From the NCBI RefSeq assembly GCF_000520955.1, contig NZ_JACC01000038.1:1-64000 (forward strand): DNA of 64,000 nt. Direction: 5' to 3'. Both the position numbers and the translations under genes were made by a program. This DNA is from Aquimarina pacifica. GTDB taxonomy: Bacteria > Bacteroidota > Bacteroidia > Flavobacteriales > Flavobacteriaceae. The notes beneath the pieces are model-generated. The model saw only the letters and a list, made by a program, of their open reading frames with translations, did no database searches and was not told where the DNA came from. Each line of letters starts with the position of its first letter. Position 1 is the first letter of the stretch. Below, piece after piece: positions 1-64,000 of this stretch.

Positions 1-1
1 T

Positions 2-43
2 AATTGTAACGCTATTTCAGGACAAGACACTCTAAAAAAATAA
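2..43 (+). CDS. Possible C-terminal tail of an upstream gene
   Basis: A reading frame open from the window edge codes for 13 residues ending in DTLKK and stops 13 bases before the response regulator start. It may be the end of a partner gene such as a sensor kinase, since such regulators often follow one. Too little is visible to name it, and it could be chance. Confidence 0.25.
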   Translation, partial: NCNAISGQDTLKK

Positions 44-56
44 AAAGCACCTAACT

Positions 57-704
57 ATGAGTCTTAATCCAAGTAGTTTTCTAATATGTGATGACCATGA
101 AGTTGTTTTACAAGGATTGTTTAATGTTATACAAAAGAATTGGCCTAACTCAAAAATTGATTTTGCTAAATCTGGAAGTAGTGCTTTTAAAAAATTCTCT
201 CATGATGATTACCATTTTTTGATTACAGACATATCCATGGAAGGTAATGATGGCATTGCATTATGTCGTAAAGTAAAAGAACACTACCCCAAAACAAAAA
301 TCATTGTAATTAGTCAGCATAAAAAAATATGGATGATCAAACAATTATACACTATTCAGGTCGATGGACTATTACTTAAAGAAGATAGTATACAAGATCT
401 ATCAGAAGCCATTCCCGCTATTCTTAGCGGAAAAAAATATTATACCCGCTCAATCAATGAGATCATCCTTAATTATATAGTTAACAAAACGGAAATAGAA
501 ATTAATCAAATAGAACTCACTTTTAGAGAAGAAGAGATCATACAGCTAATAGCACAAGAACTTACGACACAGGAAATTTCTGAAAAGTTGTTCATTAGTA
601 AAAAAACCGTAGAAACTCACAGAAAGAACCTATTATTAAAATTTGGAGCACGTAACATGGTTGGACTTATAAAAAAAGCCATGGAACTAGGTTTTTTAGA
701 TTAG
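57..704 (+). CDS. Response regulator, receiver plus LuxR-type HTH
   Basis: Cytoplasmic two-component response regulator of the NarL/FixJ type, 215 residues, the usual length. The receiver domain covers about residues 6-125, with the acidic pair D12-D13 and the probable phosphoacceptor D58 in the FLITDIS strand. A LuxR-type helix-turn-helix covers about residues 150-212, with the typical LTFREEEII opening and ISKKTVETHRKN recognition region. No kinase gene is visible inside the window; it may lie just upstream. The ATG start follows an A-rich leader. The target genes are unknown. The class assignment is firm, the role is not. Confidence 0.9.
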   Translation: MSLNPSSFLICDDHEVVLQGLFNVIQKNWPNSKIDFAKSGSSAFKKFSHDDYHFLITDISMEGNDGIALCRKVKEHYPKTKIIVISQHKKIWMIKQLYTIQVDGLLLKEDSIQDLSEAIPAILSGKKYYTRSINEIILNYIVNKTEIEINQIELTFREEEIIQLIAQELTTQEISEKLFISKKTVETHRKNLLLKFGARNMVGLIKKAMELGFLD

Positions 705-964
705 AAGTGCCATGTCTAGCTTTCTAATCCTAACATTTCTCCATAATTTTGGGTTACACTCTTGATCTTAAAAATCATTTTTCAGGGTTTTCCCCTAGCT
801 TATTAATAGGGAATAAATCCTGTAAATCATCAATACAGTCTTTATTTTTATTTCCTTAAAAACACTATGCCTTTTTTCTAAAGAAATATTAAGCATTACT
901 ACCTCGAAGTATTCTTCAACAAAAAGTAAACACTGAAACATTTATTCATACCAATTCAAAACAA

Positions 965-2215
965 ATGAACACTAAATTACTCAATCCAACCCTTTTCATC
1001 ACTATCCTTTTATTCCTTTTTTCTATCTCTGGATGTAAAAGCGATGATCCATTAGAAGAAGAATTAAACGATGATCAATTTGACACCAAACCTTCTGTTT
1101 CTACGATTCCCGCATCTAATATCACTGCTATTTCTACTAGTACTGGCGGAACCTTAAATGATGATGGAGGAAGTGAAATAACAAAACTAGGAGTTTGTTA
1201 TAGTACCGAAACAAATCCTACAATAGAAAGCGAAAAAACTATTGATAACCTTGATGGGAACACATACAAAAGTCTCGTTACTAATCTAATCCCCAACACC
1301 CAATATTATTATAAAGCGTATGCAACAAATGCAAAAGGCACCTCATATGGCGAAGAACTTAATTTTACTACGCTAGGAGAGGATAACAATGAACAAACAA
1401 AAATTTCTACTGTAGAGGTAACCAACATAACTTCTTCGTCTGCAGATACAGGAGGAATGTTATCTGACTACTCAGGAAGTGAAATCATCGAAAAAGGTGT
1501 TTGCTATGGTACCGAGCCAAATCTAGATATCATAAATAATAGCCAAACATATCAAGGGTCTGGTGCCTCTGATTATACGAGTACATTATCAGGCCTTCTT
1601 GCTGACACCAAATATTATTATAAAGCATATATAACTAATGAAGACGATGTTACTACATATGGTGAAGAATTAGAGTTCACTACCAAAGACATTATTGTTT
1701 CAGAAAATACTATTTATGCTCCAAAAGGAAATGATATTACTATTGACGGAATCATATCAAATGAAGAATGGACAGATGCCACGACGATATCATTGAGTAA
1801 TGTAGGTCATGAAAATGCCGAACTACTGGTTAAATACAATGACACGCATTTAATGTTAGCTTTTACAGATGTTGTAAGTGAATCCGCAGGAGAATATCTG
1901 TTAGAGTTCTTTTTTGACATTAATAAAGATCAATCAGAAGAATTTATGTCAGATGATTGGTATTTTCATGTTTCTGCATCAGATTGCCAAGCCCAAGGTG
2001 ATATTAACTTATTATATAATAACTGTAAAAAAGAAAAAGACGAATGGCAAGCAAATAATGATTGGACCTATAGTAACGACACTGTAGAAGTGCGCATACA
2101 ATTAAGTTATATTGACTTTGACACCTCTGCAGGATTCGGGGTGTATGCTTTATGGCCTGCAGGTGTCTCTGAATTAAACCCATCTACATGGGGTTCTATA
2201 GAATTAATCCCATAA
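965..2215 (+). CDS. Lipoprotein with two Fn3-like repeats and a CBM9-like domain
   Basis: Predicted cell-surface lipoprotein of 416 residues. The N-terminus has a hydrophobic stretch ending in the lipobox-like FSISGC, followed by an acidic linker typical of exported Bacteroidota lipoproteins. Residues about 41-136 and 145-241 are two copies of the same repeat, each with GVCY and YYYKAY motifs, the pattern of the Fn3-like modules common in Flavobacteriia. The C-terminal part, about 250-416, begins with ITIDGIISNEEWTDA, which resembles carbohydrate-binding module family 9 domains. A sugar- or surface-binding role is inferred from the domains only. A strong hairpin follows the gene. Confidence 0.7.
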   Translation: MNTKLLNPTLFITILLFLFSISGCKSDDPLEEELNDDQFDTKPSVSTIPASNITAISTSTGGTLNDDGGSEITKLGVCYSTETNPTIESEKTIDNLDGNTYKSLVTNLIPNTQYYYKAYATNAKGTSYGEELNFTTLGEDNNEQTKISTVEVTNITSSSADTGGMLSDYSGSEIIEKGVCYGTEPNLDIINNSQTYQGSGASDYTSTLSGLLADTKYYYKAYITNEDDVTTYGEELEFTTKDIIVSENTIYAPKGNDITIDGIISNEEWTDATTISLSNVGHENAELLVKYNDTHLMLAFTDVVSESAGEYLLEFFFDINKDQSEEFMSDDWYFHVSASDCQAQGDINLLYNNCKKEKDEWQANNDWTYSNDTVEVRIQLSYIDFDTSAGFGVYALWPAGVSELNPSTWGSIELIP

Positions 2216-2244
2216 TAATAGTTAACAAGTGACTAATCATTACT

Positions 2245-2289
2245 AAAAAAATGTCGAAATAAAGGTTTCTTTATTTCGACATTTTTTTT
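2245..2289. terminator. Bidirectional terminator between convergent genes
   Basis: A perfect 19-bp stem (2245-2263 with 2270-2288) with a 6-base loop and A/T tracts on both sides. It serves the lipoprotein gene on the plus strand and the phosphatase gene on the minus strand. Confidence 0.9.
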
Positions 2290-2321
2290 AGAAAACGACT
2301 TTTACATCAGTATTCCTAATA

Positions 2322-3962
2322 TTATTTTAAAACAAAAGGCAACACATCACCAGTTGCACCATTAGGAAATGCGATTCCTAATAAAGCGGCAATGGTAGGT
2401 GCAATATCCGTTATTTTAGTTTCTACTGTGGTACTTCCTTTTTCTATTCCCTGTCCAAAAAATAGTAGAGGAGCATGTGTATCATACATAAGGCCACTAC
2501 CATGAGTAGATCCTGTTTTAGAGTATGATATTGTTGCTGGATCCATTACTACAACTATATCTCCACTTCTTTTTTGATTATACCCTTTTTGAATCAAACT
2601 AGCTATCCCTCTTGTATATTCTCCTTTTTCTAATTGATCTCTGGTAAATACTTTATCTACCTGATCTTCTTGAAGAATAAAATGAGCCAATGCCTCTTGT
2701 AGGTCTTTTTTGGCGATATTATTTTTCTTCAATTTTGTATAATCAAAAAACAATTGATTATTAGATATGTTTTCTATTAGTCCCTCTACTTTAAATTCTT
2801 CTTTTACATAATTATTAACTTTCGTAGCAAAAACATCTCTATCAAAATAACCTGCAGGTATTTTTACCGACTGTAAGTAAGAAGGCACATGTACTGCTCC
2901 ATGATCTGCGGTAAGAAAAACAGTATATTTCCCTTTACCCACCTTAGCATCTAACGCATTAAAAAATCGAGCTAAATCGGCATCTAATCGCAAATAGGTG
3001 TCCTGAATTTCCTTTGAGTTTACTCCAAAATTATGTCCAACATAATCTGTACTTGAAAAACTAACGGTTAGAAAATCTGTCACATCATCTGCTCCCAATT
3101 GTTCGCCGTCAATTGCTGCAATAGCAAAATCGGCTGTCAAACTATTGCCATAAGCTGAGGCCTTTATAATATCATATCCCATATTCTGATCTTTTAACTT
3201 CTTAAGATCATAAGGAAAAGTGACTTCCTCTTTACCTTTATATCCTCCTTCGAATACATTTTGATCTGGCCCACTTTCTACATATGTTTTTGTATCATGC
3301 AGTGTACCCCAAACCTTTAAGTAAGATTCTGCTTGATCAGAATCATTAAATTTCTTGACCCAATTAGGTAATTCATTTCTATAATACGTGCTTGTGATCC
3401 ATTTCCCTTCATCTTTACCTCTAAACCAATACGCTCCGTTTGCCGAGTGTCCTGCTGGTAAAATGGCACCTCTATCTTTTATGGCAATACCTATAGTTTT
3501 CCCTCTTAATTGAGTATGTAACCTGTTTTGATCCGCAACAGTGGTAGTTTTCATACGATGCGGAGACATTCGCTCTAATTCACTATCAGAGCCTACTGCT
3601 TTTACCGAAGAGTCACTAGCGCAATATACGCTCTCTTTACTAAATTTATCATACCAGTTATTGGATATAATACCATGATTTTGAGGAGTAGTACCTGTAA
3701 ATATAGACGCATGTCCTGGTCCTGTATATGTTGGCACATAATCAAAATGAGTATTTTTGCAGTTGTATCCCTCTCTAATCATTCGCTTAAATCCATCATT
3801 TTCGAATCGATTATAAAATCTTGTTAGATAATCATATCGCATTTGATCAACTACAATACCTACCACAAGTTTTGGTGAAGTATTTATTTTATCCGCATCT
3901 TGAGAGTATCCCATAATAGATCCCATGGCACACCAAAAGATCAAGAATATTTTTTTTATCAT
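2322..3962 (-). CDS. PafA-like alkaline phosphatase
   Basis: Exported alkaline phosphatase superfamily enzyme, 546 residues, with an N-terminal signal peptide ending near YSQ. The zinc-binding Asp lies in the VVDQMRYDYL segment (D39), and the probable nucleophile is the threonine of TYTGPGHAS (T80). The 41-residue spacing between them matches the Asp38-Thr79 pair of Elizabethkingia PafA. Later metal ligands are seen in TADHG and in the STHGS segment. The family hydrolyses phosphate monoesters in the periplasm and supplies phosphate. No Pho-type regulatory site was recognised. It stands alone, convergent with the lipoprotein gene. Confidence 0.88.
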   Translation of the reverse strand: MIKKIFLIFWCAMGSIMGYSQDADKINTSPKLVVGIVVDQMRYDYLTRFYNRFENDGFKRMIREGYNCKNTHFDYVPTYTGPGHASIFTGTTPQNHGIISNNWYDKFSKESVYCASDSSVKAVGSDSELERMSPHRMKTTTVADQNRLHTQLRGKTIGIAIKDRGAILPAGHSANGAYWFRGKDEGKWITSTYYRNELPNWVKKFNDSDQAESYLKVWGTLHDTKTYVESGPDQNVFEGGYKGKEEVTFPYDLKKLKDQNMGYDIIKASAYGNSLTADFAIAAIDGEQLGADDVTDFLTVSFSSTDYVGHNFGVNSKEIQDTYLRLDADLARFFNALDAKVGKGKYTVFLTADHGAVHVPSYLQSVKIPAGYFDRDVFATKVNNYVKEEFKVEGLIENISNNQLFFDYTKLKKNNIAKKDLQEALAHFILQEDQVDKVFTRDQLEKGEYTRGIASLIQKGYNQKRSGDIVVVMDPATISYSKTGSTHGSGLMYDTHAPLLFFGQGIEKGSTTVETKITDIAPTIAALLGIAFPNGATGDVLPFVLK

Positions 3963-4076
3963 TACCTTAATTGTTTAGACAGCAAAAATATGATTTGTAC
4001 AAATGTAAAACTTTAATAAAAGGTTAAATGCTATGGCTATTTTTTTTTCTATTTTAGCTTCTCTAATCGATAAAGA

Positions 4077-4817
4077 ATGTTTTATATAGACGATATTGGT
4101 CGTTATTTCTTAATGTTAAAAGGAGTTTTTAGTCGAATGACAAAAGGTTCTGTATTACGAAATCTTATTCTCAAAGAAATTGACGATTTGATTATGGGGT
4201 CCTTAGGAATAACGATGTTTCTTGCTTTCTTTATTGGTGCTGTGGTAGCAATTCAGACAGCACTAAATCTTACAGATCCTTTAATTCCTAAAAAATTAAT
4301 TGCGTTTGCCTCTCGCCAGTCTGTAATTCTCGAATTTGCTCCTACATTTATTTCAGTGATTATGGCTGGTAAAGTTGGATCCTTTATTACCTCAAGTATT
4401 GGTACCATGAGAGTAACAGAACAGATTGATGCTTTAGAAGTAATGGGGATTAACTCTCTTAACTACCTTGTATTCCCTAAGATTATTGCCATGCTAATGT
4501 ATCCGTTTGTTATTGCGATAGCTATGTTCACAGGAATACTTGGCGCTTATGTTGCAGGAGTTTATGGCGGGTTTATTTCGAGTTCCGAATTTTTAACAGG
4601 ACTTAGAGAAGAATTTATCCCTTACCATCTGGTGTATGCTTTTCTAAAGACTTTTTTATTTTCTTTCCTACTTGCAACAATCCCATCATTTCATGGATAT
4701 TATATGAGAGGTGGTGCGCTAGAAGTGGGTAAAGCAAGTACATCGGCGTTTGTTTGGACTACTGTTGCTATTATTATCTCTAATTATATTCTCACCCAAT
4801 TATTACTTAGCGCATGA
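4077..4817 (+). CDS. MlaE-family ABC transporter permease
   Basis: Inner-membrane permease of the MlaE/YrbE (TIGR00056) family, 246 residues with about five to six hydrophobic segments and the conserved central region GTMRVTEQIDALEVMG. In the family it works with an MlaF ATPase and an MCE-domain protein to move phospholipids between the membranes and keep outer-membrane asymmetry. The next gene, overlapping by 4 bases, is the matching ATPase. The MCE-domain substrate-binding partner is not in the window after the ATPase and must be encoded elsewhere. Confidence 0.9.
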   Translation: MFYIDDIGRYFLMLKGVFSRMTKGSVLRNLILKEIDDLIMGSLGITMFLAFFIGAVVAIQTALNLTDPLIPKKLIAFASRQSVILEFAPTFISVIMAGKVGSFITSSIGTMRVTEQIDALEVMGINSLNYLVFPKIIAMLMYPFVIAIAMFTGILGAYVAGVYGGFISSSEFLTGLREEFIPYHLVYAFLKTFLFSFLLATIPSFHGYYMRGGALEVGKASTSAFVWTTVAIIISNYILTQLLLSA

Positions 4818-5578
4818 TAGAAGTTAAAAATCTACACAAGGGGTTTAATGGAGAAGAAATTCTAAAAGGAATTACAACTTCTTTTGACCGTGGCAAAACA
4901 AATCTGATTATTGGAACTAGTGGTAGTGGTAAAACAGTGTTCTTAAAATGTCTTCTCGGGCTTTTTACACCTGAAACAGGATCAATATCTTATGATGGTG
5001 ATATTTATTCTGATCTAACTCTTGAAGAGCAAAGAAATTTAAGAGAACAAATGGGTATGGTTTTTCAGGGGAGTGCTTTATTTGATTCTATGACAGTAGA
5101 GGAGAATGTCATGTTTCCGTTAATGATGTTTACAAAGCAAAAAAGGGAAGAAATGCTAGAACGTGTAAATGAAGTTATAGCACGTGTTAATCTGGAAAAT
5201 GCGAACACCAAACTTCCGTCAGAAATCAGTGGTGGTATGCAAAAACGCGTAGCAATTGCTCGTGCCATTGTTACCAAACCAAGATACTTATTCTGTGATG
5301 AACCAAACTCAGGGCTAGATCCAAGAACAGCCATTGTAATTGATAATCTAATCAAAGAGATCACCGAAGAGAATAATATTACAACTGTAATCAATACGCA
5401 CGATATGAATTCTGTTATGGAGATTGGAGAAAAGATTGTTTTCCTCAAAAACGGTTATTTAGAGTGGGAAGGTGATAAGTCCCAAATATTCAAAACAGAT
5501 AATAAGGCTGTTACTGAATTTGTATATTCATCTAATCTTTTCAAAAAAGTTCGTGACGCTCAACTAAAAGGGCTTTAA
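4814..5578 (+). CDS. MlaF-like ABC transporter ATP-binding protein
   Basis: Cytoplasmic ATPase of the MlaE/MlaF lipid transporter, 254 residues. Walker A is GTSGSGKT (34-41), the signature is SGGMQ (139-143, with the M at the fourth place as in MlaF rather than the usual Q), and Walker B is YLFCDEP (158-164). The start overlaps the permease stop in an ATGA arrangement, so the two are translationally coupled. Antisense open frames over this gene are shadows. Confidence 0.93.
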   Translation: MIEVKNLHKGFNGEEILKGITTSFDRGKTNLIIGTSGSGKTVFLKCLLGLFTPETGSISYDGDIYSDLTLEEQRNLREQMGMVFQGSALFDSMTVEENVMFPLMMFTKQKREEMLERVNEVIARVNLENANTKLPSEISGGMQKRVAIARAIVTKPRYLFCDEPNSGLDPRTAIVIDNLIKEITEENNITTVINTHDMNSVMEIGEKIVFLKNGYLEWEGDKSQIFKTDNKAVTEFVYSSNLFKKVRDAQLKGL

Positions 5579-5599
5579 TTAAAAACACAAAACATACCC

Positions 5600-7045
5600 T
5601 TATTCTACGTATAAAGTGTCTACTTTCATTTCTTTGATAATCCAGCGATGCAATTTATCCACTCTTTCTGTATGAATGCTATCCGACACTTTAAATTTCC
5701 ATCGTGGAAAAATAACCTTAACCGTATCTACTTTTAAGAAATTTGACTTTAATACTTCTCCATATCCTAATTCTGCTAAGTCTGGAAAACGAATTTTGGC
5801 ATCTTTTGCTATCAAGCTATATGGCATCACATCAACTGGCACTACTTTATTAGCCTCCCTAAGTTGTGTTTCTAATCCTGCCATTTTGATCTTAAATCCT
5901 TCAATTTCATCCAACAACTTGTCATTTTCTTTTTCTAAACGATTTATTTGCTCGATAGATCGCTCATAAGCTTTTGATATCTGATCAATACCTCTGGATT
6001 TATTACCATTTATAGATAATTTAAAATTTTCGATCCCAGGATATTTTTTTATTTCGTTTTGTAAATCACTAATCGTTGCCTCATTAATCTCTCCATCAAA
6101 GTATAGCTTTATAGATTCCTCATCATAATTATAAAAGTCTTTTCGCAGATATAAATTTTCATTAGAATCAATTTCTTCTACCATAAAAGCTTTGTAGTCT
6201 CTAGCTGCATTACTTTCATTAAGGGTTGTATAAAATGTATAAATAGCAGGTATCATTACACAAATCGCTAATAAAGATGCAAATTGTGCTGTTCGTTTTC
6301 TTCGCGCAGAATTAGCGTATCTGAGCATCGGAAAACGTAATAGTTTTGCTACGATAAAAGTAGACAAGGCTATAAAAGTTGCATTAATAGAAAACAAATA
6401 AAGAGCTCCGAGTGCATATAATGGTTCCCATTCTGCAATACCATATCCCACCGTACATAATGGAGGCATTAAGGCAGTAGCAATCGCAACACCAGCAATC
6501 GCATTTGCCATTGTCCCTTTTTTTGATTTTGCTATAATTAACGCTAGTCCTCCAAAAATTGCTACTAATACATCAAGAATCGTGGGTGCTGTTCTGGATT
6601 CTAACTCAGGAGTCAACTCTGTCAAAGGAGAAGCCCAAAAATATAAAGTAGCAGCAATAACACTTAGCCCTACCATTACACCTAAGTTTACCAAAGACCT
6701 TCTTAGCGTATCGATATCATTGATAGCAATCGATAGCCCGATCCCGACAATTGGCCCCATTAAAGGAGAAATTAACATCGCACCAATAACCACAGCGGTA
6801 GAACTCACATTAAGTCCTATAGAAGCGACAAATACAGAAAAAATAAGAATCCAAGCATTATGCCCTTTAAAAGGAATGTCATTTTTTACATCTTGGATCG
6901 TTTGATCCTTATCTGTTTCTAACCTAATATCTAATAACTCTCTTAGAAACTTAGTAAGACTCTCAAAAAGACCTTTTGCATCTCTTTTTACAGATTCGGC
7001 AATCTGATCCTGATCAGTCCCCGGTTGATTTTTCTGCTCTTCCAT
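5600..7045 (-). CDS. DUF389 (TIGR00341) membrane protein
   Basis: Integral membrane protein of 481 residues with a DUF389 domain over about residues 45-260, seen as several hydrophobic helices with the family motif MLISPLMGPIVG. The C-terminal part is soluble, with a predicted coiled coil around residues 345-395 (RLEKENDKLLDEIEGFKIK) and a final domain of unknown role. The family has no firmly known function; a transport role is only suggested. The gene is last in a tight run after sprT-like and manC (8-base gap to manC). Confidence 0.85.
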   Translation of the reverse strand: MEEQKNQPGTDQDQIAESVKRDAKGLFESLTKFLRELLDIRLETDKDQTIQDVKNDIPFKGHNAWILIFSVFVASIGLNVSSTAVVIGAMLISPLMGPIVGIGLSIAINDIDTLRRSLVNLGVMVGLSVIAATLYFWASPLTELTPELESRTAPTILDVLVAIFGGLALIIAKSKKGTMANAIAGVAIATALMPPLCTVGYGIAEWEPLYALGALYLFSINATFIALSTFIVAKLLRFPMLRYANSARRKRTAQFASLLAICVMIPAIYTFYTTLNESNAARDYKAFMVEEIDSNENLYLRKDFYNYDEESIKLYFDGEINEATISDLQNEIKKYPGIENFKLSINGNKSRGIDQISKAYERSIEQINRLEKENDKLLDEIEGFKIKMAGLETQLREANKVVPVDVMPYSLIAKDAKIRFPDLAELGYGEVLKSNFLKVDTVKVIFPRWKFKVSDSIHTERVDKLHRWIIKEMKVDTLYVE

Positions 7046-7053
7046 AATTTTAT

Positions 7054-8133
7054 TTATCCGTATTGCTCGCCGTATGTATCTTTTACTTTCTTAAGTACTT
7101 TCTTAATATCCTGTTCTTTACTTTTCGGATAAATCAACAGTACTTCTTCTTTATCAACAATAATATAGTCCTGTAGTCCATCAACAACAACCACTTTATT
7201 ATTCGTTGTTCGTATCATATTACCAGATGCATCTTCTGCCAATAAACTTGCATTGACTACCGCATTATCTGTTTCTGTTTTATCTAACTTATCGTACAAA
7301 GAACCCCAGGTTCCAAGATCATTCCAATCAAATGTAGCAGGAAGCACATAGACATTTGTCGCTTTTTCTAGTATCGCGTAATCTATAGATATATTCTCAG
7401 AAAGTGGGTAATTTGAAGCAATAAAATCATGTTCTTGTTCAGTATTATAGACGGCAATACCTTTTTCGAATAATGCGGTCATTTCTTTTTGAAACTTTGC
7501 AAAAGCGCCTACAATACTTTTCACACTCCAAATAAAGATCCCAGCATTCCACAAATAATTACCTTCACTAATGAATTTTTTTGCTGTTGGGTAATCGGGT
7601 TTTTCTGTAAATTGTGCTACTTCTTTATGTGAATTCTTACCTTCTTTATCATATTGAATATAGCCATATCCTGTATTCGGAAACCCTGGCTGAATCCCTA
7701 AAGTCATTAATATATCAGATTGAGCACAGAGTTTAAAACTCTGTTCTAAATTATCAATAAATGCATCCTCATCCTCTATCCAATGGTCACTGGGAGCTAC
7801 AACCATCACAGCATTGGGGTTTTCTTTTTGTATTTTTAATGCTGCATACAAAATACAGGGAGCTGTATTACGCATTGCTGGTTCGGTTACTACTTGTCGC
7901 TGCTCAGCTTGTGGTAATTGTTCTAAAACCAAATCATTATACCGCTCATTTGTAAGGATAAATATGTTTTGAGGCGGAACAATCTTAGCTAAACGCCCAA
8001 ATGTACGTTGAATCAAAGTTTCTCCTGTTCCTAGCATATCATGAAACTGCTTAGGAAATTCTGTTGTACTTACAGGCCAGAATCTTGATCCTATACCACC
8101 AGCCATTAAGACTGCATAATAATTATTATTCAT
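7054..8133 (-). CDS. manC: Mannose-1-phosphate guanylyltransferase
   Basis: Makes GDP-mannose from mannose 1-phosphate and GTP, feeding surface polysaccharide and glycoprotein synthesis. The 359-residue length fits the short, monofunctional form without a fused isomerase domain. The nucleotide-binding signature lies at residues 10-20 (MAGGIGSRFWP), and the family FTEKPD and NAGIF motifs follow. The gene lies 3 bases after the SprT-like gene and 8 bases before DUF389, so it is probably cotranscribed. Whether the partner enzymes are nearby cannot be seen. Confidence 0.93.
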   Translation of the reverse strand: MNNNYYAVLMAGGIGSRFWPVSTTEFPKQFHDMLGTGETLIQRTFGRLAKIVPPQNIFILTNERYNDLVLEQLPQAEQRQVVTEPAMRNTAPCILYAALKIQKENPNAVMVVAPSDHWIEDEDAFIDNLEQSFKLCAQSDILMTLGIQPGFPNTGYGYIQYDKEGKNSHKEVAQFTEKPDYPTAKKFISEGNYLWNAGIFIWSVKSIVGAFAKFQKEMTALFEKGIAVYNTEQEHDFIASNYPLSENISIDYAILEKATNVYVLPATFDWNDLGTWGSLYDKLDKTETDNAVVNASLLAEDASGNMIRTTNNKVVVVDGLQDYIIVDKEEVLLIYPKSKEQDIKKVLKKVKDTYGEQYG

Positions 8134-8136
8134 AAA

Positions 8137-8733
8137 TCAACTTAATAATTCAACTTCGGCGTTTGGATTAAAAAGGTATATTCTACCAGTACTAAGTTCA
8201 ATACACTCATAGCGCTTTACCTTTTTATTCACTTTTTTGAAAATCTTACCATTATAGAGTCTAAAGGTACTCCCAAATGGCAACTCAAATATATAACTTT
8301 TATCGTTTGGAGGATCGAACTGTTTTAGGGCCAATGATAATTTTTCATCCGTATCACTACTTGCTTTGGGGTTTTTAAAATGATTCGCTATCACAGGTAA
8401 TAATTTACTCGGAAAAATCTCTGGATTTATATACGGTAACATGAGTTTTTGAAAAGTACGTTTCCATTCTACCCCATGAGGCTTGATATAACGGCCATAC
8501 TGCTCAAAAGCTACCAAATGAGCTATCTCATGAATTAATGTGATAAGAAACCTATATTTATTAAGAGAGGCATTTACTGTAATCTGATGTCTCCCATCTG
8601 GCATTTTTCGATAGTCGCCATGCCTAGTTACACGTTCATTAACAATCTTTAAATGAACATCGCACGTCACAATCAAGTCAAAAGCTTGGTCTATTGACCG
8701 CTCTGGTATATATCGACTTAAGATCTCCTTCAA
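8137..8733 (-). CDS. SprT-like zinc metalloprotease domain protein
   Basis: Predicted cytoplasmic protein of 198 residues with the zincin motif HEIAH (H68, E69, H72) and a third candidate ligand H86 in KPHGVEW, matching the SprT-like family. Bacterial members are poorly characterised; eukaryotic SPRTN cuts DNA-protein crosslinks, but that role is not established here. It is the first gene of a three-gene minus-strand operon with manC and the DUF389 gene. Confidence 0.85.
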   Translation of the reverse strand: MKEILSRYIPERSIDQAFDLIVTCDVHLKIVNERVTRHGDYRKMPDGRHQITVNASLNKYRFLITLIHEIAHLVAFEQYGRYIKPHGVEWKRTFQKLMLPYINPEIFPSKLLPVIANHFKNPKASSDTDEKLSLALKQFDPPNDKSYIFELPFGSTFRLYNGKIFKKVNKKVKRYECIELSTGRIYLFNPNAEVELLS

Positions 8734-8808
8734 ATACTTAACTTTTACTTTTTACACGCGCAAAATACGAAATTAAGCGCACGAGAATGTACGCTTAATT
8801 TATTATTT

Positions 8809-9675
8809 TCATTTCCTTAACTTTCTGAAATAAATAAAAACAATCACCCCTAAAACCAGAAACGGCCATAAATAAAACACTGCTATTACAATGCTTTGAA
8901 CCAAAGACCATCCGTAATTTACTCCCTTTTTTATTTTATCAAAAAAACCTGGTTTATATTCTTCGGGTTCTTTAACAGGAATAACGGTCTCATAAATATC
9001 TATATGAATCGTACTGTAAGCTACTTTATTACCTAGATAATTCAATCGCCCCTGTGCAGACTCAATTTCTTCCTGAAGTTTACTAAGCTTCTCTTCAGTT
9101 TTTAGGATATCTTCTACAGTTTTGGCCCGTTTCATCAAAATAGTTTCATATCGTTGTTTAACCTCAAATTTCGTTTTCAGCCTTGAGGTAATATCTACAT
9201 ATTCTTCTGTGACATCGATTGTTGTTATATTTTTATGATCTATGAACTCAGCTACATTGCATATACTATCTAATACAGCATCAAATTGACCTTCTGGAAT
9301 TCTAATCGTACAACTATTCTCCTTTTTATAATTTGTATTCACAAACTTTTCTTCTGACACATAGCCATTATACTTTGAGACCATTTTCTTTGTCAACAAT
9401 GTAGCTTCGGTGACATCTTTTACTTTGATACGACAATTGGCATTTCTTATAATCTTAAGTCGATCATCAATACTTTTCCTCTCTTCCTTACCAAATTCAT
9501 TAGCTCCCATGACTCCATTCGTGCGAGCAAGAGATGGGGAGACCTCTCCTGTATCCTCAAGAATAATCTCCTCATTTATCCTATTATCCATTTCTTCATG
9601 CGAGCAAGAAAAGCTAAATAATGTAAGAGCAATACAGCTTGCTATTCTAATCAATCCTAATTTGTTCGTTTTCAT
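8809..9675 (-). CDS. DUF4349 lipoprotein
   Basis: Predicted membrane-anchored lipoprotein, 288 residues from the ATG at 9675. This start is preferred over an in-frame codon at 9756 because it places a signal peptide with the lipobox FSFSC right at the N-terminus. The DUF4349 domain follows, with a coiled-coil stretch around KTEEKLSKLQEEIESAQGRL, then a C-terminal transmembrane helix and a basic tail. The function is unknown; the name suggests no activity. Its promoter region faces the next gene and holds two palindromes. Confidence 0.85.
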   Translation of the reverse strand: MKTNKLGLIRIASCIALTLFSFSCSHEEMDNRINEEIILEDTGEVSPSLARTNGVMGANEFGKEERKSIDDRLKIIRNANCRIKVKDVTEATLLTKKMVSKYNGYVSEEKFVNTNYKKENSCTIRIPEGQFDAVLDSICNVAEFIDHKNITTIDVTEEYVDITSRLKTKFEVKQRYETILMKRAKTVEDILKTEEKLSKLQEEIESAQGRLNYLGNKVAYSTIHIDIYETVIPVKEPEEYKPGFFDKIKKGVNYGWSLVQSIVIAVFYLWPFLVLGVIVFIYFRKLRK

Positions 9676-9734
9676 TTTTATATTTTTTATATTGTTCACT
9701 GAAAACAAACTTAGAATGTAAACCCCCGCATCCA

Positions 9735-9774
9735 TTGTAAACCCTTTGCAAAACAATTGTAAATCGTTTTACAA
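9735..9774. promoter_or_regulatory. Twin palindromes, operator-like
   Basis: Two similar inverted repeats lie side by side between divergent genes: TTGTAAA-CCC-TTTGCAA (9735-9751, one mismatch) and TTGTAAA-TCGT-TTTACAA (9757-9774, perfect). Their centres are about 22 bp apart, two helical turns, as expected for a dimeric repressor or activator binding two sites cooperatively. The binding protein is unknown. Confidence 0.55.
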
Positions 9775-9809
9775 AAACATAATAACCTAACTACCAAATA
9801 AATAAAACT

Positions 9810-10718
9810 ATTACCACTGAAGAAAAAATACTATTCGAACGCTTAAAAAAAGCAGTAAACCAGCAGTTTTTAAAAGAAAACAATTCATCCAGCGCGGATA
9901 TCGAAAACTGGAAAGGACAAGATATCACGCTATTTCAGGAAGACTTACAGAAACAAGTTAAAGCTTCAATTAGTGAAAAGTCTTTTTATAGTTATTTTAA
10001 GAATTCACCGCAGAAATTACCTCGAATTGATATTCTAAATCTACTATCTAAGTATTGTGGGTATGCAAATTGGAACGATTTTAAGAATCACCAATCCAAA
10101 AATCAATCACTAATCACAAACATATCAAACGCACCTAAGTGGTTTTGGATTGTGTTTCTTTGCGTAATATCATTGCCGATTTTCTTTCTTTTGCCTTCCT
10201 CAGAAAACACTTTCCATTTTTGTTTTATTGATCAGGATAGAAATTTACCCATTACTAATACTCCCTTAGAAATTATCATATTAAATGATAAGGAATCCCC
10301 TTTTAAGACAAGAACAAGTAAAGATGGGTGTATAACATGGATAACAAAAGATGATTATATTCACTTTGTAGTACAATCACCCTATCACAAAACAGACACC
10401 ATATACAGGATAGCGTCAAGCAATTTACATGAAAAATTGCAAATCAGGACAGATGATTATGCATTGATGTTACATTATTATGCCAATGGAAAAATAGATG
10501 ATTGGAAAAACAGAAGAAATCAATTATCCAAAATTCTTTCAAAAGATGCAATTATTTTTCAAGTATTACCCTATGGATTAGGCATAGAAATATTCAAAAA
10601 GGAGGAGTTTATAAATAAATTAACGACTCCGACTCAAAGTTTAAAAAATATTGAGATTATAGAATCCCAAAAACGTAATGGGCAAATCGTTAAACTTAAA
10701 TTCAGAGTAAAGTCATGA
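9810..10718 (+). CDS. Membrane-anchored hypothetical protein with apparent ATT start
   Basis: The frame is open from 9786, much further upstream than the GTG at 10152. The upstream 114 codons read as real protein, with a soluble module including FERLKKAVNQQFLKE, IENWKGQDI and YANWNDFK. A transmembrane helix follows at about 113-131 (WFWIVFLCVISLPIFFLL), then an extracytoplasmic domain, for 302 residues in all. No ATG, GTG or TTG precedes the module; the natural start position (xTTEEKILF) is ATT at 9810. I recall this N-terminal module as recurrent in Flavobacteriia, but its function is unknown. Stop and next start overlap (ATGA). Confidence 0.6.
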   Translation: MTTEEKILFERLKKAVNQQFLKENNSSSADIENWKGQDITLFQEDLQKQVKASISEKSFYSYFKNSPQKLPRIDILNLLSKYCGYANWNDFKNHQSKNQSLITNISNAPKWFWIVFLCVISLPIFFLLPSSENTFHFCFIDQDRNLPITNTPLEIIILNDKESPFKTRTSKDGCITWITKDDYIHFVVQSPYHKTDTIYRIASSNLHEKLQIRTDDYALMLHYYANGKIDDWKNRRNQLSKILSKDAIIFQVLPYGLGIEIFKKEEFINKLTTPTQSLKNIEIIESQKRNGQIVKLKFRVKS

Positions 10719-11179
10719 TAAAAGAAATTTTTCTCATCGTATTGTTATTTTTACTTTTAGCATGTTCTAATAGGGTATCCGTAGAAAGGGAAACAAGAGA
10801 AATGTCAAATACTTTAGAATTAGAAGAAGAAAACATAACTATTTCTGAAGAGGATGCATATACGATCTTAATAAAACAAAAACTTCAGGAGCTTATTGAT
10901 AAAAGAAAACTAGCGCAATCCCATCCAGACTTTGAACTTAACTCTAAGAAAAATGAATTATTTTCTCAACAAGAAAGTAATATTAAGGAAATTAAACTCA
11001 TTACACCATTCACAATTGTATCTGATTCTGTAAAAACAATAACCACAGCAGTTGTTTTTGACAACGCCATAGACACTGTACTATCAATAATCAAAACTTC
11101 TACAGTAGAAATCGAAAAAAAACAATTAAAAATGACAAAAGTAACTTTCGATACTCTTCAGAAGTTAAAAATAAAATAA
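10715..11179 (+). CDS. Small hypothetical lipoprotein
   Basis: A 154-residue protein with a signal sequence ending in the lipobox LLLAC (Cys17), so probably a lipoprotein. The rest is charged and likely helical, with a Glu-rich stretch after the anchor. It overlaps the preceding membrane-protein gene by 4 bases and is translationally coupled to it, so the two probably act together at the envelope. No family was recognised. Confidence 0.7.
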   Translation: MIKEIFLIVLLFLLLACSNRVSVERETREMSNTLELEEENITISEEDAYTILIKQKLQELIDKRKLAQSHPDFELNSKKNELFSQQESNIKEIKLITPFTIVSDSVKTITTAVVFDNAIDTVLSIIKTSTVEIEKKQLKMTKVTFDTLQKLKIK

Positions 11180-11221
11180 TCGTCTTATACCCATCGAATA
11201 AAGAGCACTAAACATTATTTT

Positions 11222-11902
11222 TTATGGTGTACTACTAGATACCTGAAGTACTTTTCCGTTATAAAAAGTATTACCTGTTAGCGCAAAATCCTTTATATAA
11301 TTTGCCATTTCTATTGCTGTCAATGGGGCTTGGTATCCAGGAAAAGCTTCTTCTAGCATTTCTGTCTGAACAGCTCCTAAAGCCAACACATTAAATGCTA
11401 TACCACTTTCTTTATATTCTTCTGCTAGTAACTCACTAAGTGTAATTACAGCTCCTTTACTAGAACTATATGCAGCTAATCCAGGAAACTTCATACTTCC
11501 CTGTATCCCTCCCATACTACTTACTGTAACAACATGACTCCCAGATACCATATAAGGTAGAATACATTTGGTAATTTCTGCCACACCAAAAACATTTACT
11601 TTATACACCTCTTCAAATTCTCGAGTAGTAATTTCTGCAAAAGGTTTATTTATTAGTCTCCCAGCATTATTAATTAAAATATCAACCTTTTTCCAGGTAG
11701 TATCTATAAAGCTTGTCATTTTTTTCAGGTCCGATGCTTTACTGATATCAAATGAAAATGTGTGAATATTCTCATGATTTAGTTCTACTATCGGTTTTTC
11801 ATTTCGAGATAACGCTAATACATGATGTCCTTGATCGGCTAATAACTTAGCCAGTTCATACCCTATCCCTCGACTTGCTCCGGTAATGATAATATTTTTC
11901 AT
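11222..11902 (-). CDS. Short-chain dehydrogenase/reductase
   Basis: NAD(P)-dependent oxidoreductase of the classical SDR family, 226 residues. It shows the cofactor motif TGASRGIG (7-14), NNAG (78-81), the catalytic serine in VSSMGG (128/129) and YSSSK (Y145, K149), so the catalytic set is complete. The substrate cannot be read from sequence. It is separated by 40 bases from the M28 peptidase gene upstream and may be cotranscribed with it. Confidence 0.9.
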   Translation of the reverse strand: MKNIIITGASRGIGYELAKLLADQGHHVLALSRNEKPIVELNHENIHTFSFDISKASDLKKMTSFIDTTWKKVDILINNAGRLINKPFAEITTREFEEVYKVNVFGVAEITKCILPYMVSGSHVVTVSSMGGIQGSMKFPGLAAYSSSKGAVITLSELLAEEYKESGIAFNVLALGAVQTEMLEEAFPGYQAPLTAIEMANYIKDFALTGNTFYNGKVLQVSSSTP

Positions 11903-11942
11903 ATGTGCCTCGTCTCAACATAATATGTTGAGATGTTTTAAT

Positions 11943-12917
11943 TTATTTCAAAGTAATCTCTTTGGTAGTCGTATTACATATTTTAGCAATCACAGCTTGG
12001 CAATCGTTAATTAACTCTGCCATGAAATCAAAATTCATCTGCGATGCTTCATCATCTACATGATGATAATATTGATAATTAGTAAAATCAAAAGTCGAAA
12101 TGGTTTGCGCCGGAATTTTAAATTTTTCGTAAAACGGATAATTATCACTTCGTTTAAACAACCCAAACTCCTTGGCCTTAGGAAGATACCCTATGAGCTC
12201 ACTACCACTATATTCATTCATTTTTTCTGCCATATTAGACATCTCATATCCTGTAATATAAGCCTTATATGGTTTGTCATTAAGTGGCACGCCTATCATT
12301 TCAAAATTAACCATTGCATACACATCTATCTTTTTTTCTTGAAGCACCTTAGAAAGATGTTCTGAACCTAACAATCCTTTTTCTTCTGCGCCAAAAAGAA
12401 CAAACAGTACACTTCTTTTTCTTTCCTTTAAGTTTGCAAATTGTTTCGCTAAAGAGATAACCGCACTACTTCCCGCTGCATTATCATTTGCTCCATTTGC
12501 GATAGAATCACCGTCTACTTCTTTGGCTGCACCAATATGATCAAAATGCGCTCCTACAATCACAAATTCATTAGCCAAAGCAGGATCAGTCCCTTTTAGA
12601 TACCCGACTATATTATATGTAGACACTCCTTCTACATCAAAAACATCTCTATAGGTTTCAAAATAGGGCTGAACGTTGTGTTTTTTTAATTCTTTTTCGA
12701 TAAACTGAGCTGCCTTCTCGAGACCTTCGCTCCCAGTATCCCTTCCTTTCAATTCATCACTTGCCAAAAATTCGACAATAGTGGCAACATCAGAAGCTAA
12801 GACTTTACTATCCTTGCCGACACTTTTGTCTTCAATAGCATCTACTTGCGCAATGGTTGATTGCTTACAATTAATAAATAGAATGATAACTAGACTTAAA
12901 AAGATATGCTTTCTCAT
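11943..12917 (-). CDS. M28-family zinc aminopeptidase-like lipoprotein
   Basis: Exported metallopeptidase of family M28, 324 residues. The N-terminus ends in the lipobox-like LFINC (Cys17), so it is probably membrane-anchored. Zinc-site residues are seen in order: VGAHFDHIG (H124, D126), NGANDNAAG (D145) and the catalytic pair in FGAEEKG (E178, E179). A PA-type insert is absent. M28 enzymes remove N-terminal amino acids or act as carboxypeptidases; the substrate is unknown. It follows the pdh terminator and so has its own promoter. Confidence 0.88.
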   Translation of the reverse strand: MRKHIFLSLVIILFINCKQSTIAQVDAIEDKSVGKDSKVLASDVATIVEFLASDELKGRDTGSEGLEKAAQFIEKELKKHNVQPYFETYRDVFDVEGVSTYNIVGYLKGTDPALANEFVIVGAHFDHIGAAKEVDGDSIANGANDNAAGSSAVISLAKQFANLKERKRSVLFVLFGAEEKGLLGSEHLSKVLQEKKIDVYAMVNFEMIGVPLNDKPYKAYITGYEMSNMAEKMNEYSGSELIGYLPKAKEFGLFKRSDNYPFYEKFKIPAQTISTFDFTNYQYYHHVDDEASQMNFDFMAELINDCQAVIAKICNTTTKEITLK

Positions 12918-12941
12918 ACATTTATGTTTTGCATAAAGATA

Positions 12942-12973
12942 AAAAATCCCGCTTCATATGAAGCGGGATTTTT
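12942..12973 (-). terminator. Terminator of the pyruvate dehydrogenase operon
   Basis: A perfect 32-base palindrome (stem AAAAATCCCGCTTC) just after the E2 stop, ending in T on the minus strand. It separates the pdh genes from the downstream peptidase gene. Confidence 0.92.
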
Positions 12974-12999
12974 GTATGAATATTATAGTACAGTCTGAA

Positions 13000-14610
13000 C
13001 TATGCCAACATAGTAACTGGATTTTCTAGATATTGCTGTAATGTTTGTAAAAACTGAGCTCCAGTTGCACCATCAACAGTTCTGTGATCACAAGCAAGTG
13101 TAACTTTCATTGTATTACCTACAACGATCTGACCATCTTTAACAACGGGCTTCTCTACAATTGCACCAACCGATAAGATTGCTGAGTTAGGCTGATTGAT
13201 AATAGAAGTAAACTCCTGAATACCAAACATACCCAAATTAGATACCGTAAATGTACTACCACTCATTTCTTGTGGTGTTAATTTTTTATCTCTAGCTCGT
13301 TTTGCAAGATCTCTAACTTTAACATCTATTTCCATAATGTTCATGTGATCTGTAAACTTAAGCACGGGCACAACTAAACCGTCTGGTACAGCTACAGCCA
13401 CCCCAATACTTATCTGCTTATGATATACAGTAGCATCATCTTTCCATGAAGTATTTACTTGTGGATGTCTTCGTAATGCCATTGCACAAGCCTTAACTAC
13501 CATATCATTAAAAGACACCTTTGTATCTGGCAATGCATTTATCGTTTTTCTTGAAGCTATTGCATTATCCATATCAACCTCTATAGTAAGATAATAATGC
13601 GGTGCTGTAAATTTTGAAGCAGAAAGACTCTTTGCAATTGCCTTACGCATTTGTGAGTTTTTCACTTCTTCGAAACTTTCTTCTCCTGCTGGTGTAAAAG
13701 TTTGTATCGCCGGAGCAGAAGATGCCGCTGGCGTTACTGCTGCCGGAGCACTTTTTGCCGCAGAAGGAGTAAATGACTCTACATCTTTCTTAACAATACG
13801 ACCATTCTCTCCTGTACCTGTTACTTGAGAAAGATCAATTCCTTTATCAGCTGCAATTTTCTTTGCTAAAGGAGATACAAAAACTCTACCTCCAGAGGTA
13901 TTCGTTTTTGCAACTTCTGCTGCTGCTTCGCTTTTTACTTCTTCTTTTGCCGCTTCTTTTGGTGCAGAAGCCGAAGTCGAAGTTGTCACTCCGTCCTTTA
14001 ACCCAGAAACATCAGTTCCTGCTGGACCAATAATTGCCAATAACACATCTACAGGCGCTGTTTGTCCTTCTTCAATACCAACATATAATAACGTACCGCT
14101 ATAAAAGGATTCGAACTCCATTGTAGCTTTATCTGTCTCGATCTCTGCAAGAATATCTCCCTCTTCGACAGCATCTCCTACCTTCTTTAACCAGGTTGCC
14201 ACTGTTCCTTCCTCCATGGTATCACTCAACCTTGGCATTGTAATCACTTCTACTCCTTCAGGTATTTCTGTACTACCCGAAGCTGCTGCTGGTTTAGCTT
14301 CTTCTTTACTTTCTGTTGGTGCCTCTGCAACTGGTGCTTCGCCTCCATTTAACAGGCTCGAAATATCCTCTCCTTCTTCACCAATAATAGCAAGTAATTG
14401 ATCAACTGGTGCTGTCTCTCCTTCCTCAATACCTACATGAAGTAAAGTCCCTTCATAAAAAGACTCAAACTCCATCGTGGCTTTATCGGTTTCTATTTCT
14501 GCAAGGATGTCTCCTTCATTTACTTTATCTCCTTTTTTAACAAGCCACTTCGCAACAACTCCTTCTTCCATGGTGTCGCTCAAGCGCGGCATATTAATTA
14601 CTGTAGCCAT
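13000..14610 (-). CDS. pdhC: Pyruvate dehydrogenase E2, dihydrolipoamide acetyltransferase
   Basis: Core of the pyruvate dehydrogenase complex; transfers the acetyl group from lipoyl arms to CoA. The 536 residues hold two lipoyl domains with lipoyl lysines K43 and K161 in ETDKATM, Ala/Pro-rich linkers, a peripheral subunit-binding domain at about 243-280 (VSPLAKKIAADKG), and a C-terminal catalytic domain with DHRTVDG (H509, D513). It lies 3 bases after E1-alpha. Duplicated lipoyl domains are common in this phylum. Confidence 0.96.
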   Translation of the reverse strand: MATVINMPRLSDTMEEGVVAKWLVKKGDKVNEGDILAEIETDKATMEFESFYEGTLLHVGIEEGETAPVDQLLAIIGEEGEDISSLLNGGEAPVAEAPTESKEEAKPAAASGSTEIPEGVEVITMPRLSDTMEEGTVATWLKKVGDAVEEGDILAEIETDKATMEFESFYSGTLLYVGIEEGQTAPVDVLLAIIGPAGTDVSGLKDGVTTSTSASAPKEAAKEEVKSEAAAEVAKTNTSGGRVFVSPLAKKIAADKGIDLSQVTGTGENGRIVKKDVESFTPSAAKSAPAAVTPAASSAPAIQTFTPAGEESFEEVKNSQMRKAIAKSLSASKFTAPHYYLTIEVDMDNAIASRKTINALPDTKVSFNDMVVKACAMALRRHPQVNTSWKDDATVYHKQISIGVAVAVPDGLVVPVLKFTDHMNIMEIDVKVRDLAKRARDKKLTPQEMSGSTFTVSNLGMFGIQEFTSIINQPNSAILSVGAIVEKPVVKDGQIVVGNTMKVTLACDHRTVDGATGAQFLQTLQQYLENPVTMLA

Positions 14611-14613
14611 AAT

Positions 14614-15615
14614 CTATTGTGGTTTATGGGATAAAAATGGATAATTATCCTGTTCGTATACAACATCGTACATTACATTCTTTTCTGGGAAAGGCGAATC
14701 TTCTGCAAATTTTTGACATTCTGCAACTCTTTCCTTCACTCTTTTGTCTATTACAGCAATTTCATCTTCACTTGCATATTCTTTCTCTTTGATAATATCC
14801 AGAACTTGGGTAATAGGATCTATCTTTTGATATTCTGCTACCTCATCTTTCGTACGATATTTTTGAGCATCACTCATAGAGTGTCCTCTATATCTATATG
14901 TTTTTAATTCTAAAAATGTTGGGCCACCACCAGTTCTGGCTCTTGTGATTGCCTCGTCAAATGCTTCTGCAACTTTGACAGGGTCCATAGCATCAACTGG
15001 ACCACAAGGCATTTCATACCCTAATCCAAGTTTCCAGATATCTGTATGGTTTGCAGTTCTCTCTACAGAAGTACCCATGGCATACCCATTGTTTTCTACA
15101 CAAAATACTACTGGTAAATTCCAAAGCATGGCTAAGTTAAATGTTTCATGCAAAGAACCTTGTCTAGTAGCTCCATCTCCCATAAAGGTTAACGTTACTG
15201 AATCTCTTTTGTGGTATTTATCAGCAAATGCTAAACCTGCTCCCAATGGTATCTGACCACCAACAATCCCGTGACCACCATAAAATCGATGCTCTTTAGA
15301 AAATATATGCATTGAACCTCCTAAGCCTTGAGAAGTACCTGTACCTTTACCATACAGTTCTGCCATTACACGTTTTGGATCCACTCCCATTCCTATAGGT
15401 TGCACATGATTACGATAAGCCGTGATCATTCTATCCTTGTCTAAGTCCATTGCATGCAAAGCTCCAGCCAATATTGCTTCTTGACCGTTGTACAAGTGTA
15501 AAAACCCTCTTACTTTTTGTTGAATATAAACTTGAGCTAATTTATCCTCAAACTTTCTCCAGAAAAGCATTTCTTCGTACCAATTCAGGTAAACATTTTT
15601 GGTAATCTTTTTCAT
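14614..15615 (-). CDS. pdhA: Pyruvate dehydrogenase E1 component, alpha subunit
   Basis: Thiamine-diphosphate enzyme subunit that decarboxylates pyruvate, 333 residues. The cofactor motif runs from GDGATRQGS to VENN, and the conserved YRYRGHSMSD phosphorylation-loop region is present. It needs an E1-beta subunit, which is not in this window; in Flavobacteriia pdhB is usually elsewhere. E2 follows directly. The leader carries a tandem repeat, described separately. Confidence 0.95.
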   Translation of the reverse strand: MKKITKNVYLNWYEEMLFWRKFEDKLAQVYIQQKVRGFLHLYNGQEAILAGALHAMDLDKDRMITAYRNHVQPIGMGVDPKRVMAELYGKGTGTSQGLGGSMHIFSKEHRFYGGHGIVGGQIPLGAGLAFADKYHKRDSVTLTFMGDGATRQGSLHETFNLAMLWNLPVVFCVENNGYAMGTSVERTANHTDIWKLGLGYEMPCGPVDAMDPVKVAEAFDEAITRARTGGGPTFLELKTYRYRGHSMSDAQKYRTKDEVAEYQKIDPITQVLDIIKEKEYASEDEIAVIDKRVKERVAECQKFAEDSPFPEKNVMYDVVYEQDNYPFLSHKPQ

Positions 15616-15640
15616 CTATATATAGTGCTGGTGTATATGT

Positions 15641-15666
15641 AAAAAAACTAGTTCAAAAAAACTAGT
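15641..15666. repeat. Tandem 12-base repeat in the pdhA leader
   Basis: The 12-mer AAAAAAACTAGT occurs twice (15641-15652 and 15655-15666), separated by two bases, 25 bases before the pdhA start. Each copy contains the palindrome ACTAGT. A weak hairpin (15679-15704, TTTCGTT stem) lies next to it and may end cdd transcription. Confidence 0.5.
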
Positions 15667-15766
15667 ACCTAATAATAATTTCGTTAAATTTTTAATAAAC
15701 GAAAAACAAAAATAATATATTCGATATTAAGGAGAAAGGAGTTTCTCGATAAAATGAATAAAAAGG

Positions 15767-16249
15767 CTATAAATATGAATTATCAAAAATAAGTGGCAAT
15801 ATATTAGACAAAGAACAAGATTTAACCACTTTTCCTGTTTCTCCCATAAAATATATCTCAATTGGCTTTTTTTGTTTCACCTCATATTCTGCAATTGCCT
15901 GCCTGCAAGCTCCACATGGAGGAGTAGGAGTTAACAATTGATATTTTAATGATTTAGCCGAAAGAGCCATCCTAATAATAGGAACATCCGGAAAATTAGC
16001 TCCGGCATAATATAACGCCGTACGTTCTGCACATAATCCCGAAGGATAACAAGCATTTTCCTGATTATTTCCTAAAACGATCTCTTTATTTTCTAAGAGA
16101 AGCGCTGCTCCTACAAAAAAATCAGAATAAGGCGCATATGCCTTATCCCTTATCTCCATTGACTTCTTCATTAAATCCTGAATATCCCCAGGCAATTCAT
16201 CAAAGTCATCATAAACCTCTAAAATAGATTTTATTTCTACCTCTTTCAC
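15767..16249 (-). CDS. cdd: Cytidine deaminase
   Basis: Zinc enzyme of pyrimidine salvage that converts cytidine and deoxycytidine to uridine forms, 160 residues. The zinc-binding and catalytic motifs are CAERTA (Cys ligand and catalytic Glu) and PCGACRQ (two Cys ligands), giving the three-cysteine type of site. The Ser/Tyr-rich substrate motif APYSDFFVGAAL is present. It sits between porV and pdhA, the usual flavobacterial neighbourhood, but separate terminators suggest its own transcript. Confidence 0.94.
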   Translation of the reverse strand: MKEVEIKSILEVYDDFDELPGDIQDLMKKSMEIRDKAYAPYSDFFVGAALLLENKEIVLGNNQENACYPSGLCAERTALYYAGANFPDVPIIRMALSAKSLKYQLLTPTPPCGACRQAIAEYEVKQKKPIEIYFMGETGKVVKSCSLSNILPLIFDNSYL

Positions 16250-16450
16250 TTATTATCTGTTTTACTACTTTACAATTAAAGGACAAACTTGTCTTTTCTC
16301 TACCTATATTTTAGGTCGTCAATATACCTAATATTAGCATAATACCACATAGACCGCACAATAAAGCTCAAAAACTCACAATCCATTGATTAATCTACTG
16401 CATCAAAACATCGGTTATACACAACTCCTTTATTATACGTACTATATTCT

Positions 16451-16497
16451 AAAAACAGAGGAGCATCAAATATTATATTTGATGCTCCTCTGTTTTT
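16451..16497 (-). terminator. Terminator after porV
   Basis: A perfect 22-bp stem (starting AAAAACAGAGGAGCATC) with a 3-base loop lies 41 bases past the porV stop and ends in T on the minus strand. Confidence 0.92.
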
Positions 16498-16537
16498 ATT
16501 TTAAACTGATCATAGTAAAGACACTACGATATTTAAT

Positions 16538-17698
16538 TTAGTCATAATACTCATCTCCAAAATTAAAGGAAAGACCAAAACGTAGCGTACCTTCTAATGG
16601 GCTTCTAACCGCAGAGGTAGAAAACAAATAAGATATATCTAGATTAACAATATTATACTTGAAACCTGCACCAAGAGACAAAAACTTACGAGCCCCTTTT
16701 TCTTCACTTTCATTAAAATACCCTGCTCTAAATGCGAAAACATCCTGATACATATACTCAGCACCAAGAGACCAAATAATCTCTTTTAACTCTTCACTAA
16801 AACCGTCAGGCGCATCTCCCCAAGAAGAAAATATTGCTGAATACTCACTTATTTCATTATATTCATTAGTATCTTCTACACCTATTACTCCGTCACCATC
16901 AAAATCTTGCGGTGTTGGAACCAATAATTTACTAAATTCGATTGATGGTGTAATTCTATTCTCATCATTAAAAATAAAATCAAACGATCCACCTAACCTA
17001 AAATTAGTAGGAATAAAATTCTCTTGTCCTGCATCGTCGTATTTAATTTTTGGACCTATGTTAGACACAGACACACCTGCTCTCCAACGCCCATTAAACG
17101 AACGAAAAGCTATCTCATCGCTTCTGTAAAAACCTGCAATATCTACTCCAAAACCAGATCCGGGTGCAGTATCATCACTATTAGTTGTTGACAATCTTAA
17201 ATCAGAACGCAGGTAACGCCCTGCAACTGCCATAGAAAAACGCTCATCTAATTTCAGAGCATATGAGATATCTATTGTAAGTTCATTAGGTTTTTGTATC
17301 AAACCTAATTGATCTGCTGTTTCTCTGAACTCAATTTCTCCTAAACTAAAGTAACGAAAACTTGCTGCAACAGCACTTCGTTCATTAAGTCTATTATGAT
17401 AATTAATGTTCCCCAAAAATATATCATTAACTAGATTACTTAAGTAAGGGGTGTAATTTACACCAACTCCCTGCTTATTCTTGATAAAAGCATATTTTGC
17501 AGGATTCCATTGTTGAGAGAATACATCTGCTGATGTAGCAACACCCTGATCCGCCAATCCTGCTGCTCTGGCATCTGATGCTATTAATAAAAAAGGAGTA
17601 GATGTAGTGATTGCTCTATTCTGTTCCTGAGACTGAAGCTTAATCGTTAAAATTGTACTAAGTACCAGACTAAGGATGACTGTTCTTTTCATATCCAT
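16538..17698 (-). CDS. porV: Type IX secretion outer-membrane protein PorV (LptO)
   Basis: Outer-membrane beta-barrel shuttle protein of the type IX secretion system, which carries cargo to the PorU sortase. The 386 residues have a signal peptide ending near LQSQ and the family opening AITTSTPFLLIASDARAAGLAD, then alternating beta-strand patterns and a C-terminal aromatic-rich strand. In Flavobacterium johnsoniae, as I recall, porU sits between porV and gldJ; here that space holds no gene. Confidence 0.93.
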   Translation of the reverse strand: MDMKRTVILSLVLSTILTIKLQSQEQNRAITTSTPFLLIASDARAAGLADQGVATSADVFSQQWNPAKYAFIKNKQGVGVNYTPYLSNLVNDIFLGNINYHNRLNERSAVAASFRYFSLGEIEFRETADQLGLIQKPNELTIDISYALKLDERFSMAVAGRYLRSDLRLSTTNSDDTAPGSGFGVDIAGFYRSDEIAFRSFNGRWRAGVSVSNIGPKIKYDDAGQENFIPTNFRLGGSFDFIFNDENRITPSIEFSKLLVPTPQDFDGDGVIGVEDTNEYNEISEYSAIFSSWGDAPDGFSEELKEIIWSLGAEYMYQDVFAFRAGYFNESEEKGARKFLSLGAGFKYNIVNLDISYLFSTSAVRSPLEGTLRFGLSFNFGDEYYD

Positions 17699-18496
17699 TA
17701 AAAATTGAGTTCGACAAATATATAGTTATTTAGTTATTTAAAAATTAATGTGATCTTATTTTTTTGAAATACTTTCTAGTAAACGGTATTTTTCAAGATA
17801 TCTTGCCTTTCATATGTTTTTTCACGAATTATTTTTATCAAAAAAGTTAAAAAAAAACTACAAAAACATGTCAAACTCACTGATTTTGGGCAGAAACATC
17901 AACACTCGAAGACTCAAACTGTTAAATTATTAACAAAATAAAACGTAACAAAAGTTAAAATCAACAAGTATTTAATCGCTTTTTAGAACAAATTTTTAAC
18001 AATACACAACAAAAACAGGACAAATACAAATATCAATAAAAACAGATCATACAAAAATAATAGAATAACGCAATTCTGCTTACTCAAAGTAACAAAACCA
18101 AATAACATTTCTGTAACATACTATATTAATAAGTAAATAAGCTTTTTAAGTGTAGCCTAATCAATGCAAGAAATACCGCAAAATAACATAACAAAGATTT
18201 ATTTCCTTTTCTAAGTAATTAATGAATTCTATTTTCTACCTTTAGCTTTTGGGGATACATTATTTAAAGCATATTTATTTCAAAAACACTAAAGAGGATC
18301 TCATTATTTTTATGGAATATTTTTTTTGGTTTTTCTATTGGATGAAATAATAAATGCAGAAATATTTCGTTAATCCAAAGTCATCACAAATTCATGAAAA
18401 ATTGTGATTTGATAATATTTTGAAAAAATTAGGCTAATTTTAACGTTTATTATTTATATTGCAAGCCCTAATTTCTACTTTAACGAACTTAAAATT
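17699..18496. other. 798-bp non-coding gap between porV and gldJ
   Basis: Very AT-rich DNA between divergent porV and gldJ with no supported reading frame on either strand. It must hold both promoters; a stretch ending TATATTGC just before gldJ may be its -7 region. No piece of a porU gene was recognised here. Confidence 0.6.
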
Positions 18497-20173
18497 ATGA
18501 GAAACGCGTTTATTTTTAGGTCACTGATGGTTCTTGCCGTTAGTGTTTTAATGCTCAGTTGTTCCAAGAACGATTATGGGAACAGTTCAAGAGCCACAGG
18601 CTGGAAATACAATTCCAAGGACGGTGGTTTTCAAGCAGCAGTAAATTACAAAGAACAGGAGACGGGCCCCGGTTTAGTGTTCATTGAAGGTGGTACCTTC
18701 ACTATGGGACGCGTGCAGGATGATGTAATGCACGACTGGAACAACACACCTACCCAACAGCACGTTCAGTCATTTTACATGGATGAGACTGAGGTAACTA
18801 ATGTAATGTATTTAGAATATCTTGATTGGTTAAAGGGTGTTTACCCTCCTACAGAGCCAAAATATAGAAATATCTATTACGGAGCACTTCCTGATACTCT
18901 GGTATGGAGAAATCGACTTGGATTTAATGAAATGATGACAAATAACTATTTGCGTCACCCGGCATATGCCAATTATCCTGTCGTAGGTGTAAACTGGATT
19001 CAAGCTATTGAATTTAGTAACTGGAGAACAAACCGAGTAAATGAAAGAATCTTAGAAGAAGAAGATGTAATTAAACAAAATGCACCTTTTGAAGATGTTT
19101 CTGCTGAGAGTACTTTTGATACAGAAACATACCTTAACGCTCCTTCTCAAACCTATGGAGGTAATGATGAAGCTATTCGAGGAGGTAGAGCCTCTGAGCG
19201 ATATGCAAAAACAAACGATTCTACAGGTTTATATATACAACGTAAAGATGGTCTACTTTTACCGAAGTACAGACTTCCGACTGAAGCAGAATGGGAGTAT
19301 GCAGCTCTTGGTTTAGTAGAACTTAGAAGTTATAACATCTATAGAGGACGAAAAAAATATCCTTGGACTGGAAAATATACTCGTTCAGGAGAAAGAAGAA
19401 CCAGAGGAGACCAATTAGCTAACTTTAAGCAAGGTGATGGAGATTATGGAGGGATCGCAGGATGGAGTGATGATGGTGCTGATATTACAGCTCCTGTAAA
19501 ATCATACAATCCTAACGATTTTGGATTATACGATATGGCTGGAAATGTTGCAGAATGGGTAGCAGATGTATACAGACCTATTGTTGATGACGAATACAAC
19601 GATTTTAATTACTATAGAGGTAATGTATATACCAAAAATGCTATAAATCCTGATGGAACCGTTAAAATTGTAATGACCGATTCTATTGTATACGATACGT
19701 TAAGTAATGGAAAAATAATAGCACGTGTGCTACCAGGTGGTATTTTACAAGTTCCTATCGATGAACAAGAAACATATATGAGAACTAATTTCACAGAAAG
19801 TGATAACAGAAATTATCGTGATGGTGATAAAAGTTCTTCAAGATATTACGAAGGGTATCAAGATCAAAACATACCAAACAGAAGAATGTATAATGCACCA
19901 ATTCATTATGTTGGTCCTGATGCAGAAGATAGCACAAAAATGGACAGAAGATATGATGAATCTAGTAAAAGAACAACCATTGTAGGAGAAGAAGTTCGAG
20001 TGTATAAAGGTGGTTCTTGGAAAGATAGAGCCTATTGGTTAGATCCTGCGCAAAGAAGATTTATGCCTCAGGATATGTCTACTGATTATATTGGTTTCAG
20101 GAATGCTATGTCACGTGTTGGAACAAAAGCTAAAAAGAAGAAAACACCTAGACACCAAAAACCAAAACAATAA
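18497..20173 (+). CDS. gldJ: Gliding motility lipoprotein GldJ
   Basis: Lipoprotein needed for gliding and type IX secretion, paired with GldK in stabilising the system. The 558 residues carry a signal peptide with lipobox VLMLSC, then a formylglycine-generating-enzyme-like (sulfatase-modifying factor) fold: GGTFTMG, the WEYAALG segment, NVAEWVADVY and the closing VYKGGSWKDRAYW. Enzymatic cysteines of true FGE are not apparent, as usual for GldJ. The C-terminus is basic. A terminator follows at once. Confidence 0.95.
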   Translation: MRNAFIFRSLMVLAVSVLMLSCSKNDYGNSSRATGWKYNSKDGGFQAAVNYKEQETGPGLVFIEGGTFTMGRVQDDVMHDWNNTPTQQHVQSFYMDETEVTNVMYLEYLDWLKGVYPPTEPKYRNIYYGALPDTLVWRNRLGFNEMMTNNYLRHPAYANYPVVGVNWIQAIEFSNWRTNRVNERILEEEDVIKQNAPFEDVSAESTFDTETYLNAPSQTYGGNDEAIRGGRASERYAKTNDSTGLYIQRKDGLLLPKYRLPTEAEWEYAALGLVELRSYNIYRGRKKYPWTGKYTRSGERRTRGDQLANFKQGDGDYGGIAGWSDDGADITAPVKSYNPNDFGLYDMAGNVAEWVADVYRPIVDDEYNDFNYYRGNVYTKNAINPDGTVKIVMTDSIVYDTLSNGKIIARVLPGGILQVPIDEQETYMRTNFTESDNRNYRDGDKSSSRYYEGYQDQNIPNRRMYNAPIHYVGPDAEDSTKMDRRYDESSKRTTIVGEEVRVYKGGSWKDRAYWLDPAQRRFMPQDMSTDYIGFRNAMSRVGTKAKKKKTPRHQKPKQ

Positions 20174-20202
20174 AGAATACAACTAAAAGTTCGTTATAAC
20201 AT

Positions 20203-20240
20203 AAAAGCCTTGAACATTAGTGTGTCAAGGCTTTTTTTTT
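20203..20240 (+). terminator. Terminator after gldJ
   Basis: An 11-bp stem, AAAAGCCTTGA with TCAAGGCTTTT (20203-20213 and 20225-20235), followed by a T run. An upstream murF start at 20220 would lie inside this hairpin, so the ATG at 20253 is preferred. Confidence 0.92.
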
Positions 20241-20252
20241 ATTCAAAAATTA

Positions 20253-21530
20253 ATGACTATTCATCAACTTCATCAATTATTCCTCTCTAGTAAAGGAGTA
20301 TGCACGGACACTCGAAAAATCGAAAAAAACACGCTTTTCTTTGCTCTAAAAGGAGAAAACTTCGATGGTAATTCTTATGCAAAAATAGCAGTCGAATCAG
20401 GAGCTTCTTATGCTATCATTGATGATCCGAAATATCAAATTTCTGATAAGCATATTCTTGTCACTGATGCGCTAAAAACATTACAAAACCTCGCACTATA
20501 TCACCGACAACATCTTAAAATTCCTGTTATAGCACTTACCGGTAGTAATGGAAAAACAACTACCAAAGAATTAATTAATAGTGTGCTTTCTTCTGGTTTT
20601 AAAACATGTGCAACAAGTGGTAATCTGAATAATCATATAGGCGTTCCCCTTACACTTTTATCGATGAATACAAGTACCGAAATTGGGATTGTCGAAATGG
20701 GAGCGAATCATGTTGGAGAAATAGCATTATTATCCGAAATTACCAACCCTGATTACGGCTATATCACCAACATAGGTAAAGCCCACCTAGAAGGCTTTAA
20801 AAGTATCGAAGGTGTTTTAAAAGGGAAAACAGAGCTCTATAAAAACTTAAAGAAAAATAACAAATTAGTCTTTCTAAATATTGATGATCCAAAATTAAAA
20901 AAGGCATCTTTAGAAATAGATACTTTTAGTTTTTCAATATCTGAGCAAGCAGATGTGACCGTAAAATTACTTAACACCTCGCCTACTGTAGTTGTAGGAT
21001 ATGAAGATATACAAATTCATACTCATCTTATAGGGGCCTATAACTTTACAAATATAGCAGCTGCAATAGCAATTGGTGCTTATTTTAAAATCCCAATAGA
21101 TAAAATAAAGAAAGCTATTGAAGCATACATACCTTCAAACAATCGCTCCCAAATCCTTAAACAAGGAGAACACACTATTATACTTGATGCCTATAATGCA
21201 AATCCAACTAGTATGAAAGCGGCTATTGACAGCTTTTCTGAATCACATTATGAATCTAAAATTGTTGTTCTTGGTGACATGTTTGAGCTGGGTAATGACG
21301 CTGCCAATGAGCATCAAGAAATAGTAAATCATACTTGCACCACTACTATAGATGAAATATTTTTAGTAGGAACAAATTTCTTTGCCACTATTAGTGACGA
21401 TTCTAGAGTTCGTAAATTCAAATCTTTTGAAGATTTAGAAAGGCAATTAAACCTACAAAATAAAAAAAGTACAATTCTAATCAAAGGGTCTCGAGGAATG
21501 AAGCTTGAACGTGTAGTCTCTGTGATCTAA
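20253..21530 (+). CDS. murF: UDP-MurNAc-tripeptide D-Ala-D-Ala ligase
   Basis: Adds D-Ala-D-Ala to the UDP-muramyl tripeptide, the last cytoplasmic step of peptidoglycan precursor synthesis. With the ATG at 20253 the protein is 425 residues and begins MTIHQLHQLF. The ATP loop is LTGSNGKTTTKE; the conserved NIGKAHLEGF and the C-terminal LDAYNANPTSMKAA are present. The longer frame starting at 20220 is rejected because it begins within the gldJ terminator loop. It follows gldJ, a common flavobacterial order. Confidence 0.95.
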   Translation: MTIHQLHQLFLSSKGVCTDTRKIEKNTLFFALKGENFDGNSYAKIAVESGASYAIIDDPKYQISDKHILVTDALKTLQNLALYHRQHLKIPVIALTGSNGKTTTKELINSVLSSGFKTCATSGNLNNHIGVPLTLLSMNTSTEIGIVEMGANHVGEIALLSEITNPDYGYITNIGKAHLEGFKSIEGVLKGKTELYKNLKKNNKLVFLNIDDPKLKKASLEIDTFSFSISEQADVTVKLLNTSPTVVVGYEDIQIHTHLIGAYNFTNIAAAIAIGAYFKIPIDKIKKAIEAYIPSNNRSQILKQGEHTIILDAYNANPTSMKAAIDSFSESHYESKIVVLGDMFELGNDAANEHQEIVNHTCTTTIDEIFLVGTNFFATISDDSRVRKFKSFEDLERQLNLQNKKSTILIKGSRGMKLERVVSVI

Positions 21531-21539
21531 ACATGAAAT

Positions 21540-21573
21540 AACCAAAGAAAAATAACAAACTTCTTGGTTTTTA
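21540..21573 (+). terminator. Probable terminator after murF
   Basis: AACCAAAGAA and TTCTTGGTTTTT form an imperfect stem with one bulged A, ending in T residues, just after murF. Confidence 0.5.
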
Positions 21574-21698
21574 GATAGTCCCCAATTATTTTCTTAGTGT
21601 AATGGATCTGCATAAAAAATAGAACGCAACACTGAATTACTTAGAAAGCTATGTATATTTGTTTTTTACTAATTTAGGGCTAATCTATATACTTACCA

Positions 21699-23996
21699 TT
21701 GAAACAAAAAAATCCATATACCTTTTTTGATGTATTTTGCTTAAGAACCCCTCTACTGCCATTAAACTTTTACTTTGATTTAACTAAGGAGAATGAAATC
21801 TCTACTAAAAAACTCAAAGAGATCTGGAGTAATGATACCATAAAAGAAGCTATTTTTCTTGCATCACCAGAATTGTTTTCAGAAATAGATAAGTGGTTGT
21901 TGGGAGACTTAAAAGACAAAAAAAAAATACAACGCTTACAATTCTCGCTACTTAAATACCTATCACGAATGTCCTCTCGATGTACCCCTTTTGGGTTATT
22001 TGCAGGATGTAGCATGGGTCATTTTTCGAAATCAACACATATTGAACTAAAACCGCATACAGATAACCAAAGACAGACTCGGTTTGATATGAATTTTTTA
22101 GTAGCCTTCTCACAAAAATTATCTAAAGAAGAAGCAATCAAAAAACAACTAAAATGGTATCCAAACAATAGCTTATATAAAATAGGGAATCAATATAGAT
22201 ATGTTGAGTACACCTACGATTCTTTTAATAGAAGACAACACAGTATTGAAGCCGTAACACATACTTCTTATCTAGAAATCATATTACAAAATTGTGAAAA
22301 AGGAAAAAAAATCTCTGAAATAGCTGAGCTACTAATCGATGATGAGATCTCATTAGAAGAGGCAGAAGATTTTATCTATCAACTCATTGACAATCAAATA
22401 CTGGTTAGCGAATTAGAACCTTCAGTTACAGGAATGGGTTTTTTATCCCAGATTAACAATTGCTTAAAAAGGATCAAAAACACGACTGAACTTGTTTCCA
22501 AAATCAATCATTTTCAAGAATTTCTAAACACGATCGACCAAACCCTAGGTAATGCTACCCATCTATATAAAGAGAATAGTGAAAAAGTAAAAGAACTGAA
22601 TGTTGATTTTGAGCTCAAATACCTTTTCCAGACCGATATGTACCCTAAGTTATTATCTAATGAATTAGATATACAGATTGCATATAAAATCGGGCGGGTA
22701 ATGACCTTGTTTAACAAACTTAGTTTACCTCCTAAAAACACAGATCTACATCAATTTAAGAATGCCTTTGTCAAAAGATATGAAACCCGAGAAATTCCTT
22801 TAGCAAAAGTGCTAGACATAGAGGTAGGCATAGGATATATACAAAATCGAGAAGCTGCAGACCACACCCCATTTCTTGAGGACTTGCATATTCCACAAAG
22901 AAAAAATGACCAAACTACTTCTTCATGGAATCCGATTCTTGATATTTTAAATAAAAAGCTGCAAGAAATCACAAAAAGTAATGATCCCTATACCTTGCAG
23001 TTACATGACCAGGATTTCGAAAACTTCGATACTAATTGGAATGACTTACCAGATACCATGTCATCAATGGGTGAATTAGTCTTGTTAAATGGTCAAAGAA
23101 AAATCATAGTATCTTCAATGGGTGGGACATCAGCTGCAAATCTCTTAGGCAGGTTTTCTACAGGAAATACTGAAATAAAAAATCATGTACAAAATATTGC
23201 AGAAATAGAACAAAAGATAGAAAAGAATAAGCTTTTGGCAGAAATTGTTCACTTGCCCGAGTCAAGAACTGGTAATGTAATACGTCGAGAAGCAATTCGA
23301 AATTATGAAATCCCTTACCTCGGAAAATCTAATCTATCAGCCGAAAAACAAATACCAATAGAAGACCTAATGGTTTCGGTACAATACGACAAAATTATTC
23401 TCAGATCTAAAAAATATAATCAAGAAATTCTTCCAAAATTAACCAATGCCCACAATTATAAAGGAAAAAATGCACTACCCATTTATAATTTCCTATGCGA
23501 TATGCAACAACAAAATATAAGAAGTGCTATTGGATTTTCGTGGGGAGAATTACTTGAAAAAAATACATTTCTACCTCGTGTTGAGTATAAAGAGTTTATT
23601 CTCTCAAAAGCACGTTGGAAAATAACTAAAGACCGTATTGAATTTTTGCTAACTGACTTTACTAATAACAAAGATATTCTTACTGCAATTACCGACTGGC
23701 GGGACCTATTAAAAATACCGAGATACGTTCAACTAATTGATTTTGATAATACGTTACTTATTGATCTAGGTAATGTTTCATCTATTAGAATGTTTCTTGA
23801 TATTGTTAAAAACAGATATCAGTTTATAGTTGAAGAATTCTTATTTACAGAAGAAAGTCTGGTAAAAGAAAATAATAATAATTACACCAATCAATTTGTC
23901 TTTTCATTTTATAACGCTGAAAAATTAGCAACATCAACAAAGGCATGCATCTCAATAAACTCTAAAGATACCCAAAACAAAAAGAAAAGAACATGA
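21699..23996 (+). CDS. Lanthipeptide dehydratase, glutamylation domain (split LanB, N part)
   Basis: Matches the N-terminal domain of class I lanthipeptide dehydratases (lantibiotic dehydratase N, PF04738), 765 residues. In NisB this domain uses Glu-tRNA to glutamylate Ser/Thr of a precursor peptide. The motif SSRCTPFGLFAG matches the NisB segment with arginines 83 and 87, and SSMGGTSAANLLGRFS is a later conserved region. The start is TTG at 21699; no ATG is available after the upstream in-frame stop. The elimination domain is a separate gene overlapping by 4 bases. No precursor, cyclase or exporter gene is visible near it. Confidence 0.88.
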   Translation: MKQKNPYTFFDVFCLRTPLLPLNFYFDLTKENEISTKKLKEIWSNDTIKEAIFLASPELFSEIDKWLLGDLKDKKKIQRLQFSLLKYLSRMSSRCTPFGLFAGCSMGHFSKSTHIELKPHTDNQRQTRFDMNFLVAFSQKLSKEEAIKKQLKWYPNNSLYKIGNQYRYVEYTYDSFNRRQHSIEAVTHTSYLEIILQNCEKGKKISEIAELLIDDEISLEEAEDFIYQLIDNQILVSELEPSVTGMGFLSQINNCLKRIKNTTELVSKINHFQEFLNTIDQTLGNATHLYKENSEKVKELNVDFELKYLFQTDMYPKLLSNELDIQIAYKIGRVMTLFNKLSLPPKNTDLHQFKNAFVKRYETREIPLAKVLDIEVGIGYIQNREAADHTPFLEDLHIPQRKNDQTTSSWNPILDILNKKLQEITKSNDPYTLQLHDQDFENFDTNWNDLPDTMSSMGELVLLNGQRKIIVSSMGGTSAANLLGRFSTGNTEIKNHVQNIAEIEQKIEKNKLLAEIVHLPESRTGNVIRREAIRNYEIPYLGKSNLSAEKQIPIEDLMVSVQYDKIILRSKKYNQEILPKLTNAHNYKGKNALPIYNFLCDMQQQNIRSAIGFSWGELLEKNTFLPRVEYKEFILSKARWKITKDRIEFLLTDFTNNKDILTAITDWRDLLKIPRYVQLIDFDNTLLIDLGNVSSIRMFLDIVKNRYQFIVEEFLFTEESLVKENNNNYTNQFVFSFYNAEKLATSTKACISINSKDTQNKKKRT

Positions 23997-24871
23997 AGAG
24001 AATATTCTTATTAGGTGATGAATGGTTGTATTACAAGCTTTATTGTGGTGCCAGAATGGCAAATATAATATTGACAGAAACTATCAAGCCACTGGTAGAA
24101 AAATTAGTAGAGACTAATCATATTGACCAATGGTTTTTTATACGATACAATGACCCAGATTATCATTTAAGAATTAGGTTTCATCTTACCGAAACAAAAA
24201 AAATTAATGAGGTTATTCTTTTAATTAACAAAATGATAAAACCATATCTTGAAGAAGATATTATTTATAAAGTTCAGGTTGACACCTATGCTAGAGAAAT
24301 AGAAAGATACGGTGGCAAGACTATTGAATTGGCAGAAGAATTGTTCTACCATGAGAGTACAATGCTAGTGAATGCAGTATCAATGATAGAAGATGAAACT
24401 TTATATTTCCTCTTTATACTAAAGGCCGTACATCAATTATTAAACGATTTTAAATTCACTATTGAAGAAAAAAATACTATAGTTTCTAGAAATAAAGATA
24501 GTTTCAGACAAGAATTTAATGCTGACAAAAACCTCAACAAACAACTAAACAAAAAATATGGAGGTATTAAGAATGAGATTTCCATTTTCTTAAACGCTAC
24601 GTATACGAATAATGAGGTTTATGAATATTTAGACGCTCTTTTATTTGACAAGACCAATAAAACGAAAAGAATTGTTACACAGCTATTACATCAGCAAAAG
24701 AATCAGACCTTAGAAATCCCAATAAACAATCTTGTTAGTAGTTATATACATATGTTGGTGAATAGAGCTTTTAGGTCTCAACAACGTTTTTATGAATTAA
24801 TAGTTTATGATTTCTTACACAAGAAATACAACTCTGACCTCAAGAGAAGTTTACACTCTCAGTCAAATTAA
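23993..24871 (+). CDS. Lanthipeptide dehydratase, elimination domain (SpaB C-terminal type)
   Basis: Matches the SpaB C-terminal / thiopeptide-type bacteriocin biosynthesis domain (PF14028), 292 residues. In the family it removes glutamate to leave dehydroalanine or dehydrobutyrine. The active-site residues known from NisB are present: two arginines in HLRIRFH (R60, R62, like NisB R784 and R786) and a histidine in YIHMLVNRAF (H253, like NisB H961). The start overlaps the glutamylation-domain gene by 4 bases. The pair therefore appears intact, but its substrate is not seen. Confidence 0.88.
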   Translation: MKRIFLLGDEWLYYKLYCGARMANIILTETIKPLVEKLVETNHIDQWFFIRYNDPDYHLRIRFHLTETKKINEVILLINKMIKPYLEEDIIYKVQVDTYAREIERYGGKTIELAEELFYHESTMLVNAVSMIEDETLYFLFILKAVHQLLNDFKFTIEEKNTIVSRNKDSFRQEFNADKNLNKQLNKKYGGIKNEISIFLNATYTNNEVYEYLDALLFDKTNKTKRIVTQLLHQQKNQTLEIPINNLVSSYIHMLVNRAFRSQQRFYELIVYDFLHKKYNSDLKRSLHSQSN

Positions 24872-25282
24872 AAACCAATATTATAAAAGGTTTTAGACAC
24901 CTAAAAATAAACACTTTATTGATATTTCACCCCATTATCTAAGACTAAAGGTTCTTTTGAGAATCATACTTCGAAAACTTGATCTGATCTCGTTGATTAG
25001 CTCTACAAAAACCCTGAGCTTTTTTGAAATGAATGATATATATTCAATATGGTAACAAATAAAACATAGGGATACAATAAGTATAGCTGCTTTCTTACTC
25101 TTCGACTCATATACCTATGTTCGGGTTATAAAACCCATCAAAACTATATTGACTGGTTGTCAACTATAATAGTATTTATTATATCAACCATTCAAAATCA
25201 TCGAGATAATTCAGTATTAATAAAATCTTAAAATAAGATGAACACAAAGCATTATCAATCAACGGATAACACCTTGTAAAAT
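24872..25282. other. Non-coding gap searched for a lanthipeptide precursor
   Basis: No credible small gene was found on either strand: the ATG-started plus-strand frames are only about 5 to 13 codons long, without Ser/Thr/Cys-rich cores. One short hairpin-like stretch (GGGTT...AACCC near 25124-25140) is present. The promoter of the next gene begins at 25283. Confidence 0.5.
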
Positions 25283-25325
25283 TGACAAATATCATAGTTA
25301 CCAACTATCTACTACCATACTTTTA
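25283..25325 (+). promoter_or_regulatory. CRP/FNR-type box and -7 element, USP-cls operon
   Basis: Box TGACAAATATCA (25283-25294), 23-base spacer, -7 element TACTTTTA (25318-25325), 20 bases before the ATG. One of fourteen promoters with this layout in the window. Confidence 0.8.
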
Positions 25326-25345
25326 TAGTATTAAAATCTTATACT

Positions 25346-26182
25346 ATGAAAAATATTTTATTACCAACCGATTTTTCTGAAAATGCAAAAAATGCCATTG
25401 ATTATGCCTTAAAATTATTTAAAAATGAGCTATGCACATTTTATATTTTACACGTAGAAAAAGCGTCAGCGTATATGACAGATGATTTGATGTCCGCCCC
25501 TTCAAATGCTTCAATTCATCATTCTGTAACTCATGATACGAAAGAAAAACTAAAACTATTAATTGACAAATTAAAGAAGGGAACAAATACTCAAGGATAT
25601 ACTTTTTTTGCACTTACGGATTACGATATGTTCACAGATGCCATTAAGCAAGTTGTAAAATCAAAAAATATTAACCTAATAGTTATGGGTACAAATGGAG
25701 CAACAGGAGCGAAAGAAGTAATTTTTGGAAGCAACACTATTAAAGTGATTCGAAATATAAACTGCCCTATTTTGGCTATTCCGGATGGATATACCTTTAA
25801 GACTCCAGAAAAAATATTGTATACGATAGATTATAATGATCATTTTTCTAAAAACGGTATTGAACCTCTCACAGATATTTTGACAAAGTTCAAAACATCC
25901 CTTAAAATTCTCAAAATCAAAGAAGATGATACGCTAACCGTATCCGAATTTGATGATAAAAAAAATATGAAGGATTTTTTTAAAGACACGCAACATACCT
26001 TTCATTCTATAACAAATGTTCCTACCGTACTGGCTATTGACTGTTTTATGCAAATCATGAATGTTGATATGAATGCAATGTTTATTCATAAAGAAACCTT
26101 TTTAGAGCGTTTCTTTCAGGGCTCAAACACATCAAGAATTAGCTATAAAACCAGAGTTCCGCTTTTAATTCTTAGAAATTAG
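25346..26182 (+). CDS. Universal stress protein, tandem UspA type
   Basis: Double-length universal stress protein, 278 residues. The first half keeps the nucleotide-binding pattern (MGTNGATGAKEVIFGSNTIKVI, read here as G-x2-G-x9-GS). The second half is degenerate: the loop is replaced by HKETFLERFF before VPLLIL. This is the shared lineage signature of seven of the eight USPs here. USPs help survival in starvation or low oxygen; the biochemical role is unclear. Opens with ILLPTDFSENAKNAI. Likely cotranscribed with cardiolipin synthase 25 bases downstream. Confidence 0.92.
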   Translation: MKNILLPTDFSENAKNAIDYALKLFKNELCTFYILHVEKASAYMTDDLMSAPSNASIHHSVTHDTKEKLKLLIDKLKKGTNTQGYTFFALTDYDMFTDAIKQVVKSKNINLIVMGTNGATGAKEVIFGSNTIKVIRNINCPILAIPDGYTFKTPEKILYTIDYNDHFSKNGIEPLTDILTKFKTSLKILKIKEDDTLTVSEFDDKKNMKDFFKDTQHTFHSITNVPTVLAIDCFMQIMNVDMNAMFIHKETFLERFFQGSNTSRISYKTRVPLLILRN

Positions 26183-26207
26183 GATCCCCAACAAATTCTT
26201 TTTGGCA

Positions 26208-27629
26208 ATGATACTCGTTATTCTACTAATCCTATATCTTCTGGTGGGAGCCATACTTATTTTTAAATTAATTATCTATGGTGTCCGTCCAACCAAAACA
26301 TTGGCTTGGCTTCTTGCCATTTTTACTATTCCGGTTGGAGGCATATTATTATATCTTTTATTAGGAAGAAATCGTAGGAAACAAAAACTCTATCATCAAA
26401 AAAAAACCAAAAAAATCAACACCTATTTAAAGGAGGTCGAAAATCATCATTTTAATATTACTAATTTTGAGTATAATGAACATCAAAAACTAATTGAGCT
26501 TATCTCAAAAAATTCTGGCTTTACTCCTTCTTCGGGAAATAAAGTAAACCTTCTTAAGAATGGAGAAACAACTTTTGAGGCAATATTTAACGCGCTAAAA
26601 AAAGCCACCCATTTTATTAATATTCAATACTATATTTTTGAAGAAGGAGAACTTACAGATAGCTTCTTTGCCTTATTCAAAGAAAAAGTTAAGGAAGGGG
26701 TGCAAATACGAATCCTCTATGATGGTATCGGTAGTATTTCATTAAGTAAAGATTATATTAATAAGCTCAAAAAAATAGGTGTTCAGGTCTATAGTTTTTT
26801 GCCTATGAAATTTGGCAAATTTTTATCCTCTATCAATTATCGCAACCATCGTAAAATTATTGTAATTGATACTAACATTGCTTTTACAGGAGGAATCAAT
26901 GTATCAGATAAATATGTGAAGGGCGATCGGCATTTAGGCATTTGGAACGATATGCATCTGCAATTAGAAGGCCCGATTGTAAACAGTCTTCAGGCAGTTT
27001 TTGCAATGGATTGGCACTTTATTACCAATGAAGATCATATCTTTAACTTAGGGCCTTTTCCTGTATTTGAAAAAAAAGGAAAGGCTTCTGCACAGGTTGT
27101 ACAAAGTGGTCCCGATTCAGACTTTTCTGCTATTAGACAATTATTTTTTTCGATGATTACAGATGCCAAAGACTACATTTATATTACCAATCCATACATT
27201 ATTCCTGGGGATTCGATTATAGAATCCTTGCAAGTAGCAGCACTTAGTGGTGTTGATGTGAGAATGTTACTCTCGAATAACTCAGATAACCAAATCGTTA
27301 GATGGTGCGTGCGCTCCTATTTTGAAACATTACTACAGGCTGGCGTAAAAATTTATTTAATTCAGGATGGCTTTTTACATAGCAAAACAATGGTTGCAGA
27401 TGACACTATTTCCTCGTTAGGTACCGCGAATATGGATATTAGAAGTTTTGATCAAAATTATGAGGTCAATGTTGTAATTTTTGACGATAACTTTGCATTA
27501 GATCTTAAAAACAATTTTATCGAAGAATGTAGCAAAAGTATCCAACTTAATTATAGTGATTTTAGTAAAAGACCTTGGCTAGATCGATTAAAGGAAGGAA
27601 TAGCAAAAGTTTTTAGTCCCGTGTTATAA
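26208..27629 (+). CDS. cls: Cardiolipin synthase
   Basis: Membrane enzyme of the phospholipase D superfamily that makes cardiolipin from phosphatidylglycerol. From the ATG at 26208 it has 473 residues; a TTG two codons earlier is less likely. Two N-terminal transmembrane helices are followed by two HKD motifs, NHRKIIVID and LHSKTMVAD, so both catalytic halves are intact. It lies behind a USP gene with a CRP/FNR-type promoter, suggesting membrane remodelling as part of that response. Its end overlaps the convergent dehydrogenase gene by 17 bases. Confidence 0.93.
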   Translation: MILVILLILYLLVGAILIFKLIIYGVRPTKTLAWLLAIFTIPVGGILLYLLLGRNRRKQKLYHQKKTKKINTYLKEVENHHFNITNFEYNEHQKLIELISKNSGFTPSSGNKVNLLKNGETTFEAIFNALKKATHFINIQYYIFEEGELTDSFFALFKEKVKEGVQIRILYDGIGSISLSKDYINKLKKIGVQVYSFLPMKFGKFLSSINYRNHRKIIVIDTNIAFTGGINVSDKYVKGDRHLGIWNDMHLQLEGPIVNSLQAVFAMDWHFITNEDHIFNLGPFPVFEKKGKASAQVVQSGPDSDFSAIRQLFFSMITDAKDYIYITNPYIIPGDSIIESLQVAALSGVDVRMLLSNNSDNQIVRWCVRSYFETLLQAGVKIYLIQDGFLHSKTMVADDTISSLGTANMDIRSFDQNYEVNVVIFDDNFALDLKNNFIEECSKSIQLNYSDFSKRPWLDRLKEGIAKVFSPVL

Positions 27630-28626
27630 CTAATTCTTCTGTTAATTCGTAGGGAGAAGTACTCTCATTTTGCCAACATATAATACTACTAAATGTTATT
27701 TGTGCAATACTTGTCAGTGCTTCTTGTGTCGCAAAAGCCTGATGTGGTGTTAATACAACATTAGGCAAGTCAATGAGTTGTTTTAGCAATACATCTTTAG
27801 GTCTATTTTGAGAGCGGTCATAAAAAAACACCTCATCTTCGTATTCATAAACATCAGTTGCATATGCCCTTATCTTGTTACTTTTTAAAGCCAGTATTAG
27901 CTCTTCTGTTTTAACAATCGCTCCTCTTGCAATATTTATAAGGATTGTATCCTTTTTCATACAATCGATTATTTTAGTATCAATCATATGATGAGTTTCT
28001 GTAGTAAGCGGCACAGCGATAATGATGATATTACTATTACTACAAAGATTTTTTAGAGTGACATACTCTACATCAAATTTTTCGGACAAACTATCATCTT
28101 TATTGACATCATTTGCAAGGATTTCGCAACCAAAACCATGCATAATTTTCACTAGTAATTTACCTATTTTTCCGGTTCCGATAATCCCAATTTTCTTTTT
28201 ATACAAATCAAATCCTATGAGATTATCCAACAGAAAGTTATAGTTATGTACTTGTGTGTCTGCCAGAATAATTTTTCTATTTACGGTCTGTAACAATGCT
28301 ACAGCATGTTCTGCAATAGCGTTGGGCGAATAGTCTGGTGCATTTGCAATGCTCATACCCAATCGTTCTGCTGTTTTCAAATTGACATTATCATATCCCG
28401 CCGAACGTAGTATAACATATTTTACTCCGAACCCCCATAATAACTCTAACACCTTAGATGATGCATCGTCTGACGAAAAAATTGAGACTACATTAAAACC
28501 TAATGCCAAACGTGCTGTTTTAGGTGTAAGTCTATCCGCAATATATTTTACTCTAAATTGATCATTATTTGCTTTTTCTAAAAACGGAATCTCAAAATCC
28601 TTTGCACTATATATTAGTATTTTCAT
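27613..28626 (-). CDS. D-2-hydroxyacid (probably D-lactate) dehydrogenase
   Basis: NAD-dependent D-isomer 2-hydroxyacid dehydrogenase, 337 residues, closest in pattern to fermentative LdhA. The Rossmann motif is GIIGTGKIG and the catalytic set is Arg in NIARGA, Glu in VYEYED and His in LTPHQAF. It would reduce pyruvate to D-lactate and restore NAD when respiration is limited. The start overlaps the upstream lipoprotein gene by 20 bases, in the operon that follows hsp20. Confidence 0.9.
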   Translation of the reverse strand: MKILIYSAKDFEIPFLEKANNDQFRVKYIADRLTPKTARLALGFNVVSIFSSDDASSKVLELLWGFGVKYVILRSAGYDNVNLKTAERLGMSIANAPDYSPNAIAEHAVALLQTVNRKIILADTQVHNYNFLLDNLIGFDLYKKKIGIIGTGKIGKLLVKIMHGFGCEILANDVNKDDSLSEKFDVEYVTLKNLCSNSNIIIIAVPLTTETHHMIDTKIIDCMKKDTILINIARGAIVKTEELILALKSNKIRAYATDVYEYEDEVFFYDRSQNRPKDVLLKQLIDLPNVVLTPHQAFATQEALTSIAQITFSSIICWQNESTSPYELTEELVITRD

Positions 28627-29269
28627 TTTTCTCTTTTTCTACGATTAATAACTGCTGCTCTTTAAGTGCCCACATTAATACTTTTACATAATCATTCACT
28701 GTCTTTTTCAAATGATCGGGTTCTGTTATATCAATAGCACCTTTCCAAATGAGTTCTCGTTCTTTATCAGGACAGATACAATACAATGATGATTCTGCAT
28801 GAAACACCTTATACTTCTGGTAATAATCATCATCATGATAAATTTTCTGATAGTAATAATAATCATCTCTAAAACTACTGAAAGTTCTATCCAAATTTCG
28901 TGTCGCAGATAATACGGTTACTTTTTCCTCTACCCCTAATACTTTGGATAACAATATGGCATCAAACCCTTGTTCCAAAAGTTGTGATTCTAATCGCATT
29001 AATTCTTCTTCTGTTTTGGGAAATTTGGTATAGTGTTTTTCAAAAAACTCATAACTCTTAATAGCATTAACATCATTATTATTTAATTCTGAAGTTAGTT
29101 TTTCTTCAAAAAAAATTCGATTATCTATTTCTGTAGTAATGCCTATGACCAATACTTTTTGGGCCTCAAAAGAATCGAATTCAGGGTTTTTCCAATTCTC
29201 TACCAATTGGCTCGAGGAACACCCTAATAAAAAAATAACCCCAACTACATATTTAACTAATTTATCCAT
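28607..29269 (-). CDS. Hypothetical lipoprotein
   Basis: A 220-residue predicted lipoprotein: a short hydrophobic N-terminus ending in the lipobox FLLGC, then NWKNPEF and a predicted alpha/beta domain. I do not recognise a characterised family; it is broadly like small envelope lipoproteins with a nucleotide-like fold. It overlaps the dehydrogenase gene downstream and follows another envelope-protein gene by 20 bases, so the four genes 30244 to 27613 look like one transcript. Confidence 0.72.
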   Translation of the reverse strand: MDKLVKYVVGVIFLLGCSSSQLVENWKNPEFDSFEAQKVLVIGITTEIDNRIFFEEKLTSELNNNDVNAIKSYEFFEKHYTKFPKTEEELMRLESQLLEQGFDAILLSKVLGVEEKVTVLSATRNLDRTFSSFRDDYYYYQKIYHDDDYYQKYKVFHAESSLYCICPDKERELIWKGAIDITEPDHLKKTVNDYVKVLMWALKEQQLLIVEKEKNENTNI

Positions 29270-29289
29270 CTTCTACGCATTAATTTTAT

Positions 29290-29787
29290 TCACTCAATTA
29301 TTTTGTTCAACTGGGTTACTATGATACTCATATAATCAGGGACTTTTTCGATAATGGATTCTCCTGAAATTACATCAATATCCTCAAGGCTCCTATTACT
29401 ACTCCCCACAGTAGAAAGAATAATTAACTTATCTAATCGATCAGGATACTTTCTTATATACTTTGTTAAATTGCTAGGCGGGTCATAATACTCCCATGAA
29501 TTGATCATGATAATGGCATCCCACTCATCGATTGGTACGGTAAACAACATATACACATCAATGACCTTAAAATAAATAGAATCCTGTTGATAATGTTTTA
29601 GTATTCCTTGAACTAAAGAGTCTTTAAACCTACTTCCTTGAGATGCTATTAATACATTAGCTTTTGCCTTATCTTTGTTTACCTCAAAAGGAATTATTGT
29701 ATCCATAGCATATGTATATTCATACCAAATCCAAAAAATTGTAAAAAGGATACTTAAAATGAGTATGATTTTTTTAAAAACTCTCAA
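29290..29787 (-). CDS. Membrane-anchored protein, possibly flavodoxin-like
   Basis: A 165-residue protein with one N-terminal transmembrane helix (IILILSILFTIFWIWY) and a soluble domain. The pattern NVLIASQGSRFKDSLV, then DAIIMINSWEYYDPP and LIILSTVGSSN, follows the strand-loop order of a flavodoxin-like fold. An FMN site is not certain. It sits 13 bases after the preceding small gene. Function unknown. Confidence 0.6.
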   Translation of the reverse strand: MRVFKKIILILSILFTIFWIWYEYTYAMDTIIPFEVNKDKAKANVLIASQGSRFKDSLVQGILKHYQQDSIYFKVIDVYMLFTVPIDEWDAIIMINSWEYYDPPSNLTKYIRKYPDRLDKLIILSTVGSSNRSLEDIDVISGESIIEKVPDYMSIIVTQLNKIIE

Positions 29788-29800
29788 TAGACTATTATCT

Positions 29801-30244
29801 TTAGCTTAGTAATCGTTTTTGCTTGCTTTGGATCATTCCTTTTTTAATCAAAGCAAAAACTTTTCTTTTTACATCTTTGTAATTATTAAAATATGTGTGA
29901 ACCTCTTCTGCAAATGCACGATGGTCAGTTTTATACTTCTTTTCTTCTTTAATTTGGTCTAAACCATCAGTAAGTATTAGAAGTTCATTCTGATGTCTAA
30001 TTATTTTTTTTAGAGTTGGTTCTATTTTTTTACTTAGTATAGATAACTCTTGTATCACTTTATTACTAGTTTCAGAAGTATGGTTAGAAATTAGTTGCCA
30101 CATATAGTTTTCAAGAAGTTCATTTAGAAAATGTTGCTCGTCCTTAATGAACTTAAGTTCGGATATCCAGTTTAAAGAATTTTCATGTAACTCTTCAGCA
30201 CTCTTCCATTCTATATATTTTATACTTGTCGGATTTGATTTCAT
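29801..30244 (-). CDS. Helical hypothetical protein, paralogue of the gene at 30859
   Basis: A 147-residue, mostly helical cytoplasmic protein of unknown function. It resembles the gene at 30859-31281: both share an N-terminal W-x(2)-L-x-FIK-x-E-x(2)-F pattern, a similar length, and a basic C-terminus. The two genes flank hsp20. No known domain was recognised. Confidence 0.68.
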   Translation of the reverse strand: MKSNPTSIKYIEWKSAEELHENSLNWISELKFIKDEQHFLNELLENYMWQLISNHTSETSNKVIQELSILSKKIEPTLKKIIRHQNELLILTDGLDQIKEEKKYKTDHRAFAEEVHTYFNNYKDVKRKVFALIKKGMIQSKQKRLLS

Positions 30245-30281
30245 TGTTCTTAATACATGAAGTTTATATCTATGCTTTCAA

Positions 30282-30321
30282 AAAAAGGCAGAAAACAAGG
30301 CCCCCATCTGTTTTCTGCCTT
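30282..30321 (-). terminator. Terminator after hsp20
   Basis: A 13-bp stem, AAGGCAGAAAACA with TGTTTTCTGCCTT, followed on the minus strand by a run of T. It lies between hsp20 and the next gene, so downstream genes need read-through or their own promoter. Confidence 0.9.
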
Positions 30322-30334
30322 ACTAACATGCTGT

Positions 30335-30778
30335 TTAACGTATCTCAATAACTTTTTTTGGTGGTTCTTGCGCATCTTCTTTTTTGAGAAGATTTAAGGA
30401 CAGAATACCATTGTTATATGTGGCTTTAACCTTTTCATTTTGATTAATACTACCAGGCAATTGCAATTTTCTATCAAATGAATGATAACTAAATTCCCTA
30501 CGTGTATAATTATCATCTTCTTTAACATCTTCTGCACTTGTATTTGCACAAATGTGTAATACATCATCCTCAATAGTTACTTCGATATCTTTTTTTGAAA
30601 ACCCAGGAACTGCAAGTTCTATTTCGAAGTCATTTTTGTTTTCTTTGACATTCATAGCAGGAAGAGAGCTATCTCGCATAAAAAAATCATCTGCAAAAAA
30701 GTCATCTGTATCTAACCATGATGAAACTTTATCGTTAAACCACGGGGATCTGTGTTTGTTAAATTTAATTAGTGACAT
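30335..30778 (-). CDS. Small heat-shock protein Hsp20
   Basis: ATP-independent holdase chaperone of the alpha-crystallin family, 147 residues. The alpha-crystallin domain covers about residues 38-140, with the typical ELAVPGFSKKDIEVTIEDD and the closing YNNGILSLNL before a C-terminal IxI-like VIEIR tail. Its promoter has a CRP/FNR-type box, so it probably responds to the same signal as the USPs rather than only to heat. Confidence 0.94.
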   Translation of the reverse strand: MSLIKFNKHRSPWFNDKVSSWLDTDDFFADDFFMRDSSLPAMNVKENKNDFEIELAVPGFSKKDIEVTIEDDVLHICANTSAEDVKEDDNYTRREFSYHSFDRKLQLPGSINQNEKVKATYNNGILSLNLLKKEDAQEPPKKVIEIR

Positions 30779-30818
30779 AATTATTCGGATTTTTAGAGTT
30801 ATTAATACATTATTTATC

Positions 30819-30861
30819 TAAAATTAGTAAGCGTATTCGTCAGATAAAATGATAATTATCA
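30819..30861 (-). promoter_or_regulatory. CRP/FNR-type box and -7 element, hsp20
   Basis: Perfect palindrome TGATAATTATCA (30850-30861), 23-base spacer, -7 element TAATTTTA (30819-30826, minus strand). The first half-site contains the TGA stop codon of the upstream gene. Confidence 0.85.
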
Positions 30862-31281
30862 GGTTACGGGCTTTTTATTACTTTTAAGAACTCCTCCTGT
30901 ATAACTAAATATTTCTGACTTTAACCTACGATAGTTTTTATAAAAAACATCCAATGTAATTTTCAATTTTTGATGCTTGTTATAATAGTAATGGTCACAT
31001 GAAATGGTATCACATTCGAGCATACCTCCCAGTTCACTTTCGTGCTTTTTTATCTCTTCTTCTAAGATCTCAATTTCCTTCTCTACTCGAAGAACCCCAT
31101 CTTTAAATTCTTGCAATCGTTCAAAAAGATTACGTGTTGTGGGTTCGAATACATAAGAGTTAAACAACTGATTAATGAATTGTAATTCTCCTTTTATGAA
31201 TTGAAGGTTAGATTTCCATTCTAAAGCATTAAAATGAATATCCTTTAAATCTATATGTGTTGTGCTTATTGTACGTGTCAT
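30859..31281 (-). CDS. Helical hypothetical protein, paralogue of the gene at 29801
   Basis: A 140-residue, predicted helical protein with a coiled-coil-like centre (RVEKEIEILEEEIKKHE). It has the same N-terminal W-x(2)-L-x-FIK-x-E-x(2)-F pattern as the gene at 29801-30244. The function is unknown. Its stop codon lies within the box upstream of hsp20. No CRP/FNR-type box was seen before it. Confidence 0.68.
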   Translation of the reverse strand: MTRTISTTHIDLKDIHFNALEWKSNLQFIKGELQFINQLFNSYVFEPTTRNLFERLQEFKDGVLRVEKEIEILEEEIKKHESELGGMLECDTISCDHYYYNKHQKLKITLDVFYKNYRRLKSEIFSYTGGVLKSNKKPVT

Positions 31282-31478
31282 AATTTCTTGGTTTATGTAA
31301 AAGTTCGTTGTTGCACATGAATTATGTAATAAAAAATCTATTATGCCTTTAAATCAATGCAAATACAGTCGCTTAGTTATTTTTTAAATAGCACCAAAGT
31401 GGTACTAGATAAAAATCTATACAACAGGAGTCTTTATGTTTTCGGGCCTTATGATGAGATTCGATTGAGTAAATGGGG

Positions 31479-31901
31479 TCAAAAAACACCTTCGCTAGAC
31501 TTTTTAAAGTAGTTTCTTACTAATGCTGTCATTTGATTTTTGGTCATACTGTCAACTCTAATAACATCTTTAATTTTATCAGCAATCCCCTTATTGTATT
31601 TAGTAAGATATTTTTGAAACTTTTCTGCTGCTTCTGCTGGTCCGTATAACACTATAACATTTGCTTCTTTTAAGTAAACAGTAAGCTTTTTAAAATACTC
31701 TTTAAATTGATGCTTTTCACGTTCGAGATATTTACTATCCTGCACAACATCTTGTGGCCCTCCTTTTATTCGAGTTCCTGACCCACCATGAATATTATAT
31801 TCTTCAATTTCAGAAAAAACAGTTAACATTTGCTCTCCTTCTACACCTGTAGTAATAACATAAGCTTTTTCTCGATCCATCCATATTCCTATATTGTTCA
31901 T
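31479..31901 (-). CDS. eRF1/Pelota-fold-like small protein
   Basis: A 140-residue protein that opens with NIGIWMDREKAYVI, has a GGSGTRIKGGPQDV loop and ends with an alpha/beta region around ANVIVLYGPAEAAEKF. This resembles small bacterial proteins related to the third domain of eRF1/Pelota, thought to be ribosome-linked, but the match is by pattern only. It lies 14 bases after a USP gene and is probably driven by the promoter at 32793. Confidence 0.55.
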   Translation of the reverse strand: MNNIGIWMDREKAYVITTGVEGEQMLTVFSEIEEYNIHGGSGTRIKGGPQDVVQDSKYLEREKHQFKEYFKKLTVYLKEANVIVLYGPAEAAEKFQKYLTKYNKGIADKIKDVIRVDSMTKNQMTALVRNYFKKSSEGVF

Positions 31902-31915
31902 CTTTTTATCTTTTT

Positions 31916-32767
31916 TTAGTTTCTTAAATCGTGTAATGCGAGTACGGGTACCTTGGCATGATTCCCAAGGTTTTTTACCATAGGCTGAGATAGTATACTC
32001 CCGAAAAAACTGTGCTTCTTGTTTATAAAAGTAATCATGTCACTTTCTCTACTTTCGACAAAGGCATTTAACCCTTCTTTGACCCCTATATTATGTAGGG
32101 TATGAAATGTGTATTGTAAACTATCAAAATATTCTTTTAATAATTTTTTATTCGCCTCCTGTTCTTTGCTCAAAGCATCACCTTCAGAAATATGTAAAAT
32201 TCGTATTGCAGCATTACTTATTCTCGCCAATTCTATCAAATAATGAAGTTCTCTACGTTTTATTCGTGTTTTAAAATCGGTAGGAAAGACTATTTCTTTT
32301 GGTTCTTGATAGGTGATTTCACCAGGAATTGCAAGTACAGGGCAATTTCTCTCTTTTTCCATAACCAAAATAGCATTGCTTCCGTAAATAATACTGCTAG
32401 CATTGGTAGCCCCTTTGGTTCCCATGATGATCATTTCAATATCCATTTTGTCAACAATGTCTTTGATAGCATCAAGAAGATTATTAAACTTTGAGACCGC
32501 AAAGAATTTGTGTTTTGTATTCTCTTCTTTCATAGAAATTCTTTCTAACGTCTTGCTCAATCCTTTTTCTGACACTGCTTTGGCTTTATCAAATATTTTC
32601 TCTCCTGGTTCGGGCACCATCATACTCTCCATTGCATAACCACTTGCCTGAAAAGCGTTCAGCAAATAGAAATCACACACTTCATTCTTATATAATTCTA
32701 TTGCGTAAGAAATGGCGTTCCATGCATTTTTTGAAAAATCTGTGGGTAATAAGATTTTCTTTTTCAT
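31916..32767 (-). CDS. Universal stress protein, tandem UspA type
   Basis: A 283-residue USP. The first half holds the nucleotide loop (MGTKGATNASSIIYGSNAI); the second half lacks it and instead carries KKHSFFGSIL before VPVLAL, as in its six relatives here. It has its own CRP/FNR-type promoter and probably runs into the eRF1-like gene 14 bases on. Confidence 0.92.
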   Translation of the reverse strand: MKKKILLPTDFSKNAWNAISYAIELYKNEVCDFYLLNAFQASGYAMESMMVPEPGEKIFDKAKAVSEKGLSKTLERISMKEENTKHKFFAVSKFNNLLDAIKDIVDKMDIEMIIMGTKGATNASSIIYGSNAILVMEKERNCPVLAIPGEITYQEPKEIVFPTDFKTRIKRRELHYLIELARISNAAIRILHISEGDALSKEQEANKKLLKEYFDSLQYTFHTLHNIGVKEGLNAFVESRESDMITFINKKHSFFGSILSQPMVKNLGNHAKVPVLALHDLRN

Positions 32768-32792
32768 GAGATTTGTTTTGTGATTAATAACT

Positions 32793-32835
32793 CAAATATA
32801 TTGCCCGAAACTCTCAAAAACTATGACAATTATCA
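32793..32835 (-). promoter_or_regulatory. CRP/FNR-type box and -7 element, USP gene
   Basis: On the minus strand: TGATAATTGTCA (32824-32835), 23 bases, then TATATTTG, a perfect TAnnTTTG. The first half-site again holds the TGA stop of the upstream gene. Confidence 0.85.
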
Positions 32836-33681
32836 GGTTGCTGCAGGCACAACTAAAAAAGGTTTTATAGGATGAAACCCTATCCTTTTTATGATAGGTT
32901 CACGGGTAATGCTTTCGATTAGGCTATGTTTATAATTGACCATAATCAACATGTTTATTTCTTGCTGTTCAATAAAATCATTAATTAACCTGGCTTTTTG
33001 AGTAAATTTTGAAATCCAGTGTATGCTATTTGTAAAGTTTTTGAGATACCTCTTAAGAGCATTATAGTTATAGGCTTGTATATCATCGAGCTTTTCTTCT
33101 TCATGAATATGAAAAATTCTAATAGCAGAATCAAACAAGGAAGCTATCTCTAGTAATGATTTTAATTCTTCTTTTTCATAAAAACGTTTCAAATCAGTAG
33201 GAAAGGCAATCTCTATAGGTTTTTCGTAGGTAAACTCGTCTGGCACTATCAATACTGGACAATCTTTTATGCTCTGTAACACTTTTACCGTATTACTGCC
33301 CATAAAAATTTGTTTCGCCTTTGTAGCACCTTTTGTTCCCATAACCACAAGATCAATTTCTTTTTTGACAATGGTTTTGTTGATGGTGGTAATTAAATTT
33401 TTTGAAACAGATATGGTTTCAAAGTTGTGATTATCATCTTCGGTATCTCTAGTGATCGCATGAAATGTTTCTGCCAATCCCTCTTGAGATGCATTACTTA
33501 ATTGTTTATAGATACGATCTCCTTTGCTTGTATCTATCCTACTGGTTAATACTGGTGTTTTTACCTCAAATGTATTGAGTATATAGAATTGACATGACTG
33601 CGCCTTAAGCAATTGAGTTGCATAAAAAAGTGCATTATATGAATTGTTTGAAAAATCTACAGGAATTAATATTCTTTTCAT
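32833..33681 (-). CDS. Universal stress protein, tandem UspA type
   Basis: A 282-residue USP opening with ILIPVDFSNNSYNAL. The N-terminal half keeps the loop MGTKGATKAKQIFMGSNTVKVL; the C-terminal half has the lineage signature YKHSLIESITREPIIKRI instead. Its stop codon lies in the box of the next USP gene, so expression of the two could affect each other. Own CRP/FNR-type promoter. Confidence 0.92.
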   Translation of the reverse strand: MKRILIPVDFSNNSYNALFYATQLLKAQSCQFYILNTFEVKTPVLTSRIDTSKGDRIYKQLSNASQEGLAETFHAITRDTEDDNHNFETISVSKNLITTINKTIVKKEIDLVVMGTKGATKAKQIFMGSNTVKVLQSIKDCPVLIVPDEFTYEKPIEIAFPTDLKRFYEKEELKSLLEIASLFDSAIRIFHIHEEEKLDDIQAYNYNALKRYLKNFTNSIHWISKFTQKARLINDFIEQQEINMLIMVNYKHSLIESITREPIIKRIGFHPIKPFLVVPAAT

Positions 33682-33707
33682 GATACATAGTTTTAAGGTT
33701 GCACCTA

Positions 33708-33750
33708 TAAAACTATTAACAATAGATATGGGTTTCTATGACATTGCTCA
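33708..33750 (-). promoter_or_regulatory. CRP/FNR-type box and -7 element, USP gene
   Basis: On the minus strand: TGAGCAATGTCA (33739-33750), 23 bases, then TAGTTTTA. The inner bases are the least regular of the set, but half-sites and spacing are exact. Confidence 0.7.
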
Positions 33751-33839
33751 TGTTAGACATCAAAATCAAACGACAATTCTCGTTTTATCGATAGAAACAA
33801 AATCTTAAGAAACAAATATGTAAGTGTATAAGTCGACTA

Positions 33840-34691
33840 TTAATCTTCGTCTTCAGGTATAATAAGCAATGGAATTGGGGTTTGAAAAACCATCTTTTTA
33901 ATTACAGGTTCTCGTGTCAACCTTTCTATAAAACTATGTTCATAATATATCATAGCGATCAAATCTATTTCTAACTCTTCTATAAAGGCAAGAATTCCTC
34001 GGGCAACATTAGCAAAATCAGGAATTACATGAAACTCATACTTTTCATTCTTAAAAAAATGTTCTAGAGAATGTAAATTATACTCTTGAGCAGGATTCAA
34101 TGCTGGTTTTTTATAGACCTCAACCATCCTTATAACTGCCTTATAATTTTGAGCCAAATCAATAATAGGTTTCACTTCTGAACTATAATAGATTTTTTTG
34201 AAATCGGTAGCAAACCCAATATCCGTAATATCTTTAAACGTAAACGTCTCTGGTATCACAAGTATCGGACAATTTTTAATACTTTTTAGTAAACTGTGAG
34301 TAGTACTCCCCAAAAAAACAGTCCTTGATCCAGTAGCCCCCTGTGTCCCCATAATGATCAATTCTATCTGTTTTTCGATAGCAAACTTTTGGATTTCATC
34401 TACAGCTTCACCCACTATAGAAACACTACTAAACTGATGATTTACTGGTGTATTAGAGTTTTTTATATCCTTCATTACATGCACCAAACCTTCTTTAGAT
34501 TTCTTTTTGGCCTGATCATACAAGTGTCCTATTTTTTGAGAACTGACTGTGGTCGCCAATGATACAGCAGACACATTGCATACATTTAAGATGTAAAAAT
34601 CGCACGGATCATTCTGGTATATTCTCATTGCATACACAATAGCGTTCCATGCATTATCAGAAAAATCAGTAGGTAGTAAGATACGTTTCAT
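33840..34691 (-). CDS. Universal stress protein, tandem UspA type
   Basis: A 283-residue USP. The first half carries MGTQGATGSRTVFLGSTTHSLL; the second has YEHSFIERLTREPVIKKM in place of the nucleotide loop. No box was found in the 55 bases before it, so it is probably the last gene of a three-USP transcript starting at 36476. It ends near the box of the following USP gene. Confidence 0.92.
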   Translation of the reverse strand: MKRILLPTDFSDNAWNAIVYAMRIYQNDPCDFYILNVCNVSAVSLATTVSSQKIGHLYDQAKKKSKEGLVHVMKDIKNSNTPVNHQFSSVSIVGEAVDEIQKFAIEKQIELIIMGTQGATGSRTVFLGSTTHSLLKSIKNCPILVIPETFTFKDITDIGFATDFKKIYYSSEVKPIIDLAQNYKAVIRMVEVYKKPALNPAQEYNLHSLEHFFKNEKYEFHVIPDFANVARGILAFIEELEIDLIAMIYYEHSFIERLTREPVIKKMVFQTPIPLLIIPEDED

Positions 34692-34746
34692 TGTGGTACG
34701 TTAATTTAAAAAAACTCGTTTAGAATATTGTAATCAGTTAGATTCA

Positions 34747-35634
34747 TTAAACATTATGCATACCAGAGATACTCTTCTGGTTTGATCTTATTCTTTTCTC
34801 TGAAGGAATTACCAAAAATGGTACATTGGCATGAAAAGTAATTTGATTGATTACTGGTTTAAATAATAAGTTTTCGAAAAAAGAATGCTGGTTATGAACC
34901 ATCACCAATAGATTAATAATATGCATCTTCTGAAAATCTTCTACAGACTCTATAACATCCGTACCTTCAGCAATATGAAAAATATGAGCATTTTTCTCAA
35001 AATAAGCATCCAAAAATTCTCGAACTTCTTCCTGATGCGTATTTAAGGGAGTTCCGTAATATGCATTAAGAAGATGAATTCTAGATGTATGAATATCACA
35101 AATATTTTTTAGAAAAGGTAAAAATGGATTTGATACAGACACCTTATAATCTGTAGGAAATAATATCTCTTTTGGTTCTTCATACTCAAACCCTAATGGA
35201 ACGGCAAGTACTGGACATTTAACCTTTTTAATGGTATACATCGTATGTGTTCCAATAAAAACTTCTTTGGCTCCCGTAGCTCCTTTTGTTCCCATTACAA
35301 TAAGATCAATATTGTATTTTTCTATAGTATCCTTAATTTCGGGAACTAACATATTAAAAGCCGAAATCCTCTCAAAAGTATGTTGTGGATTATCAAACTC
35401 CTCTTTTATTTTTTCTTCTAACTGGGCTATTTCCTTTTTTGAATTAATCATCGCAACATCCTCCATACCATAAGGCATTGGATTTTCTAACATATACCCA
35501 GGGTTAAAACTAACAGGGGTGAATGTATTGAGAAGATAGAAAGTACAAGTTTCTTTTCTAAAAAATTGTACCGCATATCGTATGGCATTATACGCATTTT
35601 CTGAAAAATCGGTAGGTAACAAAATCTTCTTCAT
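34747..35634 (-). CDS. Universal stress protein, tandem UspA type
   Basis: A 295-residue USP, the longest of the group because of an extra C-terminal tail. The first-half loop is MGTKGATGAKEVFIGTHTMYTI, with GT in place of GS; the second half has NQHSFFENLLFKPVINQI. The start overlaps the stop of the USP gene upstream by 4 bases, so the two are coupled. Confidence 0.92.
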   Translation of the reverse strand: MKKILLPTDFSENAYNAIRYAVQFFRKETCTFYLLNTFTPVSFNPGYMLENPMPYGMEDVAMINSKKEIAQLEEKIKEEFDNPQHTFERISAFNMLVPEIKDTIEKYNIDLIVMGTKGATGAKEVFIGTHTMYTIKKVKCPVLAVPLGFEYEEPKEILFPTDYKVSVSNPFLPFLKNICDIHTSRIHLLNAYYGTPLNTHQEEVREFLDAYFEKNAHIFHIAEGTDVIESVEDFQKMHIINLLVMVHNQHSFFENLLFKPVINQITFHANVPFLVIPSEKRIRSNQKSISGMHNV

Positions 35635-36476
35635 CTGTCTAAATTTTGAAGGATTAAAAATGGAATCTTAATATGCAGACCAATCTTATCAATAGTAGAT
35701 TGGTAGAGAACACTTTCTAAATAAGAGTGTCTCGAGTTTACCAAAACCAATACATCAATTGATTGATTCTTTATGTATTCATTAATGGCTAATGTCAAGC
35801 CCTCTGATGAAATAGTTTTGAATTCTAAAGTCATATCAGACAAGCTTTCTTTAAGAAACATCCTATTATCCTCTTGTCTGATCGACAGTTTTTTATACAT
35901 CGAAACATGCATCATTGTAATGGTTGATCTAAAACTTTTTGCCAGTGTACTCAACAATTTTAGCTCTCTTCGTTTATAGGGTAAAAAATAATCTGTTGGA
36001 AACAGTATATGTTTTGGCTTTTCAAACATACATTCTTCAGGAATTGCTAATACTGGGCATTTCACATATTTTAAAACCTGTAATGTATTACTCCCAAATG
36101 TGAGCATACGATCATTTGTTTTACCCTTGGTACCCATGACTACTACATCAATATTTTCTTTATTCACAATATCATTGGTTTCATCTATCAATGTGCCAAA
36201 TACTGCTAACATGTTATAATCATGTCTCGGGTTGGGAGAAATTTGTTTAATCTGATTATTTAATCGTGCTAATTCCTGAGCAACCTTTTTCTGTGTCAAC
36301 TCTTTTACCTCTTCAAAAACTGCTCTTGCGCTATCAGCATTCGCATCGTATACCTCATCAGCATATGCATGTAGGATAAAAAACTCGCACCGTTCATATT
36401 TAAATAGCGCTACGGCATAGCATATTGCATTCATGGCATTTTCTGAAAAATCTGTTGGAATTACTATTCTCCTCAT
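35631..36476 (-). CDS. Universal stress protein, tandem UspA type
   Basis: A 281-residue USP and first gene of a three-USP operon. The first half keeps MGTKGKTNDRMLTFGSNTLQVL; the second has SRHSYLESVLYQSTIDKI. It is divergent from ccoI, and both genes appear to be served by a single CRP/FNR-type box between them. Confidence 0.92.
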   Translation of the reverse strand: MRRIVIPTDFSENAMNAICYAVALFKYERCEFFILHAYADEVYDANADSARAVFEEVKELTQKKVAQELARLNNQIKQISPNPRHDYNMLAVFGTLIDETNDIVNKENIDVVVMGTKGKTNDRMLTFGSNTLQVLKYVKCPVLAIPEECMFEKPKHILFPTDYFLPYKRRELKLLSTLAKSFRSTITMMHVSMYKKLSIRQEDNRMFLKESLSDMTLEFKTISSEGLTLAINEYIKNQSIDVLVLVNSRHSYLESVLYQSTIDKIGLHIKIPFLILQNLDR

Positions 36477-36498
36477 TCTGCTTTTTTTTATTCTATAT

Positions 36499-36541
36499 CA
36501 AAACTATACAACTCACCTTCTGAAAACTATGATAATTATCA
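36499..36541 (-). promoter_or_regulatory. CRP/FNR-type box and -7 element, three-USP operon
   Basis: Palindrome TGATAATTATCA (36530-36541), 23 bases, then TAGTTTTG on the minus strand, 22 bases before the USP start. The same box also serves ccoI on the other strand. Confidence 0.85.
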
Positions 36542-36572
36542 TATGTTAGGATAGAAAACTTTTTCAGCTTTG
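36530..36572 (+). promoter_or_regulatory. CRP/FNR-type box and -7 element, ccoI
   Basis: The same palindrome read on the plus strand, 23 bases, then CAGCTTTG (36565-36572), 15 bases before the ATG. The -7 element departs from TAnnTTTG only in its first base. Confidence 0.75.
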
Positions 36573-36587
36573 TAGCAAATATGAAGT

Positions 36588-38975
36588 ATGATAGAATCTA
36601 TGTGTTTTCATTGCGGAAACAATTGTAACCAAACAGTCATCAACTTTGATCAAAAAAAATTCTGTTGCAATGGGTGCAAAACTGTGTATGATATTTTTTC
36701 GAGTCATAATTTATCCTCTTATTATGACTTACAGTCTGCTCCTGGAGCCATTCCTAAAGAAATTAAAGGAAAATACGATTATCTCGATACTCCTGCTATT
36801 ATTCAAAGATTAACAGAATTTGACAACGATACTATTAAGATCGTATCCTTCTACATCCCACACATTCACTGTAGTTCTTGTATTTGGATTTTAGAAAACC
36901 TGCATAAATTACAACCCGCTATCCATAGTTCACAGGTTAATTTTCCAAAAAAAAGTGTACGGATAACCTTTAATACCGAAAAGACCACGCTAAAAGAAAT
37001 AGTTGTCTTACTGAATGCAATAGGGTATGAACCTCATATTAGTCTTGAAGATTATAAAAAAACCAACAAAAAAGTAAATCGAAGTCTTATCTATAAAATA
37101 GGAGTTGCAGGATTTGCCTTTGGAAATGTCATGTTTTTATCCTTTCCCGAATATTTTGAAGTATCAGAATTTTGGTTAGACAAATACAAATACATCTTTA
37201 GATGGCTCATGTTTTTCTTCTCTTTACCTGTTGTTTTTTATAGCGCTCAAGCATATTTCATTTCTGCATATAAAGGGTTACAAAGCCGATTATTACCCAT
37301 AGATGTTCCGATTGCTTTAGGAATACTAGTACTGTTTATACGAAGTACTACGGAAATTATTATGGATTGGGGGACTGGCTTTTTTGATAGCCTCACAGGA
37401 TTAGTATTCTTTCTTTTACTCGGTAAATTCTTTCAACAAAAAACCTATTCCTTTTTGTCTTTTGAGCGAGACTATAAGTCTTATTTTCCTATAGCAGTAA
37501 CGCGAATCTATTATAACAACAACACTCATAAAAGAGAAGAAGAAAACATACAGGTGTATAGCATTAACAAAGGGGACCGTATATTGATAAGAAATGAAGA
37601 ATTAATACCTGTAGATGCTATACTTATAGACGGAACCGCCTGTATTGATTACAGTTTTGTAACAGGAGAAAGTGATTTGGTTATGAAGCAGTCTGGTGAT
37701 ACTATTTTTGCAGGAGGAAAACAACTATATGGCGCCATCGAAATTGAAGCTTTAAAATCTGTAGAACAGAGCTACCTTACTCAATTATGGAGCCATAGTG
37801 CTTTTACAAAAAAAGTTCAAAAACCTTTTGTCAATCTAACAGATATAATTAGCTCTTATTTTACCAAAGTAATCCTCTTCATAGCGATATTATCTACTAT
37901 TTTTTGGTTATGGTTCGATGCTTCTAAAGCAATGCAAGTATTTACCGCAGTCCTAATCATTGCCTGTCCTTGTGCATTAGCATTATCAAGACCTTTTGCT
38001 TTGGGCAATATGTTACGGGTTTTTGGGAAAAATAAATTTTATCTTAAAAATGCAGATGTAATAGAACAAATGGCACAGATTGACACTATTATTTTTGATA
38101 AGACAGGTACCATTACCACAAAAGAAAAAGGGACTATCTCCTATCACGGAATACCCCTCACCTATTCCGAAAAATCACTACTCAAAACTGCACTACGTCC
38201 CTCTAATCACCCATTAAGTAGATCATTATATGAAATACTTCCAGAACAAGAAATTCTTACACTTAATAAATACCATGAGCAGATAGGAAAGGGGATTAAA
38301 GCTACGATAGAACATAATTCTTTAAAAATAGGATCTGCAGATTTTGTTGGGTATAGTATACCTTCTAATGAAATGTACACTAGTGTACATATAGTTATAA
38401 ACAATCAGCACAAAGGATATTATGTGTTTCATAACCAGTACAGAAATGGGCTTTCCAAATTATTTTTAGAGTTAGATAATAAATATGAACTTGCTATTTT
38501 ATCCGGCGATAATGAGGGAGAAAAAGAACACCTTAAGCAATTATTGCCCCAATTAAAAACATTATTATTTAATCAAAAACCAGATGCCAAATTAACATAT
38601 ATCGAATCCTTGCAGAAAAAGGGCAAAAATGTATTGATGGTTGGTGATGGATTAAATGATGCTGGGGCATTAGCACAAAGCAACGTTGGGATCGCTTTGT
38701 CAGAGAACATAAATACATTCTCTCCGGCCTGTGATGCTATTCTAAGCGCATTACATTTTCAGAAAATAGAACACTATCTTCGTACTTCAAAAAACACAAT
38801 TCGTATTATTAAGTCTAGTTTTATTATATCATTTATTTATAATATTATCGGACTGTATTTTGCCGTCACAGGGCAGTTATCTCCTGTAATCGCTGCTATT
38901 TTAATGCCATTAAGTTCGATCTCGATAGTTGTTTATGTAACAGGACTAACAAGTTGGTTAGGAAAAAAATTATAG
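36588..38975 (+). CDS. ccoI: Copper P-type ATPase CcoI (FixI type)
   Basis: Copper-exporting P1B ATPase that supplies copper for cbb3 oxidase assembly, 795 residues. The N-terminus has a cysteine-rich metal region (CFHCGNNC, FCCNGCKTVYD) typical of CcoI, then a heavy-metal domain with HCSSC. Catalytic motifs are VTGESD, the CPC ion-path motif in ACPCALALS, the phosphorylation site DKTGT and GDGLND. It lies just upstream of the cbb3 operon and starts from the shared box. An internal Met (position 5, at 36600) could also start. Confidence 0.95.
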   Translation: MIESMCFHCGNNCNQTVINFDQKKFCCNGCKTVYDIFSSHNLSSYYDLQSAPGAIPKEIKGKYDYLDTPAIIQRLTEFDNDTIKIVSFYIPHIHCSSCIWILENLHKLQPAIHSSQVNFPKKSVRITFNTEKTTLKEIVVLLNAIGYEPHISLEDYKKTNKKVNRSLIYKIGVAGFAFGNVMFLSFPEYFEVSEFWLDKYKYIFRWLMFFFSLPVVFYSAQAYFISAYKGLQSRLLPIDVPIALGILVLFIRSTTEIIMDWGTGFFDSLTGLVFFLLLGKFFQQKTYSFLSFERDYKSYFPIAVTRIYYNNNTHKREEENIQVYSINKGDRILIRNEELIPVDAILIDGTACIDYSFVTGESDLVMKQSGDTIFAGGKQLYGAIEIEALKSVEQSYLTQLWSHSAFTKKVQKPFVNLTDIISSYFTKVILFIAILSTIFWLWFDASKAMQVFTAVLIIACPCALALSRPFALGNMLRVFGKNKFYLKNADVIEQMAQIDTIIFDKTGTITTKEKGTISYHGIPLTYSEKSLLKTALRPSNHPLSRSLYEILPEQEILTLNKYHEQIGKGIKATIEHNSLKIGSADFVGYSIPSNEMYTSVHIVINNQHKGYYVFHNQYRNGLSKLFLELDNKYELAILSGDNEGEKEHLKQLLPQLKTLLFNQKPDAKLTYIESLQKKGKNVLMVGDGLNDAGALAQSNVGIALSENINTFSPACDAILSALHFQKIEHYLRTSKNTIRIIKSSFIISFIYNIIGLYFAVTGQLSPVIAAILMPLSSISIVVYVTGLTSWLGKKL

Positions 38976-39189
38976 ATCAAAAATAACACCCGTATAATCC
39001 ATTTCATACTATCACAGTATTATAAAATTATCGTTATATAAAAAGTAAAAGAATTCGTTAAGTGGCACAAGCGTCTAACCAAAGACATTTAACCTGCTTT
39101 ATGCAGTAGAAAATCTATTACACCAACAACATCATATTTCTGGTCAATTAAAGGTCAGTTAAAAGTAGAACGCTCTCCTGTTCTATATA

Positions 39190-39399
39190 TCATTTTTTTG
39201 TCTTGCTTGTACGAAACCCTAATAGACTATATAGTGGGCACCATCCCATAAAACCTGTTAGGACTAAGACCGCAGAAATAGTCATCAATAGGATGCCTAA
39301 GGTTCCGGGGATATAATCATTATAAAACAGATAAGCTATTAGAATCCCACCCATAATTCGTATCAGTGAATCAACTTTTGCTACATTCTTTTTCATCAT
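39190..39399 (-). CDS. DUF2892 small membrane protein
   Basis: A 69-residue protein with two hydrophobic helices and a GWCPLYSLLG motif, matching DUF2892 (YgaP-type transmembrane domain). In other bacteria the domain occurs with sulfurtransferases, but none is attached here. It is divergent from ccoS. The nearby box does not align well with a -7 element in its direction, so shared control is uncertain. Confidence 0.85.
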   Translation of the reverse strand: MMKKNVAKVDSLIRIMGGILIAYLFYNDYIPGTLGILLMTISAVLVLTGFMGWCPLYSLLGFRTSKTKK

Positions 39400-39454
39400 T
39401 TCATAAGTATAATTGTTAGAAGATCAAATTGCAAAAATCCTTTGATTCAAAACC

Positions 39455-39497
39455 TGATAAATATCATATTTTAAGATATTCTTCACGCTTACTTTTG
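39455..39497 (+). promoter_or_regulatory. CRP/FNR-type box and -7 element, cbb3 operon
   Basis: TGATAAATATCA (39455-39466), 23 bases, then TACTTTTG (39490-39497), 17 bases before ccoS. Expected for an oxygen-controlled oxidase. Confidence 0.88.
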
Positions 39498-39514
39498 ATG
39501 CATAATTTTTTACT

Positions 39515-39709
39515 ATGAGTATCATTTATGTATTACTTACCATTAGTATTCTGGTTGCTATATTCTTTTTTATTGCATTCATCCTTTCTGTAAAAAAGGG
39601 ACAATATGACGATGTATATACACCATCAATACGAATACTATTTGATGATGAACTTATAAAAGATAACTCAAAAAAAAATGTACAAAAAACTAAAACCAAA
39701 GATTCATAA
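39515..39709 (+). CDS. ccoS: cbb3 oxidase maturation protein CcoS
   Basis: Small single-helix membrane protein, 64 residues, needed for cofactor insertion into cbb3 oxidase. Helix about residues 4-27, followed by the conserved short KKGQYDD segment and a charged tail. It is first in the oxidase operon, ending 2 bases before ccoN-ccoO. Confidence 0.92.
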   Translation: MSIIYVLLTISILVAIFFFIAFILSVKKGQYDDVYTPSIRILFDDELIKDNSKKNVQKTKTKDS

Positions 39710-39711
39710 TT

Positions 39712-41904
39712 ATGGAAATGGAAAAATTCTACTATGACAACAAAATTGTGCAAAAATTCTTATACGCCACTATGCTTTGGGGGATTGTAGGCATGTCTGT
39801 CGGATTGTTACTAGCCTTTATGTTTTTGTTTCCTAACCTTACAGATGGTATCTCATGGTTGAGTTTTGGTCGTTTACGTCCCTTACACACAAATGCTGTA
39901 ATTTTTGCTTTTGTGGGAAATGCCATTTTTGCAGGTGTATATTACTCTACTCAGCGATTACTTAAGACAAGAATGTTTAATGATACACTCAGCAATATTA
40001 ACTTTTGGGTATGGCAATTGATTATTGTTGGTGCTGCGATCACTTTACCCTTAGGATATACCACCTCTAAGGAGTACGCAGAGCTAGAATGGCCTTTTGA
40101 TATCGCCATTGCCGTCATATGGGTTGTTTTTGGGTGGAATCTCATAGGTACCATTCTTAAGAGAAGGCAAAGACATTTATATGTAGCTATTTGGTTCTAT
40201 CTGGCCACTTTTGTTACGGTCGCAGTACTTCATATTTTTAATAGCTTAGAACTGCCGGTTAGTTTTCTTAAAAGTTATTCGGTATATGCGGGAGTACAAG
40301 ATGCACTCGTACAATGGTGGTACGGACATAATGCAGTAGCATTTTTTCTTACCACACCTTTTCTAGGATTGATGTATTATTTTGTCCCCAAAGCCGCCAA
40401 TCGCCCAGTATATTCATATAGGTTATCTATCGTACACTTTTGGTCTCTGATTTTTATTTATATCTGGGCAGGTCCTCATCATTTATTGTATTCTTCTTTA
40501 CCCGACTGGGCTCAAAACCTAGGAGTAGCATTCTCGATAATGCTCATCGCTCCTTCTTGGGGAGGAATGATCAATGGATTACTAACACTACGTGGAGCAT
40601 GGGATAAAGTACGTACTGATCCTGTACTTAAATTTATGGTAGTCGCAATTACCGGATATGGTATGGCAACATTCGAAGGCCCTATGTTGTCTCTTAAAAA
40701 CGTAAACGCAATTGCTCATTTTAGCGACTGGGTCATTGCACATGTGCATGTTGGCGCATTAGCTTGGAACGGGTTCTTTACCTTCGGAATGGTGTATTGG
40801 CTGGTGCCGAAAATAACAAAAACCTCATTATGGTCTAAGTCATTAGCAAACGTACATTTTTGGATCGGCACCTTGGGTATCATCATGTATGCACTGCCAA
40901 TGTATGTTGCTGGATTTGTACAAGCATCTATGTGGAAACAGTTTAATCCTGACGGGAGTTTGACCTATGGTAACTTCTTAGAAACTGTAAACGAAATCAT
41001 TCCGATGTATTGGATGCGTGCTATCGGTGGCACCTTATTTATCATAGGAGCATTTGTGATGCTTTATAACATTATTATGACGGTTCGTTCGGGTACCACA
41101 GTAAGCGATGATCTGGCAGAAGCAGCCTCATTACAAAAAGTAACACACAAAAGAACTATTGGCGAAGGGTACCATACATGGTTAGAAAGAAGACCCGTAA
41201 AACTCACAATTTTTGCCACCATTGCTATTTTGATTGGTGGTGTGATTCAGATAGTACCTACTTTATTAGTAAAATCTAATATCCCAACAATAACAAGTGT
41301 AAAACCCTACACACCCTTAGAATTAGAGGGACGAGATATTTACATCCGAGAAAGCTGCGTTTCTTGTCATTCGCAGATGATTCGTCCTTTTAGAAGTGAG
41401 GTAGAACGGTATGGCGAATATTCTAAAGCTGGTGAGTATGTATATGATCATCCTTTCTTATGGGGAAGTAAACGTACAGGGCCAGATCTTATGCGAATCG
41501 GAGGGAAATATTCTGACAACTGGCATCTCAATCATTTCTATGACCCCCAAAGCACCTCATCTGGTTCTATTATGCCCAGTTATAAATGGTTGATAAAAAA
41601 TGAACTAGACAGATCAAATACAGAAACCAAAATGAAAGCTATGGTTACACTTGGCGTACCATATACTATCGAAGAAATTGAGAGCGCACAACAATGGATG
41701 GATGAGCAAGCCTTGCAAATAGAAAAGAACTTATATAGCGATCCTGATTTTGCCAAAACATATGATGCTGATAAAAAATATGCGCAAAAAAATGGAGAAG
41801 ATTTTGTAGAAATGCGAAATAGAGAAGTAGTCGCTCTTATTGCCTATATCCAAAGATTAGGAACCGATATCAAGGTAAAGAATGAAACTGTAAACGCAGA
41901 ATAA
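39712..41904 (+). CDS. ccoNO: cbb3 cytochrome oxidase, fused CcoN-CcoO
   Basis: Catalytic subunit of the high-affinity cbb3 oxidase fused to its monoheme subunit, 730 residues. Residues 1 to about 480 are CcoN with many transmembrane helices and heme/copper histidines (for example WWYGHNAVAFF and GPHH). About 500-730 is CcoO with heme c motif CVSCH (C549, C552, H553). The fusion is usual in Bacteroidota. It reduces oxygen to water at low oxygen and pumps protons. A 118-base gap with an inverted repeat separates it from ccoQ. Confidence 0.96.
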   Translation: MEMEKFYYDNKIVQKFLYATMLWGIVGMSVGLLLAFMFLFPNLTDGISWLSFGRLRPLHTNAVIFAFVGNAIFAGVYYSTQRLLKTRMFNDTLSNINFWVWQLIIVGAAITLPLGYTTSKEYAELEWPFDIAIAVIWVVFGWNLIGTILKRRQRHLYVAIWFYLATFVTVAVLHIFNSLELPVSFLKSYSVYAGVQDALVQWWYGHNAVAFFLTTPFLGLMYYFVPKAANRPVYSYRLSIVHFWSLIFIYIWAGPHHLLYSSLPDWAQNLGVAFSIMLIAPSWGGMINGLLTLRGAWDKVRTDPVLKFMVVAITGYGMATFEGPMLSLKNVNAIAHFSDWVIAHVHVGALAWNGFFTFGMVYWLVPKITKTSLWSKSLANVHFWIGTLGIIMYALPMYVAGFVQASMWKQFNPDGSLTYGNFLETVNEIIPMYWMRAIGGTLFIIGAFVMLYNIIMTVRSGTTVSDDLAEAASLQKVTHKRTIGEGYHTWLERRPVKLTIFATIAILIGGVIQIVPTLLVKSNIPTITSVKPYTPLELEGRDIYIRESCVSCHSQMIRPFRSEVERYGEYSKAGEYVYDHPFLWGSKRTGPDLMRIGGKYSDNWHLNHFYDPQSTSSGSIMPSYKWLIKNELDRSNTETKMKAMVTLGVPYTIEEIESAQQWMDEQALQIEKNLYSDPDFAKTYDADKKYAQKNGEDFVEMRNREVVALIAYIQRLGTDIKVKNETVNAE

Positions 41905-41926
41905 AAAACATATTGATTCATAAAAC

Positions 41927-41998
41927 ATATCAAGCTAAGCTTGTTATCATATCGTATTATATGATTAACCAACCTCCTCAAGCTTAGTTTGATAACAA
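41927..41998. repeat. Imperfect inverted repeat between ccoN-ccoO and ccoQ
   Basis: Arms at 41927-41943 (ATATCAAGCTAAGCTTG) and 41979-41995 (CAAGCTTAGTTTGATAA) pair with one inner mismatch and enclose about 35 bases. A shorter alternative pairing (TTGTTATC with GATAACAA) is also possible. There is no T run, so it may be an mRNA processing or stability structure rather than a terminator. Confidence 0.55.
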
Positions 41999-42022
41999 CA
42001 TATAGTAACTAAAACAACCGTT

Positions 42023-42208
42023 ATGCTAAAATTTATAAAAGGCCATATGGAAAGTATTGAAGGTATTGAAATCTACCCTATGATCTCTCTACTTATATTT
42101 TTTTTCTTCTTTGCCCTATTATTTTGGTGGGTATTTACTGCCAAAAAAGAGTACATCAAAGAAGTAAGTAAAATCCCTTTAGAAAACGAAAACAACATCA
42201 TATTATGA
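42023..42208 (+). CDS. ccoQ: cbb3 oxidase small subunit CcoQ
   Basis: A 61-residue single-helix membrane protein (ISLLIFFFFFALLFWWVF) followed by a charged tail, in the standard CcoQ position between ccoN-ccoO and ccoP. It helps hold the oxidase complex together in other bacteria. Its end overlaps ccoP by 4 bases. Confidence 0.85.
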   Translation: MLKFIKGHMESIEGIEIYPMISLLIFFFFFALLFWWVFTAKKEYIKEVSKIPLENENNIIL

Positions 42209-43185
42209 AAAGTACCTCATCCTATATTAGAGTAATTGCCCTTTTATTAATAGCAGGTATATTAATAGAGCTAACCATAGAATCAGGAGATGAATCCGTA
42301 TGGATCGCCCACCCCATATCTTGGGTAGTAATGGGAATCGTTTTACTTTTTTCTATAGCCATAGAAATTAGTATTGAAGCACTACGTAGTATTTTATTTC
42401 TATCACTAAAACCAAAAGCCAAGGAACGCTATCTATTAGCAGAAAAACAAAAGAAAGAAAAGCAATATGCTTGGATAAAAAAAACCTATCTCAAATTATT
42501 AGACAGCAAACCTGTAGCAGAGGAAGAAGAAATCATTCTAGATCATAACTATGACGGCATCAAAGAACTCGATAATAATCTTCCGCCATGGTGGGTATAT
42601 GGGTTCTATGCAACAATTGTATTTGCTGTAATTTATTTAGCTCGTTTTCATGTGTTTAATGGATATTCTCAGGCAGAAGAGTACGAAACCGAAGTTGCAG
42701 AAGCCAAAATTGCCATTGCCGCCTATAAGAAAACGGCTAAGAATCTAGTTGATATAACAACAGTGACAGTCTTGACAGAACCGGCTGATATTACCGCAGG
42801 AAAGGGAATTTTTACGGCGAATTGTGTAGCCTGTCACAAAGCTGATGGCGGTGGTGGTATTGGCCCTAACTTAACCGATCCCTATTGGATTCTTGGAGGT
42901 GGCATCAAAAATATTTTTAAAACCATATCAGAGGGAGGAAGAGACGGCAAAGGAATGGTTGCCTGGAAACAAACTCTTAAACCCCTTGAAATGGCCCAAG
43001 TAGCAAGTTATGTTATGACTCTCGGCGGAACCACTGCTGCAGAACCCAAAGAGGCACAAGGCGAAATTTGGATCGACCCTAATGCCCAAAAAAAAGAAAC
43101 AATAACAGAAACAACAACAAAAGTAGAAATCCCTGAAGTGGCAGTAGACACCACATCGATAGACGCTACAAAATTAGAAATGTAG
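42205..43185 (+). CDS. ccoP: cbb3 oxidase cytochrome c subunit CcoP
   Basis: Membrane-bound cytochrome c subunit, 326 residues. Two N-terminal helices and a third at about 128-146 (PPWWVYGFYATIVFAVIY) precede a single heme c domain with CVACH (C207, C210, H211) and a distal Met in GKGMVAWK. Proteobacterial CcoP has two hemes; one is normal in Bacteroidota. The Lys/Thr-rich tail ends the protein. Coupled to ccoQ. Confidence 0.95.
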   Translation: MKSTSSYIRVIALLLIAGILIELTIESGDESVWIAHPISWVVMGIVLLFSIAIEISIEALRSILFLSLKPKAKERYLLAEKQKKEKQYAWIKKTYLKLLDSKPVAEEEEIILDHNYDGIKELDNNLPPWWVYGFYATIVFAVIYLARFHVFNGYSQAEEYETEVAEAKIAIAAYKKTAKNLVDITTVTVLTEPADITAGKGIFTANCVACHKADGGGGIGPNLTDPYWILGGGIKNIFKTISEGGRDGKGMVAWKQTLKPLEMAQVASYVMTLGGTTAAEPKEAQGEIWIDPNAQKKETITETTTKVEIPEVAVDTTSIDATKLEM

Positions 43186-43234
43186 GCATTAGAGTAATTA
43201 TAATACAATTGAATTAAACAATAAAAACGCTGTA

Positions 43235-44659
43235 TTGGAAACACCAGAAAATGAAACATTCAGAGATTCTATCGGCACCATCAATGCTGAGGGTAAACGT
43301 GCATGGGTATATCCAAAAAAGCCTAATGGTCGATTATACACTTATAGAAAATGGGTAAGTTATGGTCTCTTACTATTCCTATTTACAGCTCCATTTATTA
43401 AGATCAATGGCAATCAGTTTTTACTGTTTAATGTATTAGAAAGACGTTTTAATATTTTCGGAGCGCCTTTCTGGCCGCAAGACTTTCACCTCTTTGTGAT
43501 ATCTATGATCATAGGAGTAATTTTTGTGACACTATTTACAGTCGCATTTGGCAGACTATTTTGCGGATGGGTATGTCCTCAGACCATTTTCATGGAAATG
43601 GTCTTTCGAAGAATCGAATATTGGATCGAAGGAGATCGAGGAAAACAAATTCGATTAGATAAACAACCCTGGAATGTTGAGAAAATCAAAAAAAGAGTAG
43701 CCAAATGGACCTTATTCTTTATTATTTCATTTATGATCGCCAATGTATTTTTGGCTTATTTGATAGGGAGTGACCGTTTGATTCAATATATATTTACTGA
43801 AGGTCCTTTGACCCATATGAATACTCTTATTTCTCTTCTCATATTTACGGTAGTTTTCTACTTTGTATTTGCCTGGTTCAGGGAACAGGTGTGTATTATT
43901 GCTTGCCCATACGGAAGATTGCAAGGTGTATTATTAGATGCCAAATCAATAGTTGTTGCGTATGATTATAAACGCGGAGAAAAAGAAACAGGGCGTGCTA
44001 AGTTTAAAAAAAATGAAGATAGACCCGAAACAGGAAAAGGAGATTGTATAGACTGTTTTCAATGCGTACATGTTTGTCCTACTGGGATCGATATTCGTAA
44101 CGGCACACAACTAGAATGTGTTAATTGCACTGCTTGCATAGATGCCTGTGATCATATGATGGAAAAAGTGAATCTACCCAAAGGATTGATTCGTTATGCA
44201 AGCGAAGATAATATTGGAAAAAAAGAGAAATTCAGGTTTACACCACGTCTTCAAGGATATACTGCTGTACTATTCATACTAACAGGTATTTTCTTAGGAA
44301 TGTCCTTCTTACGCAATGATGTAGAAGCAACAATCCTAAGATTACCAGGACAATTATATGAACGAAAAAATAATAATATTATTAGCAACGTATATACCTA
44401 TAAGTTGGTCAATAAGACAACGACTCCGATCGAAGATATACATTTTGAGTTACTATCGCATCAAGGAACCATAGCGCCTGTTACTCATCAAAATTTTACA
44501 GTGCCTAAACAAGGATTAGCAGAAGGAACTTTATTTATTGAAGTCAATGCTACCACTCTTAGTGGTGATAAAGACAGAGTAAAAATTGGAGTGTATAGCA
44601 ATAATAAATTAATAGAAACAACGACTACTGCCTTTTTAGGCCCCAGAAATTATAGATAA
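43235..44659 (+). CDS. ccoG: cbb3 assembly ferredoxin-like protein CcoG
   Basis: Membrane iron-sulfur protein that helps assemble cbb3 oxidase, probably as a copper reductase; 474 residues from a TTG start. It has membrane helices, the FCGWVCPQT and CIIACPYGR cysteine motifs, and two ferredoxin clusters (CIDCFQCVHVCPTG and CVNCTACIDAC). The C-terminal part is an Ig-like periplasmic domain. It lies 49 bases after ccoP. Confidence 0.95.
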   Translation: METPENETFRDSIGTINAEGKRAWVYPKKPNGRLYTYRKWVSYGLLLFLFTAPFIKINGNQFLLFNVLERRFNIFGAPFWPQDFHLFVISMIIGVIFVTLFTVAFGRLFCGWVCPQTIFMEMVFRRIEYWIEGDRGKQIRLDKQPWNVEKIKKRVAKWTLFFIISFMIANVFLAYLIGSDRLIQYIFTEGPLTHMNTLISLLIFTVVFYFVFAWFREQVCIIACPYGRLQGVLLDAKSIVVAYDYKRGEKETGRAKFKKNEDRPETGKGDCIDCFQCVHVCPTGIDIRNGTQLECVNCTACIDACDHMMEKVNLPKGLIRYASEDNIGKKEKFRFTPRLQGYTAVLFILTGIFLGMSFLRNDVEATILRLPGQLYERKNNNIISNVYTYKLVNKTTTPIEDIHFELLSHQGTIAPVTHQNFTVPKQGLAEGTLFIEVNATTLSGDKDRVKIGVYSNNKLIETTTTAFLGPRNYR

Positions 44660-44749
44660 AACCAGACAAAAAAATATGTAAAGTATTTGAAATAGAGTCT
44701 TCATAAAATGTTACTCGAATAAAAAAAGAAGATTCATAAAAAAGAAAAA

Positions 44750-45202
44750 ATGAAGACAAAAATAAACTGGGGAACCGCCATCGTAATAGTATTTATAGGC
44801 TTTATTAGCTTTATACTATTTTTTGTGATAAAAATGAATACCAATAAAAAGTTTGAACATGATTTAGTTACAGAAGAGTACTATAAAAAAGAGCTCGCTT
44901 TTCAGCAAGAAATTGATGCCGAAAAAAAAGGAAATGATTTGATTAATAACATTATCATCAAACAGCATCAGGGTGGATTAATTGTAACATTTCCTTTAGA
45001 CAAAAACTATTCGGATATTTCGGGTACAATCTATTTATACCGACCCTCTGATAAAAAAATGGATTTCTCAATTCCGATTCTACTCAAAACTTCTGAATAC
45101 CTAATCCCCAATGATATAATACATAAAGGACGTTGGGATATTATTATCAATTGGAAATATAAAAATGATACGTATTTATTCAAAAAATCAATTACCTATT
45201 AG
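44750..45202 (+). CDS. ccoH: FixH family protein (CcoH)
   Basis: Single-pass membrane protein of the FixH type, 150 residues, with an N-terminal helix (AIVIVFIGFISFILFFVI) and a periplasmic beta domain. FixH/CcoH stabilises the copper ATPase and the assembling oxidase. It lies 90 bases after ccoG and directly before the next gene, whose ATG follows the stop at once. Confidence 0.88.
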   Translation: MKTKINWGTAIVIVFIGFISFILFFVIKMNTNKKFEHDLVTEEYYKKELAFQQEIDAEKKGNDLINNIIIKQHQGGLIVTFPLDKNYSDISGTIYLYRPSDKKMDFSIPILLKTSEYLIPNDIIHKGRWDIIINWKYKNDTYLFKKSITY

Positions 45203-45904
45203 ATGCTATTATCTGGATTTATATTAGGAATATTAGGAAGCTTTCATTGCATAGGTATGTGCGGTCCTATTGCCTTTCTATTACCCCTTGATAAAACCAA
45301 TCAAACGACAAAATTTTTTCAAATTTTATTATATCATTCGGGAAGATTATTTGCTTATGGATTAATCGGACTTTTCTTTGGGCTCATTGGTAAAAGTCTA
45401 AACTTATTAGGAATACAACAAGCACTGTCAATAGGTATTGGTGTTACAATGATCTTACTAGTCGTACTTCCTCATAAAACAATAACCAAATATAACTTCG
45501 TAACACCCATCACTAGGTTAGTAAGTAAGGTAAAATCATCTTTGGGTCAAGCATTGAATAAGAAAACCCCGGATACGTTTCTCATTATAGGTTTTTTAAA
45601 CGGTTTTTTACCGTGTGGGTTAGTATATATGGCCGTACTAGGAGCAATTGTCACAGAAGCATTACTGATGAGTAGTTTTTATATGGTCTTTTTTGGATTG
45701 GGTACGCTCCCTCTTATGACTACTGTAGTTTATATTGGTGATTTTTTAACTCAAAAAACGCGGCAATCCATCCAAAGAATAATTCCTATTTGTATTGTAT
45801 TGATAGGACTACTTTTTATCATTCGTGGTTTGGGATTAGGTATTCCCTATATTTCGCCAAAACCAACAACAGAAATTGTATCTGCTAATTTTGAATGTCG
45901 TTAG
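45203..45904 (+). CDS. Sulfite exporter TauE/SafE-type membrane protein
   Basis: Polytopic membrane protein of 233 residues with about six helices and the FHCIGMCGPI motif, the hallmark of a TauE/SafE-like family often encoded at the end of cbb3 operons. The family member in this setting is thought to take part in copper handling for the oxidase. A true sulfite-export role is unlikely here. It ends the operon and is followed by a hairpin. Confidence 0.88.
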   Translation: MLLSGFILGILGSFHCIGMCGPIAFLLPLDKTNQTTKFFQILLYHSGRLFAYGLIGLFFGLIGKSLNLLGIQQALSIGIGVTMILLVVLPHKTITKYNFVTPITRLVSKVKSSLGQALNKKTPDTFLIIGFLNGFLPCGLVYMAVLGAIVTEALLMSSFYMVFFGLGTLPLMTTVVYIGDFLTQKTRQSIQRIIPICIVLIGLLFIIRGLGLGIPYISPKPTTEIVSANFECR

Positions 45905-45962
45905 AGTTTTCTGGTTGAATTTAGTTCAGTAATAGTAATATCGTTCACAACTATTCAAATAC

Positions 45963-46002
45963 AAATTACTAAAGGTGTATGAGACCTTTAGTAATTTATA
46001 TT
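45963..46002. terminator. Terminator between cbb3 operon and hemN
   Basis: A 14-bp perfect stem (AAATTACTAAAGGT) with a 7-base loop, then AT-rich sequence with T runs, between convergent transcription units. Confidence 0.8.
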
Positions 46003-46043
46003 TTGTCATATATTCCCCACTCCAACCTACTAAAAGAATTCGA

Positions 46044-47420
46044 CTATATTGTCATAGAAAACAATGTAGTTTCTGGTTTATTACGTTGTAATCGCAAATC
46101 AAAAGCCATGCAAATATTTCTAAGAAAAGGTTTCCCTTTTTTAAGAACCTTTATTTGAGAATCACCAATTTCTAATAATTCATCCTGCTCTAATTCTTGA
46201 AGATTCTGCAACACTTCTGGCAACTCTTTAAAATACAAATCACTATCACCCCAATCTGTTTCAAAATCGCACATTAGATTAAGAATATGACGTCTGATTA
46301 TATCATCCTCTTTGGTTAATATATGTCCCCTATATACAGGAATGATTCCTTCATTTACCAAATGCTGGTATTCATCGATTCCTTTTACATTTTGTGCAAA
46401 TCCATACCTACTATCACTGATTGCAGAAACTCCCAATCCAATCATCATTGAGGTTTTAGAAGTTGTATATCCCATAAAATTGCGGTGCATTGTTCTATTC
46501 TGCATTGATTGATATAAAGTATCTGTTTCTAAAGCAAAATGATCCATCCCTATTTCTATATAGCCTACCTCACTTAGCAGCTTTTTACCCATTTCATACT
46601 GTTGCCTTTTTTCTATTGCAGAAGGCAAATCTTTTTCATCAAACCCACGTTGCCCGTTTCCTTTTTTCCAGGGAACATGAGCATAACTATAAAATGCCAA
46701 TCTATCTGGCATCAATGTTTTTGTTTTATGTATCGTGGCCTTAATATCTTCTTTTGTTTGAAAAGGCAATCCGAAAATAATATCATGCCCCACAGAACTA
46801 TACCCTATCTCTCTAGCCATTTCTGTAACTTGCTTTACCTTCTCAAAAGGTTGTATACGATTAATTGCTTTCTGTACCGTTTCATTATAATCCTGTACAC
46901 CAAAACTTACTCTTCTAAAACCTACATCGTATAAAACTTGTAAATGATCTCGAGTGGTATTATTGGGGTGACCTTCGAAACTAAGCTCACAATGTTGTAC
47001 TTTATCTGATTTTCTGAATATTTCATTAACTAAATATGCTAGATTCTCTGAAGTAAAAAAAGTAGGAGTACCGCCTCCCAAATGTAATTCCTTAATTTTT
47101 GGTTTCTGTTCAAATACGTTCAAGTATAATTGCCACTCTTTCAAAATAGCTTGTATATATGGAATTTCTAGTTCATGTCGCTTCGTTATTCGTTTATGAC
47201 ATCCGCAAAACGTGCATAAACTTTCGCAAAACGGTAAATGAATATAGAGACTGATACCCTCTGAAGAATTTGTGGCTAAAAATGATTTTTTTACGGATAG
47301 TTTCCAATCTCTTAATGAAAATGTACTCATATCCCAATATGGTACTGTGGGATAACTTGTATATCTTGGACCTGCAATATTATACTTCGTAATTAAGTTA
47401 TTAATTAGGCTTGAATTCAT
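46044..47420 (-). CDS. hemN: Oxygen-independent coproporphyrinogen III oxidase
   Basis: Radical SAM enzyme that makes protoporphyrinogen without oxygen, supplying heme when oxygen is low. The 458 residues carry the iron-sulfur motif CESLCTFCGC (C65, C69, C72) and LGGGTPTF, and the length fits HemN rather than the shorter HemW. It follows a USP gene by 45 bases with no own box, so it is probably cotranscribed from the box at 48362. HemN is a classic FNR target. Confidence 0.93.
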   Translation of the reverse strand: MNSSLINNLITKYNIAGPRYTSYPTVPYWDMSTFSLRDWKLSVKKSFLATNSSEGISLYIHLPFCESLCTFCGCHKRITKRHELEIPYIQAILKEWQLYLNVFEQKPKIKELHLGGGTPTFFTSENLAYLVNEIFRKSDKVQHCELSFEGHPNNTTRDHLQVLYDVGFRRVSFGVQDYNETVQKAINRIQPFEKVKQVTEMAREIGYSSVGHDIIFGLPFQTKEDIKATIHKTKTLMPDRLAFYSYAHVPWKKGNGQRGFDEKDLPSAIEKRQQYEMGKKLLSEVGYIEIGMDHFALETDTLYQSMQNRTMHRNFMGYTTSKTSMMIGLGVSAISDSRYGFAQNVKGIDEYQHLVNEGIIPVYRGHILTKEDDIIRRHILNLMCDFETDWGDSDLYFKELPEVLQNLQELEQDELLEIGDSQIKVLKKGKPFLRNICMAFDLRLQRNKPETTLFSMTI

Positions 47421-47465
47421 ATTTTCTGTTATGTATTTGTCTATTTAAGAATCAAAATGATATCA

Positions 47466-48305
47466 CTATTCATGTAATACCAAAAAAGGGATGGTAATGT
47501 GGTAACTTATTTTTTCTATAGTGGGATGAAATAAAATTCGTTGAAAAAAATTGAGGTTTTTTGCAATCATGGTAATTAGACTAATATCTCTACTTTCTAC
47601 AAAACATTGCACAGCTTCTTCGATATTAGGATTGGATAAAAAATGAAAGCTATGTGTTATCTCCTCTCCGAGATAATTATTCAGAAAATCCTTATTCTTT
47701 TTCTGTAGTTTGGTCAACTCTTTTTCACTTTTGGCAATGTGTACAATTCGCAAAGCTCCGCAATTCATCTCCAGAATATTAGTAAGTGTATTTAATACCC
47801 GGCTTTTGTAAAAAATATTATAGTCTGTAGGAAATGCTATTTCTTTTGGTTTGACATATGTTGCTTTTTCAGGTATTACCAAAACAGGACATTTAACTTT
47901 AGTAATCACGTCACCCGTTTTACTACCAATGGTTTTTTCTTTTAAACCCGTGGCTCCTTTGGTCCCCATAACCATAAAATCTATTTTCTTCTCTGCAACT
48001 TGTTTTCTGATTGAATCAACAAAGAATACATACTCATGAACGGTAAAAAATGTATGCTTTGGATTGAGAGGTAATTTTTCACATTTTTTAAGTAAGTTCT
48101 CAAATTTTGCTGCTACACTTTCTTGTTCTTCATCACTAAAAAAAGAACTTGCAGATTGTAGGGATATACCATTGGTCACTCCTTCAAAAGGAGAAATATG
48201 CAATAGGTAAAAATTGCACTGATTTTTTTTAAAAAATGAGATTGCATAGAGAATAGCATTCCAGGAATTCTCTGAGAAATCAGTAGGTAAAAGAATATTT
48301 TTCAT
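47466..48305 (-). CDS. Universal stress protein, tandem UspA type
   Basis: A 279-residue USP. N-terminal half with MGTKGATGLKEKTIGSKTGDVI; the C-terminal half has NLNFFQRILFHPTIEKI in place of the loop, the most divergent form of the shared signature. It probably shares a transcript with hemN and has a perfect box-to--7 promoter. Confidence 0.92.
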   Translation of the reverse strand: MKNILLPTDFSENSWNAILYAISFFKKNQCNFYLLHISPFEGVTNGISLQSASSFFSDEEQESVAAKFENLLKKCEKLPLNPKHTFFTVHEYVFFVDSIRKQVAEKKIDFMVMGTKGATGLKEKTIGSKTGDVITKVKCPVLVIPEKATYVKPKEIAFPTDYNIFYKSRVLNTLTNILEMNCGALRIVHIAKSEKELTKLQKKNKDFLNNYLGEEITHSFHFLSNPNIEEAVQCFVESRDISLITMIAKNLNFFQRILFHPTIEKISYHITIPFLVLHE

Positions 48306-48330
48306 CCGTGCTTATACATTGTTTTATAAA

Positions 48331-48373
48331 CAAATGTATAAGGATTACTAAGGAGAAAATATGATATAAATCA
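48331..48373 (-). promoter_or_regulatory. CRP/FNR-type box and -7 element, USP-hemN operon
   Basis: On the minus strand: TGATTTATATCA (48362-48373), 23 bases, then TACATTTG, 25 bases before the USP start. Confidence 0.85.
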
Positions 48374-48496
48374 GTTTCAGAATACTTATTTTAAACTCAG
48401 CCTGTTTAGGAGGTTCTTATCATAAGGATTTGAGGCAAGAGAAGTAGGTTTTTGAACATCTAAAACGTGAATAATAAATCAATTTTGGTATATGTA

Positions 48497-49552
48497 TTAC
48501 TCAACCAACTCAAGTCCTTTGAGATCTATTATTCTAATATTTCTACCTTCTATCTCGATAAGCCCTTCTTTCTTAAACCCAGAAAGAGTGCGAATGAGAC
48601 TTTCTGTAGCAATCCCTGCAACACTGGCTAGGTCACTACGAGATATTTTTATCCCGTCTTCGATTTTTTTATTTAGTATCGCCGCAAACTGAAGTATCGT
48701 TTGTGCGGTTTTTTTTCGAACAGAACTATAAGCCATTTGCAGTAGTTGTTCTTTTATATCAGAAAGATTATCGGTGAGTAGCTCCATTAACTCTAATGAT
48801 ATAGTATTGCTTTTTTCAAGTATATCTTTTAGATGATTTTTTGATATCCCTGCTAATTCAACTTCTTCTACTGCACTCGCAGATTCTTGATACGGGATAT
48901 TATCTTTAAAAGAAGTAAATCCTAAAAAATCATCGGGTTTATATAATGCCGTAATGAGTTCCTTACCATTTTCATCCATTTTATGGGTTTTTAATACACC
49001 TTTGAGTATTAAAAATATCTTATTAGAGTGGTCTCCCTCTTTATATACAGGTGCTCCTTTTTTATAGGTAACGATTTCCCCATGATCGTCAAAAAAATTT
49101 TTCAATTCATGTAGATTTCTCAACCCATCATTTGATTCTTCGGGTGCACTTCTTTTTTCTGCAATAAGTTTAGAAATGATTGTAGCTTTTGCCAAACGGC
49201 TTTCTATAGCACTAATGAGTTCTTCTTCTTCAAAAGGTTTTGTGAGGTAATCATCTGCCCCGAGATCCATTCCTTTACGGATTTCTTTATGTTCTGTTTT
49301 TGCAGATAGGAATATAAAAGGTATTTGATTTGTTGTACTATTTTGAGATAACGCCTCTAAAACGCCATACCCATCAATTTCGGGCATCATAATATCGCAA
49401 ACAATAATATCAGGAGCTTGCCCTTGCGCATGCTCGATACCTACTTTTCCATTTGGTGCTGTGATTACTTTGTAATCAGATAATTCTAGTAACTCAGCTG
49501 TATTTTCGCGTAAAGCAGTATCATCTTCTATTAAAAGTATGGTTTTGGTCAT
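48497..49552 (-). CDS. Receiver-CRP/FNR fusion regulator
   Basis: A single protein of 351 residues joining a receiver domain (about 1-125, phosphoacceptor D53) to a cyclic-nucleotide-type fold (about 150-260) and a CRP HTH (about 275-350). The cAMP-pocket residues of CRP are changed: the position of E72 is Phe and that of R82 is Glu, so cAMP is unlikely to bind. There is only one Cys, so it is not an iron-sulfur FNR. The recognition helix keeps the Glu-x3-Arg pair (about 316 and 320) that reads TGA..TCA half-sites. The kinase gene overlaps by 4 bases. Likely regulator of the boxes in this window. Confidence 0.9.
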   Translation of the reverse strand: MTKTILLIEDDTALRENTAELLELSDYKVITAPNGKVGIEHAQGQAPDIIVCDIMMPEIDGYGVLEALSQNSTTNQIPFIFLSAKTEHKEIRKGMDLGADDYLTKPFEEEELISAIESRLAKATIISKLIAEKRSAPEESNDGLRNLHELKNFFDDHGEIVTYKKGAPVYKEGDHSNKIFLILKGVLKTHKMDENGKELITALYKPDDFLGFTSFKDNIPYQESASAVEEVELAGISKNHLKDILEKSNTISLELMELLTDNLSDIKEQLLQMAYSSVRKKTAQTILQFAAILNKKIEDGIKISRSDLASVAGIATESLIRTLSGFKKEGLIEIEGRNIRIIDLKGLELVE

Positions 49553-50694
49553 ATCTGATTAGTATTTATTGGTATTTGTACTGTAAATGTGCTTCCTTCA
49601 TTTTCGACACTTGTAAAAGTAATGGTACCTCCCAAATTTTCTAAATGACTTTTTACAATATTAAGTCCAATTCCTGTTCCTTGATCCAACAAAGCATTCT
49701 CTGCCCTAAAATATCGATTAAAAATAAACTTTTGCTCCTTATTAGGAATACCGATTCCTTGATCAATTATCTTAAACAAAAAGAAATTGTCCTTGGTACC
49801 GACCTGCAAATCAATAGTTGTGTTTTCGCCCGAATATTTGATAGCATTGCGTATTAGGTTCGTTAAAGAAAGCTCTAGTATTTTTTCATCAAAATGAATA
49901 GTATAATCATCAATATCCGATGGATATGTTATTTTTTGTCCATCCTTAAGCAACATATTTGCATCATAAACCACTTCATTGATCACTTTGCTCAACGGAA
50001 AAGCGCTAATTTTATAATTAACTTTTCCGGTATCCAGACGTTCTACAGATAAAAAATCAGTAAGAATATTATCTAGATACTTCACTTTATTCTTTATAAT
50101 TTTAAGATGTTTATCTCTTTTATCTTGTTGTTCTGTCTTTGTATATTTTCCTATTAATGTTGTTGATGTAAGAATTCCGCTAAGAGGTGTTTTAAATTCG
50201 TGAGAAACTAATGATAAAAACTTTGTTTTCAGCTCATTGAGTTCTTTTTCTTTTGCCAGTGCCTTTTTTAATCTTCCGGTTCGTTCTTCTACAGTTTTTT
50301 CTAATTTCTCAGTATAATATTTCCTATCGGTAATATCCATTACTAATGCCATAATAAAAGTCTTACCATAAATTTGAAAAGGACTTAAACCCGCCTCTAC
50401 TGGAAACGTTTTTTTACACTTACGAACACCATAAATTTCCCTTCCTCTCCCCATTTGACGTTTTTCAGAACTCTTTAAAAAGTTTTTAAAATGTCCTTCA
50501 TGACCGCCCCTGTACTCTTGAGGAATAAGGATATTAAGAGGTTGTCCTTTTAACTCTGTTTTTTCATATCCAAACATCTCATCTGCAGCACTATTTGTTG
50601 CGACAATAGTTTGTTGTTCATCTACAATAATTACACCTTCAGAAATGGCTTCTGAGAGAATGTCAAACGTATTTTCATTGGACTGAAGCATCAA
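49549..50694 (-). CDS. PAS histidine kinase, FixL-like
   Basis: Cytoplasmic sensor kinase of 381 residues with no obvious membrane segment: PAS domain (about 8-120), short coiled coil, then HisKA with SHEFKTP (H165) and HATPase (DQGIGIPN, GTGIGLNIV). In the PAS domain H65 (RGGHEGH) and R85 (GRGR) lie 20 residues apart, the same as the heme ligand H200 and distal R220 of Bradyrhizobium FixL, and the whole segment aligns. Heme-based oxygen sensing is inferred. It is cotranscribed with the receiver-CRP regulator. Confidence 0.9.
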   Translation of the reverse strand: MMLQSNENTFDILSEAISEGVIIVDEQQTIVATNSAADEMFGYEKTELKGQPLNILIPQEYRGGHEGHFKNFLKSSEKRQMGRGREIYGVRKCKKTFPVEAGLSPFQIYGKTFIMALVMDITDRKYYTEKLEKTVEERTGRLKKALAKEKELNELKTKFLSLVSHEFKTPLSGILTSTTLIGKYTKTEQQDKRDKHLKIIKNKVKYLDNILTDFLSVERLDTGKVNYKISAFPLSKVINEVVYDANMLLKDGQKITYPSDIDDYTIHFDEKILELSLTNLIRNAIKYSGENTTIDLQVGTKDNFFLFKIIDQGIGIPNKEQKFIFNRYFRAENALLDQGTGIGLNIVKSHLENLGGTITFTSVENEGSTFTVQIPINTNQI

Positions 50695-50907
50695 TTCGTT
50701 TTTGCTTATTTATGTACTGTGGTTGGTTTTGGTTGTCAATCGAGTAGGTTTTCTAAGTAAAAACTACATCCACAAAAATAACCTAAAATTAATAAAATAC
50801 GGATGTGTGTAATTTATTATTAGGAGCTGTTTTGAATAGTTTAACCAAAATTAAGAGTAAAACAAGATGATTTACTTTGACAAAAAACAATTAGAATTAT
50901 CGAGTAC

Positions 50908-50950
50908 TGATAATTGTCATAAAAATCTACATGCACAGGGTTTATTTTTA
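50908..50950 (+). promoter_or_regulatory. CRP/FNR-type box and -7 element, TerB-like gene
   Basis: TGATAATTGTCA (50908-50919), 23 bases, then TATTTTTA (50943-50950), 19 bases before the ATG at 50970. This supports that start and rules out an overlapping frame from 50867. Confidence 0.82.
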
Positions 50951-50969
50951 TGGCTTAAAATAAATTATC

Positions 50970-51380
50970 ATGAATACACATCAAAATCTAGGAATTACAT
51001 TTTACCAACATCTAGGAAAATTATTTTATGCGATTGCCGCAGCAGATAAAGTTGTCCGTTCGTCAGAACGTCAATCACTACAAGAATTTGTTCAATCTGT
51101 ATGGGTAACATTAGAAGATCAAGAAGATGAATTCGGTGATGATACTGCATATCAAATTGAAATTGTTTTTGATTGGTTGGATCACGAAGAACCAAGTACA
51201 GAATCATGTTTTAAAGAGTTTGAATCCTACTATATAAAGCATCCCTCATTTTTTTCCAAAAACATAAAACAACTTATTTGGGACACTGCCAACGCAATAG
51301 CAGATGCTTTTGCTGGTAAAAACAAATCAGAATTAACAATGCTTGGCAAGTTACATATCCTTTTTAATAGGGATCAGTAA
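50970..51380 (+). CDS. TerB-like protein
   Basis: A 136-residue helical protein with the TerB-like pattern IAAADKVVRSSERQSLQEFV, where the acidic residues bind metal in the family. TerB-type proteins are linked to stress and tellurite resistance, but this is a distant form. It is placed in the CRP/FNR-box set by its promoter. Monocistronic. Function in this setting unknown. Confidence 0.7.
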   Translation: MNTHQNLGITFYQHLGKLFYAIAAADKVVRSSERQSLQEFVQSVWVTLEDQEDEFGDDTAYQIEIVFDWLDHEEPSTESCFKEFESYYIKHPSFFSKNIKQLIWDTANAIADAFAGKNKSELTMLGKLHILFNRDQ

Positions 51381-51463
51381 AGTAATGCCGCAAAGAAAAA
51401 ACCAGAAGCTATAATCTGAGGTATATTTTCATTAATAAGGCTTCAAAAATGAACGTAGAAAAC

Positions 51464-51506
51464 TGATTTTTATCATAGTTTACGATTATATACTCCTCTA
51501 ATTTTA
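51464..51506 (+). promoter_or_regulatory. CRP/FNR-type box and -7 element, small membrane gene
   Basis: TGATTTTTATCA (51464-51475), 23 bases, then TAATTTTA (51499-51506), 24 bases before the ATG. Confidence 0.82.
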
Positions 51507-51530
51507 CTTCAAACTAAAAAAGATGAAATT

Positions 51531-51815
51531 ATGACACTTTATACAAAAATGACTGCAGATTTTTCAGAAAACTATATAGGAAACTCGGCTCTGGCTATTA
51601 TTCTTTCTACTTGTCTAGGGTCTGTAGCTATTATGACTACATTATCTCATGGAAATAGTTTTTTACAGATGTTCATGGTCTTCATTACAGTTGTACTATG
51701 TAGTGCTCATAATGCTGCAATTCTCACTGTGCAAAAACCGAAACTAGTTTTTGACCTCTTAATGATAAGCTTGATTGCCAATAGCTTAATCATTGTGGGC
51801 AATAGTCTATTTTAA
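51531..51815 (+). CDS. Small unknown membrane protein
   Basis: A 94-residue protein with about three hydrophobic helices (for example SALAIILSTCLGSVAIM and FMVFITVVLCSAHNAAIL). I do not recognise a family. Its position behind a full CRP/FNR-type promoter and before a clean terminator shows that it is a real, singly transcribed gene, probably made at low oxygen. Confidence 0.75.
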   Translation: MTLYTKMTADFSENYIGNSALAIILSTCLGSVAIMTTLSHGNSFLQMFMVFITVVLCSAHNAAILTVQKPKLVFDLLMISLIANSLIIVGNSLF

Positions 51816-51841
51816 TTTCTCATTACCCATATAACCGTTTT

Positions 51842-51879
51842 AATAAAGGTAGGCTTCATAGAAGTCTACCTTTATTCTT
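51842..51879 (+). terminator. Terminator after the small membrane gene
   Basis: A stem of about 16 bp, AATAAAGGTAGGCTTC with GAAGTCTACCTTTATT, including one G-T pair, with a 3-base loop and a short T-rich end. Confidence 0.85.
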
Positions 51880-51928
51880 ACTATATACCATCTTGCATAG
51901 ATAAATTAAGGGGTCTAATCTTATCTAC

Positions 51929-51971
51929 TGATCAATGTCATACTTTTTATGAACCAACAAAATTACATTTA
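51929..51971 (+). promoter_or_regulatory. CRP/FNR-type box and -7 element, lipoprotein gene
   Basis: TGATCAATGTCA (51929-51940), 23 bases, then TACATTTA (51964-51971). Because the -7 element lies after the ATG at 51949, it fixes the true start at 51991. Confidence 0.78.
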
Positions 51972-51990
51972 TAGAAAATTAAAAAGTACT

Positions 51991-52881
51991 ATGAAAACTC
52001 TTCTCTATATTATTTTGCCATTGTTTTTATACAATTGTAAAAACCAACCTTTACAAGAAAACACTCCCAATCAAACTAATGAATCTAGTACCATACAATC
52101 AAACAAGTCAATCATCGATACTATAGCCTTATTAGATGAAGAACCCATAGAATTTACCAAAGAGAAAATCAACCCCTTAAAAAAACAGAAATTAATCAAA
52201 TTATCTGATGATAAAGAACAACTCTCTACTCTAGTCATTGAAGAGAAACTATATAAAAAAAATGACTTCTACATACTAGATTATAAATACCCCCGTCTAA
52301 ATGAAGGTCTTGATACTGACTATGCAAGCTTTAATACTTTTTTTACCGAAAACTACCTTAACATAGAGGTTACGGAAAATGAAATTCTCGATGACAAATT
52401 TATATATTGTGATAGTGCAGGAGTTAGTAGATGTATGGATAAAAGAATTATTGATTATAAAATTTATGCTGCAAACGAACGATTAATTAGCGTACTGTTA
52501 TATAAAGAAAACTACTATTCTGGGATGAAACATTCTACCTATATGTTCGAATGCCTAAACTATGACCTTACTGATTATAATTTTAAGTATTTTGGAGATT
52601 TTTTTATCAATAACGCTGAAAAAAAAGTATTCAATATCATCAATAAAATTATAACAGCGCAAATCTATTCTGGAGAACTTTATATGGACTGTTGGGAAAT
52701 AGCTGAGGAAGATTTTCGAGTTTATAAAAATAATTTTGTGATCAACGATACTAACCTAGAATATTACTTCGACGATTGTATTATTTGTCCATCATATACA
52801 GGAACATACTCTATTTCAATTCCGATTACCGATGTAATGCATCTACTCAAAAAATATAATGCCCCTCAAAAACTACTATAG
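51991..52881 (+). CDS. Lipoprotein with DUF3298/RsiV-like C-terminal domain
   Basis: A 296-residue lipoprotein from the ATG at 51991 (MKTLLYI), with lipobox LFLYNC. An upstream ATG at 51949 would lie before the predicted -7 element and add 14 residues ahead of the signal peptide, so it is rejected. The C-terminal part (NLEYYFDDCIICPSYTGT and later ISIPITDV) resembles DUF3298, found in RsiV-type proteins. No sigma-factor partner is nearby. Role at the envelope under low oxygen is inferred from its promoter. Confidence 0.7.
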   Translation: MKTLLYIILPLFLYNCKNQPLQENTPNQTNESSTIQSNKSIIDTIALLDEEPIEFTKEKINPLKKQKLIKLSDDKEQLSTLVIEEKLYKKNDFYILDYKYPRLNEGLDTDYASFNTFFTENYLNIEVTENEILDDKFIYCDSAGVSRCMDKRIIDYKIYAANERLISVLLYKENYYSGMKHSTYMFECLNYDLTDYNFKYFGDFFINNAEKKVFNIINKIITAQIYSGELYMDCWEIAEEDFRVYKNNFVINDTNLEYYFDDCIICPSYTGTYSISIPITDVMHLLKKYNAPQKLL

Positions 52882-53261
52882 TAAATATATAACCTGAACA
52901 AGCCTAAAATATCTAAAAAAAACTAGTTTTTAATGTATACACCTGGACGATCTCATTTTAATTGTAACATCAGCTCCGTTTTATATATTTAATTGAAGAA
53001 ATTGATAAAAGATATTGCTCATTTGAGTTATACCAGTATTACCTTAAACTTACTAAAAAGCAAAACAAAAGTCCTTTAATCTAGACAAAACAGGAAAATC
53101 AAGCATGACCATCTTGCTACGGATTACTTTTATTTTGAAAAACAAACTACCTCCCTTTTTACTTAATAATTTTAACGTAAAATTGGTATTAAATGGATTC
53201 AAACCTATACATCTTTTGATTCTAAAAATTTTAAGTAGTATTGCATCTATAAACAACGTAA
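52882..53261. other. Non-coding gap before thioredoxin
   Basis: About 380 bases with no supported gene. A 67-codon frame on the minus strand (53053-53256) has no family pattern. No TGA-N6-TCA box with the correct spacing was found, so thioredoxin seems outside the box set. Confidence 0.5.
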
Positions 53262-53564
53262 ATGAAAAGTAATTTTAATTCAATAATTAAATCCGATGCT
53301 CCTGTACTCATAGATTTCTATGCAGATTGGTGCGGTCCCTGTAAAATGCTTGCGCCTATATTAAAACAAGTCAAAGATGAACTGGGAGATGCTATAAAAA
53401 TAGTAAAGATTGATGTAGATAAAAATCAACCTTTAGCAACTACCTATGCAGTGCGAGGTGTCCCAACTATGATTTTGTTTAAAAACGGAAAACAGCTCTG
53501 GCGTCAGTCTGGGGTTTTACAAAAAAATGAACTCCTATCCGTATTAAAAGGGCATTTAGAGTAG
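53262..53564 (+). CDS. Thioredoxin
   Basis: Small disulfide reductase, 100 residues, with the active site WCGPC (C24, C27), the DFYADWCGPCK segment and the cis-proline in GVPTMILF. No signal peptide, so cytoplasmic. Slightly short, beginning close to the first strand. It has no visible CRP/FNR box although its neighbours do. A hairpin terminator follows. Confidence 0.94.
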   Translation: MKSNFNSIIKSDAPVLIDFYADWCGPCKMLAPILKQVKDELGDAIKIVKIDVDKNQPLATTYAVRGVPTMILFKNGKQLWRQSGVLQKNELLSVLKGHLE

Positions 53565-53591
53565 AAAAATCAACTTATAAATGTTAACCAA

Positions 53592-53628
53592 TAAAGCTGA
53601 ACAATCTTATTGTTGTTCAGCTTTAATT
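53592..53628 (+). terminator. Terminator after thioredoxin
   Basis: A 13-bp stem TAAAGCTGAACAA with TTGTTCAGCTTTA, then T-rich sequence. It also stands before the convergent USP gene. Confidence 0.85.
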
Positions 53629-53653
53629 TTGGTTGATGAATTATATGATACTA

Positions 53654-54490
53654 TCAAATTTTCAAAGTAATCACGGGTATGTTGGTATGGTTTATTATAT
53701 CCTCCCCTATACTACCATTGAAGAAGTGGGATAAGCCCTTACGACCATGCGTTGGTATAATGATCATATCAGCATTTATTTTTTTACTATAACTAAAAAT
53801 TCCGCTTTCTACAGAGTAATCATTTTGAATAATTACATCGTTATACCTATCAAGATTACCTGCATCTGCTCTAAAAAGAAACTCTTTGATTGTCTCCTCT
53901 ATTTGATCCGAACTCCTAAAATTTTCTGCTGGAAGATTAACATACAATAAGTGTATATTAGGATTAAATAATTCGAGTAATTGAAGAGCCTTATGATAAG
54001 GTTTAAGATTCTCTATCTTAAAATCGCAAGCAAACACAACTTCTTTTATCCTAAATTCTTTCATCGGTTTCTTAATCACCAATACTGGCACTTCTGCAGT
54101 ACGTACTACCTTTTCTGTATTAGATCCAACAAAAACTTCACTTAACCCACTACTGCCATGCGAACCCATAACAATAAGATCTGCTTTCTTCTCTTTTGCT
54201 ACTTCATTGATCTCACTAAATATTTTATAATTTTGTACAGCTTTTGTTACTCTAATACCTGTTAGATAATCTTTATCCAGAAAAGTAGTAAATCTTTTTT
54301 CTGCTAATTTGATATAATAAATGGCTTCTGCCGCTTCCTGAGCTTCATCTTTAGTAAGAATCGCTTCAGATAAACCAAGCATATGTAATACAATAATTTC
54401 TGAATTCATTTGCTTGGCAATTATGGCTGCCACTTTTAACGCATATTCAGAATGTAATGAAAAGTCGATGGGTACAAGAATTTTTTTCAT
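53654..54490 (-). CDS. Universal stress protein with two intact nucleotide loops
   Basis: A 278-residue double USP unlike the other seven: both halves keep the ATP-type loop (MGSHGSSGLSEVFVGSNTEKVV and PTHGRKGLSHFFNGSIGEDI). It lacks the HSxxE signature of the others and seems to belong to a more widespread USP type. It still has the same CRP/FNR-type promoter. Confidence 0.93.
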   Translation of the reverse strand: MKKILVPIDFSLHSEYALKVAAIIAKQMNSEIIVLHMLGLSEAILTKDEAQEAAEAIYYIKLAEKRFTTFLDKDYLTGIRVTKAVQNYKIFSEINEVAKEKKADLIVMGSHGSSGLSEVFVGSNTEKVVRTAEVPVLVIKKPMKEFRIKEVVFACDFKIENLKPYHKALQLLELFNPNIHLLYVNLPAENFRSSDQIEETIKEFLFRADAGNLDRYNDVIIQNDYSVESGIFSYSKKINADMIIIPTHGRKGLSHFFNGSIGEDIINHTNIPVITLKI

Positions 54491-54508
54491 AGTAGATATA
54501 TTTTAAAA

Positions 54509-54551
54509 CAAAAGTATATGACTAGTTGCTTGAAAAATATGACCAAAATCA
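54509..54551 (-). promoter_or_regulatory. CRP/FNR-type box and -7 element, USP gene
   Basis: On the minus strand: TGATTTTGGTCA (54540-54551), 23 bases, then TACTTTTG, 18 bases before the start codon. Confidence 0.82.
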
Positions 54552-54595
54552 GGAAATTAGATATTTAGTAAACTAGTACATACGCGTTATTAGTA

Positions 54596-55096
54596 TTATA
54601 AAAATGCGCCATGTTCATTCATTTTGACACGAATAGTTTTATCACCATTTTCTAACTTTAACTTGTATGTTTTAGCCGCCCCTGCCTGATCATTATAATT
54701 AACAATATAAATATTCTTAGAAATTGCCCACCCCGGAAATCTTTTCACTATTGCCGCATAAATCGCTGCAGGTAGATTGCCTCCTTTGTACCTTTCGGCC
54801 GTCCTAATAACATTACCTTCTTTATCATATGCAGCCAGAATTTTTCCCTCCGGAATAAAAAATGTTACATGATATAAGTCATAATCATCTTGATAAAAAT
54901 CGGCTTCTTTTAGATTAAAAGTTGCTACTTGTCGCTTTATTAACTCCAAAGGGACCGATACTTCTTCAGAATCCACTTCACTAAGATATTTATAGTTTAT
55001 TGCAGAAATAAACACTTCTGATAATTGTTCTGTTTTCTGTGTAAACAAAGAAGAGGTTAACCCCAGAATAAGTATGCAAATTAGTACGTTTCTCAT
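54596..55096 (-). CDS. PepSY-like exported protein
   Basis: A predicted secreted or periplasmic protein of 166 residues from the ATG at 55096, with signal peptide MRNVLICILILGLTSSLF. A TTG at 55117 is rejected since it would lie at the transcription start. The C-terminal PepSY-like repeat contains AAIYAAIVKRFPGWAISK and a second strand pattern. Such proteins in Bacteroidota are of unknown function, perhaps binding peptides or inhibitors. Its promoter has a CRP/FNR-type box. Confidence 0.75.
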   Translation of the reverse strand: MRNVLICILILGLTSSLFTQKTEQLSEVFISAINYKYLSEVDSEEVSVPLELIKRQVATFNLKEADFYQDDYDLYHVTFFIPEGKILAAYDKEGNVIRTAERYKGGNLPAAIYAAIVKRFPGWAISKNIYIVNYNDQAGAAKTYKLKLENGDKTIRVKMNEHGAFL

Positions 55097-55122
55097 GATA
55101 TAATTTTTAAATTTCAATACAT

Positions 55123-55165
55123 TAAAAATATATCATCCATCATTCGCATAAAATGACAATAGTCA
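55123..55165 (-). promoter_or_regulatory. CRP/FNR-type box and -7 element, PepSY-like gene
   Basis: On the minus strand: TGACTATTGTCA (55154-55165), 23 bases, then TATTTTTA (55123-55130), 26 bases before the ATG at 55096. Confidence 0.8.
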
Positions 55166-55293
55166 TCTCTTAACCCAAAATTACCTTTTGATTATAGAAG
55201 AAGTGTACTTTAATAAGATATGATAAAACCTAATGATAACTAACTACTTAAGAATGAAAAAAACTACACTAAATCCTTATTACAGCATTCATA

Positions 55294-56388
55294 TTAGTCA
55301 AAGTTAATGCTACAAAGTTTAACGGTTTCTGATTTTCCGCGAAGTATTAATTTTCCAATTTCAGTATACTGAAATGTGGCGTCCTTTGATAATTTAAGAA
55401 TGAGTTCCTCAGAAATTAAAACATTGGTGTTATACTCATTACATTTCGCCTGAATCCTTGCTGCGGTATTCAAAACATCTCCGGTATAAATAATATCTCT
55501 TTTGATAATTCCGATTTCACCTGTGGTAACTTCACCAATATGATAACCTGCCTTAAAATCAGGAACCAAACCATATTTATGCAGATAATCATTTTCCTTG
55601 ACATTAAAATTATCTCTAATTTTCTTAAAACAATGAATACAGTTATTTTTATACAACCCCGTTTTCTCTTTCCATGATATTACTATTTCATCACCCACAT
55701 ATTGATATATCTCCCCTTCAGTCTCTAAAATAGCATCAGTCATATCTTCATAATATTGCTTAATCAATTCAAAATAAATTTCATGACCAATCTTCTCGGC
55801 AATAGTAGTAGAAGATTTCATATCCAAGAACATAAATATTCTTATTTCTTTTATTGGCTTATGATACTTGCCAAATAAGAAGTTATATAAAATTTCGACC
55901 CCCAAATACTCCGAAATTTCTGAAAAAAACAAGGCTATATTTAAAGAGACACCAATATAAATTACGATACTCCAAAAAGAAAAAGAAGTAAAGAATTTCT
56001 TCGAAATATCAATAATTACAGGATCAAAAATAGGTACATCTAGAATTAGTGAATTTGCTAGTACAGAGATGGTCAGCAGAAAAAGAATAATCAACATCAA
56101 ATAATAGCTGCTTTTTAAAACAACTTTAACCCAAAGAGGATTACGCTTAAACAGCTTTTTAAACCAAACCTGTTCAATCCACCCTTGAATTAACCCCATC
56201 AAAAAACTCCCCGAACATACGTAAATCAAAGACACTTTAAAATTATACACATTGCCTGTATTGGGATAATAACTGGAATCTCCTAAAATCCCAAATTCTA
56301 AAAAAGTATATACAAGTGCCGAAATCAACCATATAATTCCGAACGGAATAACTTGCTTTAGGGTGCGTTTAAGTTTTACTTGTACCAT
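55294..56388 (-). CDS. Membrane class III adenylate/guanylate cyclase
   Basis: A 364-residue cyclase with about four N-terminal membrane helices and a cytoplasmic class III domain. Metal-binding aspartates are D189 (FLDMKSST) and D233 (YVGDEI); the substrate and transition-state region is IYTGDVLNTAARIQ. It could make cAMP, but the nearby receiver-CRP regulator has lost its cAMP-contact residues, so it probably serves another target. No box faces it; the box at 56664 points the other way. Confidence 0.9.
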   Translation of the reverse strand: MVQVKLKRTLKQVIPFGIIWLISALVYTFLEFGILGDSSYYPNTGNVYNFKVSLIYVCSGSFLMGLIQGWIEQVWFKKLFKRNPLWVKVVLKSSYYLMLIILFLLTISVLANSLILDVPIFDPVIIDISKKFFTSFSFWSIVIYIGVSLNIALFFSEISEYLGVEILYNFLFGKYHKPIKEIRIFMFLDMKSSTTIAEKIGHEIYFELIKQYYEDMTDAILETEGEIYQYVGDEIVISWKEKTGLYKNNCIHCFKKIRDNFNVKENDYLHKYGLVPDFKAGYHIGEVTTGEIGIIKRDIIYTGDVLNTAARIQAKCNEYNTNVLISEELILKLSKDATFQYTEIGKLILRGKSETVKLCSINFD

Positions 56389-56663
56389 TTAATCATAAAG
56401 ATATAATAGTTTTCTTAAACGAGAGAAATTATACTCCTATGCACAACGTTCTCTTTTATTGATAAATTATAACAATCTCCTATAGTTCTTCTTACCTTTC
56501 TTCATTATTCATTTCTTAAAAAGCTTTTAAAAAAGTTTGAAAACACTCTCTATTTTTAACAAATAGATGTATTCTGTATCTACTATGATTCTAAGTGATT
56601 TTGTTACCTGTTTTTGTTTTTATGTCAGTCCAAAAAAAACAGTTTCTATTTTATTTCTAAAAC
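56389..56663. other. Non-coding divergent region
   Basis: Between the cyclase and the metal-chaperone gene. Apart from the box and -7 element at 56664-56706, nothing was recognised. It should contain the cyclase promoter, and the sequence is T-rich. Confidence 0.45.
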
Positions 56664-56706
56664 TGATTTAAATCATAGTTCCTATACCATTCTTTACATA
56701 CTTTTA
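56664..56706 (+). promoter_or_regulatory. CRP/FNR-type box and -7 element, metal-chaperone gene
   Basis: Perfect palindrome TGATTTAAATCA (56664-56675), 23 bases, then TACTTTTA (56699-56706), 20 bases before the ATG. Confidence 0.85.
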
Positions 56707-56726
56707 AAAATTCAAAAAAAAACGTA

Positions 56727-56996
56727 ATGAAAACATCTGTAACCATACAAAATCTAAAATGTGGTGGGTGCGAAAGTACCATAGCCAAAAAACTACATAC
56801 ACTTAAAGGAATTAAAGATGTCTTCATTAATCAAGAAGATTGCACCATTTCTTTTTCTTACAAAACAGAAGATGGATTCGAAACGGTTCAAAAAGAGCTG
56901 ACCAAACTAGGTTATCCAATTAAGGGAAATGCAAATCCAATAGGTAGTAAATTCAAATCTTATTTGAGTTGTGCAATCGGAAAAATTAATAAATAA
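56727..56996 (+). CDS. Heavy-metal-associated (CopZ-like) protein
   Basis: An 89-residue HMA-domain protein with metal motif CGGCES (CxxC at about residues 12-15) and the typical betaalphabeta pattern ending in LTKLGYPI, plus a basic tail. CopZ-type proteins carry copper to P-type ATPases; this could serve CcoI, whose gene shares the same promoter type. It lies 21 bases before the next small gene. Confidence 0.85.
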   Translation: MKTSVTIQNLKCGGCESTIAKKLHTLKGIKDVFINQEDCTISFSYKTEDGFETVQKELTKLGYPIKGNANPIGSKFKSYLSCAIGKINK

Positions 56997-57017
56997 TATC
57001 TAAACGAACATTATGTT

Positions 57018-57200
57018 ATGAAAGAAAAAGTACAAAAGGGAGCTTCTTCAAACCCTATCTATGGTTTAGGTATTATTGGAGCTATTATATATTATACCAG
57101 TCATGCAACTAGCTTTTGGATTGGGGTCCTCGGAATAGTAAAAGCATTTTTTTGGCCAGCATTTCTGATATATGAGGTTTTGAAATTTCTAAAAATGTAA
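57018..57200 (+). CDS. Small two-helix membrane protein
   Basis: A 60-residue protein with two predicted membrane helices (YGLGIIGAIIYYTSHA and WIGVLGIVKAFFWPAFLIY). Such short proteins are common in Flavobacteriia but have no known function. It is probably cotranscribed with the metal-chaperone gene. Confidence 0.65.
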   Translation: MKEKVQKGASSNPIYGLGIIGAIIYYTSHATSFWIGVLGIVKAFFWPAFLIYEVLKFLKM

Positions 57201-57234
57201 ATCCATTATGATTAAATCGGTATTAGATATTTTC

Positions 57235-57276
57235 AAAAAAAAAGGAACTATCATTTTCTATGATAATTCCCTTTTT
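57235..57276. terminator. Terminator near tRNA-Val
   Basis: Imperfect stem of about 15 bp, AAAAGGAACTATCAT with ATGATAATTCCCTTTT, with A and T tracts on both sides, so it may end both the plus-strand small gene and the tRNA transcript. Confidence 0.7.
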
Positions 57277-57277
57277 G

Positions 57278-57352
57278 TGGGCGCTAAGGGATTCGAACCC
57301 CTGACCCCTTGGGTGTAAACCAAGTGCTCTGAACCAACTGAGCTAAGCGCCC
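57278..57352 (-). tRNA. tRNA-Val (anticodon TAC)
   Basis: A complete 75-base tRNA without encoded CCA. Acceptor stem GGGCGCT/AGCGCCC, D arm GCTC/GAGC, anticodon stem CTTGG/CCAAG with loop TTTACAC, and T-loop GTTCGAATC. Anticodon TAC reads valine codons GTA and related. Located between folC and a two-gene operon. Confidence 0.97.
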
Positions 57353-57443
57353 TTTTTCTTTTTTAAAGAAGCAACCTTGTTCCTGATTGCGGATGCAAAT
57401 ATACAACTGTTTTGCAGTCTGCCAAAAGAATTTTGCAGAATTT

Positions 57444-58661
57444 TCAAATTATTTCTGCTACTACAAAAGTACTCCCTCCTACATAAACAACATCCTTTTC
57501 TGTAGCTGCCTGTAGTGAAGCCACATAGGCATCCTTAACTGAATTATAACGCTCTCCTTTCAAACCAAAATTTATCGCCTTCTCTTTTAAAACTTTTTCA
57601 TCAAGTCCTCTTTGAAGGTTTGGTTTCGCAAAATAATAACGTGCATTCTTAGGAAATAAGGGTAAAATCGTAGTTAAGTCTTTATCACCAACTACACCCA
57701 ATACGATATGAAGGTGATCATACTGCTCTTCCAAAAGTTGATTTAATACATATTGCAATCCATCATTATTATGAGCCGTATCACAAATTACTTTTGGGTT
57801 TTCTTGTAGTACTTGCCATCTTCCTAACAAACCTGTATTTTGAACCACTTTACTAAGTCCATCTGATATCATTTGTTTGTCAATAGACCAACCTTTATCG
57901 CATAACAATTTAATTGTTTGAATAGCTGTTTTTATGTTTTCTTGCTGATAATTGCCCTTTAAGTCAGAAGCAAATACTTCTTCTGTATACTCCTCAGCGA
58001 AGTAAATTTTGCTATTATTTAATCTCGCCGTTTCTATAAAAACTTTTTTGGTTTCTGATGTTGTCCTTCCGATTACAACGGGTACCTGTTCTTTTATAAT
58101 ACCCGCTTTTTCTGATGCTATTGCCTCTAAAGTTGTTCCCAAAAATGCTGTATGGTCCAATCCTATATTAGTAATAACAGAAACTTCAGGAGTAATAATA
58201 TTAGTAGAATCCAACCTACCACCTAAACCAACTTCTATAACTGCAATATCTACTTGCGATTCTGCAAAATATTGGAAGGCCATGCCTACCGTCATCTCAA
58301 AAAATGAAAGCTGATTTGATTCAATATACGCTCTATGCTTATCAATAAAATCAATTACATATTCTTGAGATATTGTCGTTCCATTAATACGAATACGCTC
58401 TCTAAAATCCTTAAGATGTGGAGAAGTATATAATCCTACTTTATACCCAGCCTCTTGCAATATTGAGGCCAGCATATGGCTCGTAGATCCTTTCCCATTT
58501 GTACCTGCAACATGAATACTTTTAAACCTAAGCTCGGGATTACCCATATAAGAAACTAACCGAAGGGTATTACCTAAATCTATTTTGTATGCACTAGCTC
58601 CCTGACGCTGATACATTGGTAGTTGGGCAAACATCCAATCTAGAGTCTCCCTATAATTCAT
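57444..58661 (-). CDS. folC: Folylpolyglutamate/dihydrofolate synthase
   Basis: Bifunctional Mur-ligase-family enzyme that makes dihydrofolate and adds glutamates to folates, 405 residues. ATP loop HVAGTNGKGSTSHML, Mur-type metal region NIGLDHTAFLG and the folate-family segment FFEMTVGMAF. It is downstream of the tonB-exbD-exbB genes by 12 bases and probably on the same transcript. Confidence 0.95.
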   Translation of the reverse strand: MNYRETLDWMFAQLPMYQRQGASAYKIDLGNTLRLVSYMGNPELRFKSIHVAGTNGKGSTSHMLASILQEAGYKVGLYTSPHLKDFRERIRINGTTISQEYVIDFIDKHRAYIESNQLSFFEMTVGMAFQYFAESQVDIAVIEVGLGGRLDSTNIITPEVSVITNIGLDHTAFLGTTLEAIASEKAGIIKEQVPVVIGRTTSETKKVFIETARLNNSKIYFAEEYTEEVFASDLKGNYQQENIKTAIQTIKLLCDKGWSIDKQMISDGLSKVVQNTGLLGRWQVLQENPKVICDTAHNNDGLQYVLNQLLEEQYDHLHIVLGVVGDKDLTTILPLFPKNARYYFAKPNLQRGLDEKVLKEKAINFGLKGERYNSVKDAYVASLQAATEKDVVYVGGSTFVVAEII

Positions 58662-58673
58662 AGTATGTTTATA

Positions 58674-59522
58674 TTATTCTGAAAGTTTAAACTGATAAAC
58701 AATCGTACCAACCTGTTTTACAGGTGCATTGCTATCACTATTAAATTTTGTCGCCAAAGCAGCTCTTTTGGCTGGACCAATAAGACAAGAAGCACTATTA
58801 GTAGTTCCTTTGACTCCTGGAGTAGCTCGAATTACTTTACCACTCTGATTCACTTCTATTTTTACAACAACAATTCCTGATTCATTACAGTCCTGTATAA
58901 ACTTCTTCTTAGTTAATGCTTTTCTCCCTCCTAATCTGTAGTTACCATCTCCATCAAGCCCTTTTCCTGTTCCATAATAAGATTTCGCATTGGGATCGCC
59001 ATCACGACTACCTTTATCACCTGCGACATTATCATCTCCTTCACCACCTTTTGTTTTACCATCATTTTTTGGACCTTTAGAAAAGCTATTTAAAATATCT
59101 AATGTAGACTTATCCGGCTTTGGATCAGGTTTCTTTTGTTCTACCTTTTTTTCAGGAGTCTTGCTTTTATTTTCTGTAGGCTTGTTTGAGTTTTTTTTTA
59201 GATCTTTTTTAGGCTTTTTTTCAATTACGGGTGCGTCCTCTGTATCCTGTGTAATTACTTCATCTGTAATTTCTGGGGATTCTGCTTCTGGTTCTGGCGT
59301 TGATTCGGTTACCACCTGTTCTGGAGCTGACTTGATAGGCTCATTAGGTTGTATATTACCTGACCCTGTTATTGTGGTCCCGAAATTAATAGCTATTCCT
59401 CCTTCTTCCTCAGGAACTACATATTTTAAACTCAAATAAAACAATAAGAAAATGAGTCCTACATGAACCAAAATGGTAAGGATAAAAGACTTCCTCTTAT
59501 GTTTTGTATCTAGTTTTAACAT
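58674..59522 (-). CDS. TonB-like energy-transducing protein
   Basis: A 282-residue protein with one N-terminal helix (ILTILVHVGLIFLLFYLSLK), a long Pro/Glu/Lys-rich and Gly/Asp-rich middle region crossing the periplasm, and a C-terminal TonB-type domain (IVVVKIEVNQSGKVIRA). It should pass proton-motive energy from ExbB-ExbD to outer-membrane transporters. It lies 20 bases after exbD. Confidence 0.85.
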   Translation of the reverse strand: MLKLDTKHKRKSFILTILVHVGLIFLLFYLSLKYVVPEEEGGIAINFGTTITGSGNIQPNEPIKSAPEQVVTESTPEPEAESPEITDEVITQDTEDAPVIEKKPKKDLKKNSNKPTENKSKTPEKKVEQKKPDPKPDKSTLDILNSFSKGPKNDGKTKGGEGDDNVAGDKGSRDGDPNAKSYYGTGKGLDGDGNYRLGGRKALTKKKFIQDCNESGIVVVKIEVNQSGKVIRATPGVKGTTNSASCLIGPAKRAALATKFNSDSNAPVKQVGTIVYQFKLSE

Positions 59523-59542
59523 ATGTATTCTTTATAGTACAA

Positions 59543-59935
59543 TTAGTCAGGTCGTACAGCCAATATTACTTTAAATTTATTCCTATTAGCAATTTCCATT
59601 ACTCCTACGGCTTTTTCTATAGGAACTCCTTCTTCTGCTCTTAAGATAATAGTTGGTTCATTAGTCCCGTTTAATCTAGAAACCAATGTGGATTCTAAAC
59701 TACTTTGACTTATTCGTTCATTATCTATATAGTATTGCAATTTATTAGTAATACTAACAGATAAATTCTGCACATTTGAACTCTTTCCCTTAGCCTTTGG
59801 CAATACTAGATCCAAAGCCTCAGGAGTTATCGCCGGAGAAGTTAGTAAGAAAAAGACCAATAATAAAAATACTATATCGGTCATTGAAGACATACTAAAC
59901 TCTGGACTCACTTTATTTCTTCCTCTTAAATTCAT
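59543..59935 (-). CDS. exbD: ExbD/TolR-type biopolymer transport protein
   Basis: Single-helix membrane protein of 130 residues, part of the ExbB-ExbD proton channel. The start of the helix carries the functional aspartate in MSSMTDIVFLLLVFFLL, then a periplasmic domain. It lies 1 base after exbB and before the tonB-like gene. Confidence 0.94.
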   Translation of the reverse strand: MNLRGRNKVSPEFSMSSMTDIVFLLLVFFLLTSPAITPEALDLVLPKAKGKSSNVQNLSVSITNKLQYYIDNERISQSSLESTLVSRLNGTNEPTIILRAEEGVPIEKAVGVMEIANRNKFKVILAVRPD

Positions 59936-59936
59936 A

Positions 59937-60626
59937 TCAAGCAGGTTCGTTTAATAAATCTAAAAAGTCTACAGCATTTGCCTCCATACTATGAATCACT
60001 TTATCTGTTCTTACAACCAGGTGGTTATACCCAATATAGGCGACAATACCCACTACTAATCCTCCTACTGTCGTTGTCATCGCCGTATAAATTCCTTCAG
60101 CCAACACTCCCATATCTGCTGTCCCCGAACTAGACGCCAAATTGTGAAAAGCTAATATCATTCCAATAACCGTTCCTAAAAAACCAATCATTGGTGCAGC
60201 ACCCGCAACAGTAGCAAGAATACTTACGTTTTTCTCTAATTTATACACTTCAAGTCTTCCCGCATTTTCTATTGCTTTATTGATATCTTCTAGAGAATGC
60301 CCGATCCTAGATATTCCTTTCTCGGTTAATCTTGCTACTGGGTTATTAGTCTGAGCACATAAGATCTTGGCGGCTTCTATTTTACCATTTACAACACTAT
60401 CTCTAATTTTACTCATAAAACTTTCGTCATATTTTGACGCAGCCTTAATGGCAAACAGTCTTTCAAAATAAATATAGATTGCAACAAAAAGTAGTACAAA
60501 AAGGATAGATATAATTACCACAGCACCAGTCCCTCCGCTAAAAAGCAGATCCATAATTGATAAGGTGTTTTCTTCTTGTTCTGGAATGTCTTGTATCAAA
60601 GCATTAAAAAAAAATAAATATGTCAT
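59937..60626 (-). CDS. exbB: ExbB/MotA/TolQ-type proton channel protein
   Basis: Three-helix membrane protein of 229 residues with the typical conserved region GLVVGIVAYIGYNHLV and APMIGFLGTVIGMI. It pairs with ExbD downstream to energise the TonB-like protein. A short hairpin sits before it (60657-60677). Confidence 0.94.
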   Translation of the reverse strand: MTYLFFFNALIQDIPEQEENTLSIMDLLFSGGTGAVVIISILFVLLFVAIYIYFERLFAIKAASKYDESFMSKIRDSVVNGKIEAAKILCAQTNNPVARLTEKGISRIGHSLEDINKAIENAGRLEVYKLEKNVSILATVAGAAPMIGFLGTVIGMILAFHNLASSSGTADMGVLAEGIYTAMTTTVGGLVVGIVAYIGYNHLVVRTDKVIHSMEANAVDFLDLLNEPA

Positions 60627-60656
60627 CTTGATTTTGCTATTTTAGTATTAGTATTC

Positions 60657-60677
60657 TAACGCTATTTCTTGGCGTTA
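60657..60677. other. Short hairpin between nhaB and exbB
   Basis: TAACGC and GCGTTA enclose 9 bases. There is no clear T run on the minus strand, so it may be a weak terminator or processing site between the antiporter and exbB genes. Confidence 0.35.
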
Positions 60678-60721
60678 AGTATGTCTTGTAGATTATTACT
60701 AGTATATAGATGGTTTTGTTA

Positions 60722-62194
60722 CTATAAGATATATATTATTCCTAATAATCCAATACCTCCGAGCACAATTGTATAAGGTAATGCCATTTTTACCATTTTA
60801 AGATATGACAATCCAATAAGTGGCGCTAATGAAGAGGTTAGTAAAAACAAGAAAGCTGCCTGCCCATTAGGTGTTGCTACACTTGGTAAATTTGTACCCG
60901 TATTAATAGCAACTGCAAGTTTTTCGAATTGCTCTCTTGATATTGCTCCATTATCAAAGGCTTGTTTAACTTCTCCTATATATACAGTGGCCACAAACAC
61001 GTTATCACTAATCATAGATAAAACGCCATTAGCAATATAGAACATCGAGGGTTGTTTATCTACATCTAAAGATAACGCCCAATCTATAATGGGAGTAAAT
61101 AAATGTTGATCATGGATCATAGCTACAATCACGAAAAACACAACAATTAGTCCTGTAAAAGGCAATGCCTCTTCGAATGCTTTACCTAAATGGTGTTCTT
61201 CTGTAATTCCCATAAATGCAGTTTGAATGATTATTAATGCCAAACCAATAAATCCAACTGGGGCCAAGTGTAATGCCAAACCAGCTATCAAAAGTAGAGC
61301 TGACACCCCTTGCACAATCAAACCATATTTAGCCTTTTCTGATCGATTTCTATCCTCTTCCTCAGTATAATTTTCGATAATCCTTCTGGCAACCTCTGGT
61401 AATTTTGCACCAAAACCAAAACTTCTGGTTACTTCTAAAATAATCGCGGTCAATAACCCTGCACCAAAAACAGGAAGAGATATCGGAGCCATTTTTAAGA
61501 AAAACTCTATAAAATCCCATCCCATACGTTCCCCTATCAGTAAATTTTGAGGTTCTCCTACTAATGTACAAACACCACCAAGAGCAGTACCTACTACACC
61601 ATGCATTACCAAACTACGCAAAAAACTTCTAAATTGTTCTAATGTCTCACCGCTTAACTCTTTTCTATCTGCTACGCCATCATGATCAAAATCCGATTCT
61701 GGCATTGAGTGGATTTTATGGTATACACCATAAAACCCTACCGCAACACTAATCAAAACAGCAGTTACTGTAAGAGCATCCAAAAATGCCGAAAGTACAG
61801 CGGACAAAAACACAAATAGAAGCGATAAGACGACCTTAGATTTTATCTTAGTAAATACCTTACTAAAAATATACATTAACAATGGCTTCATGAAATAAAT
61901 CCCTGCTACCATAAAAACCAAAAGCAAAACCACTTCTAAATTTTGTTCTACTTCATGATATGCACTTTTTGGAGAAGTAAGTTGTAGTGCTAAAATTTCT
62001 ATTGCCAATAACCCTCCTGACTGCAATGGGTAGCATTTTAAAGCCATAGCCAATGTGAAGATAAACTCACCTATAAAAATCCATGAAGTTATTGTTGGAC
62101 TCAAAAAGAAATACGAAAATATATTAAAAATTAAAAATCCAATCATTGTGGTTTTAAACCATTTAGGACTATTTCCCAAAAAATACTTAAACAT
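60722..62194 (-). CDS. nhaB: NhaB-type sodium/proton antiporter
   Basis: Polytopic membrane antiporter of 490 residues. It matches the NhaB family by length and by the segments [39 protein letters not shown] and [19 protein letters not shown]. It expels sodium in exchange for protons, fitting a marine organism. It lies 38 bases after the glutamate dehydrogenase gene. Confidence 0.92.
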
Positions 62195-62232
62195 AATTTT
62201 ACTCAGTTAATGTGGTTATTAATGCGATTATA

Positions 62233-63459
62233 TTATACTAGTTGCTTGAGAGCTAACTCAAATGCGGTCTTACTAATATCTGTGTTTACTTGTTTACAAT
62301 TATAAATATCTTGAATTCCTTTTTTAATTGTCTCTGATGTATCTTTAAAAATAGCTTCATCGGTCATTTGCACTTTGCGTTCCATAAAATAAGCAAAAAC
62401 TCTTGCCATACCACAATTAGATATAAAATCAGGAATAAGACTTACCCTTTCATCTGTATACTCCATAATAGGGCCAAAAAAAATTTCTTTATCAGCAAAA
62501 GGAACATTAGCGCCACAAGAAATAACTTCGAGACCAGAATCTATCATTTTAGTAATTTGATCCTTTGTAATTAGTCTGGAAGCAGCACAAGGTGCAAAAA
62601 CCTCGGTCTTTAAGGACCAAATCTTTTTATTTAATTCTTCAAATGGGATCAAATTTTGACTATATAACTTATTTCCTTTTTTATTTAAATACAACTCTTT
62701 TATTTCTTCAAAAGAAAAGCCATCTTCATTAATAAGCCCACCTGCATGGTCTATAATTCCAACAATCTTTACCCCCATTTCGGATAGATAATAGGCCGCC
62801 GCAGACCCGACATTGCCAAAACCTTGCACAACTGCTCTTTTTCCGACAACATCACCTCCATAAATATTATAATAGTGCCGTATTGCTTCTGCAACTCCAT
62901 ATCCTGTAATCATATCAGCTACGGTATATTTTCTCGAAACATCTGGCGAAAACATTGTGTTTTCTAATACCTTAATTACCCCCTGTCTTAATTGTCCAAT
63001 TCTATTTATCTTATCTGCATCCGTAGGTTGAAAATGCCCATTAAAAACACCTTCCTGAGGATGCCAGACGCCACATTCTTCAGTAATGGGTATTACCTCA
63101 TGAATTTCATCTACATTAAGATCACCTCCTGTTCCATAGTAACTTTTCAATAATGGTGATACTGCTTTATACCAGCGCTTAAGTACTCCTTTTTTTCGAG
63201 GGTCCTCTGGGTCAAAATTAATTCCTGACTTTGCTCCTCCAATTGCAGGTCCCGATACAGTAAACTTAACTTCCATCGTTTTGGCCAAAGAAAGGACCTC
63301 ATTCATATCTAAACCTTTACGCATTCTGGTTCCTCCTCCTGCTGCACCACCTCTTAAAGAATTTATAACGGTCCATCCTTCTGCTTCAGTTTCTGAATCT
63401 TTCCAGTTAAAAACTATTTCTGGTTCTTTATTTTCGTAAATTTTTAATAACTCTTTCAT
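62233..63459 (-). CDS. Glu/Leu/Phe/Val dehydrogenase family protein
   Basis: NAD(P)-dependent amino-acid dehydrogenase, 408 residues. The N-terminal domain has the catalytic lysine region GGAKSGINFDP; the Rossmann domain holds VVQGFGNVGSAAAYYLSE. Glutamate dehydrogenase is most likely, but the substrate may be a branched-chain amino acid. Own promoter in the long gap upstream. Confidence 0.9.
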   Translation of the reverse strand: MKELLKIYENKEPEIVFNWKDSETEAEGWTVINSLRGGAAGGGTRMRKGLDMNEVLSLAKTMEVKFTVSGPAIGGAKSGINFDPEDPRKKGVLKRWYKAVSPLLKSYYGTGGDLNVDEIHEVIPITEECGVWHPQEGVFNGHFQPTDADKINRIGQLRQGVIKVLENTMFSPDVSRKYTVADMITGYGVAEAIRHYYNIYGGDVVGKRAVVQGFGNVGSAAAYYLSEMGVKIVGIIDHAGGLINEDGFSFEEIKELYLNKKGNKLYSQNLIPFEELNKKIWSLKTEVFAPCAASRLITKDQITKMIDSGLEVISCGANVPFADKEIFFGPIMEYTDERVSLIPDFISNCGMARVFAYFMERKVQMTDEAIFKDTSETIKKGIQDIYNCKQVNTDISKTAFELALKQLV

Positions 63460-63909
63460 CTCAAAATTTCAATTCATTATATAAATAAATGATGTATGTT
63501 TTTGAAACATACATTTATCGCATACCAGCACTTTTAAATTAAAATAATCCTCCATAACAGAGGTTAGAGTTGAGTCATATTAATGAGATATTAAAATATT
63601 TTGAAATATAGTTAAATGCAACTTCACAAATATAAAAAACTAAATATGGCAAAGGCTCAAATAAAATTAAAATTATGTGAACAAAAATAAGTGTGTTGTA
63701 CTATATAAAATCAAGCCAATATAAACTCATGATAAAAAAAGATAAATACATTGACAAAAGTAACTTTTGCAAAAAAGCAAAAAATCAGTAGATCTACTAT
63801 ATTATCACTTATATTTATAGTATTAATAAAAATCAACAGCAAATATCAACTTATTTTTAGCAAAAAGCGTAAATTGCATATTATGCACGCACAGTAAATT
63901 ATAAAATAT
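63460..63909. other. Non-coding gap between divergent genes
   Basis: About 450 AT-rich bases between the dehydrogenase and acyl-CoA dehydrogenase genes. No gene, RNA or strong hairpin was recognised. It should contain both promoters. Confidence 0.5.
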
Positions 63910-64000
63910 ATGGACTTTAAACTATCCGAAGAACAGCTTATGATACGCGACGCAGCTCGTGATTTTGCCAAAACAGAATTATTACCCGGTGTTATAGAAC
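63910..64000 (+). CDS. Acyl-CoA dehydrogenase, N-terminal fragment
   Basis: The first 30 residues begin MDFKLSEEQLMIRDAARDFA, the standard opening of acyl-CoA dehydrogenases that carry out the first step of fatty-acid beta-oxidation. The gene continues past the window edge. Confidence 0.88.
   Translation, partial: MDFKLSEEQLMIRDAARDFAKTELLPGVIE

Follow-up and report, generated by a model that had tools for sequence, protein, structure and literature searches.

A 31-kb island of the Aquimarina pacifica window (the whole 64,000-nt stretch of DNA analysed) carries fourteen promoters built to one plan, in which a palindromic TGAN6TCA box, always followed by T (14/14), lies 23 nt upstream of a TANNTTTR −7 element. 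The island is probably a hypoxia regulon, in which a FixL-like PAS kinase would act through a receiver-CRP protein to bring about class II activation of TAnnTTTR promoters. All fourteen boxes of the initial annotation, including the invariant T, are where it placed them, thirteen as exact matches and one, at 36530 on the + strand, with a single mismatch. The distance of 15–40 nt that it gave from −7 element to start codon holds after two ORF starts are shifted to internal ATGs (51991 replaces 51949 and 55096 replaces 55117). The promoters, their genes and the proposed regulators, with USP standing for universal stress protein, are:

25283..25325, + strand: box, 23 nt and −7 element of the USP gene at 25346 (USP by Pfam) and probably of the PLD-domain gene at 26202; exact match
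30819..30861, − strand: promoter of the Hsp20 gene 30335–30778 (Hsp20 by Pfam); exact match
32793..32835, − strand: promoter of the USP-like gene 31916–32767 (labelled by eye); exact match
33708..33750, − strand: promoter of the USP-like gene 32833–33681 (labelled by eye); exact match
36499..36541, − strand: promoter of the USP-like gene or genes from 36476 (labelled by eye); exact match
36530..36572, + strand: promoter of the ccoI-type P-ATPase gene 36588–38975 (Pfam); one mismatch, −7 element CAGCTTTG
39455..39497, + strand: promoter of the cbb3 oxidase operon (COX1 and FixO domains), with a ccoS-like ORF at 39515, a ccoNO fusion at 39712–41904 and then ccoP-, ccoG- and ccoH-like ORFs (ccoS, ccoP, ccoG and ccoH by eye); exact match
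48331..48373, − strand: promoter of the USP-like gene 47466–48305 and probably of the hemN-like gene 46044–47420 (names by eye); exact match
48497..49552, − strand: proposed regulator, with receiver, cNMP-binding fold and Crp-type HTH (Pfam)
49549..50694, − strand: proposed sensor, a PAS histidine kinase (Pfam, PDB matches, alignment)
50908..50950, + strand: promoter of gene 50970–51380, divergent from the kinase operon (no Pfam match; our label TerB is a guess); exact match
51464..51506, + strand: promoter of the gene for a small hydrophobic protein, 51531–51815 (no Pfam match); exact match
51929..51971, + strand: promoter of a gene with a weak DUF3298 match (under the curated cut-off), start probably 51991; exact match
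54509..54551, − strand: promoter of the USP gene 53654–54490 (Pfam); exact match
55123..55165, − strand: promoter of gene 54596–55096, without assigned function; exact match
56664..56706, + strand: promoter of the HMA-domain (metal chaperone-like) gene 56727–56996 (Pfam); exact match

The ccoI-type promoter and the − strand promoter at 36499–36541 have one palindromic box in common; bidirectional 23/23 boxes are not common (17 of 452 active boxes).

The window has 13 exact matches to TGAN6TCA-N23-TANNTTTR, against a mean of 0.05 in 100 dinucleotide shuffles, none of which reaches 13; the chance expectation of 0.1 given earlier agrees with this. Allowing up to one mismatch yields 16 sites against 2.8 expected. 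The enrichment signal lies in the combination of box and −7 element, because the half-site pair TGAN6TCA alone is not clearly enriched in the window (29 against 23.4 expected, a count reached by 13 of 100 shuffles), and a box without a −7 element was on these figures rejected as evidence. PMC7366714 places the TAnnTTTG promoter element near −7; given this, the box centre would fall at about −40 to −41.5 from the start site. Two further one-mismatch matches, at 54870 and 57754 on the + strand, are inside ORFs and did not figure in the initial annotation.

Across the whole genome, the looser of two search patterns has 21 exact sites, 13 of them inside the island, and its reversed control has 5. 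The finding that had been named in advance as speaking against a regulon, a pattern equally common before unrelated genes, is therefore not what the genome shows. Outside the window the looser pattern has 8 exact sites, three of which (two in C6, one in C22) also fit the stricter one; with up to one mismatch this stricter pattern gives 30 sites in the genome against 25 for its reversed control, and we claim nothing past the exact sites.

Several lines of comparative evidence show that the layout is rigid and conserved. First, in 80 related loci chosen by orthologues of the window's receiver-CRP, a spacing of 23 nt gives 460 sites distributed over 80/80 loci, whereas each of the other 30 spacings tested gives 0–25 (26 of them fewer than 10) and the reversed pattern gives 3; these loci, like the rows of the alignments below, are interrelated, and such counts are not independent. 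Second, ORFs of 100 aa or more make up 85% of the loci, yet 443 of the 460 site midpoints fall outside them. Third, a start codon follows within 150 nt of 436 of 446 distinct sites, in 360 of these 10–29 nt after the −7 element. A relative of gene 50970–51380 is preceded by the box in 60/80 loci. USP-like genes are the commonest downstream class (196/460 sites), as would be expected if the repeated promoters were copies left by USP gene duplication and not a selected binding site. That origin is highly improbable: past its first seven positions the sequence of the 23-nt spacer is little conserved, and the box also stands before genes of no common family (ccoS, Hsp20, HMA and proteins without assigned function).

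One mark of class II CRP/FNR promoters is present, a TGA-N6-TCA dyad at the promoter together with a CRP/FNR-type helix with its Glu...Arg pair encoded alongside. In the receiver-CRP alignment, the phospho-acceptor Asp53, Glu317 and Arg321 are each found in 81/81 rows, and the recognition helix GIATESLIR is nearly invariant. A kinase ORF related to that of the window lies beside the receiver-CRP gene on the same strand in 79/80 loci, which together with Asp53 places receiver-CRP among two-component response regulators. Among the cysteines of the 81 rows, conservation is confined to Cys52 in the receiver; no conserved cysteine lies outside that domain, and the protein therefore has no FNR-type (Fe-S) cluster, whose binding cysteines are absent. 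The cNMP fold of cAMP-CRP holds an Arg-Ser phosphate-binding pair; here the position aligned by eye, not by a tool, with CRP Arg82 is Glu223 in 81/81 rows.

We infer the following mechanism. With oxygen as the signal, the FixL-like PAS histidine kinase would phosphorylate the receiver of the CRP/FNR-type protein, and the active receiver-CRP dimer would bind TGAYNNNNRTCA, centred about 40–41.5 bp upstream of the transcription start. The dimer would act on flavobacterial TAnnTTTR promoters as a class II activator, touching RNA polymerase beside sigma region 4 and the alpha subunit. Its predicted targets are the cbb3 oxidase operon, the copper ATPase of that oxidase, universal stress proteins, Hsp20 and small proteins without assigned function.

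Oxygen as the signal is suggested by the kinase itself. In FixL-type PAS domains an axial His and a distal Arg have defined roles; the best PDB match of the kinase PAS is the FixL heme PAS (1.9e-16), and the candidate axial His65 and candidate distal Arg85 are kept in 80/80 and 76/80 rows, respectively. By homology and these aligned residues the domain is FixL-like, which suggests heme binding; His and Arg at these positions are also known in PAS domains without known heme binding. It is possible, though in our judgement less likely than not, that the regulon is real and the kinase answers redox state or some other cue, not heme-sensed oxygen. Gln80 and Ala101 of the PAS align with an Ile and a Leu of FixL that we take to be distal-pocket positions, as such a reading would allow; against it stand the invariant candidate axial His, the presence of the cbb3 oxidase among the targets, and the PDB matches, in which FixL, DosP, a heme PAS sensor protein, yddU and one multi-sensor kinase rank over two weak blue-light receptors.

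Boxes, regulators and oxidase also co-occur across genomes. We grouped 199 genomes by regulator: receiver-CRP only (n = 38), stand-alone cysteine-bearing FNR only (n = 69), both (n = 48) and neither (n = 44). The median number of strict boxes per genome is 12.5 (minimum 4), 8, 21.5 and 0, respectively, and ccoNO was found in 34/38, 63/69, 48/48 and 2/44, so that the cbb3 oxidase accompanies a regulator in 145/155 genomes against 2/44 without one. Box counts differ between genomes with and without receiver-CRP at p = 1e-21, uncorrected for kinship. Upstream of ccoNO, the exact layout was present in 93/100 further stretches. The same-genus genome G315, with no receiver-CRP, FNR or ccoNO match at the thresholds used, has zero strict boxes. 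Exceptions are G193 and G288, with 26 and 13 strict boxes and neither regulator, both from incomplete assemblies, and two FNR-only genomes with zero strict boxes.

These comparisons tie the sites to receiver-CRP and support the earlier description of them as a single regulon-like group whose geometry is that of class II CRP/FNR promoters. That description was largely right, except that the layout is not private to receiver-CRP: FNR-only genomes share it, stand-alone FNRs apparently use it as well, and we rejected it as a private receiver-CRP code. The layout alone is not proof that receiver-CRP is the reader, because it also occurs in FNR-only genomes. At order level the looser pattern occurs in 136/148 genomes and the receiver-CRP in only 19/148, and some genomes without receiver-CRP exceed the reversed control (27 against 7 in G143).

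The boxes might be read by a different CRP/FNR protein encoded in this genome, with receiver-CRP merely nearby, which we consider unlikely. Candidates exist among the 12 cNMP-binding domains that Pfam finds in this genome and its four Crp-type HTH above the cut-off; the further HTH are C1, C10 and C12 above it and C53 more weakly. Among the three other proteins inspected, C1 has, by eye, the same Glu...Arg pair in its recognition helix. Yet C1-like proteins (E up to 1e-30) occur in only 35/199 genomes against strict boxes in 165/199, on which ground C1 was rejected as general reader; C10 and C12 lack the recognition-helix Glu by eye, and a stand-alone FNR has no match in the genome at E 1e-45. 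Boxes surround receiver-CRP in 80/80 loci, though these were selected by the receiver-CRP gene. A tree of 30 CRP units places receiver-CRP and stand-alone FNRs together, apart from C1, C10 and C12, with the order unsure, support there partial (<95) and a long-branch warning.

Receiver-CRP stays our preferred reader, and the promoter of its own operon differs from the rest. On the side of the shared box that looks towards the kinase/receiver-CRP operon, promoters are out of register with the box, mostly at 24–25 nt, also at 11–12 and 18–21 nt, and never at 23 nt; such placement suggests autorepression. Tentatively, and with slightly less conviction than doubt, we propose one Flavobacteriaceae promoter grammar (box-T, 23 nt, TAnnTTTR) as the shared output of two oxygen inputs, the FixL-like kinase with receiver-CRP and the stand-alone cysteine-bearing FNR. 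Lineages would hold either or both, with regulons adding up, and the register of the palindrome would set the sign: 23 nt would activate, and the promoter of the kinase and receiver-CRP genes, off register on the opposite face of the box, would be repressed, giving built-in negative feedback.

Related systems share parts of this arrangement. Rhizobial FixL-FixJ-FixK controls fixNOQP/fixGHIS and resembles the island in its FixL-like PAS kinase, CRP/FNR-type activator and cbb3 oxidase and ATPase targets; the window differs in joining receiver and CRP/FNR in one protein, much like a fusion of FixJ with FixK, in its many USP targets and in phylum. Mycobacterial DosRST likewise has a heme-type kinase with USP and small heat-shock protein targets, but DosR is LuxR-type with a different DNA site. 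Stand-alone Fe-S FNR proteins in other genomes of the family go with the same box and spacing and have nearly the same recognition helix, GTATESAIR (GIATESLIR in the window), whereas the regulator of the window carries a receiver domain in place of the cysteines. In E. coli, FNR and CRP recognize a palindromic TGA...TCA motif. The boxes of the window likewise lie beside the core promoter, at a predicted position close to the −41.5 of E. coli class II FNR/CRP promoters; 19 of 23 activated E. coli FNR promoters with known start have the site at −41.5 ± 4 (PMC3688515). The window's core is the Bacteroidota TAnnTTTR and its box lies 23 nt from the −7 element with few exceptions, whereas E. coli FNR sites vary by several nt. 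PMC11841059 mentions FixLJ and Fnr control of cbb3 and describes Myxococcus NmpRSTU, likewise a two-component system governing an oxygen-utilization regulon with cbb3, a P-type ATPase and hemN, but with an NtrC-like regulator and a protoglobin-type heme kinase. Among the titles and abstract openings listed by searches of an open-licence library, none names this regulator or motif, and we found little on oxygen control of respiration in Bacteroidota. If our reading is true, hypoxia genes of many genera can be predicted by a simple rule from sequence alone, class II activation geometry extends to the unusual promoter type of Bacteroidota, and one sensing module seems able to replace another while the promoter layout stays constant.

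The base before TGA, considered as a discriminator (C for receiver-CRP, A for FNR), shows at most a tendency, confounded by kinship. In first samples of ccoS promoters it was C in 23/23 receiver-CRP loci and A in 20/20 FNR-only stretches, where one other site had C. A wider sample gave 21 C, 9 A and 2 T of 32 with receiver-CRP only, 10 C and 32 A of 42 with both regulators, and 13 A, 5 C and 1 T of 19 with FNR only (C against receiver-CRP only, p = 0.009).

The initial annotation had assigned fourteen promoters of the window to one layout, a TGAN6TCA box followed exactly 23 nt later by a −7 element, TAnnTTTR. Thirteen of them match TGAN6TCA-N23-TANNTTTR exactly (both strands counted); the fourteenth, which reads from the box at 36530 towards ccoI, deviates by one mismatch. 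Across 100 dinucleotide shuffles of the window, the pattern occurred 0.05 times on average and at most twice. The half-site pair by itself is not clearly enriched in the window, so it is the combination of box and −7 element that carries the finding. The genome-wide search proposed as a check bears out the local concentration: the 5.26-Mb genome contains 21 sites, 13 of them inside the window, and only 5 matches to the reversed pattern. With the stricter TGAYN4RTCAT-N22-TANNTTTR, 12 of the 15 exact genomic sites lie within the window. For two of the genes, the longest-ORF starts (51949 and 55117) overlap or crowd the promoter, and ATGs further inside the ORF, at 51991 and 55096 respectively, are the better fit. 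Outside the window, exact strict boxes at 144012 (−) and 146435 (+) of contig C6, which by eye flank a TonB-type receptor-like gene and precede small secreted proteins, are possible further members of the regulon.

The spacing is shared by related loci. A scan with the receiver-CRP protein, the proposed regulator, matched at least 587 stretches, 529 of which encode a relative; the best 80 loci (1.6 Mb) were retained. Their genera include Aquimarina, Mesonia, Altibacter, Arenibacter, Dokdonia and Maribacter, names from which the loci and the window would all belong to Flavobacteriaceae. Spacing 23 was found at 460 sites and in 80 of 80 loci, counts that are not independent because many records are close kin; the remaining 30 spacings within 10–40 nt gave 0–25 sites each (25 at 24 nt, 14 at 25 nt, 11 at 12 nt, 10 at 15 nt and fewer than 10 elsewhere), and the reversed-pattern control gave 3 at spacing 23. 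ORFs of 100 aa or longer make up 85% of the sequence, yet the midpoints of 443 of the 460 sites lie clear of them. A start codon lies within 150 nt of 436 of 446 distinct sites, 10–29 nt past the −7 element in 360 of these 436. The logo, approximately AAACTGAYAWWTRTCATaTTTT, is polar, with T directly 3′ of the downstream half-site in 97% of sites and C (62%) or A (30%) preceding the upstream one.

If the −7 element is positioned as in Bacteroides, where TAnnTTTG is centred near −7 (PMC7366714), the box centre would lie at about −40 to −41.5. Most activation by E. coli FNR takes place from around this position (PMC3688515), and the fixed 23 nt therefore fits what would be class II activation geometry on a flavobacterial promoter.

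Genes downstream of the 460 sites largely resemble those in the window: universal stress proteins (USP; 196 sites, spread over 78 loci), gene 50970 of unknown function (62), gene 51991 (28), ccoS (23), the small protein 51531 (23), Hsp20 (10) and further window genes in smaller numbers. Genes unlike any window protein follow 82 sites, the largest group of which (25) we take to resemble ribosome hibernation factors, and 9 sites have no ORF. In the window, ccoN and ccoO form a single fused protein (39712–41904; COX1 and FixO domains). A class III nucleotide cyclase domain protein (55294–56388) lies inside the island with no box directly before it. Judged by sequence, genes at 18497–24871 may serve lanthipeptide or thiopeptide-type bacteriocin maturation.

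We infer both the protein that binds the boxes and the signal that is sensed. The window encodes a candidate pair:
48497..49552, minus strand, receiver-CRP protein (receiver, cNMP-binding fold and Crp-type HTH)
49549..50694, minus strand, PAS histidine kinase
Asp53, Glu317 and Arg321 are invariant across 81 aligned receiver-CRP proteins, which have no conserved cysteine outside the receiver domain. A related kinase ORF adjoins receiver-CRP on the same strand in 79 of 80 loci. The kinase PAS domain has FixL as its best PDB match (E 1.9e-16) and, with the FixL-aligned His kept in 80 and the Arg in 76 of 80 rows, is a putative FixL-like heme PAS. The genome encodes four Crp-type HTH proteins above cut-off, this receiver-CRP included, and 12 cNMP-binding domains; three proteins besides the window's were inspected by sequence. 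No paper on the motif or a flavobacterial receiver-CRP was found by title or abstract start in the open-licence literature, which is weak evidence for novelty. CRP/FNR homologues of Flavobacteriales bins are predicted to sense carbon in the portion of PMC8510549 consulted, which contains no description of the box and −7 layout.

Across 199 genomes of the family, strict boxes accompany either receiver-CRP (E up to 1e-50) or FNR (E up to 1e-45), a stand-alone CRP/FNR protein. Raw counts, uncorrected for kinship and genome size, had a median of 12.5 boxes (minimum 4) in 38 genomes with receiver-CRP only, 8 in 69 with FNR only (two with zero), 21.5 (minimum 5) in 48 with both and 0 in 44 with neither (zero in 32). 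Some absences of a regulator may be misses, since scoring covered a limited set of candidates in each genome. Reversed controls averaged 0.18–0.29 sites per group. Two outliers with neither regulator, G193 (26 boxes) and G288 (13), are assemblies 82% and 73% complete. The fused ccoNO (E up to 1e-100) follows the same division, being present in 34 of 38, 63 of 69, 48 of 48 and 2 of 44 genomes, respectively. Receiver-CRP is encoded in the window's own genome, where the FNR search (E up to 1e-45) gave no hit; G315, of the same genus, has no receiver-CRP, FNR or ccoNO match and no strict box. Inspection of six FNR members (L107, L111, L113, L114, L119 and L120) showed five N-terminal cysteines in every one, all within about 60 residues of the start, and we assume that the group carries an Fe–S cluster. 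The two regulator genes lie ~1 kb apart in G294 (C4), G206 (C1), G299 (C1), G255 (C31), G275 (C35), G216 (C1), G265 (C1), G312 (C7) and G318 (C60).

The layout is wider than receiver-CRP, since in a sample of the wider order the looser pattern occurs in 136 of 148 genomes whereas receiver-CRP (E up to 1e-30) occurs in 19. In 20 FNR-only stretches, selected for closeness of FNR to ccoNO, spacing 23 was found at 21 sites and in every stretch, with ccoS downstream of 20 of the 21, and each other spacing occurred at most once. The exact layout also lies upstream of ccoNO in 32 of 33 receiver-CRP-only genomes (of 34 with ccoNO; the window's genome excluded), 42 of 47 with both regulators (of 48) and 19 of a further 20 FNR-only genomes (of 63). 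Among those with both, three have a box but no exact −7 element at 23 nt, and one stretch is ended by its contig.

The kinase/receiver-CRP operon itself departs from this register. The window and 79 loci together made 80 rows, 70 of which have a TGAN6TCA box in the 500 nt before a conserved kinase motif; in 55 the box serves the opposite direction at spacing 23. A kinase-facing TAnnTTTR lies 5–40 nt from this box in 57 of the 70, at spacings of 24 (22 rows), 25 (13), 12 (6), 20 (5), 11 (3), 19 (2) and 26 nt (2) and otherwise in single cases; besides the prevailing 24 and 25 nt, spacings of 11–12 and 18–21 nt occur, and none of the 57 is at 23 nt. In the window, the region 50694–50950 has no kinase-facing TAnnTTTR within 5–40 nt of the shared box. 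Being off register, the kinase-facing elements of the other rows may point to repression of the operon or, at the least, to an absence of class II activation. On the kinase-facing side, G follows TCA in 45 of the 55 shared boxes (L027–L106, near 8.4–8.8 kb).
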